Positions 1-59,816 of a DNA stretch of 59,816 bases are shown piece after piece. The position numbers were made by a program, and so were the translations under genes. The DNA is taken from contig JAPKCM010000027.1 in assembly GCA_028822935.1 (NCBI GenBank), positions 1-59,816 of the forward strand, in the 5' to 3' direction. The DNA comes from Akkermansiaceae bacterium. GTDB taxonomy: Bacteria > Verrucomicrobiota > Verrucomicrobiia > Verrucomicrobiales > Akkermansiaceae. Positions within the stretch are counted from its first letter, which is position 1, and each line of letters begins with the position of its first letter. The notes below the pieces were generated by a model. That model was not told the origin of the DNA and did no database searches. It worked only from the letters and a program-made list of their open reading frames with translations.

Positions 1-670
1 TCCCAGCGCGCACCGGATTGAGATCAATGTAAGCCGCCATCGTCCGCGATGCCGTCCCATCCTCTACAATCACACTCTTAAAGCGATCCTCCCAAAGCGT
101 CCCCTTACGTCTGTTCATTCGATTGAACCAAGAGGTAAATCGCTGCAAGAGCCCCTTCATAAACTCCGAAAGATCATGCATCCGGTAGAGAAACCGACCC
201 TTCACATTCTGAAGCCGCTCGTAAGCTACCTCATAAGCTTCCTGGGAAATCTTACCCAAGTTCAAAGCCCGTCGGGCCTCCTTCTCATATCCTCGCTCCG
301 CCCGCAGCTCCTCGCGAACGCCATCCACATAAACCAGAGAATAGAGCCCATCGAGTCGCTTAAAAAACTCCTCATCTGAAATCGTCTCAACCCGAGAAGC
401 CTCTTTCATCTCTTTCTCCCCTCTACTTCCGGCCTCCTCCCCCAGCTGCGGCGGCACTTCCAGGAGAATATGGAAATGGTTACTCATGATGCAGTAGCTC
501 AGGACCCGGCAGACTGAGAAATTCTCATACATCCGCATGAGCATCTTAAAATGCTCCCGTTCCTCATCTCCCAAGACAAAGCGCCGATCCACAATCCTAG
601 AGACCACGTGATAAATCACCGGTTTCTGAGGATCATCCTTCCAAGGAGCAAGCCAACGCGACTTCCGCAA
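1..670 (-). CDS. REP-associated tyrosine (Y1/IS200-like) transposase, 3' end outside window
   Basis: Single-strand DNA transposase of the TnpA-REP/Y1_Tnp family, thought to act on REP-type palindromes. The minus-strand translation contains YHVVSRIVDRRFVLGDEER near the N-terminus, the metal-binding HUH motif in MSNHFHILLEVPP (about residues 60-72), and YIDLNPVRAG at the left window edge, where this family usually has its Tyr/Asn-Pro block. No stop codon is reached before base 1, so the gene is cut by the window. The start is uncertain: I chose TTG at 670 (LRKSRWLAPW), because homologues begin at about this point and there is no in-frame ATG upstream, although the frame stays open to about 890. 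Family call is confident. Whether it is active cannot be judged. Confidence 0.85.
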   Translation of the reverse strand, partial: MRKSRWLAPWKDDPQKPVIYHVVSRIVDRRFVLGDEEREHFKMLMRMYENFSVCRVLSYCIMSNHFHILLEVPPQLGEEAGSRGEKEMKEASRVETISDEEFFKRLDGLYSLVYVDGVREELRAERGYEKEARRALNLGKISQEAYEVAYERLQNVKGRFLYRMHDLSEFMKGLLQRFTSWFNRMNRRKGTLWEDRFKSVIVEDGTASRTMAAYIDLNPVRAG

Positions 671-1029
671 AAGTCGACACTGGGCAGAGAGCAGATCACA
701 GAGCAAGCGGGTTCTTAATAAAAGGTCTGTCCCTTTATTATTATTTAATTTAGTCCCTTTATCATTAGGCCTTGGACCAATCAGGCTCCCTCCCTCTCGC
801 CACGCTCGACGGAGACTCTTACCTCGCAAGAAATGCCAAGCTTCGCTTGGCGCGTAATACCAGAAACAGTAGAAGAAATAAGGCGATTTTCGCCGTCCCA
901 GTTGAGTGGGGCATTTGCCAAGTAGATGGAAATCTTTTTCCCATATTTCAAAGATTAGAAAGAATTGGACCATTTTCTTCGTTTGTTATTGCGAACCAGT
1001 CTCAATAGCGCTTCATTAACACCACTCCC
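671..1029. other. Spacer between transposase and feoA
   Basis: No convincing gene. On the minus strand the transposase frame remains open to about 890 without an ATG and includes SLIGPRPNDKGT and NNNKGTDLLL, probably a leader rather than protein. The AT-rich stretch 725-765 has two direct copies of TAAAGGGAC. A weak inverted repeat TATTG(11)CAATA at 987-1007 lies about 23 bases before feoA, but it does not match a Fur box. Short open frames here have no recognisable content. Confidence 0.5.
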
Positions 1030-1278
1030 ATGAACTCTCTCGCCCTCGATCTCAAACGTGATTCTGCCCTGACCCTGAGTCAGGCTGCGGTCGGTTGTGA
1101 GTTCCAGATCAAGCAAGTAGAAGGATCCGCTTGTCGCCAGCTTCGCGAAATTGGCTTCTGCGAGCAGATGCGGGTGAAGAAAATCACCCACGGCCGGAAC
1201 ATGCTCTGCACCGTCTGCGGAACGCGATTGGCCCTGAGTAAGGACCTCGCTGACCAGATCCAAGTGGTTCCGGCCTGA
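1030..1278 (+). CDS. feoA: Ferrous iron transport protein A (FeoA)
   Basis: Small cytoplasmic SH3-like protein of 82 residues that supports FeoB-dependent Fe(II) uptake. The sequence has the FeoA pattern: TLSQAAVGCEFQIKQVEG at about residues 15-32, then the conserved LREIGFCEQMRVKKI, and an ending in ALSKDLADQIQV. Length is typical of stand-alone FeoA. It is followed after 12 bases by feoB on the same strand, which supports co-transcription. The ATG at 1030 has no strong Shine-Dalgarno sequence, but no other start gives a full domain. Confidence 0.93.
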   Translation: MNSLALDLKRDSALTLSQAAVGCEFQIKQVEGSACRQLREIGFCEQMRVKKITHGRNMLCTVCGTRLALSKDLADQIQVVPA

Positions 1279-1290
1279 TCGACCTGACAA

Positions 1291-3321
1291 ATGAATTCCT
1301 CATCTCCGGAAGCCCGAATTGCTCTGGTTGGCCATCCCAATGCGGGAAAAACGACCCTATTCAACGCCCTCACCGGCCAACGCCAAAAGGTGGGAAACTA
1401 TTCCGGAGTCACCGTTGAAAAAACCTCCGGAGAATTCTTCACCCCGCACGGAAATCGTTTCGAACTCGTCGATCTCCCCGGCTGCTATTCTCTCTCGCCC
1501 AATTCACCCGATGAAATGGTGACCCGGGACGTCCTTCTCGGAGTGCAAGAGGGAGAGGCAATTCCAGACCTCGTCCTTTGCGTCCTCGACGCCTCGAATC
1601 TCGAGCGCCACCTCAATCTCCTTCTGCAGGTCATCGATCTCGGCTACCCGGTGATCGCCGCTCTCAACAAGATCGATCAAGCGGAAGCGCAGGGACTTCG
1701 ACTCGACCCGACCGCGCTCACCGAAACTCTCGGGGTTCCCTTTGTCCCTCTTTCCGCACTCACCGAAAAAGGCTTCGTGGCACTCAAGCAATCGCTGCGC
1801 TTTCCCTTCCCCGCGCCTGGCGATCGGCACTGGCACGGATCGCACGCGGTCGAAGAATCTCTCAGCTCTCTCGAAAAGGTCGCCACTGAAGCAGGACTCG
1901 AACCTCCAGCTGCTCACGCCCTCCAGCTTCTCTCCGATCCCAGCTACCAAGACTCGGACCACTTGCCCGAGGCGCTTCGCGAAGCGGCGAAAAAGGGACC
2001 CCAACTCGCAGGAGAAATTTCCCAGGTCCGTGGAGAATTTGTCCACCGTGCGGTCGAAGCAGGCCTGCGTCGACCCGACGAAAAAGCGCTTCAACTCACC
2101 GATAAGATCGACGCCTACGCGCTTCACCGTTTCTGGGGATGGGGCTTTTTCTCAGCCATCATGCTCACTGTTTTCTGGAGCATTTTCCGTTTTGCCGAAA
2201 TTCCCATGGGCCTCATCGAAGAAGCCCAGGGCGCGCTCGGCAACTGGGTTGGTAGCTTTTTCGCCGAAGGCGATTTCCGCGACCTGCTCGTCGATGGAGT
2301 CATCGGCGGGGTCGGGGCGGTCGTTGTCTTTCTCCCGCAAATCCTCCTCCTTTTCTTCTTCATCAGTCTGCTCGAAAGTAGTGGTTACATGGCGCGCGCC
2401 GCCTTCCTCATGGACAGCGTGATGAGTCGCGTGGGCCTCTCGGGAAAGTCCTTCCTCCCACTCCTCTCCGGTTATGCCTGTGCCATCCCCGGCATCATGG
2501 CTACTCGCAGCATTCCCAGTGCCAAAGAACGACTCGCGACTATCCTCATCCTCCCGTGGACGTCCTGCACCGCCCGCCTTCCCGTCTATCTCCTGCTCGT
2601 GCCCCTGCTCGTTTCGGGCACCGGAGCGCAAACGCTCACTCTTTTCGCGATCTACGCCTTGGGCACCATCACCGCCCTCCTCGCCGCAAAATTCCTCAAG
2701 CCGCGACTCGGCCCCGCCGAAGCTCCGCAGTTCATGCTCGAGCTTCCGCCCTACCAGAAACCCGACTGGGGCTTCATCCTCCGACAAGTTTGGGACCGTG
2801 CCTTTTCCTTCCTAAAAAAAGCAGGAACGCTCATTCTCGGAATCTCGATCCTGCTCTGGTTCCTGGAAACTTATCCCAAATCGGATTCCGCCGACCCGGC
2901 GGCCCAACGCGAAGCCTCCTTCATGGGCATGGCTGGAAAGGTGATCGAACCGGTTGTCAAACCCCTCGGCTGGGATTCACGCACCGGAACCGCCATGCTC
3001 ACCTCCTTCGCCGCCCGCGAAGTCTTCGTGTCCTCGCTCTCGATCTCCTACGCAGTCGATGAAGAGGCCGACGGCGCTGAAGACAAACTCCGCGACCGCC
3101 TTGCCTCCGCCAAAAAACCCGACGGCTCTCCCCTGTTCACACCGCTGGCCATTCTTTCGCTTCTCATCTTTTACATCTACGCCCTCCAGTGTCTCCCCAC
3201 CACCGCAGTGGTAAAACGTGAAACCAACTCCTGGAAATGGGCCCTCGGCCAGCTTGGAGGAATGACTCTCTTCGCCTACCTCGCCGCCCTTGCAGTCTTC
3301 CAAATCGGCTCCTTATTCTAG
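1291..3321 (+). CDS. feoB: Ferrous iron transporter FeoB
   Basis: Inner-membrane Fe(II) transporter of 676 residues with an N-terminal GTPase domain. G1 is GHPNAGKT (14-21), G3 is DLPG (61-64) and G4 is NKID (126-129). After a helical linker the permease part begins at about residue 280 and contains two Gate segments, including the signature GYACAIPGIMATRSI and later FAAREVFVSSLSISYA. The length is somewhat shorter than the roughly 770 residues of the E. coli protein, but all motifs are present. It sits between feoA and a small Cys-rich membrane protein two bases downstream, so the three form one feo transcription unit. Confidence 0.97.
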   Translation: MNSSSPEARIALVGHPNAGKTTLFNALTGQRQKVGNYSGVTVEKTSGEFFTPHGNRFELVDLPGCYSLSPNSPDEMVTRDVLLGVQEGEAIPDLVLCVLDASNLERHLNLLLQVIDLGYPVIAALNKIDQAEAQGLRLDPTALTETLGVPFVPLSALTEKGFVALKQSLRFPFPAPGDRHWHGSHAVEESLSSLEKVATEAGLEPPAAHALQLLSDPSYQDSDHLPEALREAAKKGPQLAGEISQVRGEFVHRAVEAGLRRPDEKALQLTDKIDAYALHRFWGWGFFSAIMLTVFWSIFRFAEIPMGLIEEAQGALGNWVGSFFAEGDFRDLLVDGVIGGVGAVVVFLPQILLLFFFISLLESSGYMARAAFLMDSVMSRVGLSGKSFLPLLSGYACAIPGIMATRSIPSAKERLATILILPWTSCTARLPVYLLLVPLLVSGTGAQTLTLFAIYALGTITALLAAKFLKPRLGPAEAPQFMLELPPYQKPDWGFILRQVWDRAFSFLKKAGTLILGISILLWFLETYPKSDSADPAAQREASFMGMAGKVIEPVVKPLGWDSRTGTAMLTSFAAREVFVSSLSISYAVDEEADGAEDKLRDRLASAKKPDGSPLFTPLAILSLLIFYIYALQCLPTTAVVKRETNSWKWALGQLGGMTLFAYLAALAVFQIGSLF

Positions 3322-3323
3322 CG

Positions 3324-3485
3324 ATGGATTGGCAAACTCCCGCAGCAATTGGCGTCGTTCTCATCGCTCTGTTCTTCCTGGTGCGAGGAAGCGCAAAGAA
3401 AAAAGGATGCGGTGGAAGCTGCGACTGCGGGAAGGATGAGGGTTCTCAGAAAAAATCTGAGAGAATCCTCAAGGATCTGTCTTAA
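3324..3485 (+). CDS. Small Cys-rich single-pass membrane protein linked to FeoB
   Basis: A 53-residue protein starting with the ATG at 3324, two bases after the feoB stop. It has one transmembrane helix (about residues 7-21, AAIGVVLIALFFLV) and then a basic, Cys-rich tail KKKGCGGSCDCGK. This matches the FeoB-associated Cys-rich membrane protein family, which takes the place of FeoC in many bacteria; a role in FeoB assembly or iron handling is inferred from position. A longer in-frame start inside feoB (3237) is possible but would overlap the transporter by 85 bases, so it is not preferred. A perfect 7-bp hairpin lies inside its last codons (3444-3462). Confidence 0.75.
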   Translation: MDWQTPAAIGVVLIALFFLVRGSAKKKGCGGSCDCGKDEGSQKKSERILKDLS

Positions 3486-3630
3486 AAAACACTAATTAAC
3501 TCAACCCAGAGGAGAGGCTTTTAACACAGATTTTGCCGAACTTTTGGATACGTTTTGATTGAAACTTTATTACACAGATTTCGCTAGCGATGAAATCTTT
3601 ACAGGGCTCCGCTTGCGCCCCCCAAAACCT

Positions 3631-4224
3631 ATGCTTTCTTCCATGATGAGAGTCCTTCTCCTCCCACTCCTTGCGCTCGTCTCCTCCTGCTCCCTTCCAG
3701 CTGAGGACGCAGCCGACCCGCCAACCTACGACGACGAAGCGTCTCTTCCCGAAGGTTGGCCCAAGCCCGGGCCCTACAACGAAGTCTCCGAGAAAGAATA
3801 CCCCGCCTACCGCGCAGCCTTTACCGATGGAAAAGGCTCCATGACTTCATTCTGGAGGCTTTTCGGCCACATCAAAAAGAACGACATCCCGATGACCGCT
3901 CCCGTGGAAATGGCGATGAAGGAAGAAGGAGAAGGTAAAATGAAAATGGCTTCGATGGGCTTCCTCTACCAAAACACCGGGGTTGGTGAGATCGGCAAAG
4001 ACGGTGACAAGATCGAAATTCGCGACGTCCCCAAAGAAAAAGTCCTCAGCTACACTTGGATGGGCGGACGAAACGACAAGAGCCTCAAAATCGCAAAAGC
4101 TGCTCTGGAGGCGGCCCTTGCCGAGAAAAATCTCACCTTAAAATCTTTCCGCCTCCTCGGCTACAACGGCCCGGGAACTCCTACAAAAAAGCACACGCAC
4201 GAACTTCAGGCGCTCCTGAAGTAG
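3631..4224 (+). CDS. SOUL family haem-binding-like lipoprotein
   Basis: Predicted lipoprotein of 197 residues from the ATG at 3631. Its N-terminus is a signal peptide ending in LLALVSSC, a lipobox. The mature part carries the SOUL/HEBP pattern: YPAYRAAFTDGKGSMTSFWRLFGHI, then the family hallmark NDIPMTAPVEM, and LGYNGPGTP near the C-terminus. SOUL proteins bind haem or other tetrapyrroles in some organisms; the bacterial role is mostly unknown. An upstream in-frame ATG at 3559 would place 24 unlike-signal residues before the signal peptide, so it is rejected. The gene meets the convergent GH75-like gene eight bases further on. Proximity to feo is suggestive of iron or haem handling but not proof. 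Confidence 0.85.
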   Translation: MLSSMMRVLLLPLLALVSSCSLPAEDAADPPTYDDEASLPEGWPKPGPYNEVSEKEYPAYRAAFTDGKGSMTSFWRLFGHIKKNDIPMTAPVEMAMKEEGEGKMKMASMGFLYQNTGVGEIGKDGDKIEIRDVPKEKVLSYTWMGGRNDKSLKIAKAALEAALAEKNLTLKSFRLLGYNGPGTPTKKHTHELQALLK

Positions 4225-4232
4225 AATTCTCT

Positions 4233-5579
4233 TCATTCCTGTTTGGGAAGCTTGTCCTCCCAAATGTGGAGTTCGTAACCCGGCCCCAAGCCTCCGATCT
4301 CCTCGAGAAGCTGTGCACACTCAGAGCGCCACTCGGCGTAATTGGGGGCTTTCCATTTTTCAGAACTGCGTGGAAAAATGAGGTAGGTCACCGAGACGTC
4401 TGAAACAGGACGATTGTAGGGCGTCGCCCTGCTGTTTAATTCTTTCGCGAGACGCAGGCTACCTTCGCCCACCTTGAAGGTCGGCCCTCCGTCCCCCACA
4501 ATCGCAGGATAGGCCTTCTTTCCGTGAATGACGCAAACGTAGTCACCCACATTCGGCCCGTATGGATCGTCGCGGTCTTTGATAAAGTTCACCGGAATGA
4601 CGACGAAGGGATCATACTCGGCGATCAGGAAAGAGCGATTTTGCATATCCTCAATCCCCCTCCGCAGCATCTTGATGCGGTCCCGCAGCCAGACCTTCCG
4701 CGTCGACGTCGTCGCCGGATCGGCCAGCTCTTTATTTGCAGCCTCGACCCGCGTTTTCCAACCGGTCGCCATCGGATTTCCCACCGCTCCCGTCTTGGGC
4801 CAGCCATAGCTCGTGAAGGGTTGATAGTGAGTCGAATTGACAATTTCATCCGGCATTTGAGCAAGGCGATCGCCATCCGATCCGTCGGTCACAACGTCCA
4901 TGTCACTTTGCATCAGAAACACCATCCGCTTCGTCACCGGGTGCTCCATCTGCAACATCGTCTGACAATCGTAGTAATTGTGCTTCGTCAGGAGTTCATC
5001 TAATTGGGAAGCACTTGCCTGGAGGCGCTCCGCTTTATTCTGATAAAGAGTGGAGTAAAAATGCGACACTTTGGCCGTTTTTAAAAGTCGAGGCAGTCCG
5101 GGGAGCATGTCGCGCAAATTTGGATTCACCTTCTGAATCTCCTCCACCGTGATCGCTGCTTTAGGCTCCGCTAAAACCAGCATGTAGTTGGCAGCATAAG
5201 AGCCGGGTCGCTCGCGTTCCGCCGAGGCCAACCCGCCTTGCTCAAGCGTCACTCCTGATTTAAAATCGAAACCGCTGGAAGTCCGGGCGATATCGATCCC
5301 CTTCTCCACTTGGTAATAGCTTCCCTTGGGAACGACAATTTTTTCGATCACGCGGTCCTCATAGATCACTCTGGTTTCGACTTTGGGAGGCAATTCCACC
5401 GGATCAGGAGATGAGGAAAGACCCAGTTCCCGCCGCACCTTCTCGGGAAAAGGACTCAGAAACAGGAGCGCTAACGCGAAAGAAAGCATCAATAAAAGAA
5501 AAGTCAGCCAGGGAAAGGAACGTTGGGAAGCTCGAGAGCGGACGCCGTCGAGTTCGTAGGGATCAGGTCGTTGTGCCAT
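4233..5579 (-). CDS. Membrane-anchored GH75 (chitosanase-like) protein
   Basis: 448-residue protein with a short basic N-terminus, one transmembrane helix (about 24-43) and a large outer part. The last 130 residues match the fold signature of glycoside hydrolase family 75: YDPFVVIPVNF, then YVCVIHGKKAYPAIVGDGG and KVGEGSLRLAKEL. The Asp of GDGG (about 363) and the Glu of GEGS (about 372) have the spacing expected for the family's acidic catalytic pair. GH75 members hydrolyse chitosan; the true substrate here is unknown. The middle region (about 100-315) has no family I recognise. The gene is single, convergent with the SOUL gene and downstream of decayed genes on the same strand. Confidence 0.72.
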   Translation of the reverse strand: MAQRPDPYELDGVRSRASQRSFPWLTFLLLMLSFALALLFLSPFPEKVRRELGLSSSPDPVELPPKVETRVIYEDRVIEKIVVPKGSYYQVEKGIDIARTSSGFDFKSGVTLEQGGLASAERERPGSYAANYMLVLAEPKAAITVEEIQKVNPNLRDMLPGLPRLLKTAKVSHFYSTLYQNKAERLQASASQLDELLTKHNYYDCQTMLQMEHPVTKRMVFLMQSDMDVVTDGSDGDRLAQMPDEIVNSTHYQPFTSYGWPKTGAVGNPMATGWKTRVEAANKELADPATTSTRKVWLRDRIKMLRRGIEDMQNRSFLIAEYDPFVVIPVNFIKDRDDPYGPNVGDYVCVIHGKKAYPAIVGDGGPTFKVGEGSLRLAKELNSRATPYNRPVSDVSVTYLIFPRSSEKWKAPNYAEWRSECAQLLEEIGGLGPGYELHIWEDKLPKQE

Positions 5580-5629
5580 GAGGAGGTCGGGAGGTTAGCA
5601 AATCTCTCGAACGGCTCAATTCCCGAACA

Positions 5630-5990
5630 TTATTTTTCCTCCACCTCAACACAACCCATCCAGTGATCGAGCTGTGACAAATAAAGATTCGCAAGCGCGA
5701 AGTCCGTCTTGAGTTCAGTAAACTCAGCGCGCGCCATTTCAAGACCTCCACCCTGGAGCGCCGCCAGAGCCTTCCGGAATCCCTCTGGCACCATGGTCTC
5801 ATGCGCAAAAAGTCCTATCGCGGCCCGCAGTCCCTTCAAACGAAAATCTCCGAGCGAACTCATTCCCATCGTCCCCTCCGAAACAAGAGCCTCGGACACA
5901 AGCAAAGGCAGATCGGCCTACCAGGTGAAGCTTTCGATCCGTGACGCGAAATTCACCGCATCCCCCCAAGACGGTAAAGTCTGCCCGACT
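5630..5990 (-). pseudogene. C-terminal remnant of a class III adenylate/guanylate cyclase
   Basis: Minus-strand translation reads as the end of a class III nucleotide cyclase: DFTVLG, GDAVNFASRIESFTW, then LPLLVSEALV and LGDFRLKGLRAAIGLF, ending with a tail of about 50 residues. Three lesions are visible. The N-terminal half, with the metal-binding Asp residues, is missing upstream of about 5990. A run of six G (5962-5967) shifts the frame between DFTVLG and GDAVN; five G would restore it. An in-frame TAG at 5918-5920 separates FTW from ADLP. The gene therefore cannot make an active cyclase. It abuts a truncated subtilase on the other strand. Confidence 0.7.
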
Positions 5991-6361
5991 CCGACAACGC
6001 CCTCATCTACAAAGGCTGGCTCGATGCCGTCTACCTCCGCGGTATCCACGTCGCCGCCGCTGGGGCCAACAGCAGCTTCCAAACCCTGGAATGGCCCGCC
6101 CACTTCACCAGCGTCATCGGAGTAGGAACTGACGCTTTAAATCGTAAATTCCTCCAGCGCCAACGCGGCTCCCTCATCGAACTCACCATCGGAGGATTGG
6201 AAAAACAAGCCCTTTGGCCCGGCGGTCACACCCGCGAAGTCATGGGCTCGTCCTTCGCCGCTCCCAGAGCCGCCGCCCTCCTCGCAAGGCTCCTTTCGGT
6301 CTATCCAGAGCTCTCCCCGGCAGCCGCAAAATCGCTCCTCATCGAAATTGCTGAAGAATAG
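5978..6361 (+). pseudogene. C-terminal remnant of a subtilisin-like (S8) serine protease
   Basis: The frame ending with TAG at 6361 encodes the end of a subtilase. GIHVAAAGAN (the oxyanion-hole Asn block) is followed by FTSVIGVG, and then MGSSFAAPRAAALLARL, the block of the catalytic Ser (G-[TS]-S-x-A-x-P). The parts that carry the catalytic Asp and His are absent: the frame is closed by a TAA at 5975 and the recognisable sequence begins at about 5981 with LPDSDNALIYKGW. There is no start codon with a ribosome binding site. It is thus a 5'-truncated pseudogene. Its missing end coincides with the missing end of the cyclase remnant on the opposite strand. Confidence 0.72.
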
Positions 6362-6422
6362 ACGAATTCTGTCTTGCCAAAAATACCAAGATCACTCAGC
6401 TTCCCGCCGACCTCACAGTCGG

Positions 6423-6499
<77 letters not shown>

Positions 6500-6591
6500 C
6501 TTTACAACGTAGAGTGCCAACCTCGCAAAAGGTAAAAGGATAAGAACGCTGCTCCAGCCGAAGTGAACCTCAGCGAACAAAGACAGCCAGC

Positions 6592-6613
6592 GGTAATTCT
6601 GTCTCCCTGACCA
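6592..6613 (+). repeat. Degenerate copy of the tRNA-Pro 3' end
   Basis: GGTAATTCTGTCTCCCTGACCA, given here only as a coordinate match (6592-6613), repeats the T-arm to CCA end of the tRNA gene (6474-6499) with a few changes and a 3-base deletion. Direct repeats of a tRNA 3' end are typical of attachment sites left by tRNA-targeting integrases. The 90 bases between the two copies carry no integrase, so this would be a relic if it is one. It could equally be a decayed duplicate tRNA. Confidence 0.45.
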
Positions 6614-7304
6614 TCTCAAATATTTTAATCCCCTGTAAATTAGGGCCTTATTTATGTCTGGGTATCGAAAAATCGAAAGTTCCTAGCAGTCCGAATAGCA
6701 AAGTGCCTGGCAGAAGGAACCGAACTCCCCATCACGGACCCTCCTCCCGAGATCTAGGGCTAAAAAAATAAAAGCCTCCACTTAAGGCTGCGCACATTCA
6801 GCCCGGGTCTCCAGTTTGAAGAGCAGCTCTCAAATCCGCCAAGGAGTGAGCGGCGCTCTTCGCCGTGGTTTCCAAGCAAGAGGTCGTGGTTGCCCTTGCC
6901 ACGACTTCCTAAGGATAGTCTCTCCTCTCGGCCAGCCTCGCCCAAGGGACGATCACGTCGCAGAGCCTATTCTTGAAGGCGCTCGTCAAAGGCCGCATCC
7001 AGCCTGCTCTTCCTTTGCCCGATCAATGCTTGAACAAAAAGAAGGCTTTTCTGAATCCAGTTTTATGGTTGGGGCGATTACTCCATTGAAAGCCCAATTA
7101 ACCAAGTTTCATGAACCCATTTATCACTAACAATCTCCGCCTTCTAGGAATCCGAAGCTTCATCAAGAAAAACAACAAAACCACTCTTAGCTTCATTCCC
7201 CAATTCATCCCCACATCCACCGTAGCCCGAAGAGCGAAGGTGGAAGCCCGAAGAGCGTAGGAGGAAGCCCCCCTCGGCTGCCCCGCGTGAGACTTCCCTT
7301 CCGA
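6614..7304. other. Gene-poor spacer with a terminator-like hairpin and short tandem repeat
   Basis: No supported gene. On the minus strand a hairpin AGCCT-TAAGTGG-AGGCT followed by a T-rich run lies at about 6764-6789 and looks like an intrinsic terminator, although no gene is seen before it. From 6820 to 7000 there is GC-rich sequence without coding character, possibly an interspersed repeat. A 21-base direct repeat sits at 7224-7265. The spacer may hold transposon debris. Confidence 0.4.
7224..7270 (+). repeat. 21-base tandem repeat, two copies plus a partial third
   Basis: Two head-to-tail copies (7224-7244, 7245-7265) of a unit beginning AGCCCGAAGAGCG differ at two positions, and the first five bases recur at 7266-7270. 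The repeat lies about 35 bases after the stop of the minus-strand sulfatase gene, in non-coding DNA. Confidence 0.6.
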
Positions 7305-8786
7305 TCACTTCGGTAAAACATCCCGCCACCCCTTTCCACGATTCAGCATCAACGACAAGCTCTCCGCCGTTTCACCAGCTCCCCCACCATCTAACAGATT
7401 TTCCAATTCCCCAGGATCTTCCGCTCGATCATAAAGCTCCCGAGCTACCACCTCTTCACCTCGAATCCACTCAATATAGCGATACTCTTTCGTCCTAATC
7501 GCATAGCCTTTCGCCTTGCCTCTTCCGAACTGCGAAAACGCCGCCGACTTCCATTCCCGCTCCGGATTTTCAAGCAATCGTGCCACGCTCGTCCCCTCAA
7601 GCTGCTTCCCGACCTCCAATCCGCAAAGATCCACCAGCGAAGGATAAACATCCACCAACTCCACCAGCGCTTGCGACTTCTTCCCCGCCATCTTCATCCC
7701 CGGCTTCCGAAAAATTAGCGCCACCCGGGTATCGAGTTCATAATTCGTCGTCTTCCCCCACAGCCCTTTCTCCCCCAAATGATACCCGTGATCACTCCAA
7801 AGCACCACGAGGGTATTCTCAGTCAAACCATTCCTTTCCAAGGCCTCCATCACTCGTCCGATTTGCGCATCAATGTAGCTGATACAGGCATAATAGGCAT
7901 GCTTCGTTTCCCGCTGATTCGCAGCTGAGAACTTTCCCTTTTTCGGCTGATCGGTGTAACGCCGTTTCTCACCCGATCCATGCCCCGCTAGCGAGGGAGC
8001 CCCTTTCGGCCATTCCTGATCATTCGCCAGCTCGATCTCCGACCGCTCATAGAGATCAAAATATTTCTTCGGTGCGATGTAAGGCGAGTGCGGCTTGATA
8101 AACCCCACCGCTAAAAAAAACGGCTCCTCTTTCTTTTTCCCAAAGCCATCGAGATATTCCACCGCGCGCTTCGCCACTTGTCCGTCGTAAAGCACGTCAT
8201 CCTCTACCGGAGCTGCTTCCTCCAAAGGGCCAAACACCAGATGCTGGTCCCAGTCCTCGAGAGGGCGCTTTGGAAACATCTTCCGGAAAATCCCCTGCGC
8301 CGCCGCAATCCCCTCTTCGGTATAATAATAACGCGGCCCCGGTCGAAAGGCCGGCACACTCCAGCTCTCCAGATCTCCCATCACATCCCACTTGGGTGCC
8401 ATCCCTTTTGGAAAGACCCCGTGATTGATCTTCCCGCAAGCCGCCGTGAAGTAACCTTCCTTTTTGAAGAACTGTGGTAGCGTCACCACTTCTGGATTCC
8501 GATCCCGATAATGCGCATGATTCCCGTGAATTCCCGAGGTGTCGGGCCGAAGTCCGGTCAACAAGCTCGCCCGCGACGGTCCACAGATCGCCTGCTGACA
8601 ATAAGCTCTCTCAAACACCATCCCACTCGCCGCCAAGCGATCAATATTCGGACTCTTCACATGCGCCGCCCCGTAGCAACCCAACTCCGGACGCATATCG
8701 TCCACCGCAATCATGAGAACATTCAAGCGCTCTCCCTGCGAGAACCCAGCCAGTAGCCCAAGTCCCATAACAACCCGTGTGAACAT
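7305..8786 (-). CDS. Secreted sulfatase, iduronate-2-sulfatase-like
   Basis: Type I sulfatase of about 493 residues that would remove sulfate esters from glycans outside the cytoplasm. A signal peptide (MFTRVVMGLGLLAGFSQG) is followed by the metal site MIAVDDMRPELGCYG (Asp 29-30) and the formylglycine motif CGPSRASLLTG (Cys 68 converted to formylglycine, Arg 72). Further family blocks are KPHSPYIAP and WSDHGYHLGEKGLWGK. Spacing and the DDMRPELGCYG block favour the iduronate-2-sulfatase-like subgroup. I prefer the ATG at 8786, preceded by GGGGGAG; an ATG at 8810 is also possible. The frame is open to 8987, but that would overlap the divergent sulfatase. No maturase (FGE or anSME) is in the window. 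Confidence 0.92.
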   Translation of the reverse strand: MFTRVVMGLGLLAGFSQGERLNVLMIAVDDMRPELGCYGAAHVKSPNIDRLAASGMVFERAYCQQAICGPSRASLLTGLRPDTSGIHGNHAHYRDRNPEVVTLPQFFKKEGYFTAACGKINHGVFPKGMAPKWDVMGDLESWSVPAFRPGPRYYYTEEGIAAAQGIFRKMFPKRPLEDWDQHLVFGPLEEAAPVEDDVLYDGQVAKRAVEYLDGFGKKKEEPFFLAVGFIKPHSPYIAPKKYFDLYERSEIELANDQEWPKGAPSLAGHGSGEKRRYTDQPKKGKFSAANQRETKHAYYACISYIDAQIGRVMEALERNGLTENTLVVLWSDHGYHLGEKGLWGKTTNYELDTRVALIFRKPGMKMAGKKSQALVELVDVYPSLVDLCGLEVGKQLEGTSVARLLENPEREWKSAAFSQFGRGKAKGYAIRTKEYRYIEWIRGEEVVARELYDRAEDPGELENLLDGGGAGETAESLSLMLNRGKGWRDVLPK

Positions 8787-8957
8787 GGCCAAACAATCTC
8801 CCCCTTTCATCCTTTTCACAATGCCACCTCGCTGGTCCCTCCACCAAACCAAATCTCCCCTCAAAACTCTCCACGCCTCCGCGTGAGACCCCTTCATACC
8901 GAGGATCAATACATCCTTCTTCTTGTCCCCGACATTCATCCTGCCATCCTTCTCCAT

Positions 8958-10379
8958 ATGCAAAACCGTTCCACTCTCTTCTCTCATTTAGGCCTTCTTC
9001 TCTGTTTCGCATTGAGCTTTTCGACCTTGGGATTCTCCGCGCAGCCGCCCCATATCATTCTCGTCATGGCCGATGACCAGGGCTACGGCGACTGCGGCTA
9101 CACCGGGCATCCCTTCATCAAGACTCCCCACCTCGACGACATGGCCAAGCACTCGGTCGTCTTCGACCGCTTCCACGCGGCCGCTCCCGTTTGCTCCCCC
9201 ACCCGCGCCGCCGTCCTCACCGGCCGACATCCCATCCGCACCAATGTCCCCAACCACGGTCATTACCTTCGTCCCCAGGAAATCACCATCGCCGAAGCTC
9301 TCAAAAAAACCGGCTACCTCACCGCGCACTTCGGAAAATGGCACATCGGTTCCGTTCAAAAAGAAAGCCCCACCTGCCCCGGCGCCCAAGGCTTCGACCA
9401 CTGGCTCACCGGCCTCAATTTCTTCGACCGTGATCCCTACCTCTCTCTCAATGGCTCCCACCAACAATTCAAAGGCCAAGGCTCCGTCATCACGATGGAT
9501 CACGCCCTCGCTCACCTCAAAAAACACGCTGCCAGCCAACCCACCTTCACCGTCATCTGGTTCCCCTCACCCCACGATCCTCACCGCGAAACCTCCGCCA
9601 ACTCCGAACTCTACAAGGGTAAACCGCACGCTGGCTATTTCCAGGAAATCACTCTTCTCGATGAGCAAGTCGGCCGACTCCGCCAAACCCTCCGTGATCT
9701 CAACATCGAAAAAGAAACTCTCCTTTGGTACACCTCCGACAACGGCGGGCTCGTCAAAGAATCCTCGGGCGGCAGGGAAAAGAAGGGCTCCATCTATCAA
9801 GGCGGACTTCGCGTTCCCTCTCTCCTCGAATACCCCGCTCGCTTCCAGCCCAATACCGTATCCACCCCTTCTTCCTCATCGGACATCTACCCCACTCTCC
9901 TCGCCCTCAGTAAAACCACCGTCGAGAACCAACCCATCCTCGATGGCATCGACCTCACCCCCTTCATCGAAGGGAAACAAACCGTCCGACTCAAACCACT
10001 CGCCTTCTGGCACCTTTTCACCGACGGCCAAGCCACCTTCAGCGACCGCTTCATCAAACAACTCATGGAAGCGCAACAAGCGGGCAAGGAGACTCCCCTC
10101 CCCGAACGCCTCCTCAAAAACGTCAAAGAATTCCCCACCTACTCCAAAAAATCCCATCAAAAAGGCCACGCCGCTCTCACCGATTGGCCCTACAAAGTCC
10201 ACGCGATCTATAACAAAAAGAAGACCACCTGGGAACTCTACAACCTCGAAGAAGATCCCATGGAAACCACCAATCTCGCCCCCGAGGATCCCGACCACCT
10301 TTCCGACCTCAAATCAAAGCTCACCACCTGGCAAAAATCAGTCCTTCGCTCCCACGAAGGCAAAGACTATCTCCGCTAA
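8958..10379 (+). CDS. Secreted arylsulfatase-like sulfatase
   Basis: Type I sulfatase of 473 residues, start chosen at the ATG 8958 because it begins a signal peptide (MQNRSTLFSHLGLLLCFALS). Metal site VMADDQGYGDCG (Asp 39-40), formylglycine motif CSPTRAAVLTG (Cys 79, Arg 83), then HFGKWHIG and WYTSDNGG in the expected order. It ends with the usual LYNLEEDPMETTNLA block. The gene is divergent from another sulfatase with about 170 bases between the starts, so both may share a control region. Specificity cannot be deduced; the subgroup resembles arylsulfatase A / GalNAc-6-sulfatase-like enzymes. Confidence 0.92.
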   Translation: MQNRSTLFSHLGLLLCFALSFSTLGFSAQPPHIILVMADDQGYGDCGYTGHPFIKTPHLDDMAKHSVVFDRFHAAAPVCSPTRAAVLTGRHPIRTNVPNHGHYLRPQEITIAEALKKTGYLTAHFGKWHIGSVQKESPTCPGAQGFDHWLTGLNFFDRDPYLSLNGSHQQFKGQGSVITMDHALAHLKKHAASQPTFTVIWFPSPHDPHRETSANSELYKGKPHAGYFQEITLLDEQVGRLRQTLRDLNIEKETLLWYTSDNGGLVKESSGGREKKGSIYQGGLRVPSLLEYPARFQPNTVSTPSSSSDIYPTLLALSKTTVENQPILDGIDLTPFIEGKQTVRLKPLAFWHLFTDGQATFSDRFIKQLMEAQQAGKETPLPERLLKNVKEFPTYSKKSHQKGHAALTDWPYKVHAIYNKKKTTWELYNLEEDPMETTNLAPEDPDHLSDLKSKLTTWQKSVLRSHEGKDYLR

Positions 10380-10452
10380 GCTGGTCTCCTCTCCATACCA
10401 ATCTTCTTTCGTTCCCAGTCCACTTCGCTAACACCCACCTTTGAGCCCGATC

Positions 10453-11655
10453 ATGAATACCAGCGATTCCAAAAAACGCATTACCCGGCTCAAACACCTG
10501 CAAGCTTGGGAAACGCACACCGCCCGGCTCCTCGGTGGTTGGCTTCCTGCTATCCGACTCTGGGAAGCGAAGCACGAAGTCGGCCTTCACCTCTGGCAGG
10601 ATCTCGAGACCTCCCGCGAAATCCGCACCCGTCTCTGGGAGTTACGAGTCAATCGGCCAGACAGCTCCGCGGTCACAGACGCCGTCCTTCCCGCGATCCG
10701 GATTCTCGCCCGCGCGCAGCACGATTTCGAGCTCATCGCTGGAATCTATCTCGGCGTCAAACAAGCCCTCGCTACAGCCTACCGAGCTTACCTTGCCGAA
10801 ACGCACACCACCTGGGACGCCCCATCCATCGACGTCCTCACCCGCGCCGCTTCGCGCAAAGAATCCCAGATCGAATGGGCCGAAGCCTACCTCCAGCAAG
10901 TCGCGCCCAAAGAAAGCGACCAACACCTCATTCACCGCTGGACCACCTTCACCCGCGAACTCATCGAAGCGACCGGAACCGTCACCGGCAGGAATCCCCC
11001 TGTCGAACTCCCCACCCCTCCTCCCGGATATTCCTCTGCTCTTCCCTTCGGCGAAGCAAAACGCGACTCCCGCTTCAAAGTCCAAATCCAGGGATTCGAA
11101 CGCCCCTCCATCGACGACGAAAAAGCCCACACTCTCTGGCAATTCGTTTCTTACACCATGGAAATGCAAGCCGCAGAAACCCTCGGCTCCGTCCTCTGGG
11201 AAGTCGAAGGGATGGACTGGGAGTTCTACTACGACATCGCCCGCCATTGTTACGACGAATGCCGCCACTGCAAGATGGGCGAAGAGCGTGTCCGCAAGCT
11301 CGGTCACGAGATTCACGAGTTCCCCCAGTTTGTCGGCAACTACGCTTGGCGCCAACTCTACGATCCCATGCGGCGCTACGCCATGCTCACTTATATCATC
11401 GAGCAGGACTCCTTCGCCCTCAAGCACGAGACCTACAAAAACTACGTCCAGCTCAATGACCACGCCTCTGCCGAAGCCGTCCTCTACGATATCATCGATG
11501 AAACGATGCACGTCCGCTGGGGCACCAAGTGGGTCACCAAACTGATGGAGCACCAAAAGGAAGCCCTTCCCCTCGACGACATCATCACCGAGTGTCGCCA
11601 AGCGGTCCTCGATAACTCTCTCGCCCCCGCCCAACGCTCTTCCGCCAAAAAGTAA
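10453..11655 (+). CDS. Ferritin-like di-iron fold protein
   Basis: 400-residue all-helical protein of the ferritin-like superfamily, resembling the DUF455 group. Candidate metal ligands have the expected paired pattern: EMQAAE (Glu 237), DECRH (Glu 270, His 273), EQDSFALKHE (Glu 317) and DETMH (Glu 350, His 353). The N-terminal 190 residues are helical without a recognised family. No signal peptide, so cytoplasmic. Start at ATG 10453; a TTG at 10441 is less likely. It lies 73 bases after the sulfatase and 18 before the phosphatase gene, in the same direction. Reaction unknown; oxidase or oxygenase chemistry at a di-iron site is inferred from the ligand pattern only. Confidence 0.75.
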   Translation: MNTSDSKKRITRLKHLQAWETHTARLLGGWLPAIRLWEAKHEVGLHLWQDLETSREIRTRLWELRVNRPDSSAVTDAVLPAIRILARAQHDFELIAGIYLGVKQALATAYRAYLAETHTTWDAPSIDVLTRAASRKESQIEWAEAYLQQVAPKESDQHLIHRWTTFTRELIEATGTVTGRNPPVELPTPPPGYSSALPFGEAKRDSRFKVQIQGFERPSIDDEKAHTLWQFVSYTMEMQAAETLGSVLWEVEGMDWEFYYDIARHCYDECRHCKMGEERVRKLGHEIHEFPQFVGNYAWRQLYDPMRRYAMLTYIIEQDSFALKHETYKNYVQLNDHASAEAVLYDIIDETMHVRWGTKWVTKLMEHQKEALPLDDIITECRQAVLDNSLAPAQRSSAKK

Positions 11656-11673
11656 ACTCCTACGATAACATCG

Positions 11674-12726
11674 ATGCAAAATAAAGTTACTCTTGCGCTT
11701 TGCGCCTTCGCAACCTGCAGCACTCTCAACGCACAGCGAACCAGCGAAGTCCACTCCGAAAAAACGATCACGCGTATCGCCTTCGGCTCCTGCAACAACC
11801 CGCGCGACAAAGCCAAGCCCGTCTTCGATGCCATCCTCGAAAAGCAAGCTGATGTCTTCATCTTCCTCGGCGACAACATCTACGGCGACACTCAGGACAT
11901 GGACGTCCTGAAGAAAAAATACCAGGAACTCGAAGCCGTCGAAGACTTCCGCAAACTCCGCAAGAACACCACCATGCTCGCCACCTGGGACGATCACGAC
12001 TACGGAGACAATGACGGAGGAAACACCTACCCCAAACGAAAACAGTCTCAGAAAGTCTTCCTCGATTTCTTCAAAGAACCCGCCGACTCGCTTCGACGAA
12101 AACGCGAAGGAATCTACGCCTCATATTCCTTCGGCGAAAAAGGAAAAGTCTGCCAAATCCTCGTCCTCGACACCCGCTACTTCCGCGACCTAATCCCGAG
12201 AGCAACAAAGCACACCGGCCCCGTTGGATGGTATGGCCCGACCAAGGACACCTCAAAAACCCTCCTTGGCGAAGCGCAATGGAAATGGCTCGATGCCCAA
12301 CTGCAAATCCCCGCTGACGTCCGCATCATCGCCAGCAGCATCCAACTCATTTCCTACGAAAAAGGCATGGAAAATTGGGGCAATGTTCCCCACGAACAAA
12401 AACGCCTCTTCAACCTGCTGAAAAAGCACAAGGCCCATCACACCTTTGGCATCTCCGGCGACGTCCATTTCGCGGAACTCTCGAAAACGGACATCGATGG
12501 ATACCCCTTCTACGATCTCACCAGCAGCGGACTCAGCCACACCCACAAAGGCTGGGCCAGTGCCCCAAATTCATTCCGCGTTGGCAAGTCCCACTACGAA
12601 CTCAACGCCGGACTCATCGAAATCGATTGGGATCAAAAATCACTCTCCCTAAACGTCTTCAACGGCAAAGGAGAAAACCTCATCGAACACCCAATCAAAT
12701 TCAGCGAGCTAACTTTTCCTGAATGA
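11674..12726 (+). CDS. PhoD-like alkaline phosphatase/phosphodiesterase
   Basis: Secreted metallophosphoesterase of 350 residues. A signal peptide (to about residue 20, STLNAQ) precedes the PhoD-like blocks: FGSCNNPRD, FLGDNIYGDT, ATWDDHDYGDNDGG and ISGDVHFAEL, which together supply the Asp/Asn/His metal ligands. LVLDTRYFRD is also typical. The length is that of the short PhoD-like group, without the N-terminal beta domain of Bacillus PhoD. It probably releases phosphate from phosphodiesters or monoesters outside the cytoplasm. It is co-directional with the ferritin-like gene 18 bases upstream and convergent with the UnbV gene. Confidence 0.88.
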   Translation: MQNKVTLALCAFATCSTLNAQRTSEVHSEKTITRIAFGSCNNPRDKAKPVFDAILEKQADVFIFLGDNIYGDTQDMDVLKKKYQELEAVEDFRKLRKNTTMLATWDDHDYGDNDGGNTYPKRKQSQKVFLDFFKEPADSLRRKREGIYASYSFGEKGKVCQILVLDTRYFRDLIPRATKHTGPVGWYGPTKDTSKTLLGEAQWKWLDAQLQIPADVRIIASSIQLISYEKGMENWGNVPHEQKRLFNLLKKHKAHHTFGISGDVHFAELSKTDIDGYPFYDLTSSGLSHTHKGWASAPNSFRVGKSHYELNAGLIEIDWDQKSLSLNVFNGKGENLIEHPIKFSELTFPE

Positions 12727-12896
12727 TCCAAATTCGCGACTTCGACTGTTATTAAGTCGGCTGGCCAAGAAACAATAACACAATCGAACCACGGACCTTC
12801 ACGGTTTACATTCCGACGCCAATCCCACTTACCTAACAAGCAAGAATTTGGTATTACGAGGAAGCCAGTCTGCCGTTCTGGAAAAACCCACGTCTA

Positions 12897-15113
12897 TCAC
12901 TCCCGGGAAATAGGGCTAATCTTATCAAGACCCTCAGTAATCGAGATCGTTTGATTCACGTCCAGATCACTAAATTGTTGTTTTCCCTTTGAAACAGGCC
13001 ATTCGATTTCAAGAAACTTGATTTTTTCAGCCTTCCCGAGGCCGATGTTTTGCTGAAACGGATTCCCTCCAAACGTTCCACCAGAATTGACATGCCGGTA
13101 GATCGAGCGAGTCACGCCGTTCTCTTCGATTTCAAGATGAATACGTGCACCAATGGCTGCACGATTCGACTTTGTGCCTGTCAGTTTGATGGCAAGCCAA
13201 TGTTTACCGAATCCGGGGTTCTCAAAGCACGCGTTATAGTAACGATCTCCCAGATAGGCTCCCCCCATCTCTTCAAGCACATCCTGATCTCCATCCTGAT
13301 CCAGATCAGCAAAAACAATCGCGTGTCCTTTTTGTAAATGTCCAAATCCACTGGCCATCGTGACATCTACGAACCGCCTTCCCTCCTGATTCACAAACAT
13401 CTGGTTTGGCATCAGCTCATCGTAGTCCGGCCAGCCGGTGCCTAAATAAAAATCCAGATACCCATCACCATTGAGATCGCCAAAATTAGAACCCATCGGC
13501 GAAGAAGGGCGGGTAACCCCCATCCCTGACGCAACATCCTTAAAGCCCTTACCAGTGTTCTTGTAGAGCCGTGCCTTCTCGGTATTCAGGGTGAACTTCA
13601 TGGCATCCGCAGCCACATCATCCATCTTCGCTGCGTAGGATGAAACGAACAGATCCAGTAATCCATCGTTATCCATATCCCAGAACCAACACGGGAAACT
13701 CACTTTCGGGCCATCAACACCAAGTTCCTCGGCCTGATCAGTAAATGTGCCGTCACCATTGTTATGATAAAGTCGGTTCTTTGCGCCAAAGTTTGAGACA
13801 TAGAGATCTGGATAACGGTCACCGTCGTAATCTCCCCAGATGACCGCTTTGGCGAATCTCTTGTTCGTGACACCTGCTTCACGTGCCACGTCAGTAAATG
13901 TCTCGTCACCGTTGTTACGAAAAAGTTGGCTCGGAGGATCTTCGCGGTGCCTTTCATTGCCAATATAAAGGTCAAGGTCACCGTCCAGATCGTAGTCCCC
14001 CCAGGACGCAGTCTGTGTGGGATAGTTCACCTCTGCCAACCCTGCCCGCAGCGTGATGTCAGTGAAAGTGCCATCGCCGTTGTTACGCAACAGCGAGTTT
14101 GGATGCCGACCATCATCCTTAAACCAGCCTCCTCGCAGGACAAAAATATCCAACCAGCCATCGTTATTGAAATCCGTGTGGACCATGTTCAGGCCTCCAA
14201 GGACGCCCTTCAGATTTGCGGCTTCGGTCTCATCGACAAATCCGTCCTCACCCCGGTTTCGATAGAAACATAATTGTCCTCCGGGATTCGAGTCAGAGAC
14301 TGCAACATCAAAATCCCCATCGTTATCGAAGTCATCCACGATGGCTCCTCCCGCACAACTAAAGGTGTTTAGTCCCAGTTTTTTGGAGATGTTTTTGAAT
14401 CGAGGGAAAGCGACTTCAGAAGTAAAATAGTCAGGATCCACCCGATCGGAATAAGGAACACTTGAGGGAAACTCACCCAGTGTCATGGCTGCAATATTAA
14501 GCAGCCACTTCGCCCTGACATGGGTTTCCGACTTCCTCGACGTTGTCTGGAGCACTTCAGAAAAATAGTTCATCGCCTTGCGCGACCCATCCTTGCGGGT
14601 GTGAATCCCTTCCCCCCTAATCGGCAGGATACAACTGTCCGGAGTATTCTGCGCACAGCAATTTTCCGTCTCCGCCAATCGCAGATTTCCCACACCCAAC
14701 CAGTAGAGCACATCACTACGTTGGACCCCTTTTTCATCACCTTCTTTGACGGCACCCAGGGCTTGTTCGAAATGTGCGATCGCCTCCTTCTCCATGCCTA
14801 GGTTCATCTCTGCATCACCGAGGGTGAGTAACATCCGTGCGGAAGCCTTGCCCTTGGAACTCTCCACTTGCTGGAGTAATTTCTCCCTGCGATCGCTGCC
14901 AAAGTAAGTGCTCTCCGTCTTCGATGCTGCTGCGATCTCCGCCAAGTGCTCGACCATCGTTTGATGAGACTGCTCGGGCGATAAAGATGCGTTGTTACTC
15001 TTTGATGACTTGGCTCCAGAAGAGCCAGACTTGCAGCCGCAGAACACCACTACTCCTGTGGTAATTGCCACAACGATCCCAAACTGTTTATTCGATGCTC
15101 TCACGAATTTCAT
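12897..15113 (-). CDS. FG-GAP/ASPIC-UnbV (CRTAC1-like) lipoprotein with TPR
   Basis: 738-residue secreted lipoprotein. The signal peptide ends in VVVFCGC (lipobox), followed by a Ser-rich linker and a TPR-like part (about 85-130, LGDAEMNLGMEKEAIAHFEQAL). From about 240 to 620 there are repeated FG-GAP/VCBS calcium-binding blades with D-x-D-x-D loops (DDFDNDGDFDVAVSDS, GDYDLDGDLDLYIGN, GDLNGDGYLDFYLG). The C-terminus is the ASPIC/UnbV domain (IEWPVSKGKQQFSDL). Such proteins form surface beta-propellers; their function is unknown. Its start lies inside the end of the upstream UnbV gene (26-base overlap), suggesting translational coupling. Its neighbour is a paralogue broken by a TGA. Confidence 0.9.
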   Translation of the reverse strand: MKFVRASNKQFGIVVAITTGVVVFCGCKSGSSGAKSSKSNNASLSPEQSHQTMVEHLAEIAAASKTESTYFGSDRREKLLQQVESSKGKASARMLLTLGDAEMNLGMEKEAIAHFEQALGAVKEGDEKGVQRSDVLYWLGVGNLRLAETENCCAQNTPDSCILPIRGEGIHTRKDGSRKAMNYFSEVLQTTSRKSETHVRAKWLLNIAAMTLGEFPSSVPYSDRVDPDYFTSEVAFPRFKNISKKLGLNTFSCAGGAIVDDFDNDGDFDVAVSDSNPGGQLCFYRNRGEDGFVDETEAANLKGVLGGLNMVHTDFNNDGWLDIFVLRGGWFKDDGRHPNSLLRNNGDGTFTDITLRAGLAEVNYPTQTASWGDYDLDGDLDLYIGNERHREDPPSQLFRNNGDETFTDVAREAGVTNKRFAKAVIWGDYDGDRYPDLYVSNFGAKNRLYHNNGDGTFTDQAEELGVDGPKVSFPCWFWDMDNDGLLDLFVSSYAAKMDDVAADAMKFTLNTEKARLYKNTGKGFKDVASGMGVTRPSSPMGSNFGDLNGDGYLDFYLGTGWPDYDELMPNQMFVNQEGRRFVDVTMASGFGHLQKGHAIVFADLDQDGDQDVLEEMGGAYLGDRYYNACFENPGFGKHWLAIKLTGTKSNRAAIGARIHLEIEENGVTRSIYRHVNSGGTFGGNPFQQNIGLGKAEKIKFLEIEWPVSKGKQQFSDLDVNQTISITEGLDKISPISRE

Positions 15114-17616
15114 GAACGGAACCGGGTTGAATATTTTTGAGAGTCTGGGATTTACCAGATGGCCACACGATTTTTAATTCCTTGATCGATGATGAGCCCC
15201 CGATACCGAGGTGCATCTTACTGGAGTTTTGTGCCGCCAAACCTGCCCCGCAGTGATGCTCGCGATAGAGAACGAGTCCATTTTCCAAGATCGCAGTGAT
15301 CTTCGTTCCGTAGCCATCTCTGTTAGACAAAGTGCTCGATGCCTTACTGCTCGAATTGCCTCCAACCAATTTCAGAGAAACATAATTTCGCTCCTCGGAA
15401 ATAGACTCCCCTATTTCGTTGTGCAGTAGTTGTAACTGCGGCGCATTGGCACTGGCGACGGCAACATCCAGCCAGCCATCGTGATCGTAGTCTAAGTAGG
15501 CGAAGGAACGACCGTCGCTTACCAAATCCAGCCCTGATAAGGCAGACACATCTACAAACGACTTCCCTCCACGATTCAGATAGAGATGGTCACGTTCATT
15601 ACCACTGAAAGAGTTTGAGATCTTTTTTCCTTCGTTATCCGTGTCGAAAAATTTGAGCTTTCCAGACGAAAGCCATTCCTTAGAATAGACAAAATTTTGG
15701 TCTTTGTTAGGGTCAGTGCGCACGACCGTGCGCCAAAAACAACTTCAGAGATCCACCTCCGAAGCCACCACCTTTGGGGCAGTATAAAATCCGTTTGGCA
15801 CGTAGATATCCAGCCAGGCATCGTTATCCACATCGATAAACTGCCCTCCAAATGCCCAGCCCCCCTGATCCACAGGGAAGGCATCGCTTTCACCAGCAAG
15901 CTGATTGAATCTTCCCGCGTCCTGATTAAAAAGGAGGTTTCCCCGCGCAGAAAAGTGCAACCGGTCGTCCACGTTATCGAAGCGCGACAGGACACGGTGG
16001 CCCGCCTTGGAGTACATGTTGGTGACGAAGAGGTCCTGCTGTTGATCGTTATCGTAATCCCCCCAGGAAGCGCCCATGCCAAACCCTTTCATCGTGTCGC
16101 CGGAGAGCCCTTCGGACACATCGGTAAAACGTGGCACTCCGTTTTCACTAACCCCGTCGTTGCGCAGCAGAGAGTCGGGAGCAAAGTCATTGCAAATGTA
16201 GAGATCAACGTCGCCATCCTTATCGTAGTCCGCCCACGATCCTTGGTAGGAATTATGATACTGGTCAATGGCGGGGTGAGTCGGCGCCCTTTCAAACCTT
16301 CTTCCGCCACGATTCACCAGAAGGTAATTACGTGGCCCAGCCTGATCGAAATAGGGATGACTTCCAGCGAGCGCTTCGTAGATGGACGAGTGCTCCCCTT
16401 CTGGCAGGAATTTCCTGATCCAGGCAGGATTACTCTTTGCTGCCGTGCCACTGGGACCATAGGTGCAGAGGTAAATATCAAGCAGCCCATCGTTGTTGCA
16501 GTCGGCCGTTGATACGGAAGTGACGAGATAGGGAAACTCTACTGGTGATACAACATAGTAGCCACCCTCGTTCCAAAGCAACTGGCTGCGCTCGAGGCTG
16601 CGCCCAAGGATGAGATCAGAATCCCCATCGTTGTCAAAATCAGCAAAAATCGCCGAGGTAGAGCAAGCCAATACATTCAGGCCATAGGCACCAGCCTGCT
16701 CAGTGAAGTACTTCCCTCCCTGATTCACCCACAGTTGGCAGGGAGCCCAAAGCGAGGTGACAAAGAGATCATCCCAACCATCCCCGTTGATATCGACCAC
16801 TGACACCGCAGGATGCTGGTATCCTGATTCCGGCTGAAAATAGGGGCCATACTCCCCTTTCGGCAATTTGGTCTCATCCTTCTGGATGAATTCCGTCAGT
16901 TTATCTTCATGCCAACTACGGGTCGCCAGCTGGTGGTTCGATGAACTAAAAAGCTCGGGCATCCGATTTCTAAACATCAGCTTCTTTCTTCGCGTCAGAG
17001 TCATCCCCTTGGTGGCCCATTTGGTGATTTTCCAACTGTCACCGGACTTCACCCAGTCCACCGCTACCTTGCCTTCCAGGCTGATCTGTTTGCTGTTTCT
17101 ATCCACCCCTTTGGCCGCGAATTTGAGTACGGACTGGAGTAGTTTACCATCATCTGATTTACCGGAGATAAAGCCAAACGAGGCATGGCTCACCTCATCG
17201 AAGGTGCGTAACAAGGCATTCCACACCCCGACTTTTTCAGCCTCCGCAAGAGACAGCCCCCTGGCCTCGCCCGCCTGCCATTTTACCCGGGAGATGCCCA
17301 ATGCTGCATCGACCACTTCTTCAGCGCCAGAATCAAACAAATCCGATATTTCGATCTTGTCTGAAAACAACGATCTGCTTTCTGGCCCAATGATGATCTT
17401 GTTCTTGATGGAGCTGGTAAGAAGCTTGGTGAGCGCCGTCACCTCCAGCACCGCTTCCTCATCGCGTATCAGATCACGTATCGCCTCTTCCTGTCCATTC
17501 TTGGCAGCTGCTTCCTTATTTCGGCACTGCGAGCATAACAAAATAAGAGGGCAAACGGTTAGAGCCCAGAGAATAGATTTAAAATTTAAGAACACCACAG
17601 AGCGTGTGTTTTTCAT
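15088..17616 (-). pseudogene. FG-GAP/ASPIC-UnbV protein interrupted by one in-frame TGA
   Basis: One continuous minus-strand frame of 842 codons with a single stop, TGA at 15745-15747. The first 623 codons give a signal/anchor segment, a helical region, and FG-GAP blades (VVDINGDGWDDLFVT, FADFDNDGDSDLILG, WADYDKDGDVDLYIC), ending at the end of the propeller. The same frame resumes after the TGA with SCFWRTVVRTDPNKDQNF and gives the rest of the blade and the ASPIC/UnbV domain (KIVWPSGKSQTL), which intact relatives carry in one chain. So this is either a recent nonsense mutation, a readthrough site, or a sequencing error. The next gene overlaps its last 26 bases. Confidence 0.8.
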
Positions 17617-17695
17617 ACACGGAAAGATAAATTGAAACGGCGAGCTGTAAAGAGAACACCCTTCGTTTGAAATTTGGCGTTGAAAACGAGATTCA

Positions 17696-17730
17696 TAAAA
17701 AGCCCACTCCCGGTAACGGGAGCGGACTTG
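17696..17730 (-). terminator. Rho-independent terminator of the PEP-CTERM gene
   Basis: On the minus strand AGTCCGCTCCCG-TTAC-CGGGAGTGGGCT forms a stem of about 12 bp with one or two imperfect pairs and a TTAC loop, followed by TTTTT. It begins about 35 bases after the stop of the PEP-CTERM gene and separates it from the UnbV genes downstream. Confidence 0.85.
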
Positions 17731-17763
17731 AAATTTATTTGATCGGAATCAAACGAGGCGCAA

Positions 17764-18444
17764 TTACTTGCAGCGACGACGAATCAAAGCAAGGCCGGCA
17801 AGGCCGAGAAGGGCCAATGAGGATGGCTCAGGAACTGCAACGGTGTTGGTCTTCAGTTCAAATGACTGGTCCCAGCCCGAGTTACCGCCATTAGCACGAA
17901 ATGTATCACCGCCACTATAAGGATCTCCAGTGTCGAGTTCGTAGCCAGCGCCAACGAGGTTGCCGGTGCCATTACCAATGGTTCCTGCTATCGCATCCGA
18001 AGCGGTGACAAAGTGATAAACAGTCGACTTATCAATCGCATCCCCGACTGTCCCACCGAAGCTCCAAGTAAGCTGCTCGCTTCCTGCAAGGTCACCGTGG
18101 GTAGCCGCAGATGATACCGCAACGAGATTACCGAGACCAGTGATACCACCACCTGCATCGATCGTTAAACCGTCGTAAACGTGAATAAACGCACCAGGGA
18201 TGCCTCCTGAATTAGAGGAGGAATACTGATAGGACAACTCTTCGATGTAGACAGTCGATGTGATCAACCCGTCCGCAGTGTCAGCACCCACGTTAACGGT
18301 GATACCCTGTCCCCACATAGGGCCAGCCTGGTTGTTGTCATCGCCAGCCGCTTGATCAACGGTACTATAGGAGGTTATCACCTGTGCAGCATTCGCCGCC
18401 AGTGTTGTTGCAGCGAGTACTGCGATTGTGTATTTCAATTTCAT
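17764..18444 (-). CDS. PEP-CTERM sorting domain protein
   Basis: 226-residue exported protein. Signal peptide MKLKYTIAVLAATTLAANAA, a Ser/Thr/Gly-rich beta-type body (LSYQYSSSNSGGIPGAFIHVYDG), and the PEP-CTERM tail VPEPSSLALLGLAGLALIRRR: a PEP motif, one membrane helix and an Arg cluster. In this family the tail is recognised by an exosortase, which is probably coded elsewhere. No catalytic motif is seen; a surface or extracellular matrix role is inferred. It has its own terminator 35 bases downstream. Confidence 0.9.
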   Translation of the reverse strand: MKLKYTIAVLAATTLAANAAQVITSYSTVDQAAGDDNNQAGPMWGQGITVNVGADTADGLITSTVYIEELSYQYSSSNSGGIPGAFIHVYDGLTIDAGGGITGLGNLVAVSSAATHGDLAGSEQLTWSFGGTVGDAIDKSTVYHFVTASDAIAGTIGNGTGNLVGAGYELDTGDPYSGGDTFRANGGNSGWDQSFELKTNTVAVPEPSSLALLGLAGLALIRRRCK

Positions 18445-18766
18445 TGGTGTAGTTTTCTGCTGGGTTTTTCTTGCAAGAAAGCGGATCGGCCAACCAAACT
18501 TGAATTGATCAAATAAAGAAGAGGGGTCCGTTCGAATCCTTTTTGGGCGCTTGAGGGAAGTTTAAAAACATGATTCAAGAGGTTTTAATACTAAACCACT
18601 AGTTCCCCTTGGGGAAAGTATCCACGCAAAGCTCTTTAATATAATTTGCACCGCACTGAATAGATTCTCAAACCAATCTCTTTTTCTACCTCCCTTCCCT
18701 TCTGGCTTGCTCACCGGACCAGTGCTTCCTTCCTTTTAATTTTCTGAATTGCATCGATCTTAAAGC
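18445..18766. other. Divergent intergenic region
   Basis: Lies between the starts of the PEP-CTERM gene (minus) and the first LTD/CotH gene (plus), so promoters for both should be here. A TATAAT at about 18637-18642 on the plus strand is a possible -10 element, but no good -35 lies 16-18 bases before it. No RNA or protein gene was recognised. Confidence 0.35.
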
Positions 18767-21700
18767 ATGCACCTCATCCGGATTTTCGCCTCTCTCCTCT
18801 TCGGACTTTCCTTCCTTCAGGCAAGCCCAGTCATCACCGAATTCCTTGCGAGCAATGCCACCGGCATCACCGATGAAAACGGCGACACTTCCGATTGGAT
18901 TGAAATCCATAATCCGGACACCGAAGCCATCAGCCTCGCAAACTGGAGCCTCACCGATGATGCGACCAATCTTACCAAGTGGACCTTCCCGGACGTCAAC
19001 ATCGCAGCCGGTGAATACCTCGTCGTCTTTGCTTCCAATAAAGATCGAGCGATCCCCGGCAACGAACTCCATACCAATTTCAAGCTCTCCTCCGGAGGAG
19101 AATATCTCGCGCTCGTTTCACCCTCATTCGCCCCCTCCTCTGAGTTTCAATTCCCTCCCCAGGATACCGATTTTTCCTACGGACCCTCCACCATAAGCAC
19201 CAACATTGTCCTCGTCACCGAATCCTCTCCAGCCAAAGCTCGCGTTCCCGATCTCGCTTACGATGGAACCGTTGGCACCACCTGGCGCAACGACCTTCCG
19301 ATCTTCGATGATTCCTCCTGGCAATCCGGAAACCTCGGGATCGGCATCGAACGCACCAGTGGGTTTCAGGACGAAATCGGCATCGATATCGAAGCCACTT
19401 CCTGGAGCATCAACTCCACCGTTTATATCCGGGTTCCCATTCCCGGCACCATTGATCCTTCGAATATTGAGACTCTTACCCTGCGCATGAAGTATGACGA
19501 TGGCTTCGCTGCCTTCATCAATGGCTCCTACGCCGCAGGCGCCAATGCCCCTTCCCCTCTCCTTTGGAACTCCAATGCCTGGAGTGGTGTCCAGGATTCC
19601 AATGCGCTCGAGTTCCAGGACTTCGATCTCACCGCTTCCATTTCTCAACTCAATGCCACGGACAACCTCCTCGCCATTCAGGGACTGAATCAATTCTCCA
19701 ATAGCGGAGACATGTTAATCCGCCCGGAGCTCGTCGCAACCCTGACCAATCCAGCCCCTCTCGTCATTGGCTACTTTTCCTCCCCCACACCTGGCGCAAA
19801 GAATCCCGGAAACAATACCGAAACCCCCATCGGCGCACCCTCCGACGAGGTCACCATCTCGGAAGTCAGCGGAATAAAAACATCCTCTATCTCAGTCACG
19901 ATCACTCCGGCGGTAGCCAACGCTGAGATCCGTTACACCCTCGACGGCTCCGAACCAATGGGAGCCAGCCCGCTCTACACCGCCTCACTCAACATTTCCA
20001 ATCCCACGCAACTCCGGGCCCGTGCTTTCGAGCCCGGAAGAATTGGCGGACCGATCGCGGTGGGCGACTACGCCTTCCTCGACGCCTCCTTGCTCAACTA
20101 CCTCTCGGATATTCCGGTCCTCGTCATGGACAATTTTGGAGCCGGAAATTATCCCAACAAAGGAAGATCAAACGACGGCCACGACGTCCGGCAGGTAACC
20201 CGACAAGCCAACGTCGTGAGCATTTTTCAACCCAGCGCAAACGGACAACCTTTTTCAAACCCACCCACCACGGAGTCCCGTGCCGGCTGCCGTGTCAGAG
20301 GATCGAGTTCCAGCACCTTTCCCCGAAAGCCCCTCTCCCTTGAATTTTGGAAAGACGATGACTCGGACCGTAAGGTCTCTCCCCTCGGATTTCCTGCCGA
20401 AGCGGACTGGGTTCTTAATCCTCCCAACCCCTCCTTTGACCGCGCACTCATTCATAATCCCGTCTCTTTCAAAATCGCCAAAGCACTGGGAGCTCTTGCT
20501 CCAGGTAGCGAAATCATCGCTGTCTTTCAAAACACAAACGGTGGAAATATCACGAGATCCGATCTTGAAGGAATCTATATCTTCACGGAAAAAGTGGAGC
20601 GGAACCGCATGGGCTTGGACTTCAACGAAATTGACGCAAGTGGACAAACCGGAGGTTGGATGATCAACGTCGACCGCATGCCAGCCATCCCCTTCGGCTT
20701 CCCCGCAAACACCATTCAGCCCAACTTCCACGCCGCCGGACCGAACGGCATTCTCCAGATTCCCGACGACCAACAAAACTCGGGCGGGAGGCAGTCAGTC
20801 GATGACATTTCTGTCTTCTATCATTCCTACCTCAACTTCCACACCCCCAACGGCTACGGCATCCTAAGCGATCAACGAAACGAAATTCAATCAAGCGTTA
20901 GAGCACTCGATGCAGCTGTCTGGGCCAATAATGCCACCGACCCCACCTTTGGATACCGGGCCCATCTCGACTCCGAAAGCTGGGCCCGCTTCTTTGCCGT
21001 CCACAATCTCGTAAAGAACCAGGACGCGCATGTCCTTTCCACTTACCTCTACCGGGAGTCCCCTACCGCTAAGATTAAAATGGGCCCCGTCTGGGATTTT
21101 GACCGGGCCTACACCTGGAAGGGTGGAGCCACTAGCACTCCACTCTGGGCTGGTGACCGCGATTGGTTTCCCGGTCTCTTCAAGGATATCAACTTCCGCC
21201 AAACCCTCCAGGATGTCTGGCAGGAAGCCCGCCGAACCACTGCCAGCAACACCGCGCTGGAAGGCATGGTCTCCGATTCCGCCGCGGGCATCAACTCCGG
21301 TCAAGTCACCACCAGCGGATTGGGATACTCCCCTTGGCTGGGTCGAATTGACGCCATGAGCAACTACGTCGTCAATCGGGCCAACTACCTCGATAACCAG
21401 TATGAACCCCTTCCCTCCTCATCACCGGAATCAGATACCTTCTCTGGCAGCGTCGACCTTGTCCTCACTCCCACCTCCGGAGGGACCATTTATTTCACCA
21501 CCGATGGCACCGACCCTCGCCTCGATGGCGGACTCGTTTCAGCCTCCGCCACGACCTATTCCGCCCCCCTAAACCTCACCCAACGGACCCGCGTCATCGC
21601 GCGAACGAAAGATGGAGCCAAATGGAGCGGTCCCATTGAAAGAAACCTCTATCAGCTCAGCGAACTCCCTCAATTGGTCATCAGCGAAATCCACTATCAT

Positions 21701-22552
21701 CCTTCCGCCCCATCGCCAGAAGAAGTGGCCCTCGGATTCGAAGACAAAAACGATTTCGAATTTCTTGAAATTGAAAACATCGGAGCAGCCCCCGCAATCC
21801 TCTCCCTTCTTTCGATCACCGGTGGTATTACTTTCGAATTGGCAACGGGTGACATCCCAATCCTCGCTCCAGGTGGAAGAGTCCTCTTCGTAAGAAACAA
21901 GACAGCCTTCGAAGCCAGATATGGCACCTCGCATCCTATCGCTGGAGTATTCTCCGGATCACTCAATAACGCGGGTGACGCGATCGCTCTTAAAGACACC
22001 ATCCTGGATCTCGATCTCCAAAACTTCTCCTACCTCGATCAAGCTCCTTGGCCCATCTGCGCCGATGGCGACGGATTCTCGCTCATTCTCAAGAACCCCT
22101 CCACTGACCCCGACCACTCACTCGCCTCAAACTGGCGCTGCAGCAGCAACCTCTCAGGCAACCCTGGAGAGAGTGACGCCCGCCCCGTGTTTTCGGGCGA
22201 CCCTTTGCTCGACAGCGACAGCGATGGCCTGGGCCAACTTATTGAGCATTTCCTGGGCACCTCCGACTCATCCACGACCGATGGATCTGATCGGATTCAA
22301 ATGGTCTACCACATGGGAGACAACAATCTCACCTATCCTGCTCTGAAAGTGACCTTTGATATTGGAGCCGATGATGTCGTCCCCTCTGGCCAGTGGTCCT
22401 CGGATTTAAATACATGGAACAGCACGAGCGAGAATATCATCCCCGCCAGCCACATCTTGAATGGAGACGGAACCGCTACCATGATCTGGCGTTCCACGCT
22501 CTCTTCCTCCCACTCCCCTCAGTTCTTCCGACTCCTGGTGACCCAGAACTAA
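18767..22552 (+). CDS. Giant secreted LTD/CotH-kinase surface protein (copy 1)
   Basis: 1261-residue exported protein. Signal peptide (to about 20), lamin-tail domain (21-125; ITEFLASNATGITDENGDTS, SDWIEIHNP), a shared beta domain with GTTWRNDLPIFDDSSW and STVYIRVPIPG (155-330), a chitobiase/hexosaminidase C-terminal-like domain (365-440; EIRYTLDGSEP), a CotH kinase-like domain (445-880; GIYIFTEKVERNRMGLDF at about 601, and MGPVWDFDRAYTW at about 772), a second chitobiase-like module (GTIYFTTDGTDPRLDGG) and a second LTD (LVISEIHYHPSAPS). CotH domains of spore coats act as protein kinases; the role here is unknown. No C-terminal anchor is evident. The paralogue follows nine bases later. Confidence 0.88.
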   Translation: MHLIRIFASLLFGLSFLQASPVITEFLASNATGITDENGDTSDWIEIHNPDTEAISLANWSLTDDATNLTKWTFPDVNIAAGEYLVVFASNKDRAIPGNELHTNFKLSSGGEYLALVSPSFAPSSEFQFPPQDTDFSYGPSTISTNIVLVTESSPAKARVPDLAYDGTVGTTWRNDLPIFDDSSWQSGNLGIGIERTSGFQDEIGIDIEATSWSINSTVYIRVPIPGTIDPSNIETLTLRMKYDDGFAAFINGSYAAGANAPSPLLWNSNAWSGVQDSNALEFQDFDLTASISQLNATDNLLAIQGLNQFSNSGDMLIRPELVATLTNPAPLVIGYFSSPTPGAKNPGNNTETPIGAPSDEVTISEVSGIKTSSISVTITPAVANAEIRYTLDGSEPMGASPLYTASLNISNPTQLRARAFEPGRIGGPIAVGDYAFLDASLLNYLSDIPVLVMDNFGAGNYPNKGRSNDGHDVRQVTRQANVVSIFQPSANGQPFSNPPTTESRAGCRVRGSSSSTFPRKPLSLEFWKDDDSDRKVSPLGFPAEADWVLNPPNPSFDRALIHNPVSFKIAKALGALAPGSEIIAVFQNTNGGNITRSDLEGIYIFTEKVERNRMGLDFNEIDASGQTGGWMINVDRMPAIPFGFPANTIQPNFHAAGPNGILQIPDDQQNSGGRQSVDDISVFYHSYLNFHTPNGYGILSDQRNEIQSSVRALDAAVWANNATDPTFGYRAHLDSESWARFFAVHNLVKNQDAHVLSTYLYRESPTAKIKMGPVWDFDRAYTWKGGATSTPLWAGDRDWFPGLFKDINFRQTLQDVWQEARRTTASNTALEGMVSDSAAGINSGQVTTSGLGYSPWLGRIDAMSNYVVNRANYLDNQYEPLPSSSPESDTFSGSVDLVLTPTSGGTIYFTTDGTDPRLDGGLVSASATTYSAPLNLTQRTRVIARTKDGAKWSGPIERNLYQLSELPQLVISEIHYHPSAPSPEEVALGFEDKNDFEFLEIENIGAAPAILSLLSITGGITFELATGDIPILAPGGRVLFVRNKTAFEARYGTSHPIAGVFSGSLNNAGDAIALKDTILDLDLQNFSYLDQAPWPICADGDGFSLILKNPSTDPDHSLASNWRCSSNLSGNPGESDARPVFSGDPLLDSDSDGLGQLIEHFLGTSDSSTTDGSDRIQMVYHMGDNNLTYPALKVTFDIGADDVVPSGQWSSDLNTWNSTSENIIPASHILNGDGTATMIWRSTLSSSHSPQFFRLLVTQN

Positions 22553-22561
22553 TCGCAATCC

Positions 22562-25500
22562 ATGACCCGGCAACTACTCTCTCATTTTCTCCTCCTTTTC
22601 TTGTTGGCTTCGCTTGAAGCAGCTCCGACGATCACGGAGTTTCTCTCTGATAATTCAAATGGCCTCACGGACGAGGACGGTGACTACTCGGATTGGATCG
22701 AAATCTACAATCCTGACGCAACTCCCATCGATCTCGCTGGCTGGCACCTCACCGACAACGCGACAAACCTCACCCTCTGGACATTCCCGTCCCACACCTT
22801 GGCCCAAAACGAGTATCTCATCGTCTTTGCCTCCGGAAAGCAGCGCGCCATCAGTGGATCTGAACTTCACACCAATTTTGCTCTCTCCAGGTCCGGCGGC
22901 TTCCTTGCGCTCATCGCGCCCAACTCCACCACTACCAGCTCGTTCAACTACCCCTCCCAGAAAGCAGACGTTTCCTACGGCGCAACCAAAACGAGCAACG
23001 AAGTCGCCCTCATCAGCCAGTCGTCGCAAGCCAAGGCCATCATTCCTGACCTCGCCTATGACACTGCAGTCGGAACCACTTGGCGGGATAACACTCCCGC
23101 CTTCGATGAATCTGCTTGGCTCGGTGGCTTGCTCGGAGTCGGCTTCGAGCGCTCCAGCAACTTTGAAGATGAGTTCGGAATCGATGTAGAAGCAGCGTGG
23201 AGTGTGAACTCTACCGTTTATATCCGCGTTCCCATCAATAGATCTCTTGATCCCACGAACATCCAGAGCCTCACCCTTCGGATGAAGTACGACGATGGCT
23301 TCGCCGCCTTCATCAATGGGACCTACGCGGTGGGAACCAACGACCCTGCCCCTCTCCTCTGGAACTCCGATTCCAATGGAGACGTTACCGATGGAGACGC
23401 TGTCGTGTTTCAGGATTTCGATATTTCTTCGAGCATTCCCGACCTCGTCACCCAGGGAAACCTCCTTGCCATCCATGGCATGAATCGTTTTACCAATAGC
23501 TCGGACCTCCTCATCCGCCCCGAACTGATTGCAACATTCACCACCCCAGTCCCTCCTGTCATTGGATTTTTCACGTCCCCAACTCCCGGCCTTGAAAACG
23601 CCACGTCCAATCTCGATTCGATCCTCGGCGACACCAGCTTCCAATTCGGCCGCGGATTCTACACCACTTTTTTCACGGAGACGATCACCTCCACCGATCC
23701 AGGAGCCACCATCATTTTCACCACCGACGGCTCTCTCCCCTCAATTGGAAATGGCACCCAGATCCCCGCGCCCGATCCTTCCACGGTCGCTCAAGCTGCT
23801 GTCCCCATCGCCACCACCACCGTTCTCCGCGCCATCGCGATCCGCGACAACGCCATCCCCACGAACGTCGACACGCAAACTTACCTCTTCCATGCAGACG
23901 TGCTCACCCAAAATGGAGCCGGCCTGCCTTCGCCGCCCAACAACACTTCTATCTGGGACTACCTCATGGATCCAAACGTCGTCAATGATCCTCGTCTCCC
24001 GAATCTCGAAGATGATCTCAAATCAATCCCAAGCCTTTCCATCACTCTCCCAGCCGAAGACATGTGGGGCACCAGTGGCATCTACGCCAATCCACGGCAA
24101 TCTGGCGCAGCTTGGGAACGGGCTTGCTCGGTGGAGTATCTCCTTCTCGATGGCTCTTCCGGTTTTCAGCAAGACGCCGGAATTCGCATTCAAGGAGCCG
24201 GATCGCGTTTTCGAGACCTTGGAAAAAAGTCCCTCCGAATCGCGTTCCGCAATCAATACGGAAAAGGGAAACTCGATTACCCCCTCTTCAACAATCGTGC
24301 CGCCGGTCAACTCGACAACATCGTTCTCCGCGGCGCTTACTTCGACTCATGGACGGTTCACACCACTGGTTCTGGAACCGAAGGCATCGGCCGTCGTAAC
24401 GCCATGCTCCTTCGGGATGAATTCGGAAGACAATCCCATCAGGCAATGGGCGCATCTCCCGTCGTTCAGGGAAATTGGGCGCACCTCTATTTCAATGGCA
24501 TCTACTGGGGAGTCTACAACCTCCACGAACGAATCGACGAACACTTCGCGGAAGACCGCTTCGGAGGCGATGACGCGGAATACGACGTCCTCAAACAACG
24601 CCCACGCGGACAGTCAAACGGCTCTTCTCCCGAGGTCGTCAATGGGGACCTCGTCGCCTGGAACACCCTTCTCTCAACCCTTAGAGGTAACATCGCCTCA
24701 CAGACCGTCTATGACTCAGCACGACAGCTGATGGATGTCGATTCCTTTGCCGACTATCTCATCCTCAACTTCTGGGGAGCAAATCTCGATTGGCCGCACA
24801 ACAATTGGTACGCCGTTCGACACCGCCCCACCGACGGTCCCTTCACCTTTATCGCCTGGGATGTCGAAAATTTCATCTTCGTCACCAATGCCACCGGCCC
24901 ACTCAGCACAACCACCAACAATTCCCCGGGCGTCATCTGGAGCCGTCTCCGTCGCAATAAAGAGTTCATGACCTACTTCGCGGATCGGGTGCAGAAGCAC
25001 TGCTTCAATCAAGGAGCCCTTACCTCATCCGAAAACATCGCTCGCTTTTCCCAAATCTCGAGCCACATCCGCCCCGCGATGAACATCGAAGCCGCCCGCT
25101 GGGGAGACACGCGGGAGGAACCTCCCATGAATGCCATCGACCAATTCGATCCTCTCATCGATCAAAAGGTGACAAGGTACTTCCCCGCCCGCACCACGAT
25201 CTTCCTCAACCAACTTCGTTCCAACAATATCTTCCCCAGAACAGATGCCCCCATCTTCTCTCAGCACGGCGACCAGATCATTCCAGGAACCACAGTCACC
25301 ATTGGGAACCCCAATGCCAGCGGAACGATTTACCTAACCACCGATGGCAGCGACCCTCGACTCCAGGGAGGCGCGATAAACCCTCTCGCTAGCTCGAGCA
25401 ATAGCGCGACCATCGGCGAACCAACTTCGCTCTTGGCCCGCATCCGCTCCACTTCGGGAGAATGGTCCGCTCTCGCCTCTGCCGATTTCATCACCGCATC

Positions 25501-26362
25501 CGATCCCCTTCCCGGTAATCTCGTGATCAGCGAAATCCACTATCATCCCGCAGACGCCTCCCCCGATGAAATCCTCGCCGGACACACTGACCAAGACGAC
25601 TTCGAGTTCATCGAGTTGACCAACTCCACCTCGGGTCCCCTCGATCTCACCAACCTCGCCTTTACCGCTGGAATTCAATTTAGTTTCGTAAGCCTCTCTC
25701 CCGGAGACCGCCTCCTCCCCGCTCAGTCCAGAATCATTCTCGTAAGAAGTAGCGACGCCTTCGCCTTCCGTTACGGTGCCCTCAGCGTCCTCGGTCAGTA
25801 TGGAGGGTCACTCGACAATAAGGGTGAAGCGATCACTCTCTCCTTGAATGGCGAAAGCTATCTCACCTTCGAGTTTAACGACAAAGTTCCCTGGCCTGAA
25901 TCCTCCGATGGCAGCGGTCATTCTCTCGTTCTTACCTGCCCGGTCTCCACCACCGACTCGCACGACCCCCTCAGTTGGCAATCCTCGCCATCCATCAACG
26001 GTTCGCCCCTTTCCTCCGACATCATCCTCTTCAGTGGGAATGCCTCGGGAGATGACAACAGCGACGGGGTCAGCAATCTCCTCCACTTCGCCCAAACAAA
26101 TTCCCCGGATTCTCCTCCGACATTCAGCGTTTCCTTCGACGGACTACAAGGCACCTTTTCCTTCCAAAGAAACCTCGCAGCCCACCTAACCTACTCCGCT
26201 GAATACTCACTTGATCTCGATTCCTGGATCTCGCTCGATGAAAGCACCCTGCTAAGCATCACCAGAAACGGAAATGGAACGGCCATCTACACCTTCCAAT
26301 CTCCTGAGTCCGCGAATATCAGTAAAACTCATTTCTTCCGACTGAGGGTTTCAGTCCCATAA
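22562..26362 (+). CDS. Giant secreted LTD/CotH-kinase surface protein (copy 2)
   Basis: 1266-residue tandem paralogue of the preceding gene. Signal peptide MTRQLLSHFLLLFLLASLEA, LTD (22-125; SDWIEIYNPD), the shared GTTWRDNTPAFDESAW / NSTVYIRVPI domain, chitobiase-like modules (GATIIFTTDGSLPS at about 376, GTIYLTTDGSDPRLQGG at about 920), and CotH kinase-like motifs (GIYWGVYNLHERIDEHF at about 645, FIAWDVENFIF at about 763). A second LTD follows (LVISEIHYHPADAS, about 983). The two N-terminal thirds and C-terminal thirds are clearly alike, whereas the central CotH parts are diverged and differ in subtype. Spacing of nine bases implies one transcript. A bidirectional terminator follows at 26361. 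Confidence 0.88.
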   Translation: MTRQLLSHFLLLFLLASLEAAPTITEFLSDNSNGLTDEDGDYSDWIEIYNPDATPIDLAGWHLTDNATNLTLWTFPSHTLAQNEYLIVFASGKQRAISGSELHTNFALSRSGGFLALIAPNSTTTSSFNYPSQKADVSYGATKTSNEVALISQSSQAKAIIPDLAYDTAVGTTWRDNTPAFDESAWLGGLLGVGFERSSNFEDEFGIDVEAAWSVNSTVYIRVPINRSLDPTNIQSLTLRMKYDDGFAAFINGTYAVGTNDPAPLLWNSDSNGDVTDGDAVVFQDFDISSSIPDLVTQGNLLAIHGMNRFTNSSDLLIRPELIATFTTPVPPVIGFFTSPTPGLENATSNLDSILGDTSFQFGRGFYTTFFTETITSTDPGATIIFTTDGSLPSIGNGTQIPAPDPSTVAQAAVPIATTTVLRAIAIRDNAIPTNVDTQTYLFHADVLTQNGAGLPSPPNNTSIWDYLMDPNVVNDPRLPNLEDDLKSIPSLSITLPAEDMWGTSGIYANPRQSGAAWERACSVEYLLLDGSSGFQQDAGIRIQGAGSRFRDLGKKSLRIAFRNQYGKGKLDYPLFNNRAAGQLDNIVLRGAYFDSWTVHTTGSGTEGIGRRNAMLLRDEFGRQSHQAMGASPVVQGNWAHLYFNGIYWGVYNLHERIDEHFAEDRFGGDDAEYDVLKQRPRGQSNGSSPEVVNGDLVAWNTLLSTLRGNIASQTVYDSARQLMDVDSFADYLILNFWGANLDWPHNNWYAVRHRPTDGPFTFIAWDVENFIFVTNATGPLSTTTNNSPGVIWSRLRRNKEFMTYFADRVQKHCFNQGALTSSENIARFSQISSHIRPAMNIEAARWGDTREEPPMNAIDQFDPLIDQKVTRYFPARTTIFLNQLRSNNIFPRTDAPIFSQHGDQIIPGTTVTIGNPNASGTIYLTTDGSDPRLQGGAINPLASSSNSATIGEPTSLLARIRSTSGEWSALASADFITASDPLPGNLVISEIHYHPADASPDEILAGHTDQDDFEFIELTNSTSGPLDLTNLAFTAGIQFSFVSLSPGDRLLPAQSRIILVRSSDAFAFRYGALSVLGQYGGSLDNKGEAITLSLNGESYLTFEFNDKVPWPESSDGSGHSLVLTCPVSTTDSHDPLSWQSSPSINGSPLSSDIILFSGNASGDDNSDGVSNLLHFAQTNSPDSPPTFSVSFDGLQGTFSFQRNLAAHLTYSAEYSLDLDSWISLDESTLLSITRNGNGTAIYTFQSPESANISKTHFFRLRVSVP

Positions 26363-26393
26363 AAAAGACCTCCCGTTTTCACGGCAGGCCTTT
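26361..26393. terminator. Bidirectional intrinsic terminator between convergent genes
   Basis: AAAAAA, then arms GACCTCCCGT (26367-26376) and ACGGCAGGCC (26381-26390) around a TTTC loop, then TTT. Eight of ten pairs match. The A-run on one side and T-rich sequence on the other let it stop both the CotH operon and the minus-strand gene, whose stop is at 26410. Confidence 0.7.
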
Positions 26394-26409
26394 GATCATC
26401 TATTTTCGC

Positions 26410-28701
26410 TTATGGACTTTCAACACGGAAGAAGAGCTTTCCATTTGCTCTTCCTGTCACGTCAATTTCCACCCGTCCAATTCCTTCCGCTGATGTCTGT
26501 CCACTTGTTCCATTGGTGGGCGCTTCGGTATTCGGAAAACCATCGAGCGCCTCAGAAGATTGCACCTGATAAGCCGTGTTCGGCGATCCCTGAAAATCGA
26601 GCGACACGGTCGACGCATTCACAAAGCTGATTTGCGTCACCGTAACAGAACCGAAAGGAACATCGCTCGGCGCGACCGCCTCATTGTGAAGACGGATATA
26701 GTCAACATCCCAATCGCCACTCAAGTCAGCCGAAAAATCACCTATTAGAAAACCTCCTCCACGATAAAACGAAGGTTCGGAGCCATCCACCCCTCCACCT
26801 TGAGTAACCGTATTTCCATAAAGTAAGACGCCATTTCGCCAGACCCAGAAACGTTGTTCTTCCTCCACGTAGGCAATCCGAAAAACCGTCATACCCGCCG
26901 TGTTGCTTGCCGTCGAAATGATCTCGTCCCCCATTGCAGAGCTCACTTCATCTTCGTTGATATTGAGACGAAAGGCTGTTTGATCCGGAGGATTGATGAA
27001 CATTCCAAAACCACCTAAATCAAAACCGGGAGTAGCGATCGTTCCCGCTTTCAACTGAAGCGCAACCTCGACCGTAAAGTCACCACTGAGAGCCTCACGG
27101 GAAACGCTCCCACCGTAGTCACTGCGAAAGAGCGCTTCCGGCAAGCCCGCGGCTTGGTTCGAAGAAGCAATCCCGTTCGCATATGTTTGTGGAATGAACA
27201 TCTCCTGATCCACTCCCGTCGCTTGTGCAGGAGCCGCATACCAATCCTCAATTCCAGCCAAATCAAGATCTTGGTTGCTCGGATTTTCATCCATTTCATA
27301 GAGAAAATCGAAACCCTCCGAGGCCAACGCATTGGGCACTCCCGCAAAGGCTTGTGTCGTCACTGACTCCGTCGTTGGAGACCAAGCAGCACCTACTGAG
27401 TTCTCGGAAAATGCCCGATAAAAATAAGTCGCTCCTCCGAGAAGATCCAAAACAGACTGCGAAAAGTCCCCTCCCGAAAACCCCACAAAGACAGAAGATT
27501 CCCAAGCCCCGGCATTAGTCCCTTCATCAGTCGTTCCGTAGAAAATAGTCACTTCAGGATCATCATTTCCACTGTCGGTCACCATTCCCTTGAAAGTCGC
27601 CTGTCCGGCTTCCTCGGATGTTCCAGCCAGCACCGCAATTGCTGGAGTCATCGCCTGCCTTGAGGTCACTGACTCCGTCGTAGGGGACCAAACATTCCCC
27701 GCACTATTTTCAGCAAAGGCCCGGTAGAATACCGTCGTGTTGCTATTGAGAGAATCTAGGGCTCTCGAGAACTCCCCTCCCTTGCGCCCTAGGTCGACAA
27801 AATCATCCCAAGATCCGGGATCTATCCCGCCATCCTTGGCACCATAGTAGAGCGTCACAACAGGATTCTCATTTCCAGCATCCGTAACCTCCCCGGTCAT
27901 CAAGACACGAGAAGAACTTACATCTGTTCCCGGAGTGACAACTACAGACGGCTCGGTGGCAGGATTGACTTCCGTCGTCTCAACCACCATCGAGTTCCAC
28001 ACTGCGGATCCTTGCCCTCCAGTAGAGCCCGAGCCCATAAAGATCGTGCTCCGGTCGGGGTCCGCAATCGAAGGTGAAATGGTCGCAGTGCCCGCGCCGT
28101 AATCAAGCTCGGCAGTTTCCGAAGCAGCATCATAAGTGATCGAGTAGGTTCCAAACGCATCCAAGACGACTCCCGTATTATACTGGGTTCCACTGACATC
28201 CAGAAGGATCTCGTTCAGCTCATTGACCCGGTGAACCACGCGAAAGCTATTCACGTCATCCATATCAAAATACAAGAGGAGCGCGTTCTGCCGAGCCTGG
28301 TTAGGCGCTCCGTAGTATCCCTCGACCTCGCCTCCATCAATCCTCACTGCATCCAAATCCAGTGCAATCGTCCAAGTCATCTTCCAACTGGGAGCCGCAG
28401 TGAGGGCCGCAATAATGGGAGTGGTATCCTGCAAATAAATTGCCGGCGCACCTCCGGTTCCATCCACTGTTCTCCAGCCGCCTCCAAAATCGCTTCCTAT
28501 TCCCGTTCCCGCATCAAAGCCATCCGCGAAAGCACCTCCGGTTCCGTCGAAGCTCCATCCCTGGCTTTCGGGATCGGCTGCTCCGGTAAGATCGGAAGTG
28601 GCAATTCCCGACTCATAGCTCAGCAAAACATCCCCCGCTGACGAGCCTGCTCCTAAAAGCATGAGGAAAAGCGTTAAAACAATACTGACGTGTGTTTTCA
28701 T
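26410..28701 (-). CDS. Secreted beta-sandwich protein with two FN3-like repeats
   Basis: 763-residue exported protein starting at ATG 28701, with GAGGG just upstream and signal peptide MKTHVSIVLTLFLMLLGAG. The N-terminal third is a LamG-like beta sandwich (WKMTWTIALDLDAVRIDGG). Two tandem repeats of about 97 residues follow, each running from VxMTGEVTDAGN / FKGMVTDSGN to FYRAFxENSxGxxWSPTTES, which resemble fibronectin type III folds. The C-terminal third is a second LamG-like sandwich (FWVWRNGVLLYGN, SGDWDVDYIRLHNEA) and an adhesin-like tail. No enzyme motif. The earlier in-frame start at 28806 lacks a signal-like beginning. Role in adhesion or glycan binding is a guess. Confidence 0.75.
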   Translation of the reverse strand: MKTHVSIVLTLFLMLLGAGSSAGDVLLSYESGIATSDLTGAADPESQGWSFDGTGGAFADGFDAGTGIGSDFGGGWRTVDGTGGAPAIYLQDTTPIIAALTAAPSWKMTWTIALDLDAVRIDGGEVEGYYGAPNQARQNALLLYFDMDDVNSFRVVHRVNELNEILLDVSGTQYNTGVVLDAFGTYSITYDAASETAELDYGAGTATISPSIADPDRSTIFMGSGSTGGQGSAVWNSMVVETTEVNPATEPSVVVTPGTDVSSSRVLMTGEVTDAGNENPVVTLYYGAKDGGIDPGSWDDFVDLGRKGGEFSRALDSLNSNTTVFYRAFAENSAGNVWSPTTESVTSRQAMTPAIAVLAGTSEEAGQATFKGMVTDSGNDDPEVTIFYGTTDEGTNAGAWESSVFVGFSGGDFSQSVLDLLGGATYFYRAFSENSVGAAWSPTTESVTTQAFAGVPNALASEGFDFLYEMDENPSNQDLDLAGIEDWYAAPAQATGVDQEMFIPQTYANGIASSNQAAGLPEALFRSDYGGSVSREALSGDFTVEVALQLKAGTIATPGFDLGGFGMFINPPDQTAFRLNINEDEVSSAMGDEIISTASNTAGMTVFRIAYVEEEQRFWVWRNGVLLYGNTVTQGGGVDGSEPSFYRGGGFLIGDFSADLSGDWDVDYIRLHNEAVAPSDVPFGSVTVTQISFVNASTVSLDFQGSPNTAYQVQSSEALDGFPNTEAPTNGTSGQTSAEGIGRVEIDVTGRANGKLFFRVESP

Positions 28702-28876
28702 TCCCTCACCATAGCTCCCTTCATTAAGACTAGACAAAAAGACTTCTCCTGGTTTTAAAAATAGACCAGATGGCACGTCCATAAAAGAACCACTCTTACC
28801 ACTCATGAAACCTTCTATAAAGGCAGAGCCAAATGATCGGTCAAATTCCTCGTAATTTAATCACAAAACCAGATTT

Positions 28877-30343
28877 TCACTCCGGCGGGAAGCTGTCGAG
28901 ATACCTCCATCGCCACTGCTTCCTAGCCTTATAATTGATCTTTCTTCCTTCCTCTTCCTGCAAAAGCCACTGCTTGACCATTTCTGTATCATTAAATGGA
29001 TCACCAACCTCTACTTGGCGCCGTTTCATTCGCGATTTGAGATCTCCCAAGACATCTTTATATTTTGGATCTCTTGATAAATTGATGAATTCATCCGGAT
29101 CCTTCCTCAAATCGTAGAGTTCAAACGTCGGTGGGTTCAAGTAAGTGGCATAGCTCGCCTTGACCGTTGAGGAACTCTCTTCGATCTCATCCATCGTAGA
29201 TCCGGCAATAAAGTGAGCATTATGCTGATGGAGATAAGCCTGCGCACTCCGATTCACTCCCTGGCCGGACGGCGTATAAATGAGTTTGTATTGCTCCGTT
29301 CTCAACGCCAACTGGAGACACCCGATCACAGGGGCCGATCCAGTCGCGACTGCCAATAAATCTTTTCTCCACTGAGCAGGGTCTTCTCCTCGTAAAAAAG
29401 GCCACAAGGACGCACCCGATTGCTTCTTGGGAGCCTCCACTCTCGCCGCCTCACAAATCGTCGGCAACAAGTCCACCACACTCGCCATTTCTTTCCGCAC
29501 CCCCACCCTCACCTGACCGGGCCAGCGAACGATCATTGGAATGCGTAATCCCGCATCATAGACACTCGTTTTCCCTCGCGAGAATTGAGCCCCGTGATCT
29601 CCAATATAAATAATAAGGGTGTTCTCTATTTTTCCCGCCTCTTCCAAATTCTGCAACAAATCACCCACCATCGAATCCAAACGATTCATACAATTGTAGT
29701 AGTTCGCCGTCGCCTCCCTCAGCCTCTTCGAGTCGCATCCCACCCAAGGCAGAGGCTTCACCTCTTTTCCTTTTAAAAGATCACCATCTTCAGGAAGTCC
29801 TCCCGTCTGTTTGATCAATGGAAAGTGAGCATCTGGATAGTTGATCGACAAGAAAAACGGCGCCTCACCGCCTTTAAAAAACTCAGACGCTTTTTCGGCA
29901 TAGGCCCTCAAATTTTTCCTCCCAAAATTCGCACCCGAGATCGCCCGAAAATCGATGTGCGGACGAAAGGCATTCTCTGGATTGACATGCAGCTTCCCAA
30001 TCAAACCCGTGCGATATCCCCCGGCCTTAAGAAGACTAAAGACATTCGGCCAGTCTTGATACATGGCATACTTGTGAGTCGCCAGGCCAAGTTGTCCGTT
30101 GATGGCAGGATCAAGTCCCGTGAGAAAACAAGCCCGGGATGGACTACAGACCGAGTAGGGCGTGAAGGCATTTTCAAAACGGCACCCTTCCTTCGCGAGC
30201 CCATCGAGCACCGGAGTCCTGGCATAGGGGTCTCCGTAGCACCCCAGCTCCGGACCATTGTCTTCCGAGACAATGAGCAAAATATTCGGACGCCCGCCGA
30301 AGACCGGCTGAAGCAGAATACCGCATACTAATAGGAATTTCAT
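28877..30343 (-). CDS. Secreted sulfatase, N-sulfoglucosamine sulfohydrolase-like
   Basis: 488-residue type I sulfatase. A short signal peptide (MKFLLVCGILLQPVFG) precedes IVSEDNGPELGCYG, in which SEDNGP replaces the common DD pair as in heparan N-sulfatase-like enzymes. The formylglycine motif is CSPSRACFLTG (Cys 66, Arg 70). GDHGAQFSRGKTSVYDAGLRIP is split here only to note the metal-binding DHG and the following Lys. The C-terminal YDLRKDPDEFINLS block is typical. Its ATG overlaps the sialidase stop by four bases (30340-30343), so it is the last gene of the esterase-sialidase-sulfatase operon and probably clears sulfated glycans that block sialidase or later steps. Confidence 0.92.
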   Translation of the reverse strand: MKFLLVCGILLQPVFGGRPNILLIVSEDNGPELGCYGDPYARTPVLDGLAKEGCRFENAFTPYSVCSPSRACFLTGLDPAINGQLGLATHKYAMYQDWPNVFSLLKAGGYRTGLIGKLHVNPENAFRPHIDFRAISGANFGRKNLRAYAEKASEFFKGGEAPFFLSINYPDAHFPLIKQTGGLPEDGDLLKGKEVKPLPWVGCDSKRLREATANYYNCMNRLDSMVGDLLQNLEEAGKIENTLIIYIGDHGAQFSRGKTSVYDAGLRIPMIVRWPGQVRVGVRKEMASVVDLLPTICEAARVEAPKKQSGASLWPFLRGEDPAQWRKDLLAVATGSAPVIGCLQLALRTEQYKLIYTPSGQGVNRSAQAYLHQHNAHFIAGSTMDEIEESSSTVKASYATYLNPPTFELYDLRKDPDEFINLSRDPKYKDVLGDLKSRMKRRQVEVGDPFNDTEMVKQWLLQEEEGRKINYKARKQWRWRYLDSFPPE

Positions 30344-32316
30344 TTTACGAGTTCACTTAGGGGGAAGCGTAGAAAATAGATCTCGGCAGGACCCTCATAG
30401 AGAACGCCCACGTAATCATCGCCAATTGGGGCAAGACAGGAGTAGCCACTGCCATTCCGCGCATCGTAAAGCGTATGCATCTCCTCCGGCCAAGTCATCC
30501 CCTCATCATCGGACATCTTGAGTGTCATATTGTATCGACCGCGTCGCGTGTTGGGATTTGAAAAGACGAAGCGTTCGCCTACTCGAAGCAAACTCGCCAT
30601 GCACACCGGCTCGTTGAGCCCCTTCCGATCAGTCGGATGAAGATCCCACGTTTTCCCTAAGTCTTTTGTGACTCCCACCGTCCGGGCTCCGCCACGGTTG
30701 TCGCGGCAATTCAGCATCAACGACCCGTCCTTGAGTTCAACAACCTGCGCCTCTGTCGTATTCGACTTGATTCCCGATCCAACCACCCACGTTTCCCCAT
30801 GATCCTTGCTGTATAAAATAGTAGAATAAGGAGTGCCAATTTTTCGTCCGTTCGCACGCTTGTTGCCATCCTGATACTGGGCCGCAAATACGATCGTGCC
30901 ATCCTTCATCGTGATCCCCGCACCTGGTCCCTGAAGCAGAAAATGCCATTCCGGCTTCTTGACCTGCTCTGTGATATTGATCGGCTTGGACCAATTCAGT
31001 CCATCATCATCGCTGTATGCCAACATCAACTGCCCGGTTTCCTCCGGCGTCATTCCCTGTCCCGATCCATGCCACGAGCGATTCCCGTGACTCCAGGTTC
31101 CAATAACCCAGATCCTCCCGTTCGTCTTGTCCACCAGGACTGCTGGATCGCCCACTCCGTCGTAGCGCCATTTGGGATCATTCCCCATGTCCATCACGAC
31201 CTTCATCTTATCCCACGTCTGGCCTCCGTCCGTGCTCCGACTCATCCCGACATCAATATCTCCCGGAAGATCTCCTCCAGTCCGATAGCGCACATCGTAT
31301 ACCCCGATCAACGTTCCCTTATTTGTCGTCGCCAAACCCGGGATCCGAAAAGCTTTCGATCCATCATCGCCATGCTGTCGCACTGCATATCCAATGCGCT
31401 GAGATACTGGAGGCGATGTCACTTCCGGTGTGATCACCTTACCCTCGGCAAACTTCACACCGAGCACCCGGCCATCTACTTTTCCATCGAGACTCGCAGA
31501 ATCATTCAACTCCACGGAAACCCAGAAAAAATTCTCGCCCCCCAGCAAAGTCGCCTCTCCTTCACAAATCCATTCTCCTCCCGTAAATTTTGCCTCACCA
31601 AAAAGTTCACCCGTTCCAGCCTTCATGTTTCCACCGGAATTGAGCACCCGCACGGCCTTCACCGCATCTGGATCACTCGTTCCCTTCAAATCAATCTTCA
31701 GAGCCTCAATCTTCAAAGCCTCCCCCCTCCCCTTTGTGGTCACCACCAATCCAAGAACCGGATTGTCCTTCTTTCGAATCAGGACCGGAATGACCGGCTG
31801 AATCGCGGTGATCTTTTCCACCACCATTGGCTGCACTTTCTCGATGACGAGATCATCGATCATCAAGCCCGTCTTAACTGGACTTGTCGCGCTGAAACGG
31901 ACCCGCTCAAGACCCGGCGGCAAAGGGATTTCCACCAAAGTTAAAAATCCACCCACTTTGATTCGCTTGTCATCATTGTAAATCTCCTCCCACTCACCAG
32001 CACCCTGGCCCTCAATACGAAAGGAAAACGGACCCCTGCTTGTCCAGCGCTCCGCCCAAAAGGAAAGGATCACCTTGTCTTTGATTTTCTCTCTAAGTTC
32101 GAGAACGACCTCCTGCTTCTCTCCCCCCATAAGACGAAGACTCCTCTTCCCGCCCTTCGTATGATCTCCGTTGATCTCCGCCTGCCCAGGTGCCGTCGAC
32201 CATGTTCCAAGCTTACTTTTTAATGAGTCAAAACCACCCACTTTGAAGGACTCGAAATCTTCTCCACCTGACAGCCAGGTTCCCGCTAAAAGTACCAATA
32301 AGGTCAATCGCTTCAT
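30340..32316 (-). CDS. Secreted exo-alpha-sialidase (GH33, BNR repeats)
   Basis: 658-residue sialidase from the ATG at 32316, preceded by AGGTGAC. Signal peptide MKRLTLLVLLAGTWLSGG; a jelly-roll-like N-terminal part (about 20-170) that may bind carbohydrate, a linker domain, and the six-bladed propeller from about residue 310. The catalytic arginine block is AFRIPGLATT (FRIP), and Asp boxes are SRSTDGGQTW, AYSDDDGLNW and YSKDHGETW. These are the hallmarks of GH33, which releases terminal sialic acids. The next gene overlaps by four bases. Preceded by an esterase gene that may remove O-acetyl groups first. Product would feed the lyase operon at 40-45 kb. Confidence 0.93.
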   Translation of the reverse strand: MKRLTLLVLLAGTWLSGGEDFESFKVGGFDSLKSKLGTWSTAPGQAEINGDHTKGGKRSLRLMGGEKQEVVLELREKIKDKVILSFWAERWTSRGPFSFRIEGQGAGEWEEIYNDDKRIKVGGFLTLVEIPLPPGLERVRFSATSPVKTGLMIDDLVIEKVQPMVVEKITAIQPVIPVLIRKKDNPVLGLVVTTKGRGEALKIEALKIDLKGTSDPDAVKAVRVLNSGGNMKAGTGELFGEAKFTGGEWICEGEATLLGGENFFWVSVELNDSASLDGKVDGRVLGVKFAEGKVITPEVTSPPVSQRIGYAVRQHGDDGSKAFRIPGLATTNKGTLIGVYDVRYRTGGDLPGDIDVGMSRSTDGGQTWDKMKVVMDMGNDPKWRYDGVGDPAVLVDKTNGRIWVIGTWSHGNRSWHGSGQGMTPEETGQLMLAYSDDDGLNWSKPINITEQVKKPEWHFLLQGPGAGITMKDGTIVFAAQYQDGNKRANGRKIGTPYSTILYSKDHGETWVVGSGIKSNTTEAQVVELKDGSLMLNCRDNRGGARTVGVTKDLGKTWDLHPTDRKGLNEPVCMASLLRVGERFVFSNPNTRRGRYNMTLKMSDDEGMTWPEEMHTLYDARNGSGYSCLAPIGDDYVGVLYEGPAEIYFLRFPLSELVK

Positions 32317-32383
32317 GTCACCTACAGTGACGCTCAATCTCGAAATTGCCTTTCACTTCTCAGCTGGTTTTTTTAGCCAACCA

Positions 32384-34996
32384 CTATGGCAAACTCACAC
32401 ACACACGGTAAAAACTCCGTGGTCCTGTCAAAGCCTCCCCAGTCAGCGTTAAGTCGCCGCCATTTCCAAGCACCGGTCCGTCAATGAGCATCCAAGGATC
32501 GGCGTTGCCTAGATCATCCGACTGATAGAGCCCGTAGTTTCTCCTTACCGAACTCTCTTTAAAGACTACCTGCGCTAGGCCGTCCGCCTCAACAATCGTT
32601 CTGGTCGAAACAAACGACATCGGATCAGTAGGATCAGTATCCGCCAAATACTCCTCTAAATTTCGATTCCGATCACCGTCTCCATCCTCACCCGGAAGCG
32701 CAGCGGTGAGATTTCCAAAATACTCAATCTCAAAGGCATCCGAAATCCCGTCTCCATCAACGTCCGCGCCGAGTGGTAAATAGCCATCGCTCTGATCATA
32801 GCAGATCGAGGCAATATCCACGCTATAGTTGTTGCCAAAGGAGCCACCTGTCCGATCTCCCAAGACGATTCGACTGTCAGCGCCCGCTAAATCGTAACTC
32901 GCCCCGTCCGTGGGAGTCAGCCTCACTCCGTCCCTCCATACGTGATATTTCGAAGCGCTGCTGTCATGCACAACGCGCCATTGATGAAATTCACCGTCGA
33001 GGTTGTTGTGCGCCACATTAAAATCTCCAGCCCCGTTGTCCTGAGTCCGGTCACCGAAAACATCGACAATGATTCGCTGAGATCCCGTGCCCAACCAGAT
33101 CGAGAAGCCAGATGGATTCACCTGAAATTTCATCTCAATCTCAAAGGTCCAGTCCCCATCATTCCCCGTGTTCCAAGTCGTCGTTCCACCATCCTTGCTC
33201 GAAGCGATTCCTTCCAACCACTCACCCGCGCCGTTGATGTGGGTTCGATTAAAAATCGTCCCCACCAGAGACTCCGTCGTTGCCGCTGCGCTGACTTCCG
33301 CCCATCCATTAATGAACTCGGCGCCATTGAAAATTTCGTTTCCCAAAAAACAGACCGCAAGATCTTTTCGCTCTGTCACTGGGAAAATTGTTTCGACTTC
33401 TACCAACTCTTCCGGAGACAACCCAAGGCCTTCCGCGATCCGCCTCGCCACGAAGATCTCACCTGTCGTATTCGGGTGCACCTCGTCGTGCGTCAACGCC
33501 ACCGGATCGAAGCCAGTAGAGGCATCGATCACCCACACCGCCGAGGTTGCTGATGCTCTATTCTTCGTGTCCGCCAAGGGCTGCAACAATCTGTTGAACG
33601 TATCCACGTTGACTTGGAGAACTGCTGTCTGATCAGTGTGCAGAAGGTAATTCAAGAAAATGCTCACATTCGTATTTGCTGCTCGGATTTGATCAATCAT
33701 CGTCGAAACATCGTTCCGCAATTGCGTAGGCGTTCCGCCGTCCGCTAGGTCGTTGATCCCAATCATGATTACCACGCTGTCTGGAACATAGATCGTCCCG
33801 GTGTTTCCCGATCCCGATGCGCCCGGATCCGGATAGGCCACAAAATTTCCCGATGAACTCAGTTCATACTGCGCCGCCTGCCCCGTCCAATTTAAGATCG
33901 TTCCCTCACCTCGGTTTCTACTTCTTCGATTCGACGGCAGAGGCACCCGACCATTCTCCCAAAAGGCCCTCCAACTAAAGTGGCCTTCATTCACGTTCAC
34001 AAAAACCTCGCCTTCATAGTCAGGAGTCGCTCCCGCGTTGTTCTGATAAGCGCCCGTGACAGAACCGGTGAAGGTGTAATTAGCATTTGAATCGACGAGA
34101 TGTTTGAAAAGCGCATAGCGAAAGCTGGGATAGCCCAAGCCTCCCTGCACGATCGAGTCGCCCATAAACACCAGCTTCCCATAGTTCGGGGTGACCACTT
34201 CGACCGCAAAGAATTCCTGCGCAAATCGTTTTCCGATTGTCAGCTTCGCCGCCTTATCAAAATGCAACCCGTCATAGAGCTGCCCTTGCAGATCTAAATT
34301 CTCGAAATAGCTGATCATCGGATCACCCGCTGCCAGCCCCGCTTGCTTCGCTCTCACTGCATTGCGATTCCCTCCCGCTGCTGCGATCCCACCCGCGACC
34401 GCGTGCATCGACGAGGCGTTCGTAAGATCTGTCCGGAGATTCGTAACCAGCTCCGAGAGCCGCACATCCGCAATCACGGCCTCCCCTCCGGAGTCACTCT
34501 CTCCCTGCACGTAGAGAAAGCCGATGATTTCAAAGGTATCTCCATTGGCCGTCAACAGAGCCGTCGCTGCGTCCACCGTATCTTTGACGTGGGCATACAT
34601 TTGACCGCTACCGCTCTTCGACCAATTTGAGTTCCCTCCCCCTCCTCGGCTTGCCTTGATAAGGCCAAAGTCTCTCACCCCCGCCCGATACAAAGTCCGC
34701 GCAAAGTTAATTTCCGGCCCCCAATGCGTTGCGCTCCCAGGATAGAATCCTCCCTGTTGGTCCTGTAAGGTCGTCCAAGCTCCACCAGAATCTCCGATCG
34801 AGTTCGAGGCATCCGCCACATTGTCCCAGAAGAACAGAACATGGTCATCCGCGGGATCACTCTCCGATGTCGGATCCGCCTCGCCACCCGCCGTTGTCCC
34901 CAACGAATTGGACTGCCCGGTCAACACAAATAGCTTGTAGTGCTTACCGCTCGCCACTGCGATTGACGCCAAATAAAGAAGAATCAGGACTCTCAC
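32384..34996 (-). CDS. Double SGNH esterase: sialate O-acetylesterase-like plus GDSL, with LamG-like tail
   Basis: 870-residue secreted protein with a GTG start at 34996 and a short signal peptide. Domain 1 (about 20-265) is of the sialate O-acetylesterase/SASA type: FVLTGQSNSLG with the nucleophile Ser (about 29), FLYVQGESDSGG and a DGLHF block. Domain 2 (about 270-525) is a second SGNH hydrolase: LVFMGDSIVQGGLGYP, MIGINDLADGG and DEVHPNTTGE. Residues 560-740 form a LamG-like sandwich (FHQWRVVHDSSASKYHVW), and a C-terminal DGDGISDAFE / LADTDPTDPM segment looks like a calcium-binding linker. It lies 67 bases upstream of the sialidase and likely acts with it by deacetylating sialic acids. Which domain has which substrate is unknown. 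Confidence 0.82.
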   Translation of the reverse strand: MRVLILLYLASIAVASGKHYKLFVLTGQSNSLGTTAGGEADPTSESDPADDHVLFFWDNVADASNSIGDSGGAWTTLQDQQGGFYPGSATHWGPEINFARTLYRAGVRDFGLIKASRGGGGNSNWSKSGSGQMYAHVKDTVDAATALLTANGDTFEIIGFLYVQGESDSGGEAVIADVRLSELVTNLRTDLTNASSMHAVAGGIAAAGGNRNAVRAKQAGLAAGDPMISYFENLDLQGQLYDGLHFDKAAKLTIGKRFAQEFFAVEVVTPNYGKLVFMGDSIVQGGLGYPSFRYALFKHLVDSNANYTFTGSVTGAYQNNAGATPDYEGEVFVNVNEGHFSWRAFWENGRVPLPSNRRSRNRGEGTILNWTGQAAQYELSSSGNFVAYPDPGASGSGNTGTIYVPDSVVIMIGINDLADGGTPTQLRNDVSTMIDQIRAANTNVSIFLNYLLHTDQTAVLQVNVDTFNRLLQPLADTKNRASATSAVWVIDASTGFDPVALTHDEVHPNTTGEIFVARRIAEGLGLSPEELVEVETIFPVTERKDLAVCFLGNEIFNGAEFINGWAEVSAAATTESLVGTIFNRTHINGAGEWLEGIASSKDGGTTTWNTGNDGDWTFEIEMKFQVNPSGFSIWLGTGSQRIIVDVFGDRTQDNGAGDFNVAHNNLDGEFHQWRVVHDSSASKYHVWRDGVRLTPTDGASYDLAGADSRIVLGDRTGGSFGNNYSVDIASICYDQSDGYLPLGADVDGDGISDAFEIEYFGNLTAALPGEDGDGDRNRNLEEYLADTDPTDPMSFVSTRTIVEADGLAQVVFKESSVRRNYGLYQSDDLGNADPWMLIDGPVLGNGGDLTLTGEALTGPRSFYRVCVSLP

Positions 34997-35213
34997 GAGC
35001 CCATTCTACTCCCCTTCTCCCCACTCATTGATCGATCATAGAACTGGTCTCTCTAACCCACCAGCCGTTCAGTTTCACCATTGCCGCAGCGCAAAGCGGC
35101 CGCTTGGATCATCGAGAGTTCAACCATTCTCCATGAGAAACAGCATCCTCCCGCAAAAGAACGAGCACTTTTTCGCTAATGTCTCTACCTCATCCCACGT
35201 AAGGTTATCCTCG

Positions 35214-38200
35214 ATGGCACTCTTCCGTCCCCATTTCATCCTGGCCCTTGCCACCCTCTCCGGCCTTGCCCAAGAGGTGCAAAACGACCTCGACCCCCTC
35301 CCGTCAATCGATCTCATCGCCCAGTGGACCTTCGATCAACCTGGTGCGGGCTCTCTGACAGGCAGTGCCAAAATCGAATCCAACTCTCTCATCCGCCCAG
35401 AATACCCTACCTTTCCGGCAAAAAACAAGTCCCTCGTCCTCCCCGAACATCCCGCAGCCTGGCGCATCCGCGAGTCAGATCTCCCCGTTCCCTCTTCGCT
35501 CCGCTTTACGAATGGCGAATCCATTACCATTGAAGCTTGGGTTTCCCTCAATTCCATCTCCTCGAATTCCTTCGCCTACCTCATTGGCAAGGGACGGAAC
35601 AGGAGCAAAACCTTCACTCCTGATAACCAAAACTGGGCACTCCGCCTCAAAGGAGATAAAGGATACGCTCTCCCCACTTTCCTCTTCCGCTCCGCCGGCG
35701 ATCAGTCGGCCTACCATCGCTGGACGGCATCCGAAGGCCTCGACGCCGATGGCGCCTGGCACCATCTCGCCCTCTCCTACACCTTCGGGAAACCCGACTC
35801 CATCGTCGCCTACATCGATGGCACCCGCATCACTCAAGGGAGCTGGGATCTGGGCGGAAAAACAACCCTTCCTCCAGTCTCCGACGCCGACGACATCATA
35901 ATCGGGACCGGCAATGGTGGTTCCGCCTCAAACCAACTCAATGGGGTCCTCGATCAAATCACGATCTACCGCGAGCACCTCTCCAAGGAACTCCTCATCT
36001 CACGGTATCAACATCTCGCTCCGCCCTCGGCCATCGATCCCAATAAGATTCCAACGGACACCGTCCTCGTCGAGATCTGCGAGCAGGGAGTCCCCGGTGG
36101 AAAGACCTGGCCCAAGCAAGACCCCCGCGCCAGCGAATCGTTCACCCTCCCCCATTTCGCCCTCCCTTCACTTCCCTTTCGCTACGTCGCCACCGGAATC
36201 CGAGGCGATCGCAAGCAGCCCTTCCTCCTTCGTGCCACTTCAAAAGTGACCCTCCCCGCCGGAACCCACCGCTTCCTCCTCCGGGGGAGAAACTCCGCCC
36301 GCCTCGTCATCGACAACAAGAGGATCATTCAAACAGGTTTCACCCCATCCTCCGAAGGAGCCCTAGGATATACCACAGACCAAGACGACTTCCTCAATCC
36401 CGGAGACCCCCACTTCCGCTTCGTCACTCCAGGCAATGAAGAAGGCCTCGCCACCTTCACCACCAAAGGAGGACAACACCTCATCTCCATTCAGCAACTC
36501 ATCGGAAGCGGCGGCAATCGCCCCGAACCCGGTGAATTCGTCGTCGCCCTTTCCCTCGAAGGTTCCTCCGACTGGCACGTCCTCACTTCGACCGCCTCAC
36601 CCCTCGCCTACACCGACGAAACTTTCCCCACCTTCAAAAAGGAACACACTCTCTGGGTAAAACAAACCAACCTCGAGCGCCGCACTGCTCTCTTGAGAAA
36701 ACACGCCCCCTACTGGATCAAGCGCCGCGAAGCCGCTCAATCTTATCTCGCTTCGCTTGAAACAATCGTTCTTCCGGCAGCAACTGGAGGTCTTCCGGCA
36801 AACAATCCCATCGACCATTTTTTGAACGCCCGAATCCAAAAAGCTTCGTCTCAAATCAAAGAACACAAACCCGGACAGATTCACTTCTACAAACAAGTCC
36901 TTCCCATTCTCAAAGCGAAATGCTTCTCCTGCCACCAGGGCGAAAAAACAAAGGGCGATCTCGATCTCTCCAGTCTCGCCTCGGCCCTCGAAGGGGGCGA
37001 ATTCGACGGCCCGGCCATCACCACCGGACATCCTGAAAAGAGCGCGCTCTTCGCACGCATCACCAGCGGCGACGAAGACGAACGCATGCCGCCAAAAGGC
37101 GACCTCGTCACACCGGAAGAGCAAGCCCTCATCAAGGGATGGATCACCGAAGGGTCGCATTGGCCGGAGTTCGATGTCGCCCGCATTCATCTCACCGAAC
37201 AAACCGACGATCTTACCTTCCTTCGCCGCGTCTCACTCGACACCATCGGTCTCCCGCCCTCGCTCATAGAAATCCAGAACTTCCTCTCTAATAAATCTCC
37301 TGATCGCCGCGCCAAGGAGGTTGACCGACTCCTCGCCGACCCACGCTGGGCCGACAACTGGATGGGCTACTGGCAGGACATCCTCGCCGAGAATCCCAAC
37401 ATTCTCAACCCAACTCTCAACAACACCGGCCCCTTCCGTTGGTGGCTTTACGAGTCCCTCCTCGATGACAAGCCGCTCGATCTTATGGTCACCGAACTCA
37501 TCCGCATGCAAGGCAGTCAAAAACTCGGCGGCCCGGCCGGTTTCGGACTTGCCTCACAAAACGATGTCCCCATGGCCGCGAAAGGTCTCGTCCTCAGCTC
37601 GGCATTTTTGGGAGTAGAAATGAAGTGCGCTCGCTGCCACGACGCCCCTTCCCACAAGTCCCTTCAAAAGGACCTCTTCGAACTCGCCGCTCTCCTCAAT
37701 CGCGAACCAATCACGGTGCCCAAGACCAGCAGCGTCTCGCTCGAAAGCCTCAGCAAAGGAGGACGCAAACCCTTAATCGAAGTCACTCTCAAGCCCGGAT
37801 CCAAGGTCGCGCCAGCCTGGCCCTTCAAAGAGTTCATCAACCCCGACATCGGCCATCAACTCGCGGAAAACCCATCCGACACCCGCGACCTCCTCGCGGC
37901 ACTCATCACCGCACCACAAAACGAACGCTTCGCTCAGGTCATGGCCAACCGTCTCTGGCAACAAATCATGGGCCGCGGCCTTGTCAAAGCACCCGGGGAT
38001 TGGGAAAAATCCGCTCCCGGTCATCCACCCCTCCTCCGTTGGTTGGGTCACGAACTTGTGCGCAGCAACTACAGCCTGAAACACCTCGCCCGACTCATCC
38101 TCAACTCACACGCCTACCAACGTGCCAATGATCATTCCCTCAAGGAAACATCCCCTCTCTTTACCTCGCCAGTTCCACGCCGACTACGAGCCGAACAAAT

Positions 38201-38900
38201 TGTCGACTCCCTCTTCCACGCCACCGGGAAACCTTTCCGCACCGAAGAAATGAACATCGATATCGATGGCCGACGTCCCCTCACTAGCAGCATCTCTCTT
38301 GGTCAACCGCGCCGCGCCTGGATGCTCGCCAGCCTTTCCAACGAACGGGATCGCCTCAGCCTGACCTTGCCCCGCGTGCAAGCCGTTTCGGATGTCCTTT
38401 CGGCCTTCGGTTGGACCGCCAGCCGGCAATCCTCGACCAGCTCCCGCAGCACCGATCCCAGCGCTCTGCAACCCGCCATCCTTTCCAACGGCACGATGAG
38501 CATCTGGCTCACGCGTCTCTCCGACGACCATGCTCTCACTGACTTTTCATTAAAGGATCAATCACTCGACACCTTCCTCGAACAACTCTTCCTGAAACTT
38601 CTCACCCGCAAACCCACGGCTGGGGAACTGAAACTCTACCGTGCCCATCTCTCCCCCGGCTATCAATCGCGCATTGTCGAAACCAGCCTAACGCCTCCTC
38701 TCAAAAAGATCCGCCCGCCCCGCTACGTCTCCTGGTATAACCATCTCGATCCCATCGCTGACGAAATCCGCCGCAAGGAAATCATCGCCGCACGCGCTGG
38801 TGACCCACCCACCAAACGTCTCGACCCAGCCTGGCGCGAGCGTTTTGAAGACCTCCTCTGGTCCATCGTCAATTCGCCCGAATGGATCTACACCCCATAA
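35214..38900 (+). CDS. PSD1-type cytochrome c/LamG protein (DUF1549-DUF1553)
   Basis: 1228-residue exported protein; start ATG 35214 gives the signal peptide [20 protein letters not shown], unlike the longer frame from 35028. The order is LamG-like (about 30-265), a PA14-like part (about 275-470), a planctomycete-type cytochrome c domain with CFSCHQG (570-576) and a later MPPKGDL, then DUF1549 (DFL-type [23 protein letters not shown], and a second CXXCH, CARCH, at 805-809), and DUF1553 ([30 protein letters not shown]). Common in Planctomycetes and Verrucomicrobia. It forms a pair with the DUF1501 gene 11 bases later. The function is unestablished; redox or surface roles are speculative. Confidence 0.9.
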
Positions 38901-38911
38901 CTCTCACTGAC

Positions 38912-40168
38912 ATGAATCGCCGCCACTTTCTCCAAACTTCATCGCTTGCTGCGCTCTCAACCCAAGCCTCCGCAAAAGCGGATGCCCCGAAAGGAAAAGC
39001 CGAACACTGCATCCTCATCTGGCTCGGTGGCGGCATGTCGCAAGTCGATACCTTTGACCCTAAAAAACAAGGCAGCTCCAAAATGCCCTTCGTCGCCGGC
39101 TCGGACTACCCCTCCATCGAGACAGCCGTTCGCGGAGTAAAAATCTCCGAGCATTTGTCAAAAACAGCCCGCTTCATGGACCGCATCACGGCGGTCCGTT
39201 CAATTAGCCATCAACTCATCGACGAGCACGCGCTTGCGTCCAACTTCGTGCACACCGGACGTCCCATCAGCGGATCCACCACCTATCCCTCGATCGGTTC
39301 TATCATTACCCAGCAACGGGGCTCGGCCAATCCCGATGTCCCCGCCTACATGCTCATCGGCTTTCCAAATGTCAGCCGCGGCCCCGGATTTCTAGGGGCT
39401 CAACACGGCAATATTTACCTCACCGATCTCAAGTCCGGACCCGCCGGATTCACCCGTCCGGATTTCCTCACCAACGAACGCATTGCAACCCGCAAGAGGC
39501 TCCTCAAACCGCTTCAGGACCGAATCCCCGCAGACTCCGTTTTGGCCGACTACGAGAGGGCCCAAACCGAAGCCCTCCGTCTCGCCGGACCGAGCTTCAT
39601 GAAAAATTTCAATCTCAGCTCCGAGCCCGCCGATCTTCGGAACTCCTATCAAAGCGAATTCGGTCAACGCTGCCTCCTCGCCCGTCGCTTGGTTCAGGAC
39701 GGCGTCCGCTTTGTCGAACTCTCCCACAACCCGGGCTTCATCAACGGCACCGGTTGGGACACCCACGGCAAAGGACAACTTAAACAACACGCACTCATTC
39801 AAGACCTCGACAACGGCCTCGCCACCCTCATGGGCGATCTCGAAGAAAAGGGCCTCCTCGACAAAACCCTCATTGTCCTCGCCACCGAATTCGGACGCCC
39901 ACCCGAGTTCGACGGAAATGGCGGCCGCGGCCATCAAGGCTCGGCATTCTCGCTCGTCCTCGCCGGAGGTGGTCTAAATCATCAAGGCGCTTTCGGTTCC
40001 ACCGACAAGCTCTCTAAAAAAGTCGTCGAAAATCCGGTTTCCATTCCCGACTTCCACGCCACGATTCATGCCGCCCTGGGAATCAATCCCCACCACGAAC
40101 TCATGGACGGCACCCGCCCCGTCCCCATCACTGATGGAGGCACTCCCATCGCAACTCTCTTTTCCTAA
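38912..40168 (+). CDS. DUF1501 protein, Tat-exported sulfatase-fold partner of PSD1
   Basis: 418-residue protein starting at ATG 38912 with a twin-arginine signal [16 protein letters not shown]. The body has the DUF1501 pattern: [18 protein letters not shown], then [21 protein letters not shown] and [17 protein letters not shown], consistent with an alkaline phosphatase/sulfatase-like fold. DUF1501 genes nearly always follow a PSD1 gene, as here. Activity unknown. The pair lies on the plus strand between two minus-strand sialic acid operons and ends 21 bases from the convergent epimerase gene. Confidence 0.92.
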
Positions 40169-40189
40169 GGAAATCATCACCGACCATCC

Positions 40190-41383
40190 CTACGTTTTAT
40201 CTACACCTGCTGAGTCCAGCAACTGCCAGCAATACCACTGCATCCGCGGCAAATGAAATGGCCCTTTGAATTGATTCCCTTTCAAAGGCGACGAGACGCC
40301 ACCATCGCGATACAAATACCCAAACCACTCCCCATGCTCCCGGTCACAAAATTTTTCATGAGCATAGTCATGAATCATCCGATGCCACTTGGCATACTTT
40401 TCCTCCCCCGTTAATTGATACGCCAGCAGGGTCGCAATGATCGCCTCGCACTGAGGCCACCAGAATTTCATGTCATGCCAGTATTCTTGCACCGGCTTGT
40501 CGTAGACATCCTTGAAATAAAGGATTCCTCCGTGCTCCTCGTCCCACCCGCGTTTCCACATGTAGTCGAGCATGCGACATCCGAGGTCGATCAGCTCCGG
40601 ATCATTCCCCCGCCGCTTTGCTTCATCTAAAATAAACCACGCTCCCTCAATCGCGTGTCCCGGATTTAAGGTGCGCGCATCAATGTGATCCACTACTTCC
40701 CCGTCCATCCCGATCTGCTCCATGACACACTCGATGTCATCCTTCACGAACTCACGGATCTCTCCAATAAACTCATCGATCTTACGCTCCGCCAAGGCAT
40801 CACCTCCATTGGCCACCAAGACCTGGGCCACTTGCAAAAAGATCATGGGCACGCCGATTCCCTTCGTCTGCCTTTCTTCTGTCCACTTCGCTTCGCCCGT
40901 CGCCACACTCCCGTCGGCGTAGTCCATGCATCGCGCAAAAAGTTCTCGAGCTTCGCTCAGCCAAGCAACTTCCCCCGATGCCTTTCCATAAGCCGCATAA
41001 GCCATCACCGTAAAAGCCTCTGAGAAAAAATACCGTCGCTTCCTGAGTGGTTTCCCTTCCCGGGTCACCAAGAAGAACATCCGACCGTCTTCATCGAAAC
41101 AATTGTCTCTCAGAAACTCGACCCCACTCTTTGCTGCCGCTAGCCACTCCGGCCGCTTCTCAACCGTGTTACAAAGAGTCGATAACATCCACGCAAAGCG
41201 CCCCTGCAACCACACCGACTTATCATCGTCGATCAGAGTTCCATCTTGGTCCCTCATCGACAGATAGCCGCCATATTCCTGATCCACGATCTCCGGCATC
41301 CAAAAACCCAGCGTGTCATCCAAAAGACTCGAGCGATAAAAATCCCGCAAGCCCTCAAGTTCTTCTTTGCTATATCCACTCAT
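40190..41383 (-). CDS. N-acylglucosamine 2-epimerase (AGE/RenBP type)
   Basis: 397-residue alpha/alpha-barrel enzyme that interconverts ManNAc and GlcNAc. Family blocks with the catalytic histidines are present: NPGHAIEGAWFILDEA and FKGPFHLPRMQW. SVWLQGRFAWMLSTL and the WWPQCEA block also match. Start chosen at 41383 because the ATG overlaps the upstream stop in TGATG; ATG at 41401 is an alternative. It is the last gene of the lyase-transporter-epimerase operon, so it would turn ManNAc from sialic acid cleavage into GlcNAc, as in the Bacteroides-type pathway, in place of NanK/NanE. A GlcNAc kinase is not in the window. Confidence 0.93.
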   Translation of the reverse strand: MSGYSKEELEGLRDFYRSSLLDDTLGFWMPEIVDQEYGGYLSMRDQDGTLIDDDKSVWLQGRFAWMLSTLCNTVEKRPEWLAAAKSGVEFLRDNCFDEDGRMFFLVTREGKPLRKRRYFFSEAFTVMAYAAYGKASGEVAWLSEARELFARCMDYADGSVATGEAKWTEERQTKGIGVPMIFLQVAQVLVANGGDALAERKIDEFIGEIREFVKDDIECVMEQIGMDGEVVDHIDARTLNPGHAIEGAWFILDEAKRRGNDPELIDLGCRMLDYMWKRGWDEEHGGILYFKDVYDKPVQEYWHDMKFWWPQCEAIIATLLAYQLTGEEKYAKWHRMIHDYAHEKFCDREHGEWFGYLYRDGGVSSPLKGNQFKGPFHLPRMQWYCWQLLDSAGVDKT

Positions 41384-44001
41384 CACTTTTTCAGGGTCCA
41401 AACCGTCAGTCCGGCCACTTCCTCATCGGACGCCCGCATCACAAATCCCAAAATCAAGCCCGATAACAAGGTCGCGAAAAAGCCCACGGCTCCGTAGAGC
41501 AAGGGCATCAGATCAATCACGCCCGCTTCGTTCAAAAAGTAGACCGTCACCACTGTCACCACCCCACAGATCAAGGCCAAGAGCCCCGCTTTCCCATTGG
41601 GTCGCCTCGAAAAGATCCCTAGAGCAAACAAACCACCCAAGGGCCCCAGCGCAAAACCAATGAAGCGGTTGAACAACATGAACACTTCATCCGTTTTGAT
41701 CATCGCTAGGTAACTCGAGACTCCGATTCCAATCAATCCCAGGATGATCACGACCCACTTCGCCACCCCAAGCCGCTGCGCGTCGTTGCTTTGCGGCTTC
41801 AACAACCTTCCATAAACATCCGTCACAAAAGCCGTCGCCACCGAGTTGAGCGAGCTGGAAATCGTCGACTGCGCCGCCGCAAAAACGCCCGCAATAATCA
41901 GACCCGCCACTCCCATCGGCAAATTCTGCATGATGAAAAAGGGCAACACGCTATCCTTCGCCGGAAGCGCCGGGTCCATCAACTCAGGCTGATCTTGATA
42001 AAAGACAAAGAGGGCCGTTCCCAAGCCGAAGAAAATCGCCGACCCGATGAGCACCATCCCGATATTCATCCACAAGGCGCGCGCCGCATCCTTCTCCGAA
42101 GGCGTCGTGACATAACGCTGCACCACATCCTGCCCCGAAGTGTAAGAAGGCAAGTTCGCCATCATGAACGCCACAAACAAAACAAAGCCCGAAGTCGATC
42201 CCTTCGCGATCGAAAGATCTCCAAAACTCCAGCTTGCCGTGATCCCTTTTCCCTGCTCACTCATCGCTGATCCGACCGCGCTAATCCCACCGTCCACCTG
42301 CGAAACAATCAGTCCAAAACACAACAGCGCTCCGCCAATCAAGACTAAGGCCTGAATCGCATCGGTCCACACCACCGCTTCGATTCCACCCATCACGGTG
42401 TAAATCACGCACAACACTCCGATCACCGCGATCGCGGCAAAGATATTAATATCCGTGACGCTCGATAAGGCCAACGCCGGGAGATAAAGCACAATCGCCA
42501 CCCGCCCCACGTGAAAGAGCATGAAGGTAATGCTCCCAATCACGCGGGTCGCCACGTTAAATCGTTTTTCAAGATATTCGTAGGCCGTCGTGATATTAAG
42601 CCGACGATAAAACGGCAGGTAAAACATCACCACCAAGGGTACGATAATCAAGATAGGCCACTGCCCGATGTAGCCATTCCAATTTGTGGCATAAGCGGTT
42701 CCTGGCACCGCCATAAAGGTGATCGCCGACAGCATCGTCGCAAAAATCGAAAGTCCCGCCACCCAGAAGGGAACGCGCTGACCACCTCTAAAATACGCAT
42801 CGGTCGTCGAAGCCGACTCCCGCTTCATGAACCAATATCCGATGCCCACCATCCCCAATAAATAGACTGCCACGACCACCCAATTCACCACCCCAAAGTC
42901 CAACTTCGAGCCACCCACCTCTGCGATCAACACCTGTGGCGACCGAACTCCCGGCTTAATTTCCCCGGTCGGAATGATCACCTTTCCATTCCACAAAACC
43001 ACCGGAGTCGTCACCGGAGCGAAGGTCCCCTCAAGCGGCAAACTCCCCGCCTCCGCCCAGCGATCCGTCACGGTATTATAAGACAGAATCGCTCCAGGAA
43101 ATCCCGGATGCTCCATTCCCTGACCGTCGATCTCCGGTCGTGCCGCTACCTGCTCCGCTAAAAAAGGAACCGTAACCCCACCCAACATCAAAAAAGAACT
43201 CGCCCCCGCCGGCACCGCCATCGAGGGAGCCGCCGATCTCGCCTCAGGCATATCCGCGAGCCGCTTCCACTGCCCGGAAGAGACATTCAGCTCCCAAGCA
43301 TCCTTAAGAAAATCCAAACCAAAAATACGATCCTCTTTCTCCTCCTCCGAATCCGCATTATCCCGTCCGCCAAAGAGGTAAAACGTCCCACCCTTCACTC
43401 CGCCTACAGCATACATCCTGCCTCGTGCCCCTTCAGGCCAACCCAAAGTTTCCCACTCCGATTCATCATTCATCGAGTAAAACTCCCTGATCGTCTCATC
43501 TCCATTCGTTCCTGCCCCGACAATGAGTGTCCCATCAACTACCGCAGCAAGTCCTTCAGCAAGTGGAACAGGAAGAGACGGCGCCCTCCCTACGATCACC
43601 TCGCCATTCTCGACCTTCACCTGATAACTCTCCCTCAGGCACCCCGAGTCATTCTTACCCCCCATGAACCAGCACGAGCCATCATCCAGGCTCGCCGACA
43701 TCCCGTAACCTACTGCCTGCGGCAGCGTCGCCGCCGATTTCTCCCACTCCCCACCCTCCTTCAGCGGCAGGACGTAAATATCATCGTAATAGATCTTCTT
43801 CCCATCTTCCCACGGCCGCCCGTCAGGGAAATTCGCCCCACCGGCTACCACCAAAAAGTCCTCCCCATTCTCCGAGACTACTCCAGAAAAGGCGCCCGCA
43901 AAACCTTCCCGATCAGGAAGATCAGGCAAACGATCCCATTCCAAAGCACCCCATGCCGAGGCCAAACCCAGAAACCAGACAACTAACAGTCTTGTGATCA
44001 T
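41383..44001 (-). CDS. Fusion of NanM-like kelch mutarotase and sodium:solute symporter
   Basis: 872-residue protein. Signal peptide (to about 18), then a six-bladed kelch propeller (20-365; LVVAGGANFPDG, CWFMGGKND, LFGGRDNADSEEEKED) like N-acetylneuraminate mutarotase NanM / cyclically permuted mutarotases. From about 370 it continues into a full SSS transporter of about 13 helices (NWVVVAVYLLGMVGIGYWFM, SGQDVVQRYV, LIIAGVFAAAQSTISSSLNS). Sodium-driven sialic acid transporters belong to this family. So one chain would equilibrate the anomer of released sialic acid outside and import it. Start overlaps the lyase stop by four bases; the epimerase start overlaps its stop. Confidence 0.9.
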   Translation of the reverse strand: MITRLLVVWFLGLASAWGALEWDRLPDLPDREGFAGAFSGVVSENGEDFLVVAGGANFPDGRPWEDGKKIYYDDIYVLPLKEGGEWEKSAATLPQAVGYGMSASLDDGSCWFMGGKNDSGCLRESYQVKVENGEVIVGRAPSLPVPLAEGLAAVVDGTLIVGAGTNGDETIREFYSMNDESEWETLGWPEGARGRMYAVGGVKGGTFYLFGGRDNADSEEEKEDRIFGLDFLKDAWELNVSSGQWKRLADMPEARSAAPSMAVPAGASSFLMLGGVTVPFLAEQVAARPEIDGQGMEHPGFPGAILSYNTVTDRWAEAGSLPLEGTFAPVTTPVVLWNGKVIIPTGEIKPGVRSPQVLIAEVGGSKLDFGVVNWVVVAVYLLGMVGIGYWFMKRESASTTDAYFRGGQRVPFWVAGLSIFATMLSAITFMAVPGTAYATNWNGYIGQWPILIIVPLVVMFYLPFYRRLNITTAYEYLEKRFNVATRVIGSITFMLFHVGRVAIVLYLPALALSSVTDINIFAAIAVIGVLCVIYTVMGGIEAVVWTDAIQALVLIGGALLCFGLIVSQVDGGISAVGSAMSEQGKGITASWSFGDLSIAKGSTSGFVLFVAFMMANLPSYTSGQDVVQRYVTTPSEKDAARALWMNIGMVLIGSAIFFGLGTALFVFYQDQPELMDPALPAKDSVLPFFIMQNLPMGVAGLIIAGVFAAAQSTISSSLNSVATAFVTDVYGRLLKPQSNDAQRLGVAKWVVIILGLIGIGVSSYLAMIKTDEVFMLFNRFIGFALGPLGGLFALGIFSRRPNGKAGLLALICGVVTVVTVYFLNEAGVIDLMPLLYGAVGFFATLLSGLILGFVMRASDEEVAGLTVWTLKK

Positions 44002-44915
44002 GCCGAGACACTGACGTCCTGACCCACCCAGTCAAACCATCCCATTTCCTCCAAGCTCTTGCGCAAGGCCGCAACCTGCTCTGGAGCCGCCGGATCAATC
44101 GGACGACGCACCGGACCACAATCAATCCCCACCATCGACATCATCACCTTCAGCGAAGCCCGACCACAGGTTCCAAACATCGCCGCAATCATCTCCAGCG
44201 CACGCGATTGCCAGAGCCGGGCCTCTTCAAAATCACCCGCTTCAACCGCTACCCTCACTCGATCATAAATCGGAGCAGCATAATTATAGGTACTTCCCAC
44301 CGCTGCCTTAAAACCTTGCGCTACCGACATCAGATAGGCCTCATCCGATCCCGCAAGAAACTCCAAGCCAGGCCCCACCTTTTCCAGCAGCGGCAGATTA
44401 TGGAGACTCCCGCCATCGGAATACTTAATTCCGCAAAACGTGGGCAAGCGATCCATCGCTCGATCCGTCAGTTTCATCGGATCAAGAGTGACGCCCGACA
44501 AAAAAGGAATGTGATAGTAATAAAAAGGCGTCTTGGGTGCCGCCTCGACAATCGGAAGAAGCCCCTCCACCAACGCCTCTTCACCACTGACTTTGAAATA
44601 ACCCGTGGGTGTCGCCGAAACAGCATCAGCTCCGATCGATTCAGCATGTCCGGCCAGCTCAGCCGACGCCTTCAAGCTATTATGTCCCACCTGAACAAAA
44701 GTTCTCATCCTACCCTTCGCCGACGTCACATAAGCTTCCGCCACGGCTCTCCGTTCCTCATCGGTCAGGGACATCCCCTCACCCGTGCTTCCTGCAATGT
44801 AGATTCCTGTGATTCCCTTCGACTCAAGATGATCCACCACCTTGGGAACGATCCCCACATTTAACTCTCCATGCTCATCCATCGGCGACACAACAGCCGC
44901 CACCAATCCACTCAT
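43998..44915 (-). CDS. nanA: N-acetylneuraminate lyase (DapA superfamily)
   Basis: 305-residue cytoplasmic class I aldolase that cleaves Neu5Ac to ManNAc and pyruvate. Motifs: AGSTGEGMSL (41-50), the carboxylate-binding loop; FYYYHIPF with the catalytic Tyr at about 134; CGIKYSDGG with the Schiff-base Lys at 164. The YYYHIP and IKYSD forms agree with lyases rather than dihydrodipicolinate synthases. I chose ATG 44915 because GGAG sits nine bases before it; ATG 44930 is possible and the frame is open to 45038. First gene of the operon with the mutarotase-symporter and epimerase, divergent from the regulator. Confidence 0.92.
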   Translation of the reverse strand: MSGLVAAVVSPMDEHGELNVGIVPKVVDHLESKGITGIYIAGSTGEGMSLTDEERRAVAEAYVTSAKGRMRTFVQVGHNSLKASAELAGHAESIGADAVSATPTGYFKVSGEEALVEGLLPIVEAAPKTPFYYYHIPFLSGVTLDPMKLTDRAMDRLPTFCGIKYSDGGSLHNLPLLEKVGPGLEFLAGSDEAYLMSVAQGFKAAVGSTYNYAAPIYDRVRVAVEAGDFEEARLWQSRALEMIAAMFGTCGRASLKVMMSMVGIDCGPVRRPIDPAAPEQVAALRKSLEEMGWFDWVGQDVSVSA

Positions 44916-44987
44916 TTTTAAAGGCTCCATTTCAATAACGTTGCCCAAGTATCTCCACCGGAACAAGAACAGAGCTTGAAATTCCTT

Positions 44988-45025
44988 GGTATGATGGACC
45001 AACCAGTTAGCATACCCATCATGCC
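44988..45025. promoter_or_regulatory. Palindromic operator candidate between lyase operon and regulator
   Basis: GGTATGATGG (44988-44997) and CCATCATGCC (45016-45025) form an inverted repeat with 9 of 10 pairs and 18 bases between arms. Nested in it is GGTATG...CATACC. It lies 73 bases before the lyase start and overlaps the 5' end of the GntR-type regulator gene, the usual place for an autoregulated divergent control site. Confidence 0.5.
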
Positions 45026-46097
45026 TCGGATTCCCCACCGTCAGCCTCTCCCTATTCAGGCCGCCGACATCATTCTCGAAATGATTTCCTCCGGAGATAT
45101 CCAGGACCTCCTGCCCGGAGAACGCTCCCTGTCCTCGCAGCTGCAGATCGGCCGCGACACTTTACGGGCGGCACTGGAAATCCTGGAAGCCGATGGTGTC
45201 GTCTCCCCCCGTGAGCACGGAAAAAGGCGTAGAATTCTCTCCTCTGCAGCCAGGCAATCCAGAGCCACCAAACGCATCGCCTTTCTCTCGCCCAAGACCC
45301 TGGTCCAACTTCCCCCATGGATGCTCGTCGAATTCGATACCCTGCGTGAGCTTCTCAACCAGCGCGGCTACCTCCTTCAATTAGTCACCCCCGGACTTTT
45401 CCACCTCAAGAATCCCACCAGCAAACTTGATTCCTTGCTCAAGGACATTGAAGCCGACGCCTGGATTCTCTATCAGTGCACCTCTCCCGTGCAGGAGTGG
45501 TTTGACGAACAAAAAATTCCAGCCCTGATCAGAGGCTATCCACAACCTGATATCCAAATCCCCTTCATCGATGAGGACTGGGAAGCGGCCGCCTTTCATG
45601 CCGGGACGCTCTTAAAACGAAACGGCCATCGCCGCGTCGGACTTCTCATCCCCGACACCAACCTCGCTGGACTGAGGGCAACCGAGGTCGGCTTGCGCAA
45701 AGCCTTTCCTGAAACCGAAGGACTTGACCCCATCGTCTCCATGATCGAAAAAGGCACGACTGAAAGCGTCACCCGTTTACTCGCAAGAACCCTCCGACTT
45801 CAAGAGCCCCCCACTGCAATTATCGCCACTCGATCGAGACAGGCCCTCACCATCCTATCCTGGATGGCACAGGAAAACCTCAGCATCCCAAAAGATCTCT
45901 CGCTCATCACCCTCGCTTCCGAGCCTTGGTATGAACACCTCTTTCCCAGCCTGTCTCACTACTTCTCCGATCCCACTATTCTCGCTCGAACAGTTCTCCG
46001 CCACATCCTTCCCATCTCAGAAGGAAAAGCGTCCAGCTCGACTAAAAAACTTCTCATCCCCGAATACGTGCCCGGATTAACCGTCAGCTCCGTTTAA
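45021..46097 (+). CDS. GntR-HTH / LacI-type sensor transcriptional regulator
   Basis: 358-residue regulator. Residues 10-75 form a GntR-type winged helix (ADIILEMISSGDIQDLLPGE, LRAALEILEADGVV, PREHGKRRRI). The rest is a periplasmic-binding-type sensor of the LacI/GalR kind (RVGLLIPDTNLAGLRATEVG, PKDLSLITLASE), close to the family found in Planctomycetes/Verrucomicrobia sugar loci. Starts at ATG 45021 or 44991 are both plausible and neither has a strong ribosome binding site; I give the one that leaves the palindrome mostly outside the gene. It is divergent from the lyase operon, so control of sialic acid genes by sialic acid or an amino sugar is inferred. Confidence 0.85.
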   Translation: MPRIPHRQPLPIQAADIILEMISSGDIQDLLPGERSLSSQLQIGRDTLRAALEILEADGVVSPREHGKRRRILSSAARQSRATKRIAFLSPKTLVQLPPWMLVEFDTLRELLNQRGYLLQLVTPGLFHLKNPTSKLDSLLKDIEADAWILYQCTSPVQEWFDEQKIPALIRGYPQPDIQIPFIDEDWEAAAFHAGTLLKRNGHRRVGLLIPDTNLAGLRATEVGLRKAFPETEGLDPIVSMIEKGTTESVTRLLARTLRLQEPPTAIIATRSRQALTILSWMAQENLSIPKDLSLITLASEPWYEHLFPSLSHYFSDPTILARTVLRHILPISEGKASSSTKKLLIPEYVPGLTVSSV

Positions 46098-46125
46098 TCT
46101 TGCTAAAGATCTCCTCCTCTGGGAC

Positions 46126-47124
46126 TCAACAGCAGCACCAAAAATCGACCCCTTCCTCATAGCCCTCTTCGAGAGCTTTTTGCCGCACCTTTTCACGGCC
46201 ACCCGGACTCCCCACTGCCGACAAAAGAACGGCCGCACGCCATCGACTTCCGAATTCCGGATATCCTGCAACAGGGCGATCCCGGCAAATTCCACCCACT
46301 CGTTTGGAATTGATTTCAAAGAAGCCGTGCAAGGTGATCCCACACGCGAGTAGCTCAGAAGCAATGACTTTGCCGTTGGGGCCCGCTCCCGCAATCGCAA
46401 TCCCCCCGCTCTTCACCACTTCCATCTCCGCAATCGCACGGGCTTTCAAAATGAGCATTTCGCGCTGGCCATAGCGTGGATGGGTTCGCGTCAATCGGGT
46501 CGCTCCATCTTTCCATTGATAAAGCCTCTCACTGACTTTTCCGAAGCGCTTCCCCTGATGAAGAAGACGCAACCAAAGACTATAGTCTTCCGCCAATCCA
46601 TCATCTCGATAAGCTCCCGCTTCGATCAACGTGCTCTTTGCCATCATCACCGTTGGCTGCACCACCGGGCTTTCGACAAAACGCTCACGGGAAACTTTTC
46701 CCGAATCACTGAGCCCATTCACCCAATCGACGTAACGCTGCATCCCTTTTCCAAGAGCACCCACTAATTTAATCCCACAACTCGCAACCTCGCACTCACC
46801 CAAAAGGAGTGGCACCAACGTCCGCTCGATGCGATCGGAGGAGCATCGATCATCCGAGTCCATCCGCGCGAGCCACTTCCCTCGGCTGGCATCAATGGCC
46901 ACTTCGAGAGCCTGAAGAAGATTCCCTTCTGCGCCTAAATCAATGAGCCGAACGCGCTCATCGTCGATCGAACAAAACGACTTTCGCACCCGCTCGGGAC
47001 AACCGTTCAACACCACGATGATCTCCAGTTCACTCCATGTCTGTTCCCGAAGATCCGCAAGCGCTAGTTCCGCATCGTCTGCTCCAGGCCCCACCGGGAA
47101 AATAACGGAAACCAAATCACTCAT
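46126..47124 (-). CDS. GT2 family glycosyltransferase with extra C-terminal domain
   Basis: 332-residue protein. The GT-A fold covers about 1-215: LVSVIFPVGPG, QTWSELEIIVVLNGCP, the metal/nucleotide site ARMDSDD (89-92) and LAEDYSLWLRLL with its acidic residue. Unusually, residues 240-332 form a second unit: GGIAIAGAGPNGKVIASELL looks like a nucleotide-binding Rossmann start, followed by FFEINSKRVGG and VLLSAVGSPGGREKV, like a sugar-nucleotide or aminosugar-related binding domain seen in acyl/glycosyl transferases. Donor and acceptor are unknown. Its ATG overlaps the stop of the small CPXCG gene by four bases. Confidence 0.85.
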   Translation of the reverse strand: MSDLVSVIFPVGPGADDAELALADLREQTWSELEIIVVLNGCPERVRKSFCSIDDERVRLIDLGAEGNLLQALEVAIDASRGKWLARMDSDDRCSSDRIERTLVPLLLGECEVASCGIKLVGALGKGMQRYVDWVNGLSDSGKVSRERFVESPVVQPTVMMAKSTLIEAGAYRDDGLAEDYSLWLRLLHQGKRFGKVSERLYQWKDGATRLTRTHPRYGQREMLILKARAIAEMEVVKSGGIAIAGAGPNGKVIASELLACGITLHGFFEINSKRVGGICRDRPVAGYPEFGSRWRAAVLLSAVGSPGGREKVRQKALEEGYEEGVDFWCCC

Positions 47125-47282
47125 TCCTCCAGTCCCTCGGCAAACAGGCTCCCATCCGTTTCCACCACCAGAATGAGCGGACGACAGCAGATCTCACAAT
47201 CGTAGTCCATTCGGCTTCCATAGTCCTCAGGAGCGACCTCCGAGACCTCAAACCACTCATGGCATGTAGGACACTGGATCAT
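47121..47282 (-). CDS. CPXCG-motif cysteine-rich small protein
   Basis: 53-residue protein, ATG at 47282. It has CPTCHEWFEV at residues 4-13 and DYDCEICCRPLILVV at 26-40, the two Cys clusters of the Cys_rich_CPXG family, which probably bind zinc. The first motif is CPTCH rather than CPxCG, a change in its last residue. Function of the family is unknown. It overlaps the glycosyltransferase start (ATGA), so the two are translated together. Too small to be seen by size filters, but composition and match over the full length are convincing. Confidence 0.85.
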   Translation of the reverse strand: MIQCPTCHEWFEVSEVAPEDYGSRMDYDCEICCRPLILVVETDGSLFAEGLEE

Positions 47283-47631
47283 AGCAGAATAATGTTCATG
47301 GACGATAGAAACCTACTCTGTTGCCCCTGACAAGTCAGTGTCCCACCCACCGCCGGCGACCACTTCCGGAGCACTCCGCTGATTCGCCCGGGGAAGCGGA
47401 ATCCACTCTTCGGTCTTCCGGCTTCTTTCTACCAGATAAGCCGCCCTCGAATACGAAGAACCATCAATCAAATCCGAGACATTTTCACGCTCTTTACATT
47501 TCTCCGCCAGGTTTCAAAGATCGTCTTTTAAGCCGTCATTGACGATCATTCAACTCAATCCAAGACAAAATCCGCAAGTTGCCCTAGCGTCTCATCGTAA
47601 TCCTCTAATCCGTCCCGTCTTTCCCAGATTC
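47283..47631. other. Divergent spacer before second PSD1 gene
   Basis: Contains promoters for the CPXCG/GT2 pair (minus) and PSD1 gene (plus). A TTGACG at about 47538 could be a -35 element for the PSD1 gene but the -10 is not clear. No RNA or protein gene recognised; the frame open from 47539 is only the leader of the PSD1 gene. Confidence 0.35.
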
Positions 47632-50600
47632 ATGTTTAAGAACATCCACCTCTTCCTCTTCGTCTTGTCCATGACGCAACTTGGAGCAGCTCCCATTTCA
47701 TACAATCGGGACGTGAGGCCCATCCTCTCCCAGAATTGCTTTTTCTGCCATGGATTCGACAAGGAAAAGCGCGAAGCCGATCTCCGACTCGACACCTTTG
47801 AGGGCGCAACGGCAGAAGGAGCCATCGTCCCCGGAGATCCGAATCAGAGCGAACTCATCGCGCGCATCTTCTCGAAAGACGCCGACGACCAAATGCCGCC
47901 CTCTGACTCCGCCTACTCGCTCACGAAAGCACAAAAAGAAATCCTCGTGCAGTGGATCAAAGAAGGCGCGGAATACCAGGAACACTGGGCCTACCAAAAA
48001 CTCGCCCGCCCCGCCTCGCCCGATCCTAAGAGTTCTGCCATCGACGCCTTCCTTAAGCGCACCTGGAAGAAAAACAATGTCGATCCAGTCCAGAAGGCAG
48101 ATCCTCGGAATCTCCTCCGCCGCCTTTCTTATGATCTCCGTGGCCTTCCTCCCACCATGGAAGAAGTCGCCTCTTTCTCCAAGGACCCCTCAGCCGGGCA
48201 CTATCGCAGCTTCCAGGAAGAATGGCTCGGCTCCACCGAATATGCCGAGCACCAAGGCCTCCTCTGGCTCGACCTCGTCCGCTACGCCGACTCCAATGGC
48301 ATGGTCTCCGACGAACCCATCATCGCCGGTCCTTACCGAAAATATGTCATCGAGTCCTTCCGCGACAACATGCCCTTCGATCAATTCACCCGCGAACAAA
48401 TTGCGGGCGACCTCCTCCCGAACCGCAGCGACCGCTCCCTCACTGCCTCCGGTTACAATCGGCTCGTCAAAACGAACTGCGAAGCAGGCGTCATCGAAAA
48501 GGAAGCCCTTTACCAACTCAAGGGCGAGCACGTGCGCGCCCTTGGAACCGTCTGGCTCGGCACCACCACCGGATGCGCCGAATGCCACGATCACAAATAC
48601 GATCCCATTACCGCTAAGGACTACTACTCCCTCGCCGCCTTCTTCGACCCACTCATCGAAGCCGGAGTCTACGAACCCGGCGACCGACGCGTCCCTCTTC
48701 ACTACATCCACGATACAAAAGAAGACTCAAAAAAAGAACACGCTTTAATGGGTCGGATCGATGAATTACGAGAAACACTCTACACAAGCACCATCGACCC
48801 TGCCCAACGGGATGCTTGGTCCAAGGAGATCCTCAAAAATGAGGAAGAAGCCAAAAAAGTAAAGGGCCCGACAGACTGGCTCTGGTTCCCCGCCCAACTC
48901 GGAGCAGCCCACATCATCCAAGGCGATTACTCCCAAACAGAGGCTGGCAGAGAAGTCGATGCTCCCACCGGAACCATCACCCGCCATTTTTCAGGAGAAA
49001 CGATGATCGCCCCCGTCACCGGCTCGAATGAAGCCTACTTCACGCACCTCACCATCGACCCCGAAAAGAAACCGGAGTTCATCGCCCTTCAGATCGTCAA
49101 TGGCGCTTATCGACGCGTCGGTTGGCACAAGGCCTACCACCTCACCTACTACTGGGGACCCAAAGATCACGCGCTTTTAGAAGAGTCACAGCCATGGCTC
49201 GACCCGAAGAAAATGACCCACATGGGCCCTCTCCCGGAAGCAGGAAAGCTCGTCCGCCTCGAGATCCCCAAAGCTAAATTTCTGAAAGCCTCCTACGTTC
49301 CCCAAGTCATGGCCTGGATGCAAGCAGGAGGAAAAGTCACTTGGGGAGACTCCGGTTACCGCACCTCCGCCCATCAGCTCTTCAAAAACGAACACGCCGC
49401 ATCCGCCTACCGCTATTTCTGGGAACGGCCCTTTAATCGCGACGACCGCAATGACTTCCACTCTCTTCTGCTCACTTCCCTCAAAAAGAAACCCGCCGAC
49501 CGACGCGAGATCCACAGCCAGCTCATCGACATCGCCTTTCGCGAAGCAAAACAACCTCAGCTCACAGCCGAGCTCACCGAACTCTACCGCCAAGTCTACC
49601 TTCATCGCCAAAGTGCCATCCCAACTCTCGTCAGCAAGGAAACCGAAGCAAAAAAAACACACGTCTTAACACGAGGAAACTTTATGGACGAATCCGGCCC
49701 GCAAGCGCTTCCCGCCATTCCGGAAGTTTTTGGGAAGCTCGACAAGCCCAATCCCACCCGACTCGACCTCGCGAACTGGCTCGTCGCAAAGGAAAATCCC
49801 CTCACCGCCCGCGTCTTTGTCAATCGACTGTGGCACCAATTCTACGGACGCGGCATTTCCGAAACGCTCGAGGATTCCGGCAATCAGGGAGACTGGCCTT
49901 CTCATATCGAACTCCTCGATTGGCTCGCTGCCGAGTTCATCGAAAGCGCTTGGGACGTGCAGCATATGATCCGACTCCTCACCAGCGCGGAAGCCTACCA
50001 ACTTTCCTCTGTCCCCGGCTCCCTCCTCGAGCAAAACGATCCCACCAATCGCCTGCACGCCCGCCAGGGCCGCTCCCGCCACAGCGCCGAAGAAATCCGG
50101 GACTCCGCTCTCCTCGCCGCCGGACTCCTTCATAAAACGAAGTCCATCCCGACCGCTTCCTTCTTCCCCTACCAACCCGATTCCTACTGGGCCAAGTCCA
50201 ACAAAGTCATGTATGGCTCCCGCTACCAAATCTGGGAAACCACTCAGGGTGCCTCGCAATATCAGCGCTCCCTTTACACCTTCTGGAAGAGACAAAACAT
50301 CCATCCCTCCATGCTCGCCCTCGATGCCCCGACCCGACAGGAATGCTCCGCCCGACGCACCATCACCAACACACCCGCTCAAGCACTCGCTCTCCTAAAC
50401 GATCCCCAATTCGTCGAGGCCGCCCGTCTCCTCGCCGCCCGCGCACTCCAGGCCGATGGCGATCCGATCGATAACCTCTTCAACTTCGTCCTGCAACGCG
50501 CCCCGGACACCACCGAGAAAAAAGCCCTCAAAGAACTCGTCGAAAAAATGACCACCCGCTTCACCGAAAACCCCGAAGAAGCCACCCAACTCCTCAACAT

Positions 50601-50703
50601 CGGCCAAGATCCTACCCGCCTAGACGACACTATCCAACACGCCACCTGGACCGCCACCGCCCGCATCATTCTGAATCTCCACGAATTCCTCACGCGGAGC
50701 TGA
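47632..50703 (+). CDS. PSD1-type cytochrome c protein (DUF1549-DUF1553)
   Basis: 1023-residue exported protein; ATG 47632 starts the signal peptide MFKNIHLFLFVLSMTQLGAA. Mature N-terminus is the planctomycete-type cytochrome c domain: SYNRDVRPILSQNCFFCHG (haem motif at 36-40), then DQMPPSDSAY. DUF1549 follows (RRLSYDLRGLPPT, WLDLVRYADSNGM, with a second CXXCH in CAECHDHKYDP), and DUF1553 closes the protein (TARVFVNRLWHQFYGRGI, ARQGRSRHSAEEIRDSALL, LNDPQFVEAARLLA). Unlike the copy at 35 kb it lacks the LamG and PA14-like parts. Its DUF1501 partner is 416 bases away because a cassette lies between. Confidence 0.92.
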   Translation: MFKNIHLFLFVLSMTQLGAAPISYNRDVRPILSQNCFFCHGFDKEKREADLRLDTFEGATAEGAIVPGDPNQSELIARIFSKDADDQMPPSDSAYSLTKAQKEILVQWIKEGAEYQEHWAYQKLARPASPDPKSSAIDAFLKRTWKKNNVDPVQKADPRNLLRRLSYDLRGLPPTMEEVASFSKDPSAGHYRSFQEEWLGSTEYAEHQGLLWLDLVRYADSNGMVSDEPIIAGPYRKYVIESFRDNMPFDQFTREQIAGDLLPNRSDRSLTASGYNRLVKTNCEAGVIEKEALYQLKGEHVRALGTVWLGTTTGCAECHDHKYDPITAKDYYSLAAFFDPLIEAGVYEPGDRRVPLHYIHDTKEDSKKEHALMGRIDELRETLYTSTIDPAQRDAWSKEILKNEEEAKKVKGPTDWLWFPAQLGAAHIIQGDYSQTEAGREVDAPTGTITRHFSGETMIAPVTGSNEAYFTHLTIDPEKKPEFIALQIVNGAYRRVGWHKAYHLTYYWGPKDHALLEESQPWLDPKKMTHMGPLPEAGKLVRLEIPKAKFLKASYVPQVMAWMQAGGKVTWGDSGYRTSAHQLFKNEHAASAYRYFWERPFNRDDRNDFHSLLLTSLKKKPADRREIHSQLIDIAFREAKQPQLTAELTELYRQVYLHRQSAIPTLVSKETEAKKTHVLTRGNFMDESGPQALPAIPEVFGKLDKPNPTRLDLANWLVAKENPLTARVFVNRLWHQFYGRGISETLEDSGNQGDWPSHIELLDWLAAEFIESAWDVQHMIRLLTSAEAYQLSSVPGSLLEQNDPTNRLHARQGRSRHSAEEIRDSALLAAGLLHKTKSIPTASFFPYQPDSYWAKSNKVMYGSRYQIWETTQGASQYQRSLYTFWKRQNIHPSMLALDAPTRQECSARRTITNTPAQALALLNDPQFVEAARLLAARALQADGDPIDNLFNFVLQRAPDTTEKKALKELVEKMTTRFTENPEEATQLLNIGQDPTRLDDTIQHATWTATARIILNLHEFLTRS

Positions 50704-50708
50704 TTCTC

Positions 50709-50749
50709 GAACGTTCAACTTTCAACGCCCAACATTGAACATCCAATTT
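50709..50749. repeat. AACGTT-rich interspersed repeat, left copy
   Basis: Built of GAACGTTCAAC, CAACGCCCAACATTGAAC and ATCCAA units. Its translation on the minus strand (LDVQCWALKVERS) belongs to the widespread EHPTSN/LDVQCW-type repeat peptide. It starts five bases after the PSD1 stop and ends where the four-helix-bundle frame begins. Confidence 0.7.
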
Positions 50750-50792
50750 AAGAATAAAGAACGAACCCACCTACGATCTTGAAGAGCGATTA

Positions 50793-51119
50793 TTGGAGTA
50801 TGCCACTCGCATCATTCGACTCACAGAGAGCATGAGTGGCTCCCAAACTAAGCTTCACGTTTCCAATCAACTCCTCAGATCCGGCACCGCCCCCATGGCC
50901 CACCATGGAGAGTCCCAAGCTGCCGAATCTCCAAAAGATTTTATCCATAAACTCCGAATCGCCCTCAAAGAACTCCGCGAAAGCCTCCGCTGGCTCAAGC
51001 TCATCCGCCACGTCCCTCTCGTCGATAAACCTGAACTACTCAACCCTCTTATCGACGAAACCGACCAGCTCATCCGCATCTTCCATACCAGCATCGAAAC
51101 CGCCAAAAAGAAGCTCTAA
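50793..51119 (+). CDS. Four-helix-bundle protein (23S rRNA intervening-sequence protein family)
   Basis: 108 residues from a TTG at 50793, but the family sequence starts earlier: TYDLEERLLEYATRIIRLTE is encoded from about 50769. Signature parts are ATRIIRLTESM, QLLRSGTAPMAHHGESQAAES, DFIHKLRIALKELRESLRWLK and a C-terminal helix. The family occurs in rRNA intervening sequences and, as a relative, in the Avd protein of diversity-generating retroelements. There is no ATG, GTG or TTG upstream in this frame, only ATA. A 4-base surplus at about 50765-50771 separates the frame from an upstream FKNKERT, seen in relatives. The stop overlaps the DUF1501 start (TAATG). Cytoplasmic; role unknown. Confidence 0.8.
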   Translation: MEYATRIIRLTESMSGSQTKLHVSNQLLRSGTAPMAHHGESQAAESPKDFIHKLRIALKELRESLRWLKLIRHVPLVDKPELLNPLIDETDQLIRIFHTSIETAKKKL

Positions 51120-52549
51120 TGTCCTTCTCCACTTCATCAAACACTCCGGGCAAAGCCCCCACAATAAACTTCAACGTTGAACGTTCAGCGTTGGACGTTG
51201 GATGTTCAAGGCGCGCCTTTTCCTCCCTCCTCTCCGGCACCGCCCTCTCCTCTCTTCTCTCGCAAGATCTCGGTGCCTCCCTTTCCCACGCCGCCCCCAA
51301 AGCCAAGCGAGTCATCTATCTCTACATGGCCGGCGGCCCTTCCCAGTTCGAGTCATTCGATGACAAACCCGAACTCCGCAAGCGAAACGGCCAACCCATC
51401 CCCGAGGAACTCACCAAAGGCGTCAAACTCGCCTTCCTCCAGCACGACGCTCTCAAATGCTTCGGCACCGATGTCGGCTTCAAAAAATGCGGCCAGTCCG
51501 GCCAAAACATCTCCAACCTCCTACCCAATCTTCAAAAGATCGCCGATGACATTTGCATCATCCGCACCCAGCAGACCGATCAGGTCAACCATGACCCGGC
51601 CCACGCCTTCATGAACACCGGCACCGCCATCGCCGGGCGCCCCAGCATGGGATCCTGGGTCAGCTATGGACTCGGCAGTGTTGCCAATGATCTCCCTTCC
51701 TTCGTCGTCATGCGCTCCGGTCCCGAGGGCCAACCCATCCCTCAAACCGCCTGGAATGCCGGCTTCCTGCCCGGCAGGCATACCGGAGTTGAATTCTATT
51801 CATCCGGCACCCCGCTCAATTACCTCAGCTCACCCGACGGAATCGCCCGCAGCACCCAGCGCCAATCGCTCGACACCCTTGCCAAGCTCAACAACATCCA
51901 TCACGGAAACGTCACCGACCCCGAAATCCTGACCCGCCTCGCGCAGTATGAGCTCGCCTTCAAAATGCAGGCCAGCGTCCCGGATCTTGCCGATTTCTCC
52001 GGCGAATCAAAAACCACCCGGAATCTCTACGGCCTCGGCGACAAGCCCAATGGCACCTTCGCTTCGAACTGCCTCATGGCCCGCCGCATGGCCGAGCGCG
52101 GCGTTCGTTTTATCCAGCTCTACCACAGCGGATGGGACCACCACGGAAATGTCGGCGGCGGCATGAAGTCCCGCACCAAGGATATCGACCAAGGCACCGC
52201 CGCCCTCATCCAGGATCTAAAACAGCGCGGCCTCCTCGACGATACCCTCGTCATCTGGGGCGGTGAATTCGGTCGCACCCCGATGTCGCAAGGCACCGGT
52301 CGCGACCACCACACCAAGTCCGGCTCCATGTTCATGGCCGGTGGTGGAGTTAAAGGAGGAATCACCTACGGCGAGACCGATCCCTTCGGCTTTACCGCGG
52401 CAAAAGACCCCTTCCATGTCCACGACTTCCACGCCACCGCCCTCCACCTCCTCGGCGTCGAACACAAGAAACTCACCTACAAATACAAAGGCCGTAACTT
52501 CCGCCTCACCGACGTCCACGGCCATGTCGTGAGGAAGATTCTGGCTTAA
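51119..52549 (+). CDS. DUF1501 protein, partner of the second PSD1 gene
   Basis: 476-residue protein. Blocks: VIYLYMAGGPSQFESFD, HDPAHAFMNTG, WDHHGNVGG, VIWGGEFGRTPMSQG, and GRDHHTKSGSMFMAGGGVKGG, which is the DUF1501 signature in a sulfatase/phosphatase-like fold. The N-terminus is odd: residues 17-31 (FNVERSALDVGCSRR) are encoded by an interspersed repeat, and a twin-arginine-like signal, SRRAFSSLLSGTALSSLLS, follows directly. The ancestral start was probably just before that signal. The current ATG overlaps the stop of the four-helix-bundle gene. Confidence 0.9.
   Translation: MSFSTSSNTPGKAPTINFNVERSALDVGCSRRAFSSLLSGTALSSLLSQDLGASLSHAAPKAKRVIYLYMAGGPSQFESFDDKPELRKRNGQPIPEELTKGVKLAFLQHDALKCFGTDVGFKKCGQSGQNISNLLPNLQKIADDICIIRTQQTDQVNHDPAHAFMNTGTAIAGRPSMGSWVSYGLGSVANDLPSFVVMRSGPEGQPIPQTAWNAGFLPGRHTGVEFYSSGTPLNYLSSPDGIARSTQRQSLDTLAKLNNIHHGNVTDPEILTRLAQYELAFKMQASVPDLADFSGESKTTRNLYGLGDKPNGTFASNCLMARRMAERGVRFIQLYHSGWDHHGNVGGGMKSRTKDIDQGTAALIQDLKQRGLLDDTLVIWGGEFGRTPMSQGTGRDHHTKSGSMFMAGGGVKGGITYGETDPFGFTAAKDPFHVHDFHATALHLLGVEHKKLTYKYKGRNFRLTDVHGHVVRKILA
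51169..51211. repeat. AACGTT-rich interspersed repeat, right copy, inside DUF1501 frame
   Basis: Sequence of CAACGTTGAACGTTCAG and GTTGGACGTTGGATGTTCAAGG units, in the opposite orientation to much of the left copy. It lies 50 bases after the DUF1501 ATG and is translated in frame without a stop. Together with the left copy it brackets the four-helix-bundle gene. Confidence 0.7.
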
Positions 52550-52790
52550 AATCATCTCGAAAGCCTTTCTCCTTTGCTAAATTCCAGAGATGCCACCTCT
52601 CACAAGTCTGCCACCACGGAGGAGCCACCAAAGTCACCACCGTTTTTCTCAAGCACTTCTTCTCGACGCCCATAGTAAAAAAGCTTCTTGATTCTCCCAG
52701 CACCCCTAGGTCACGAGGAACGGCTACAGTCATCCCGGTAGACGGGGGCATCACACTCAGCAGCAGGAATAGAATCAACAAAGGTCGCAT
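52506..52790 (-). CDS. Hypothetical small exported protein
   Basis: 94 codons. The start has a strong purine-rich site (AGGGAGGGAAG directly before ATG) and a signal-like MRPLLILFLLLSVMPPSTG, but the remaining sequence is Arg/Trp-rich without family likeness, and the end overlaps the DUF1501 gene by 44 bases on the other strand. May be chance. No function can be proposed. Confidence 0.25.
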   Translation of the reverse strand: MRPLLILFLLLSVMPPSTGMTVAVPRDLGVLGESRSFFTMGVEKKCLRKTVVTLVAPPWWQTCERWHLWNLAKEKGFRDDFKPESSSRHGRGRR

Positions 52791-52918
52791 CTTCCCTCCC
52801 TAAGACAGCCCAGTCCCCAAAGCTCTCAATTTTCAATAAAGAATACGACCGAGCTTGTCGCGAACGGTTCCTCCTCCCTTCCACACACTCCCTGCCGATA
52901 AAGCGGTCCCTTCCCAAC

Positions 52919-52954
52919 AAAAAAACGGCCCCTCCCGAAAGAAGAACCGTTTTT
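52919..52954 (-). terminator. Intrinsic terminator of the second PEP-CTERM gene
   Basis: On the minus strand AAAAACGG pairs with CCGTTTTT across an 18-base loop that is itself purine/pyrimidine-biased, and is followed by more T. It begins about 20 bases after the PEP-CTERM stop. The stem is AT-rich, so it is weaker than the terminator at 17696. Confidence 0.6.
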
Positions 52955-52972
52955 AAAGTTAAATTAGATTTT

Positions 52973-53674
52973 CTAGCGCTTACGGCGAAGAAGTCCAAGA
53001 AGAGCGAAGCTGCCAAGAAGAGCGGTGGATGGCTCAGGAACTCCTTCATACGAGAGCGTCAAATTGTCGACCACAATCAGTTCATCCGAAGAGGAATTTG
53101 ACTGGCGAAGTCCGAACGATTCAACAGTATTTCCTAGAGAAACAGTCGTTGAAGAAATTGTGTTCCCTCCTGCTGTCAGCGTAGCAAGGCCTGTATCGAT
53201 ATCGAAGACGATCATTACTGGCACGGTGTTACCAAAGGTAAAATCAGTCGGAAGAGTCGTTTCTGCAGTCGAAGAACTAGTCGCAATTCCGAGAGAAAAA
53301 TCTCCGGTACCGGATGGAGCAACTATATCAGTGCGCGCCCGGAAGCCATTTCCCCCGTCTTTGAAATGAGCAAAGTATTCGTAATCGCCGCCCGCCACGG
53401 TCGCAGCAGCAGTCACGGTGATATCGAACGAAGCTGACACAATTCCAGTCGTATAAGAAAATCCGAACCCAAGGTTGGCATCCTCAGATCCGCTATCTTG
53501 CGAGACTTGGACGGCCCCGCTTGCAACCGTAAGAGTTCCGGCGTTTCCACTGTGGAGTGCCCAGTCGCCGTTGGGTACTAAAGCTCCGTCGGAATATGTA
53601 AAATCATCAGTTTTTACAATAGCTGCGGGCGCTAGAGCCGCGAGGCCAAAGAATATAGCAAAGTAGTTTTTCAT
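52973..53674 (-). CDS. PEP-CTERM sorting domain protein
   Basis: 233-residue exported protein from ATG 53674 (signal MKNYFAIFFGLAALAPAA). The middle is a LamG-like beta sandwich (ALHSGNAGTLTVASGAVQVS, YEYFAHFKDGGNGFRART, DELIVVDNLTLSYEG). The tail VPEPSTALLGSFALLGLLRRKR is a full PEP-CTERM signal. An exosortase would process it, but none is in the window. A frame open to 53758 adds 28 unlike-signal residues and is rejected. Similar in plan to the gene at 17.8 kb, but not its close copy. Confidence 0.9.
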   Translation of the reverse strand: MKNYFAIFFGLAALAPAAIVKTDDFTYSDGALVPNGDWALHSGNAGTLTVASGAVQVSQDSGSEDANLGFGFSYTTGIVSASFDITVTAAATVAGGDYEYFAHFKDGGNGFRARTDIVAPSGTGDFSLGIATSSSTAETTLPTDFTFGNTVPVMIVFDIDTGLATLTAGGNTISSTTVSLGNTVESFGLRQSNSSSDELIVVDNLTLSYEGVPEPSTALLGSFALLGLLRRKR

Positions 53675-53792
53675 AGCTTGGTTTTTAGGTACACAAATAT
53701 TGAGAGCGGGTCGAGTGCCAAATATCGAATCTCGTTCACATTTTCTGATTAACATCAATTAAAACATCCTATATATATATTGAAAATCTTAA

Positions 53793-53825
53793 ATACCAGT
53801 CTACGTCGTCACCGGCTTTGATGAA
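53793..53825 (+). repeat. Degenerate copy of the holA 5' end
   Basis: Matches 53976-54008, the first 11 codons of holA, at 28 of 33 positions (IPVYVVTGFDE against MPVHVVTGSDE). The ATG is ATA here and the similarity stops after it. The 150 bases between the two copies show no gene. Confidence 0.6.
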
Positions 53826-53975
53826 GCGAATGCCCCAAAATCCCCCTTCCCCGCCAGTAGTGGTATAATCCACGGTGGAATCCTCAAAGTCCTCAATCAT
53901 CAAAACCGCTGCCGAGAGCATCTGAGTCGCTCCCAAAGCTTGCGACAACCCCAAGCCACCGCTACAAAACTCGCA

Positions 53976-55025
53976 ATGCCAGTCCACGTCGTCACCGGTT
54001 CCGATGAAGGAAAAGTCTCCGAAGAAGCTTCCAAGCTTTTCGAGAAACTGAAGCCACCCGGGAGCGATGAATTTGCCAACGAAATCATCGAGGGCGCAGC
54101 CGATAACGCCGAGCACGCCTTTACCATTGCCAGTCAGGTCGTCGAAGGGCTCCAAACGATGGGATTCTTCGGAGGCGCGAAGGTCGTTTGGCTCAAGGGA
54201 GCCACCTTCATGGGAAGCGACCGCACCAGCGAAGCCGAGCGGGCGAAGACGGGCGTGGAAAGCATCCTAGATACCATCAAGGCAGGACTCCCCGACGAAG
54301 TCATCTTCCTCCTGAGCGCCACCGCCATCGACAAACGCCGTGCCTTTTATAAGTGGACCAAGGTCAATGCCGAGATTCGCAGCTACGATAAGATCGATGT
54401 CTCCCGCGAAGGATGGGAGGACCAGGTCGCCGTGCTCGTCGAGCGAGGAGCCTCGGAAAAAGGACTCAACTTTAATAGTGATGCCCTCAATCTCTTTGTT
54501 CAACTCGCCGGAGAGGATACCCGTCAGATCGGAAACGAATTGGAAAAAATAGACCTCTTTTTAGGCCAGGAACGTCGGGAAGTGACCCTCGATGACGTAC
54601 AAACGATGGTTCCGCTCAGCCGAAAGGGCGTCATCTGGGAAATCTCCCGCGCCATCGAAGCGCGCCGGCCAACGCGCGCCATCGAACTCATCGACCAGCA
54701 GCTCACGAAAAACGAGAGCGCCATCGCGCTCGTGAAAGCCGCGATCATTCCCACCGTGCGTAACCTTTTCTTCGCCAAGCTCACTGAGCCCTATGGCTCA
54801 ATCAACCGAGCTCCCAAGGGAATCCTCGCCGTCCTCCCCAAGAAAAAGGACGGCGGCATCAATACCTGGGGGCTCAAAATGGCGGCCAAAGGCGCCCGAG
54901 GCTTCACCCTCCCCCAGTTGCAACGTGGCCTGGAATCCTGCCTGAATGCCGACAAAGCACTCGTCACCTCCAGCCAAGACCACCGCATGGTCCTGCATCG
55001 CCTCGTAGTGGAGCTTTGCGCGTAG
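53976..55025 (+). CDS. holA: DNA polymerase III delta subunit
   Basis: 349-residue clamp-loader subunit that opens the beta clamp. From ATG 53976: MPVHVVTGSDEGKVSEEASK, then FGGAKVVWLKGATFMG, LPDEVIFLLSATAIDKRRAF, SDALNLFVQLAGEDTRQIGNELEK split here for length, and WEISRAIEARRPTRAIELID. These match HolA domains I-III in order. There is no zinc or Walker motif, as expected for delta. A frame start at 53940 would add 12 residues without support. Single gene with a palindrome right after its stop. Confidence 0.9.
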   Translation: MPVHVVTGSDEGKVSEEASKLFEKLKPPGSDEFANEIIEGAADNAEHAFTIASQVVEGLQTMGFFGGAKVVWLKGATFMGSDRTSEAERAKTGVESILDTIKAGLPDEVIFLLSATAIDKRRAFYKWTKVNAEIRSYDKIDVSREGWEDQVAVLVERGASEKGLNFNSDALNLFVQLAGEDTRQIGNELEKIDLFLGQERREVTLDDVQTMVPLSRKGVIWEISRAIEARRPTRAIELIDQQLTKNESAIALVKAAIIPTVRNLFFAKLTEPYGSINRAPKGILAVLPKKKDGGINTWGLKMAAKGARGFTLPQLQRGLESCLNADKALVTSSQDHRMVLHRLVVELCA

Positions 55026-55062
55026 CACCGCAGGACGGTCCATCCTGGCTGTCCTACGGCAC
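55025..55062. terminator. Palindrome after holA, possible terminator
   Basis: CCGCAGGAC (55028-55036) and GTCCTACGG (55051-55059) pair with one mismatch around a 14-base loop. There is no T-run, so a factor-independent stop is doubtful; it could also be an interspersed palindrome of REP type, which would fit the presence of a REP-associated transposase in the window. Confidence 0.4.
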
Positions 55063-55111
55063 CCCTTACTTTGAGATTCCGAGAGATCTATATTTCAGAT
55101 AACGTTTTCCC

Positions 55112-55483
55112 ATGCGCTTACTTTCCTCCCTCGCTGCAGCCCTCACTCTGGCCAGCTGCGCCCCCACTTCTCCTGAGGCGGGACCAACCGCGCCCTCCCC
55201 TTCTCCTGCTGCAGATCCGACAACTCTCACTGAAGTCACTCCCCCACCCGGTCCCGTAAAACCCCTCATCACGATCCGCAACATGAGCAACCGAGACATC
55301 ATGGTGGGCGTGCGCGGACCCGAGACTCAGATGATTTCCATCCCGAAACGCGCCAAGCGCACCATCTCGCTCCCCCCTGGAAATTACAAGTGGGCCGCCA
55401 CTGCCGAAAAGACCGAAACACAGGTCGGCAGCAAGAGTTTCGCGCCCGGCCAGCAATACGTCTGGGATTTTAAATTGGACTAA
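55112..55483 (+). CDS. Small lipoprotein of unknown function
   Basis: 123 residues. Signal peptide ending in LTLASC (lipobox Cys about 16), a Pro/Ser/Thr-rich linker of about 35 residues, then a compact beta domain (ITIRNMSNRDIMVGVRGPET, KRTISLPPGNYKWAATA, FAPGQQYVWDFKLD) of a kind seen in small surface-anchored proteins. Ends 48 bases before the permease gene. No known family recognised; outer-membrane or periplasmic location is inferred. Confidence 0.75.
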   Translation: MRLLSSLAAALTLASCAPTSPEAGPTAPSPSPAADPTTLTEVTPPPGPVKPLITIRNMSNRDIMVGVRGPETQMISIPKRAKRTISLPPGNYKWAATAEKTETQVGSKSFAPGQQYVWDFKLD

Positions 55484-55531
55484 GGCGCTTTTTCGTTCGC
55501 AAAAGGTTCGCATCTCTCTTGAATCCCCACC

Positions 55532-56455
55532 GTGACTGACGTTCGCGAAGCTCAACTCCAGGATGGCTCATTTGAGTTCCTGGCCATTTTCCTGGAGGGC
55601 TTGCCCTTTATCTTTCTGGGGACCTTGGTCAGCGGATTCCTGGGGACCTACCTTCCTCGAAACGCCTTCGAAAAATTTCTCCCTAAGAATCGCTCCGCCG
55701 CCATTTTGGTCAGCGGACTTCTAGGCGCGATTTTCCCGGTCTGTGAGTGCGCCGTCGTTCCCGTCATTCGACGTCTCGTCAAAAACGGTCTCCCCGCTTC
55801 CTGCGCCCTCGCCTACATGTTGGCCGCGCCCATTTTTAATCCGGTCACGGCCATCAGCACCTACAAGGCCTTCAATAATTCCTACCTCGTGTCTGGATCG
55901 CGCCTCGCCATGGGCTACCTCATCGCGGTCGCGGTAGGACTCATCATGGCCCGCGTCGCTCACAAACACTTCCTAAAGCCTTCCGCCCTCGAAGAATCCC
56001 ACGAGCACCAGCACCCCCGCACCCTTTCCGCGGCGATGAACAATTCCTTGAGGGATCTCATGGATGTCGGGCTCTATTTTACGATCGGAGTGATCCTGAC
56101 CTCCCTGCTTAAAACGACCGTCATCGATCCCACCTCCGACTTCTGGAAAGGCCTTGCTGAAAACTCCCTCGCCGCCACCCCCGCGATGATGATTCTCGCC
56201 TTCATCCTGAGCCTTTGCTCCACCTCGGATGCCTTCATCGCCGCCAACATCGGCAACTTCAAATACGGGCCCAAGCTTGCCTTCATGGTCTTCGGCCCCA
56301 TGATGGATGCCAAGCTCATCTTTCTCTACTCCACCGTATTCCGCTGGAAGTTCATCCTCTTCCTATGCCTCGGCCTCTTCATCGGCAGCGGCGCGCTCTC
56401 GCTCTTTTTCGAACACGTGATTGAAGCCAACTGGAATCAGGAGGTGACGCCATGA
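55532..56455 (+). CDS. UPF0718/DUF318-type permease
   Basis: 307-residue inner-membrane protein with about eight helices. The family motif CECAVVP (Cys 71, Cys 73) follows GLLGAIFPV, and a mirrored block, LCSTSDAFIAANI, lies in the second half. A His-rich loop (EESHEHQHPR) sits between halves. Starts with GTG at 55532. Relatives (YraQ, YcgR) are associated with metal or thiol handling, but the substrate is unproved. The next gene overlaps by four bases and is the usual partner of this permease. Direct repeats GTTCGCA lie 11 bp apart at 55495 and 55506. Confidence 0.88.
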   Translation: MTDVREAQLQDGSFEFLAIFLEGLPFIFLGTLVSGFLGTYLPRNAFEKFLPKNRSAAILVSGLLGAIFPVCECAVVPVIRRLVKNGLPASCALAYMLAAPIFNPVTAISTYKAFNNSYLVSGSRLAMGYLIAVAVGLIMARVAHKHFLKPSALEESHEHQHPRTLSAAMNNSLRDLMDVGLYFTIGVILTSLLKTTVIDPTSDFWKGLAENSLAATPAMMILAFILSLCSTSDAFIAANIGNFKYGPKLAFMVFGPMMDAKLIFLYSTVFRWKFILFLCLGLFIGSGALSLFFEHVIEANWNQEVTP

Positions 56456-57297
56456 CCGCACTTCACACCCGTCTTTTTGGATTACTCGCCACGATCTGGG
56501 GCGGTGTTCTCATCTACTTTTATACTACGATGCGGGTGAAAGAATACCTCGCACCCGACTTCCATCACCTCATCATGATCGGCGGAATCGGGATTATCAT
56601 CCTGGGTGTATATTCCCTGCTCAACCCCAGCTCCGAGACCGCTTGTGACCATGGCCACGCCCATCACGACTGCGACGGCCATGATCACGGACACGACCAT
56701 GATAAGAACAGCGCCGACTGCCATCATGAGCACGAGGGCCACGGTCCGGGCATCACCTATGTCCTGACTCTCTTGCCACTCATCGGAGCCCTCTATTTCA
56801 CCCAGGATAAACTCTCCAATCTTGGTCTGACCAAGAAAGGGCTCTACGAAATCCCGAACCTCACTGCTCCTGCTGACGCTCCTCCCTTCACCCGGGAGGA
56901 CCTCGAAAAGCGAATTCCCAAAAATGCCAATGGCGAATTCCAACTCTCACTCGTAACGGCCTACTACGTCGCAGGCGATCGTGAAGTGGAAGGCATCTTC
57001 AACAATCTCCCGGTTGAGTTCGAGGGCCGCATCGTGGAGGAAAAGGTAAACAACGAAAATGGTTTCCGCCGTCGAATCTACCGCTCGATGATCACTTGCT
57101 GTGCTGCCGACATGTCGGTCGTCGGCATCTCCCTCGAGTTCGACGCCCCGAGCGCCGACCCACCTAATGAAACCTGGGTGAAGGCCAGTGGTATTCTAAC
57201 CTTCGAGGATATCAAGGGTGACCGACTCCCCCTCCTAAAAGTCTCCAAGGTCGTGGCGACCGAGGAACCTTACTCCGAATTCCTTCTCCGCGAATAA
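56452..57297 (+). CDS. TIGR03943/DUF1980-type permease partner, His-rich
   Basis: 281 residues. Two N-terminal helices (about 8-25 and 38-57), a strongly His/Asp/Cys-rich loop at 65-98 (CDHGHAHHDCDGHDHG and CHHEHEGHG), a third helix, and a C-terminal soluble domain with the conserved RSMITCCAADMSVVG. This is the partner of UPF0718 permeases (YcgQ-like). In Bacillus the pair is known as Zur-controlled, which suggests zinc or another metal, and the His-rich loop would fit. Overlap ATGA with the permease. Confidence 0.88.
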   Translation: MTALHTRLFGLLATIWGGVLIYFYTTMRVKEYLAPDFHHLIMIGGIGIIILGVYSLLNPSSETACDHGHAHHDCDGHDHGHDHDKNSADCHHEHEGHGPGITYVLTLLPLIGALYFTQDKLSNLGLTKKGLYEIPNLTAPADAPPFTREDLEKRIPKNANGEFQLSLVTAYYVAGDREVEGIFNNLPVEFEGRIVEEKVNNENGFRRRIYRSMITCCAADMSVVGISLEFDAPSADPPNETWVKASGILTFEDIKGDRLPLLKVSKVVATEEPYSEFLLRE

Positions 57298-57298
57298 A

Positions 57299-58207
57299 AT
57301 GCCATCCCCGCTTTCCCCCCTTCGCGATCAACTTCTCGACACCGTCCTGGGCTCGAAAGAAGCGGTCGACCTCCTCCTCATCGCGCTTCTTGCACGAGGC
57401 CACGCCTTGGTCACAGGCCCTCCGGGAATTGGAAAAACAACGCTCGCGCACACTCTCGCAACCTCCCTAAGCGGACAATTTAAACGGGTCCAATTTACTC
57501 CCGATCTCCTGCCCTCGGACATCCTGGGATACAACCTCTGCCAACCCCAGACCGGCGAATTCAACTTCATCGCGGGTCCCGTGTTCGCCAATCTTTTGCT
57601 CGCCGATGAGATCAACCGCGCTTCGCCGCGAACTCAATCATCGCTTCTAGAAGCGATGAACGAAGGGCAGGTCACGATCGATGGTGAAACGCGCCCGCTC
57701 CCCAATCCCTTCATGGTTGTAGCGACGCAAAACGACAGCTCTTCCACCGGCACCTTCCCTCTTCCCGAACCGCAGCTGGATCGATTTTTGCTCTCGATCC
57801 CCATGAGCCTGCCGAATGACGACACCCAGCTCGCCATTCTCCGCTTTCATAGCGAGCAGCTTGAAAAAACCGAGGCCTCAAAAATCTTGAGCCTCGAGGA
57901 ACTTCGCAAACTCCAAGACGAAAGCGCAGCGATGCCGGTCTCAGATAATCTGCAGCGCTACCTCCTGAGCCTCTGCCAAGCCGTGCGAACCGTGCTTGGA
58001 AATGATCATTCAATCTCGACTCGTGCCACGCTCGCTCTTCAGCGAGCAGCTCAAGCCAGCGCAATGCTCGACGGACAAAAAGCCGTTCTTCCCGACCACG
58101 TGCAGACCGTCTTCCCGCACGTCCTGCGTCATCGTCTCCTTTCGGAAGAAACCCCCGATCCGGAGAACTTACTCCTCTCTGCCATCGAACTGACTCCGGT
58201 CCCTTGA
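57299..58207 (+). CDS. MoxR-type AAA+ ATPase
   Basis: 302-residue cytoplasmic chaperone-like ATPase. Walker A GPPGIGKTT (40-48), Walker B LLLADEIN (99-106, Asp 103-Glu 104), sensor 1 VVATQND, and LPEPQLDRFLLSIPM. The MoxR family helps activate metal or von Willebrand A-domain proteins; such partners usually follow the gene, but here the next gene is AsmA-like. Starts one base after the previous stop, so it shares a transcript with the permease pair. Confidence 0.95.
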   Translation: MPSPLSPLRDQLLDTVLGSKEAVDLLLIALLARGHALVTGPPGIGKTTLAHTLATSLSGQFKRVQFTPDLLPSDILGYNLCQPQTGEFNFIAGPVFANLLLADEINRASPRTQSSLLEAMNEGQVTIDGETRPLPNPFMVVATQNDSSSTGTFPLPEPQLDRFLLSIPMSLPNDDTQLAILRFHSEQLEKTEASKILSLEELRKLQDESAAMPVSDNLQRYLLSLCQAVRTVLGNDHSISTRATLALQRAAQASAMLDGQKAVLPDHVQTVFPHVLRHRLLSEETPDPENLLLSAIELTPVP

Positions 58208-58239
58208 TTGTTGCCTCCGGGCACCCTATCCTCCCAGAG

Positions 58240-59816
58240 ATGCCCACCTTTATTCGATTTATCAAAAACCTCATCATCTGGACCCTGGTCCTGACGGTGG
58301 GTTCGATGATCGGAGGGTTCATCTACCTCAACCAAATCGGTTTCCCCGGACAATATGGTGAGTGGGTGCGTGAGGAACTTTCCCAGCGAGGCATCGAAAT
58401 CGAGTTTGACTCCCTCCGTTTCAGCCCCCGAAAAGGTCTGATCGCTACCAAGGCCGAATTTTACGCAGAGCGTGGAGATGAAATGCCTCTGATAACGGCC
58501 GATTACATCTCGATCGACATCGATAAGTCCCTCGCGATTCGAGGGCAGTTTGAGCTAAGGGAAATACTCATCATCGGAGGAAAAACCCATCTTCCGATGG
58601 AGGAGGGTGACCACGCGCTTGAATTGGAAAAGATCAACGCAAAAGTCTTCATCCAAGCCGATCAAAGAATCAGAGTGCGTGAGGCAGTCGGAATGATCGA
58701 GGGTGTCAAAATCAAACTCACCGCTGATCTCAAACTACCTAAGCGAAAGGATGTCAAAACCCCGAAAAATGAGGGCCGCAGTGATCACATTCTCCGCGCA
58801 ATCCTCACCGAACTGGAACGCTGGAAAATCCCCGGGAGCGCACCTCCGGAACTGTCCTTCGTTCTTCGGGGGGACCTATCTAACCCGGAAAGCATCCACA
58901 CCGAGTTCCACCTCGAGGCGAACAACCTCGTTCGTAATAAATACTCCCTTGGAGCGCTTTCTCTTCATGGTGATCTCCGCTCCCAGCTCGTCACGATTGA
59001 CAGCATCCTCCTCGTAGATGACACCGGCGAGGCCGAAGGCCAGGCCGACTGGGACTTGGCAAAGAAGAGCGGACGCTTTGATCTCACCTCCACCCTCCGC
59101 ATTAAAGACTTCCTCTCATCCTGCTTTGGAATCGAAGTGCTCACAAAGCTCGAACAGGAAGAGGCTCCCGATATCCGGGCCGAGGGAACCATTTCCCAGA
59201 GGGAAGACCATTCCCTCTCCGTGCAAGCGATGGGGAAGGCTTACATCGGCCCCTTTACCTTCCTCGAGACAGCTTATGAAAGTCTGGAAAGCGAATTCTC
59301 CTGGCACGATGGAGACCTTTTCCTCCAGGAACTTAAAATAACGCACCCCAAAGGCGGCATCACCGGCGACTTCATGTCAAAGGGGGATCTCATCCGCTAC
59401 CGCCTCCGCTCGAACCTTCCCCTCACCGCTTTTTCTCCCATGATCGTCGAGGACAGCGCCACCGACAAACTCCTCTCGCACTTCCGTTTTAAAGATGAAT
59501 CCATCCTCGCTCTGGAAGTAGAGGGACAGATGCAGCGCAGTAACATGCGCAAATGGTCTGCCGAAGGGCGCATGCACAGCACCGGACTGAGCTATCGCGA
59601 CATCTCGATGCACAGGCTCTCCTCCGACTTCGAAATCACCTCAGAGAAGATTGAGTTCTCCCGGGTCGACGCTCTCCTCAATGACGATCAAGAAAATGCA
59701 CGACTACGCTACGGGGGTAAACCTTCCCAACCGATCTTGGCCGAAAGAATCCACCTTGATCGGAAATCCCTCATCACCACCGTAAGCAATTTACGAGGGA
59801 CCTTTTGGCCCACGCC
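58240..59816 (+). CDS. AsmA-like membrane-anchored protein, 3' end outside window
   Basis: Open frame of 525 codons running off the right edge. N-terminal anchor LIIWTLVLTVGSMIGGFIYL (about 10-30), then a long beta-type repeat body: QYGEWVREELSQRGIEIEFD, LIATKAEFYAERGDE, ITADYISIDIDKSLAIRGQ and similar. This is the plan of AsmA/YhdP/TamB-like proteins, which span the periplasm and move lipids or affect outer-membrane assembly. The family call rests on architecture only. Start ATG 58240 follows AGAG directly. It is 32 bases after the MoxR gene, probably in the same transcript. Confidence 0.7.
   Translation, partial: MPTFIRFIKNLIIWTLVLTVGSMIGGFIYLNQIGFPGQYGEWVREELSQRGIEIEFDSLRFSPRKGLIATKAEFYAERGDEMPLITADYISIDIDKSLAIRGQFELREILIIGGKTHLPMEEGDHALELEKINAKVFIQADQRIRVREAVGMIEGVKIKLTADLKLPKRKDVKTPKNEGRSDHILRAILTELERWKIPGSAPPELSFVLRGDLSNPESIHTEFHLEANNLVRNKYSLGALSLHGDLRSQLVTIDSILLVDDTGEAEGQADWDLAKKSGRFDLTSTLRIKDFLSSCFGIEVLTKLEQEEAPDIRAEGTISQREDHSLSVQAMGKAYIGPFTFLETAYESLESEFSWHDGDLFLQELKITHPKGGITGDFMSKGDLIRYRLRSNLPLTAFSPMIVEDSATDKLLSHFRFKDESILALEVEGQMQRSNMRKWSAEGRMHSTGLSYRDISMHRLSSDFEITSEKIEFSRVDALLNDDQENARLRYGGKPSQPILAERIHLDRKSLITTVSNLRGTFWPT

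Follow-up and report, generated by a model that had tools for sequence, protein, structure and literature searches.

A putative sialoglycan-use regulon with a wide-spaced palindromic operator candidate in an Akkermansiaceae bacterium

We analyzed a 59,816-nucleotide stretch of DNA from an Akkermansiaceae bacterium (hereafter, the window), for which a sialoglycan-use regulon is, with good confidence, the best account. A 21-bp palindrome (CTGGT-N11-ACCAG), detected by comparing relatives, precedes the lyase/regulator pair, the esterase, the sialidase–sulfatase pair, and four more units of the window. Both sialic acid operons most likely belong to one regulon of an AraR-type regulator, which may also include sulfatases and CotH and Fn3-like surface proteins. 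What is established comprises the gene families and their synteny, together with the motif and its association with the regulator gene. The NanL/NanE-II pathway is already known from Bacteroides fragilis and predicted for Akkermansia muciniphila; the palindrome is new, and we found no description of an Akkermansiaceae-wide sialoglycan regulon of this kind in the open-access literature.

Gene content and organization of the locus

The original prediction placed an esterase, a sialidase, a sulfatase, a lyase, a mutarotase-symporter, an epimerase, and a divergent regulator in this locus, and all are present, with family matches far above chance in Pfam and PDB; the regulator is AraR-type and lies opposite to the lyase.

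28877..30343, minus strand: S1 sulfatase with a CSPSR motif (Pfam), overlapping the sialidase gene by 4 bp
30340..32316, minus strand: GH33 exo-sialidase with an N-terminal module and BNR_assoc_N (PDB 9db6, E 6.7e-124)
32384..34996, minus strand: two-domain esterase, SASA (21–262) and GDSL/SGNH (275–520), with a C-terminal tail (Pfam, PDB)
35133..38900, plus strand: PSCyt1/PSCyt2/PSD1 planctomycete-type cytochrome protein (Pfam), oriented divergently to the esterase; the longest ORF begins at 35028
38882..40168, plus strand: DUF1501 protein, partner of PSD1 (Pfam)
40190..41401, minus strand: N-acylglucosamine 2-epimerase of the AGE/NanE-II type (PDB 8bry, E 2.4e-176)
41383..44001, minus strand: permuted, probably periplasmic NanM-type mutarotase (1–362) fused to an SSF symporter (363–872) (Pfam, PDB)
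43998..44930, minus strand: N-acetylneuraminate lyase, NanL/NanA-type (best PDB 6arh, E 2.4e-53); longest ORF to 45038
45021..46097, plus strand: AraR-type regulator, GntR winged helix and LacI-like (Peripla_BP_3) sensor (PF00392, PF13377); longest ORF from 44976

The predicted gene overlaps hold for both junctions of the nan half (lyase/fusion and fusion/epimerase) and for sulfatase and sialidase, but not for esterase and sialidase, as the esterase ends at 32384 and the sialidase ORF begins at 32337. Both halves of the proposed two-operon arrangement are present, and a palindrome between esterase and sialidase raises the number of putative promoters to at least three. The longest ORFs of the lyase (43998–45038) and the regulator (44976–46097) overlap head to head; the lyase likely starts at 44930 or 44915 and the regulator at 45021. 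The two halves are separated by the plus-strand genes for PSD1 (35028–38900) and DUF1501 (38882–40168), and the functional unit seems to extend past 28877–46097, down to about 7300. Rfam at gathering cut-offs returned nothing but one tRNA.

A palindrome in front of seven units of the window

The seven palindromes top the window when it is scanned with a matrix built from relatives.

44986..45006: TTGGTATGATGGACCAACCAG, putative operator between lyase and regulator, the top-scoring site of the window
35044..35064: CTGGTCTCTCTAACCCACCAG, between esterase and PSD1, with the esterase start 48 bp downstream
32364..32384: CTGGTTTTTTTAGCCAACCAC, with the probable start of the sialidase (32316) 48 bp downstream
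28749..28769: CTGGTTTTAAAAATAGACCAG, ahead of the gene for the Fn3-like surface protein, whose likely start (28701) is 48 bp away
18702..18722: CTGGCTTGCTCACCGGACCAG, weaker (score 13.6), with the first CotH gene beginning 45 bp downstream
10381..10401: CTGGTCTCCTCTCCATACCAA, ahead of a DUF455 gene whose likely start (10453) is 52 bp away
8832..8852: CTGGTCCCTCCACCAAACCAA, between two divergent sulfatases, with the likely start of the minus-strand one (8786) 46 bp downstream

With gene starts placed at the signal peptide or at the family start, all seven sites are noncoding, one sharing a single base with a stop codon; with the longest ORFs instead, the sites at 8832, 28749, 35044, and 44986 fall inside 5′ extensions. 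Shuffled sequences yield on average 0.77 sites at a score of at least 12 (n = 100). The training set of this matrix included three SASA-derived false sites (see below), which also account for 3 of 11 sites in a count made in relatives; the later matrix of the regulator-upstream scan omits them. The highest shuffle score, 19.8, exceeds every window site except the best, and the score of CTGGCTTGCTCACCGGACCAG is close to the mean best shuffle score of 12.5; in L140 the palindrome also stands in front of a CotH homologue. Matches to the consensus YTGGT-N11-ACCAR number 17 across the genome, against 11 for the reversed-pattern control, and 5 of these sites fall in the window, which makes up 1.3% of the DNA (binomial 2e-6). 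The 12 sites outside the window, 11 of them inside ORFs of at least 80 aa and one (L101) outside, were taken as chance.

The outlying palindromes bring the following genes within reach.

7305..8786, minus strand: S1 sulfatase, nearest to PDB 6hhm and iduronate-2-sulfatase
18767..22552, plus strand: lamin-tail and CotH protein 1, with homologues 56% to 60% identical in L140, L142, and L145
22562..26362, plus strand: lamin-tail and CotH protein 2
26410..28701, minus strand: secreted Fn3-like protein, so called through its homologue in L140

The protein encoded at 26410..28701 has no Pfam match of its own over the cut-off; its homologues lie near the regulator in L140 and L145, and its predicted structure (mean pLDDT 45) is confident at residues about 250–450 only. 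Shared control could tie putative members of obscure role (CotH, Fn3-like, PSD1/DUF1501, sulfatases) to one nutrient.

Some palindrome-like sites were rejected as false operators. They lie inside SASA-type genes, where a conserved WYQGETN stretch spells CTGGTATCAGGGCGAGACCAA and matches the pattern, an origin confirmed by translation for G319 13277, G215 9680, G307 24024, L097, L154, L158, L160, and L163. The L101 site is likewise false, translating to a broken WYQSETN stretch.

Conservation of the palindrome with the regulator

Regulator loci were drawn from 81 stretches in 32 relatives, each of which matches two peptide patterns. The core motif stands before the orthologous regulator or the preceding nan genes in 29 of 29 loci (27 of 27 excluding the training set, L159 and L153 being contigs of the training genomes G277 and G215), a count that includes closely related loci (L139–L143) and an identical site in L149 and L167. 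It lies just upstream of the regulator in 25 of 32 cases and before nan genes ahead of the regulator in 4 more; 6 of the 25 upstream sites (L139–L143, L146) have a low matrix score and retain the core only. Upstream of the distant regulator paralogues the core was found in none of three, and no alternative spacing from 3 to 21 exceeded 5 of 32 regulators. This co-occurrence with the orthologous regulator, the absence of the core from the distant paralogues, and the low counts for other spacings make it most likely that one regulon holds both operons. Of the 79 core sites in the 29 orthologue loci, 38 are near the start of a sialic-locus gene, compared with 0 to 4 of 25 to 54 sites for six control spacings.

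The palindrome might instead serve another regulator and adjoin the AraR-type gene by coincidence. The pairing is putative, and in the GntR consensus printed in PMC4494728, GT and AC are 2 to 3 bases (FadR) or 4 bases (HutC) apart, compared with 11 here; the strict partition between orthologues and paralogues nevertheless makes coincidence improbable.

A regulon comprising both halves also has to be weighed against two independent, merely close gene sets, namely, a nan operon under its own regulator and a separately run esterase–sialidase–sulfatase surface set. Consistent with such a division, the PSD1/DUF1501 genes stand between the halves, and in the g2 genomes G021, G027, G033, and G111 the sialidases are, by coordinate, separated from the lyase by more than 100 kb or carried on a different contig. 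We nevertheless judge it unlikely, as the same palindrome is in front of both sets, and sialidase, SASA esterase, mutarotase, and regulator share one locus in G277, G319, G215, G307, and L149. A full sialidase directly adjoins the regulator in L139, L142, L143, and L145; in L137 and L141 the adjacent sialidase is cut by the contig end, and in L140 a 72-residue remnant is left. Synteny in the f1 relatives joins esterase, sialidase, and nan genes; in G251 the sialidase is present, and SASA was not found in the 20 kb taken.

A whole-genome scan of 11 relatives with YTGGTY-N9-RACCAR, a pattern too narrow to catch the lyase sites of L158, L160, and L163, gave counts that did not clearly exceed the reversed control in 6 of the 7 genomes outside genus g2, which is presumably Akkermansia (for example, 14 versus 12 in G319, 8 versus 8 in G215, and 4 versus 12 in G277; the count in G307 was 17 versus 10). 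The four g2 genomes showed an excess (12, 5, 6, and 8 versus 2, 0, 2, and 1), and among the g2 sites listed, none is at the sialidases or lyase by coordinate. Given counts near the control and an excess away from these genes among the sites listed, no genome-wide regulon can be drawn, and the locus-level link alone holds. It is a tentative proposal, with a chance somewhat short of even, that an Akkermansiaceae-wide regulon exists in which an AraR-type regulator with wide GT–AC spacing couples sulfatases, O-acetylesterase, sialidase, CotH/lamin-tail, and PSD1/DUF1501 proteins to import by an anomer-converting fusion at the transporter's mouth.

Surface enzymes and the substrate

The sialidase is the sole match in the genome at 1e-60. 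It shares the FRIPGL, TTEAQVVE, and GYSCL stretches with 9db6 and 4bbw and contains the FRIP Arg, the Asp boxes, and the catalytic Glu and Tyr. Homologues of the esterase are fused to a sialidase in G319 and G215; Tannerella NanS is a two-domain esterase. The sulfatase at 28877..30343 contains a Sulfatase domain and the C/S-x-P-x-R formylglycine motif, and the PDB search assigned it to no one substrate subfamily.

From this sulfatase, a sulfated sialoglycan had been predicted as the substrate. The suggestion gains support from linkage: the close relative L137 encodes a homologue (41% identity) 6 kb away from its regulator, two further verrucomicrobial families (G158, G289) have homologues adjoining nan-type genes, and a second sulfatase of the window also bears the palindrome. 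The sulfatase is, however, not a constant partner, with no tblastn match in the loci fetched from f1 relatives. A sulfated or O-acetylated sialoglycan is a possible substrate.

Mutarotase–symporter fusion and the catabolic route

The kelch domain of the fusion passes the Pfam cut-off for PF24996, whereas the YjhT models TIGR03547 and TIGR03548 match below their cut-offs and in two parts, indicating a circularly permuted mutarotase. The best PDB match of the SSF domain is Proteus mirabilis SiaT (5nv9, E 1.6e-119), whose contact residues were mapped following the account in PMC5931594. Residue mapping shows S60, T63, G81, Q82, R135, and D182 to be kept, and N247, S342, S345, and S346 are kept by eye in the PDB alignment; these include the carboxylate contacts (S60, T63, R135), the Na3 side chains (D182, S345, S346), and the Na2 residue S342. 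The window protein differs from SiaT in its fused N-terminal kelch domain and in T58M, F78G, Q250S, and S343T (the last two read by eye). Such fusions occur in 31 of 387 genomes of the phylum (hand count; query match from residue 60 or earlier to 800 or later). G289 has sulfatases, a sialidase-like protein, and a kelch–symporter fusion, and no lyase at 1e-20, so such a fusion need not mean Neu5Ac use. The fusion opens the periplasmic role of NanM to direct test.

The lyase has the DHDPS fold and, in alignment with its PDB matches, keeps the K, YYYHIP, G-x-DE, and GSTYN motifs, of which Lys, Tyr, and GxDE are presumably catalytic; a DHDPS-family gene with a stronger match exists elsewhere in the genome. 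The AGE/RnBP-type epimerase lies beside the lyase and scores 348 bits against an NCBIfam equivalog cut-off of 600. In the genome (96.1% complete), no ManNAc-6-P epimerase (NanE) matches over the Pfam cut-off, one partial match reaching 23.1 bits against 27. Sialic acid use by lyase and AGE-type epimerase, as originally predicted, is thereby supported. Of the downstream genes named for checking, nagA and nagB exceed curated cut-offs, while the GlcNAc kinase is represented by family only: three ROK-family places score well, and for one of two tested, the nearest models are ROK glucokinase and N-acetylmannosamine/N-acetylglucosamine kinase, all below cut-off. With nagA, nagB, and ROK genes present and NanE lacking over the cut-off, the predicted NanL/NanE-II route is complete on paper.

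Instead of Neu5Ac, the pathway could serve another nonulosonic acid (e.g., Kdn, or a keto-deoxy sugar of bacteria or algae), as the lyase, epimerase, and mutarotase fall short of NCBIfam equivalog or subfamily cut-offs and three SiaT contacts are altered (T58M, F78G, Q250S). We assign this a low probability, given that a 2-acylaminosugar-type epimerase implies that the product is an N-acyl-mannosamine, that the best PDB matches of the GH33 sialidase are presumably Bacteroides-type sialidases, and that a SASA esterase is present.

Proposed mechanism and relationship to known systems

Under the preferred reading of sialoglycan use, we infer activities, cell compartments, substrate, ligand, direction of regulation, and binding of the regulator to the palindrome as follows. 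Outside the cell or in the periplasm, the SASA/GDSL esterase would strip O-acetyl groups and the sulfatases sulfate, and the GH33 sialidase would release alpha-sialic acid. The kelch domain, tethered to the symporter at the periplasmic face, would convert the alpha to the beta anomer, and the latter would be imported with Na+ through the SiaT-like domain. Inside the cell, the lyase would yield pyruvate and ManNAc, the AGE epimerase would convert ManNAc to GlcNAc, and ROK kinase, NagA, and NagB would complete the route. The regulator would bind the palindrome before its own gene and each unit, presumably releasing DNA once sialic acid or its product appears. This offers a testable regulator–operator pair common to many Akkermansiaceae, including two MAGs labeled Akkermansia muciniphila.

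Like Bacillus subtilis AraR, as described in PMC4494728, the regulator combines a GntR winged helix with a GalR/LacI-type sensor; unlike it, it sits with nan genes in Verrucomicrobia and has a wide-spaced palindrome. As in the E. coli NanR sialoregulon, a single regulator would serve catabolic, mutarotase, and esterase genes (PMC3658417), but NanR belongs to the GntR type, and its operator is a GGTATA repeat (PMC8012715).

B. fragilis uses the MFS transporter NanT. The window instead has an SSF symporter–mutarotase fusion, an AraR-type regulator, and sulfatases in the putative regulon; it resembles B. fragilis in its lyase of the non-E. coli clade, AGE epimerase, and putative GlcNAc kinase (here ROK family). 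The B. fragilis route is outlined in PMC10017367 as NanL/NanE-II/RokA, the epimerase acting on free ManNAc ahead of a GlcNAc kinase. A NanE-II pathway has been predicted for A. muciniphila (PMC5583593), which, in PMC10017367, is reported not to consume the Neu5Ac that it liberates. The two MAGs carrying this label (L158, L160) share with the window the lyase, epimerase, orthologous regulator, and palindrome, but their 21-kb loci, unlike the window, gave no match at 1e-8 to the mutarotase or SSF domain. This provides a simple lead on the question of why A. muciniphila releases sialic acid without consuming it.

Gene content of the locus

The genome (4.59 Mb, 96.1% complete) contains the window as one entire contig of 59,816 bases. 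The original prediction described a sialic acid locus of the epimerase type, and an ORF and Pfam check of the window recovered its genes at the predicted positions.

Genes of the locus and their Pfam assignments
28877-30343: Sulfatase
30340-32337: BNR/sialidase with BNR_assoc_N
32384-34996: SASA and GDSL (esterase)
35028-40168, strand opposite to the neighbouring sialidase and SASA genes: PSD1 and DUF1501
40190-41401: GlcNAc_2-epim (epimerase)
41383-44001: NANM and SSF (mutarotase-symporter fusion)
43998-45038: DHDPS (lyase)
44976-46097, plus strand: GntR and Peripla_BP_3 (regulator)

In comparisons with solved structures, 6arh and other N-acetylneuraminate lyases outranked DHDPS entries for the lyase, and the nearest structures were 9db6 and 4bbw for the sialidase (E about 1e-123), 8bry for the epimerase (E = 2.4e-176), and SiaT (5nv9) for the symporter half of the fusion (E = 1.6e-119); lyase, epimerase, and mutarotase all score below NCBIfam cut-offs. 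Because YjhT-type models match the kelch half of the fusion in swapped pieces and a cyclically permuted model matches it end to end, this half is circularly permuted. The sialidase is the sole match in the genome at 1e-60, and a DHDPS-family gene outside the locus, with a stronger match than the lyase, is a better DapA candidate.

The genome encodes nagA (284 bits; cut-off, 225.65) and nagB (247 bits; cut-off, 236.9), whereas the GlcNAc kinase that was expected alongside them is represented only by ROK-family proteins (PF00480; 4 places, 3 strong), of which the two tested, one glucokinase/amino-sugar-kinase-like and the other fructokinase-like, fall under the cut-offs of their best models. The single NanE match in this 96.1% complete genome is partial and falls short of the cut-off, in agreement with the predicted non-NanE type of route. 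A second nagA-like and nagB-like pair lies at a contig end (C28, 48056-50780), with one TGA inside the nagB-like match.

B. fragilis is known to use a lyase and NanE-II for this route (PMC10017367), which has also been predicted for A. muciniphila (PMC5583593), and the presence of NanA in Verrucomicrobia was pointed out in 2009 (PMC2693436). Unlike the single verrucomicrobial genome in which one survey did not find the GlcNAc pathway (PMC5583593), the present genome carries both nagA and nagB. Searches of open-access literature found no papers on the regulator, its site, or the fusion, which is not proof of absence. The route itself is therefore a known one; the locus adds a new, putative layer of regulation, and its transporter, the fusion, is unusual.

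A palindrome associated with the regulator

The putative operator, a 21-bp palindrome (CTGGT-N11-ACCAG), was first recognised by reading intergenic DNA of the window and relatives. A matrix was built from 41 relaxed sites in regions of seven relatives; 3 of the 41 sites proved to be false, representing a WYQGE coding stretch of SASA-type genes rather than operators. The seven top-ranked window sites are at 44986, 32364, 35044, 28749, 10381, 8832, and 18702. Seven sites score at least 12, whereas 100 shuffles averaged 0.77 such sites; taken singly, every site except the best scores under the highest shuffled score. The likely start codon lies 45-52 bp away for 6 of the 7 and 56 or 71 bp away for the lyase site. 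The N11 spacing occurs at 5 window sites, versus 0 or 1 at each of 24 other spacings, and at 11 sites in relatives (3 being the WYQGE artefact), versus at most 6; for the form C[CT]GGT..ACC[AG]G, relatives have 16 at N11 versus at most 8. Genome-wide, there are 17 YTGGT-N11-ACCAR sites, compared with 11 for the reversed control; 5 of the 17 fall inside the window, a stretch that makes up 1.3% of the genome (binomial 2e-6). As printed GntR sites have GT and AC close together (in the examples of PMC4494728), the 11-base gap is unusual.

When the regulator alignment was run against the genome_contigs collection, 32 loci were returned, all verrucomicrobial by title. The core was present at all 29 orthologue loci (identity at least 34%; 2 are training contigs) and at none of the 3 loci of distant paralogues (27-29% identity), and other spacings (3 to 21) reached at most 5 of the 32. 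The core lies 33-105 bp ahead of the matched regulator start in 25 loci, as strict TGGT-N11-ACCA in 19 of these, and 6 of the 25 upstream sites have a low matrix score. In three further loci (L155, L161, and L162), it precedes a NanM gene heading a same-strand run whose last gene is the regulator, and in L160 it precedes lyase and epimerase, separated from the regulator by an opposite-strand ORF. Across the orthologue loci, 38 of 79 N11 core sites are near sialic-locus gene starts, versus 0-4 of 25-54 at six other spacings. Genome-wide scans of 11 relatives did not yield a clear regulon. Four genomes of one genus-level group (G021, G033, G111, and G220) have 12, 5, 6, and 8 sites (reversed control: 2, 0, 2, and 1), and the excess lies away from sialidases and the lyase among the matches listed.

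Putative regulon members

Palindromes precede the lyase operon, the esterase, the sialidase-sulfatase pair, an Fn3-like protein, two CotH proteins (the weakest window site), a DUF455 gene, and one of two divergently oriented sulfatases; PSD1/DUF1501, divergent from the esterase, may perhaps share its palindrome. Independent support for regulon membership comes from homologues in the regulator loci of relatives: CotH1 at L140 (with a palindrome ahead), L142, and L145; the Fn3-like protein at L140 and L145; full sialidases adjoining the regulator in L139, L142, L143, and L145; and FG-GAP and UnbV genes in L137 (69% identical to window genes), which also has two sulfatase matches and whose contig starts within a sialidase adjoining the regulator. 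In L140, the sialidase match is only a 72-residue remnant (9282-9497) at a place where close relatives carry a complete sialidase next to the regulator, suggesting possible gene loss.

The window counterparts of the L137 genes, FG-GAP and UnbV/ASPIC secreted proteins (12897-17616), have no strong palindrome of their own, and a second PSD1/DUF1501 pair (47539-52549, by similarity to the first type) lies directly beyond the locus without one.

Sulfatases

In G289, a genome of another family, a tight sulfatase-sulfatase-sialidase-like-sulfatase run (contig C47; L126, 8950-18459) adjoins a kelch-symporter fusion and a regulator of GntR type (29%); palindromes occur at this regulator and ahead of the first sulfatase. 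No lyase was found in this genome at 1e-20, and the run may serve a different nonulosonate or a sulfated sugar. G158 carries sulfatases with 43-45% identity to those of the window, located by lyase and fusion. Because sulfatases are linked to nan-type genes or palindromes in G289, G158, and L137, it is plausible that sulfate removal belongs to the sialic acid programme. One window sulfatase is about equally near to SGSH (4mhx), an exo-L-galactose-6-sulfatase (7lha), and an S1_8A sulfatase, and the other is nearest to 6hhm and iduronate-2-sulfatase; these neighbours do not settle which molecule would bear the sulfate.

Distribution in relatives

Among 387 genomes sampled from the phylum, including our own, the lyase had matches in 166 (1e-20), the fusion in 112 (1e-60; many through the symporter half alone), the sialidase in 43, and the sulfatase in 22 (1e-55). 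In the stretches taken from five same-family relatives (G277, G319, G307, G215, and G251), each genome has the regulator (37-42% identical) together with NanM and sialidase; four also have the lyase (the G277 lyase match is on another contig), four the epimerase (not G307), and four SASA (not G251). NanM is a stand-alone gene in G215, G251, and G307, where no SSF match was found in the stretches taken. G319 (contig C1) and G215 (contig C58) encode a single protein of approximately 1,917 aa in which SASA, GDSL, and a second SASA-like stretch are joined to a GH33 sialidase domain; an esterase-sialidase fusion is already known in B. bifidum (PMC10017367).

Three loci (L158 and L160, from MAGs labelled Akkermansia muciniphila, and L163) contain lyase, epimerase, and regulator with a palindrome ahead of the lyase, and L160 also a divergent SASA esterase. 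No mutarotase or symporter match was found within them at 1e-8, which is consistent with the reported failure of A. muciniphila to consume liberated Neu5Ac (PMC10017367).
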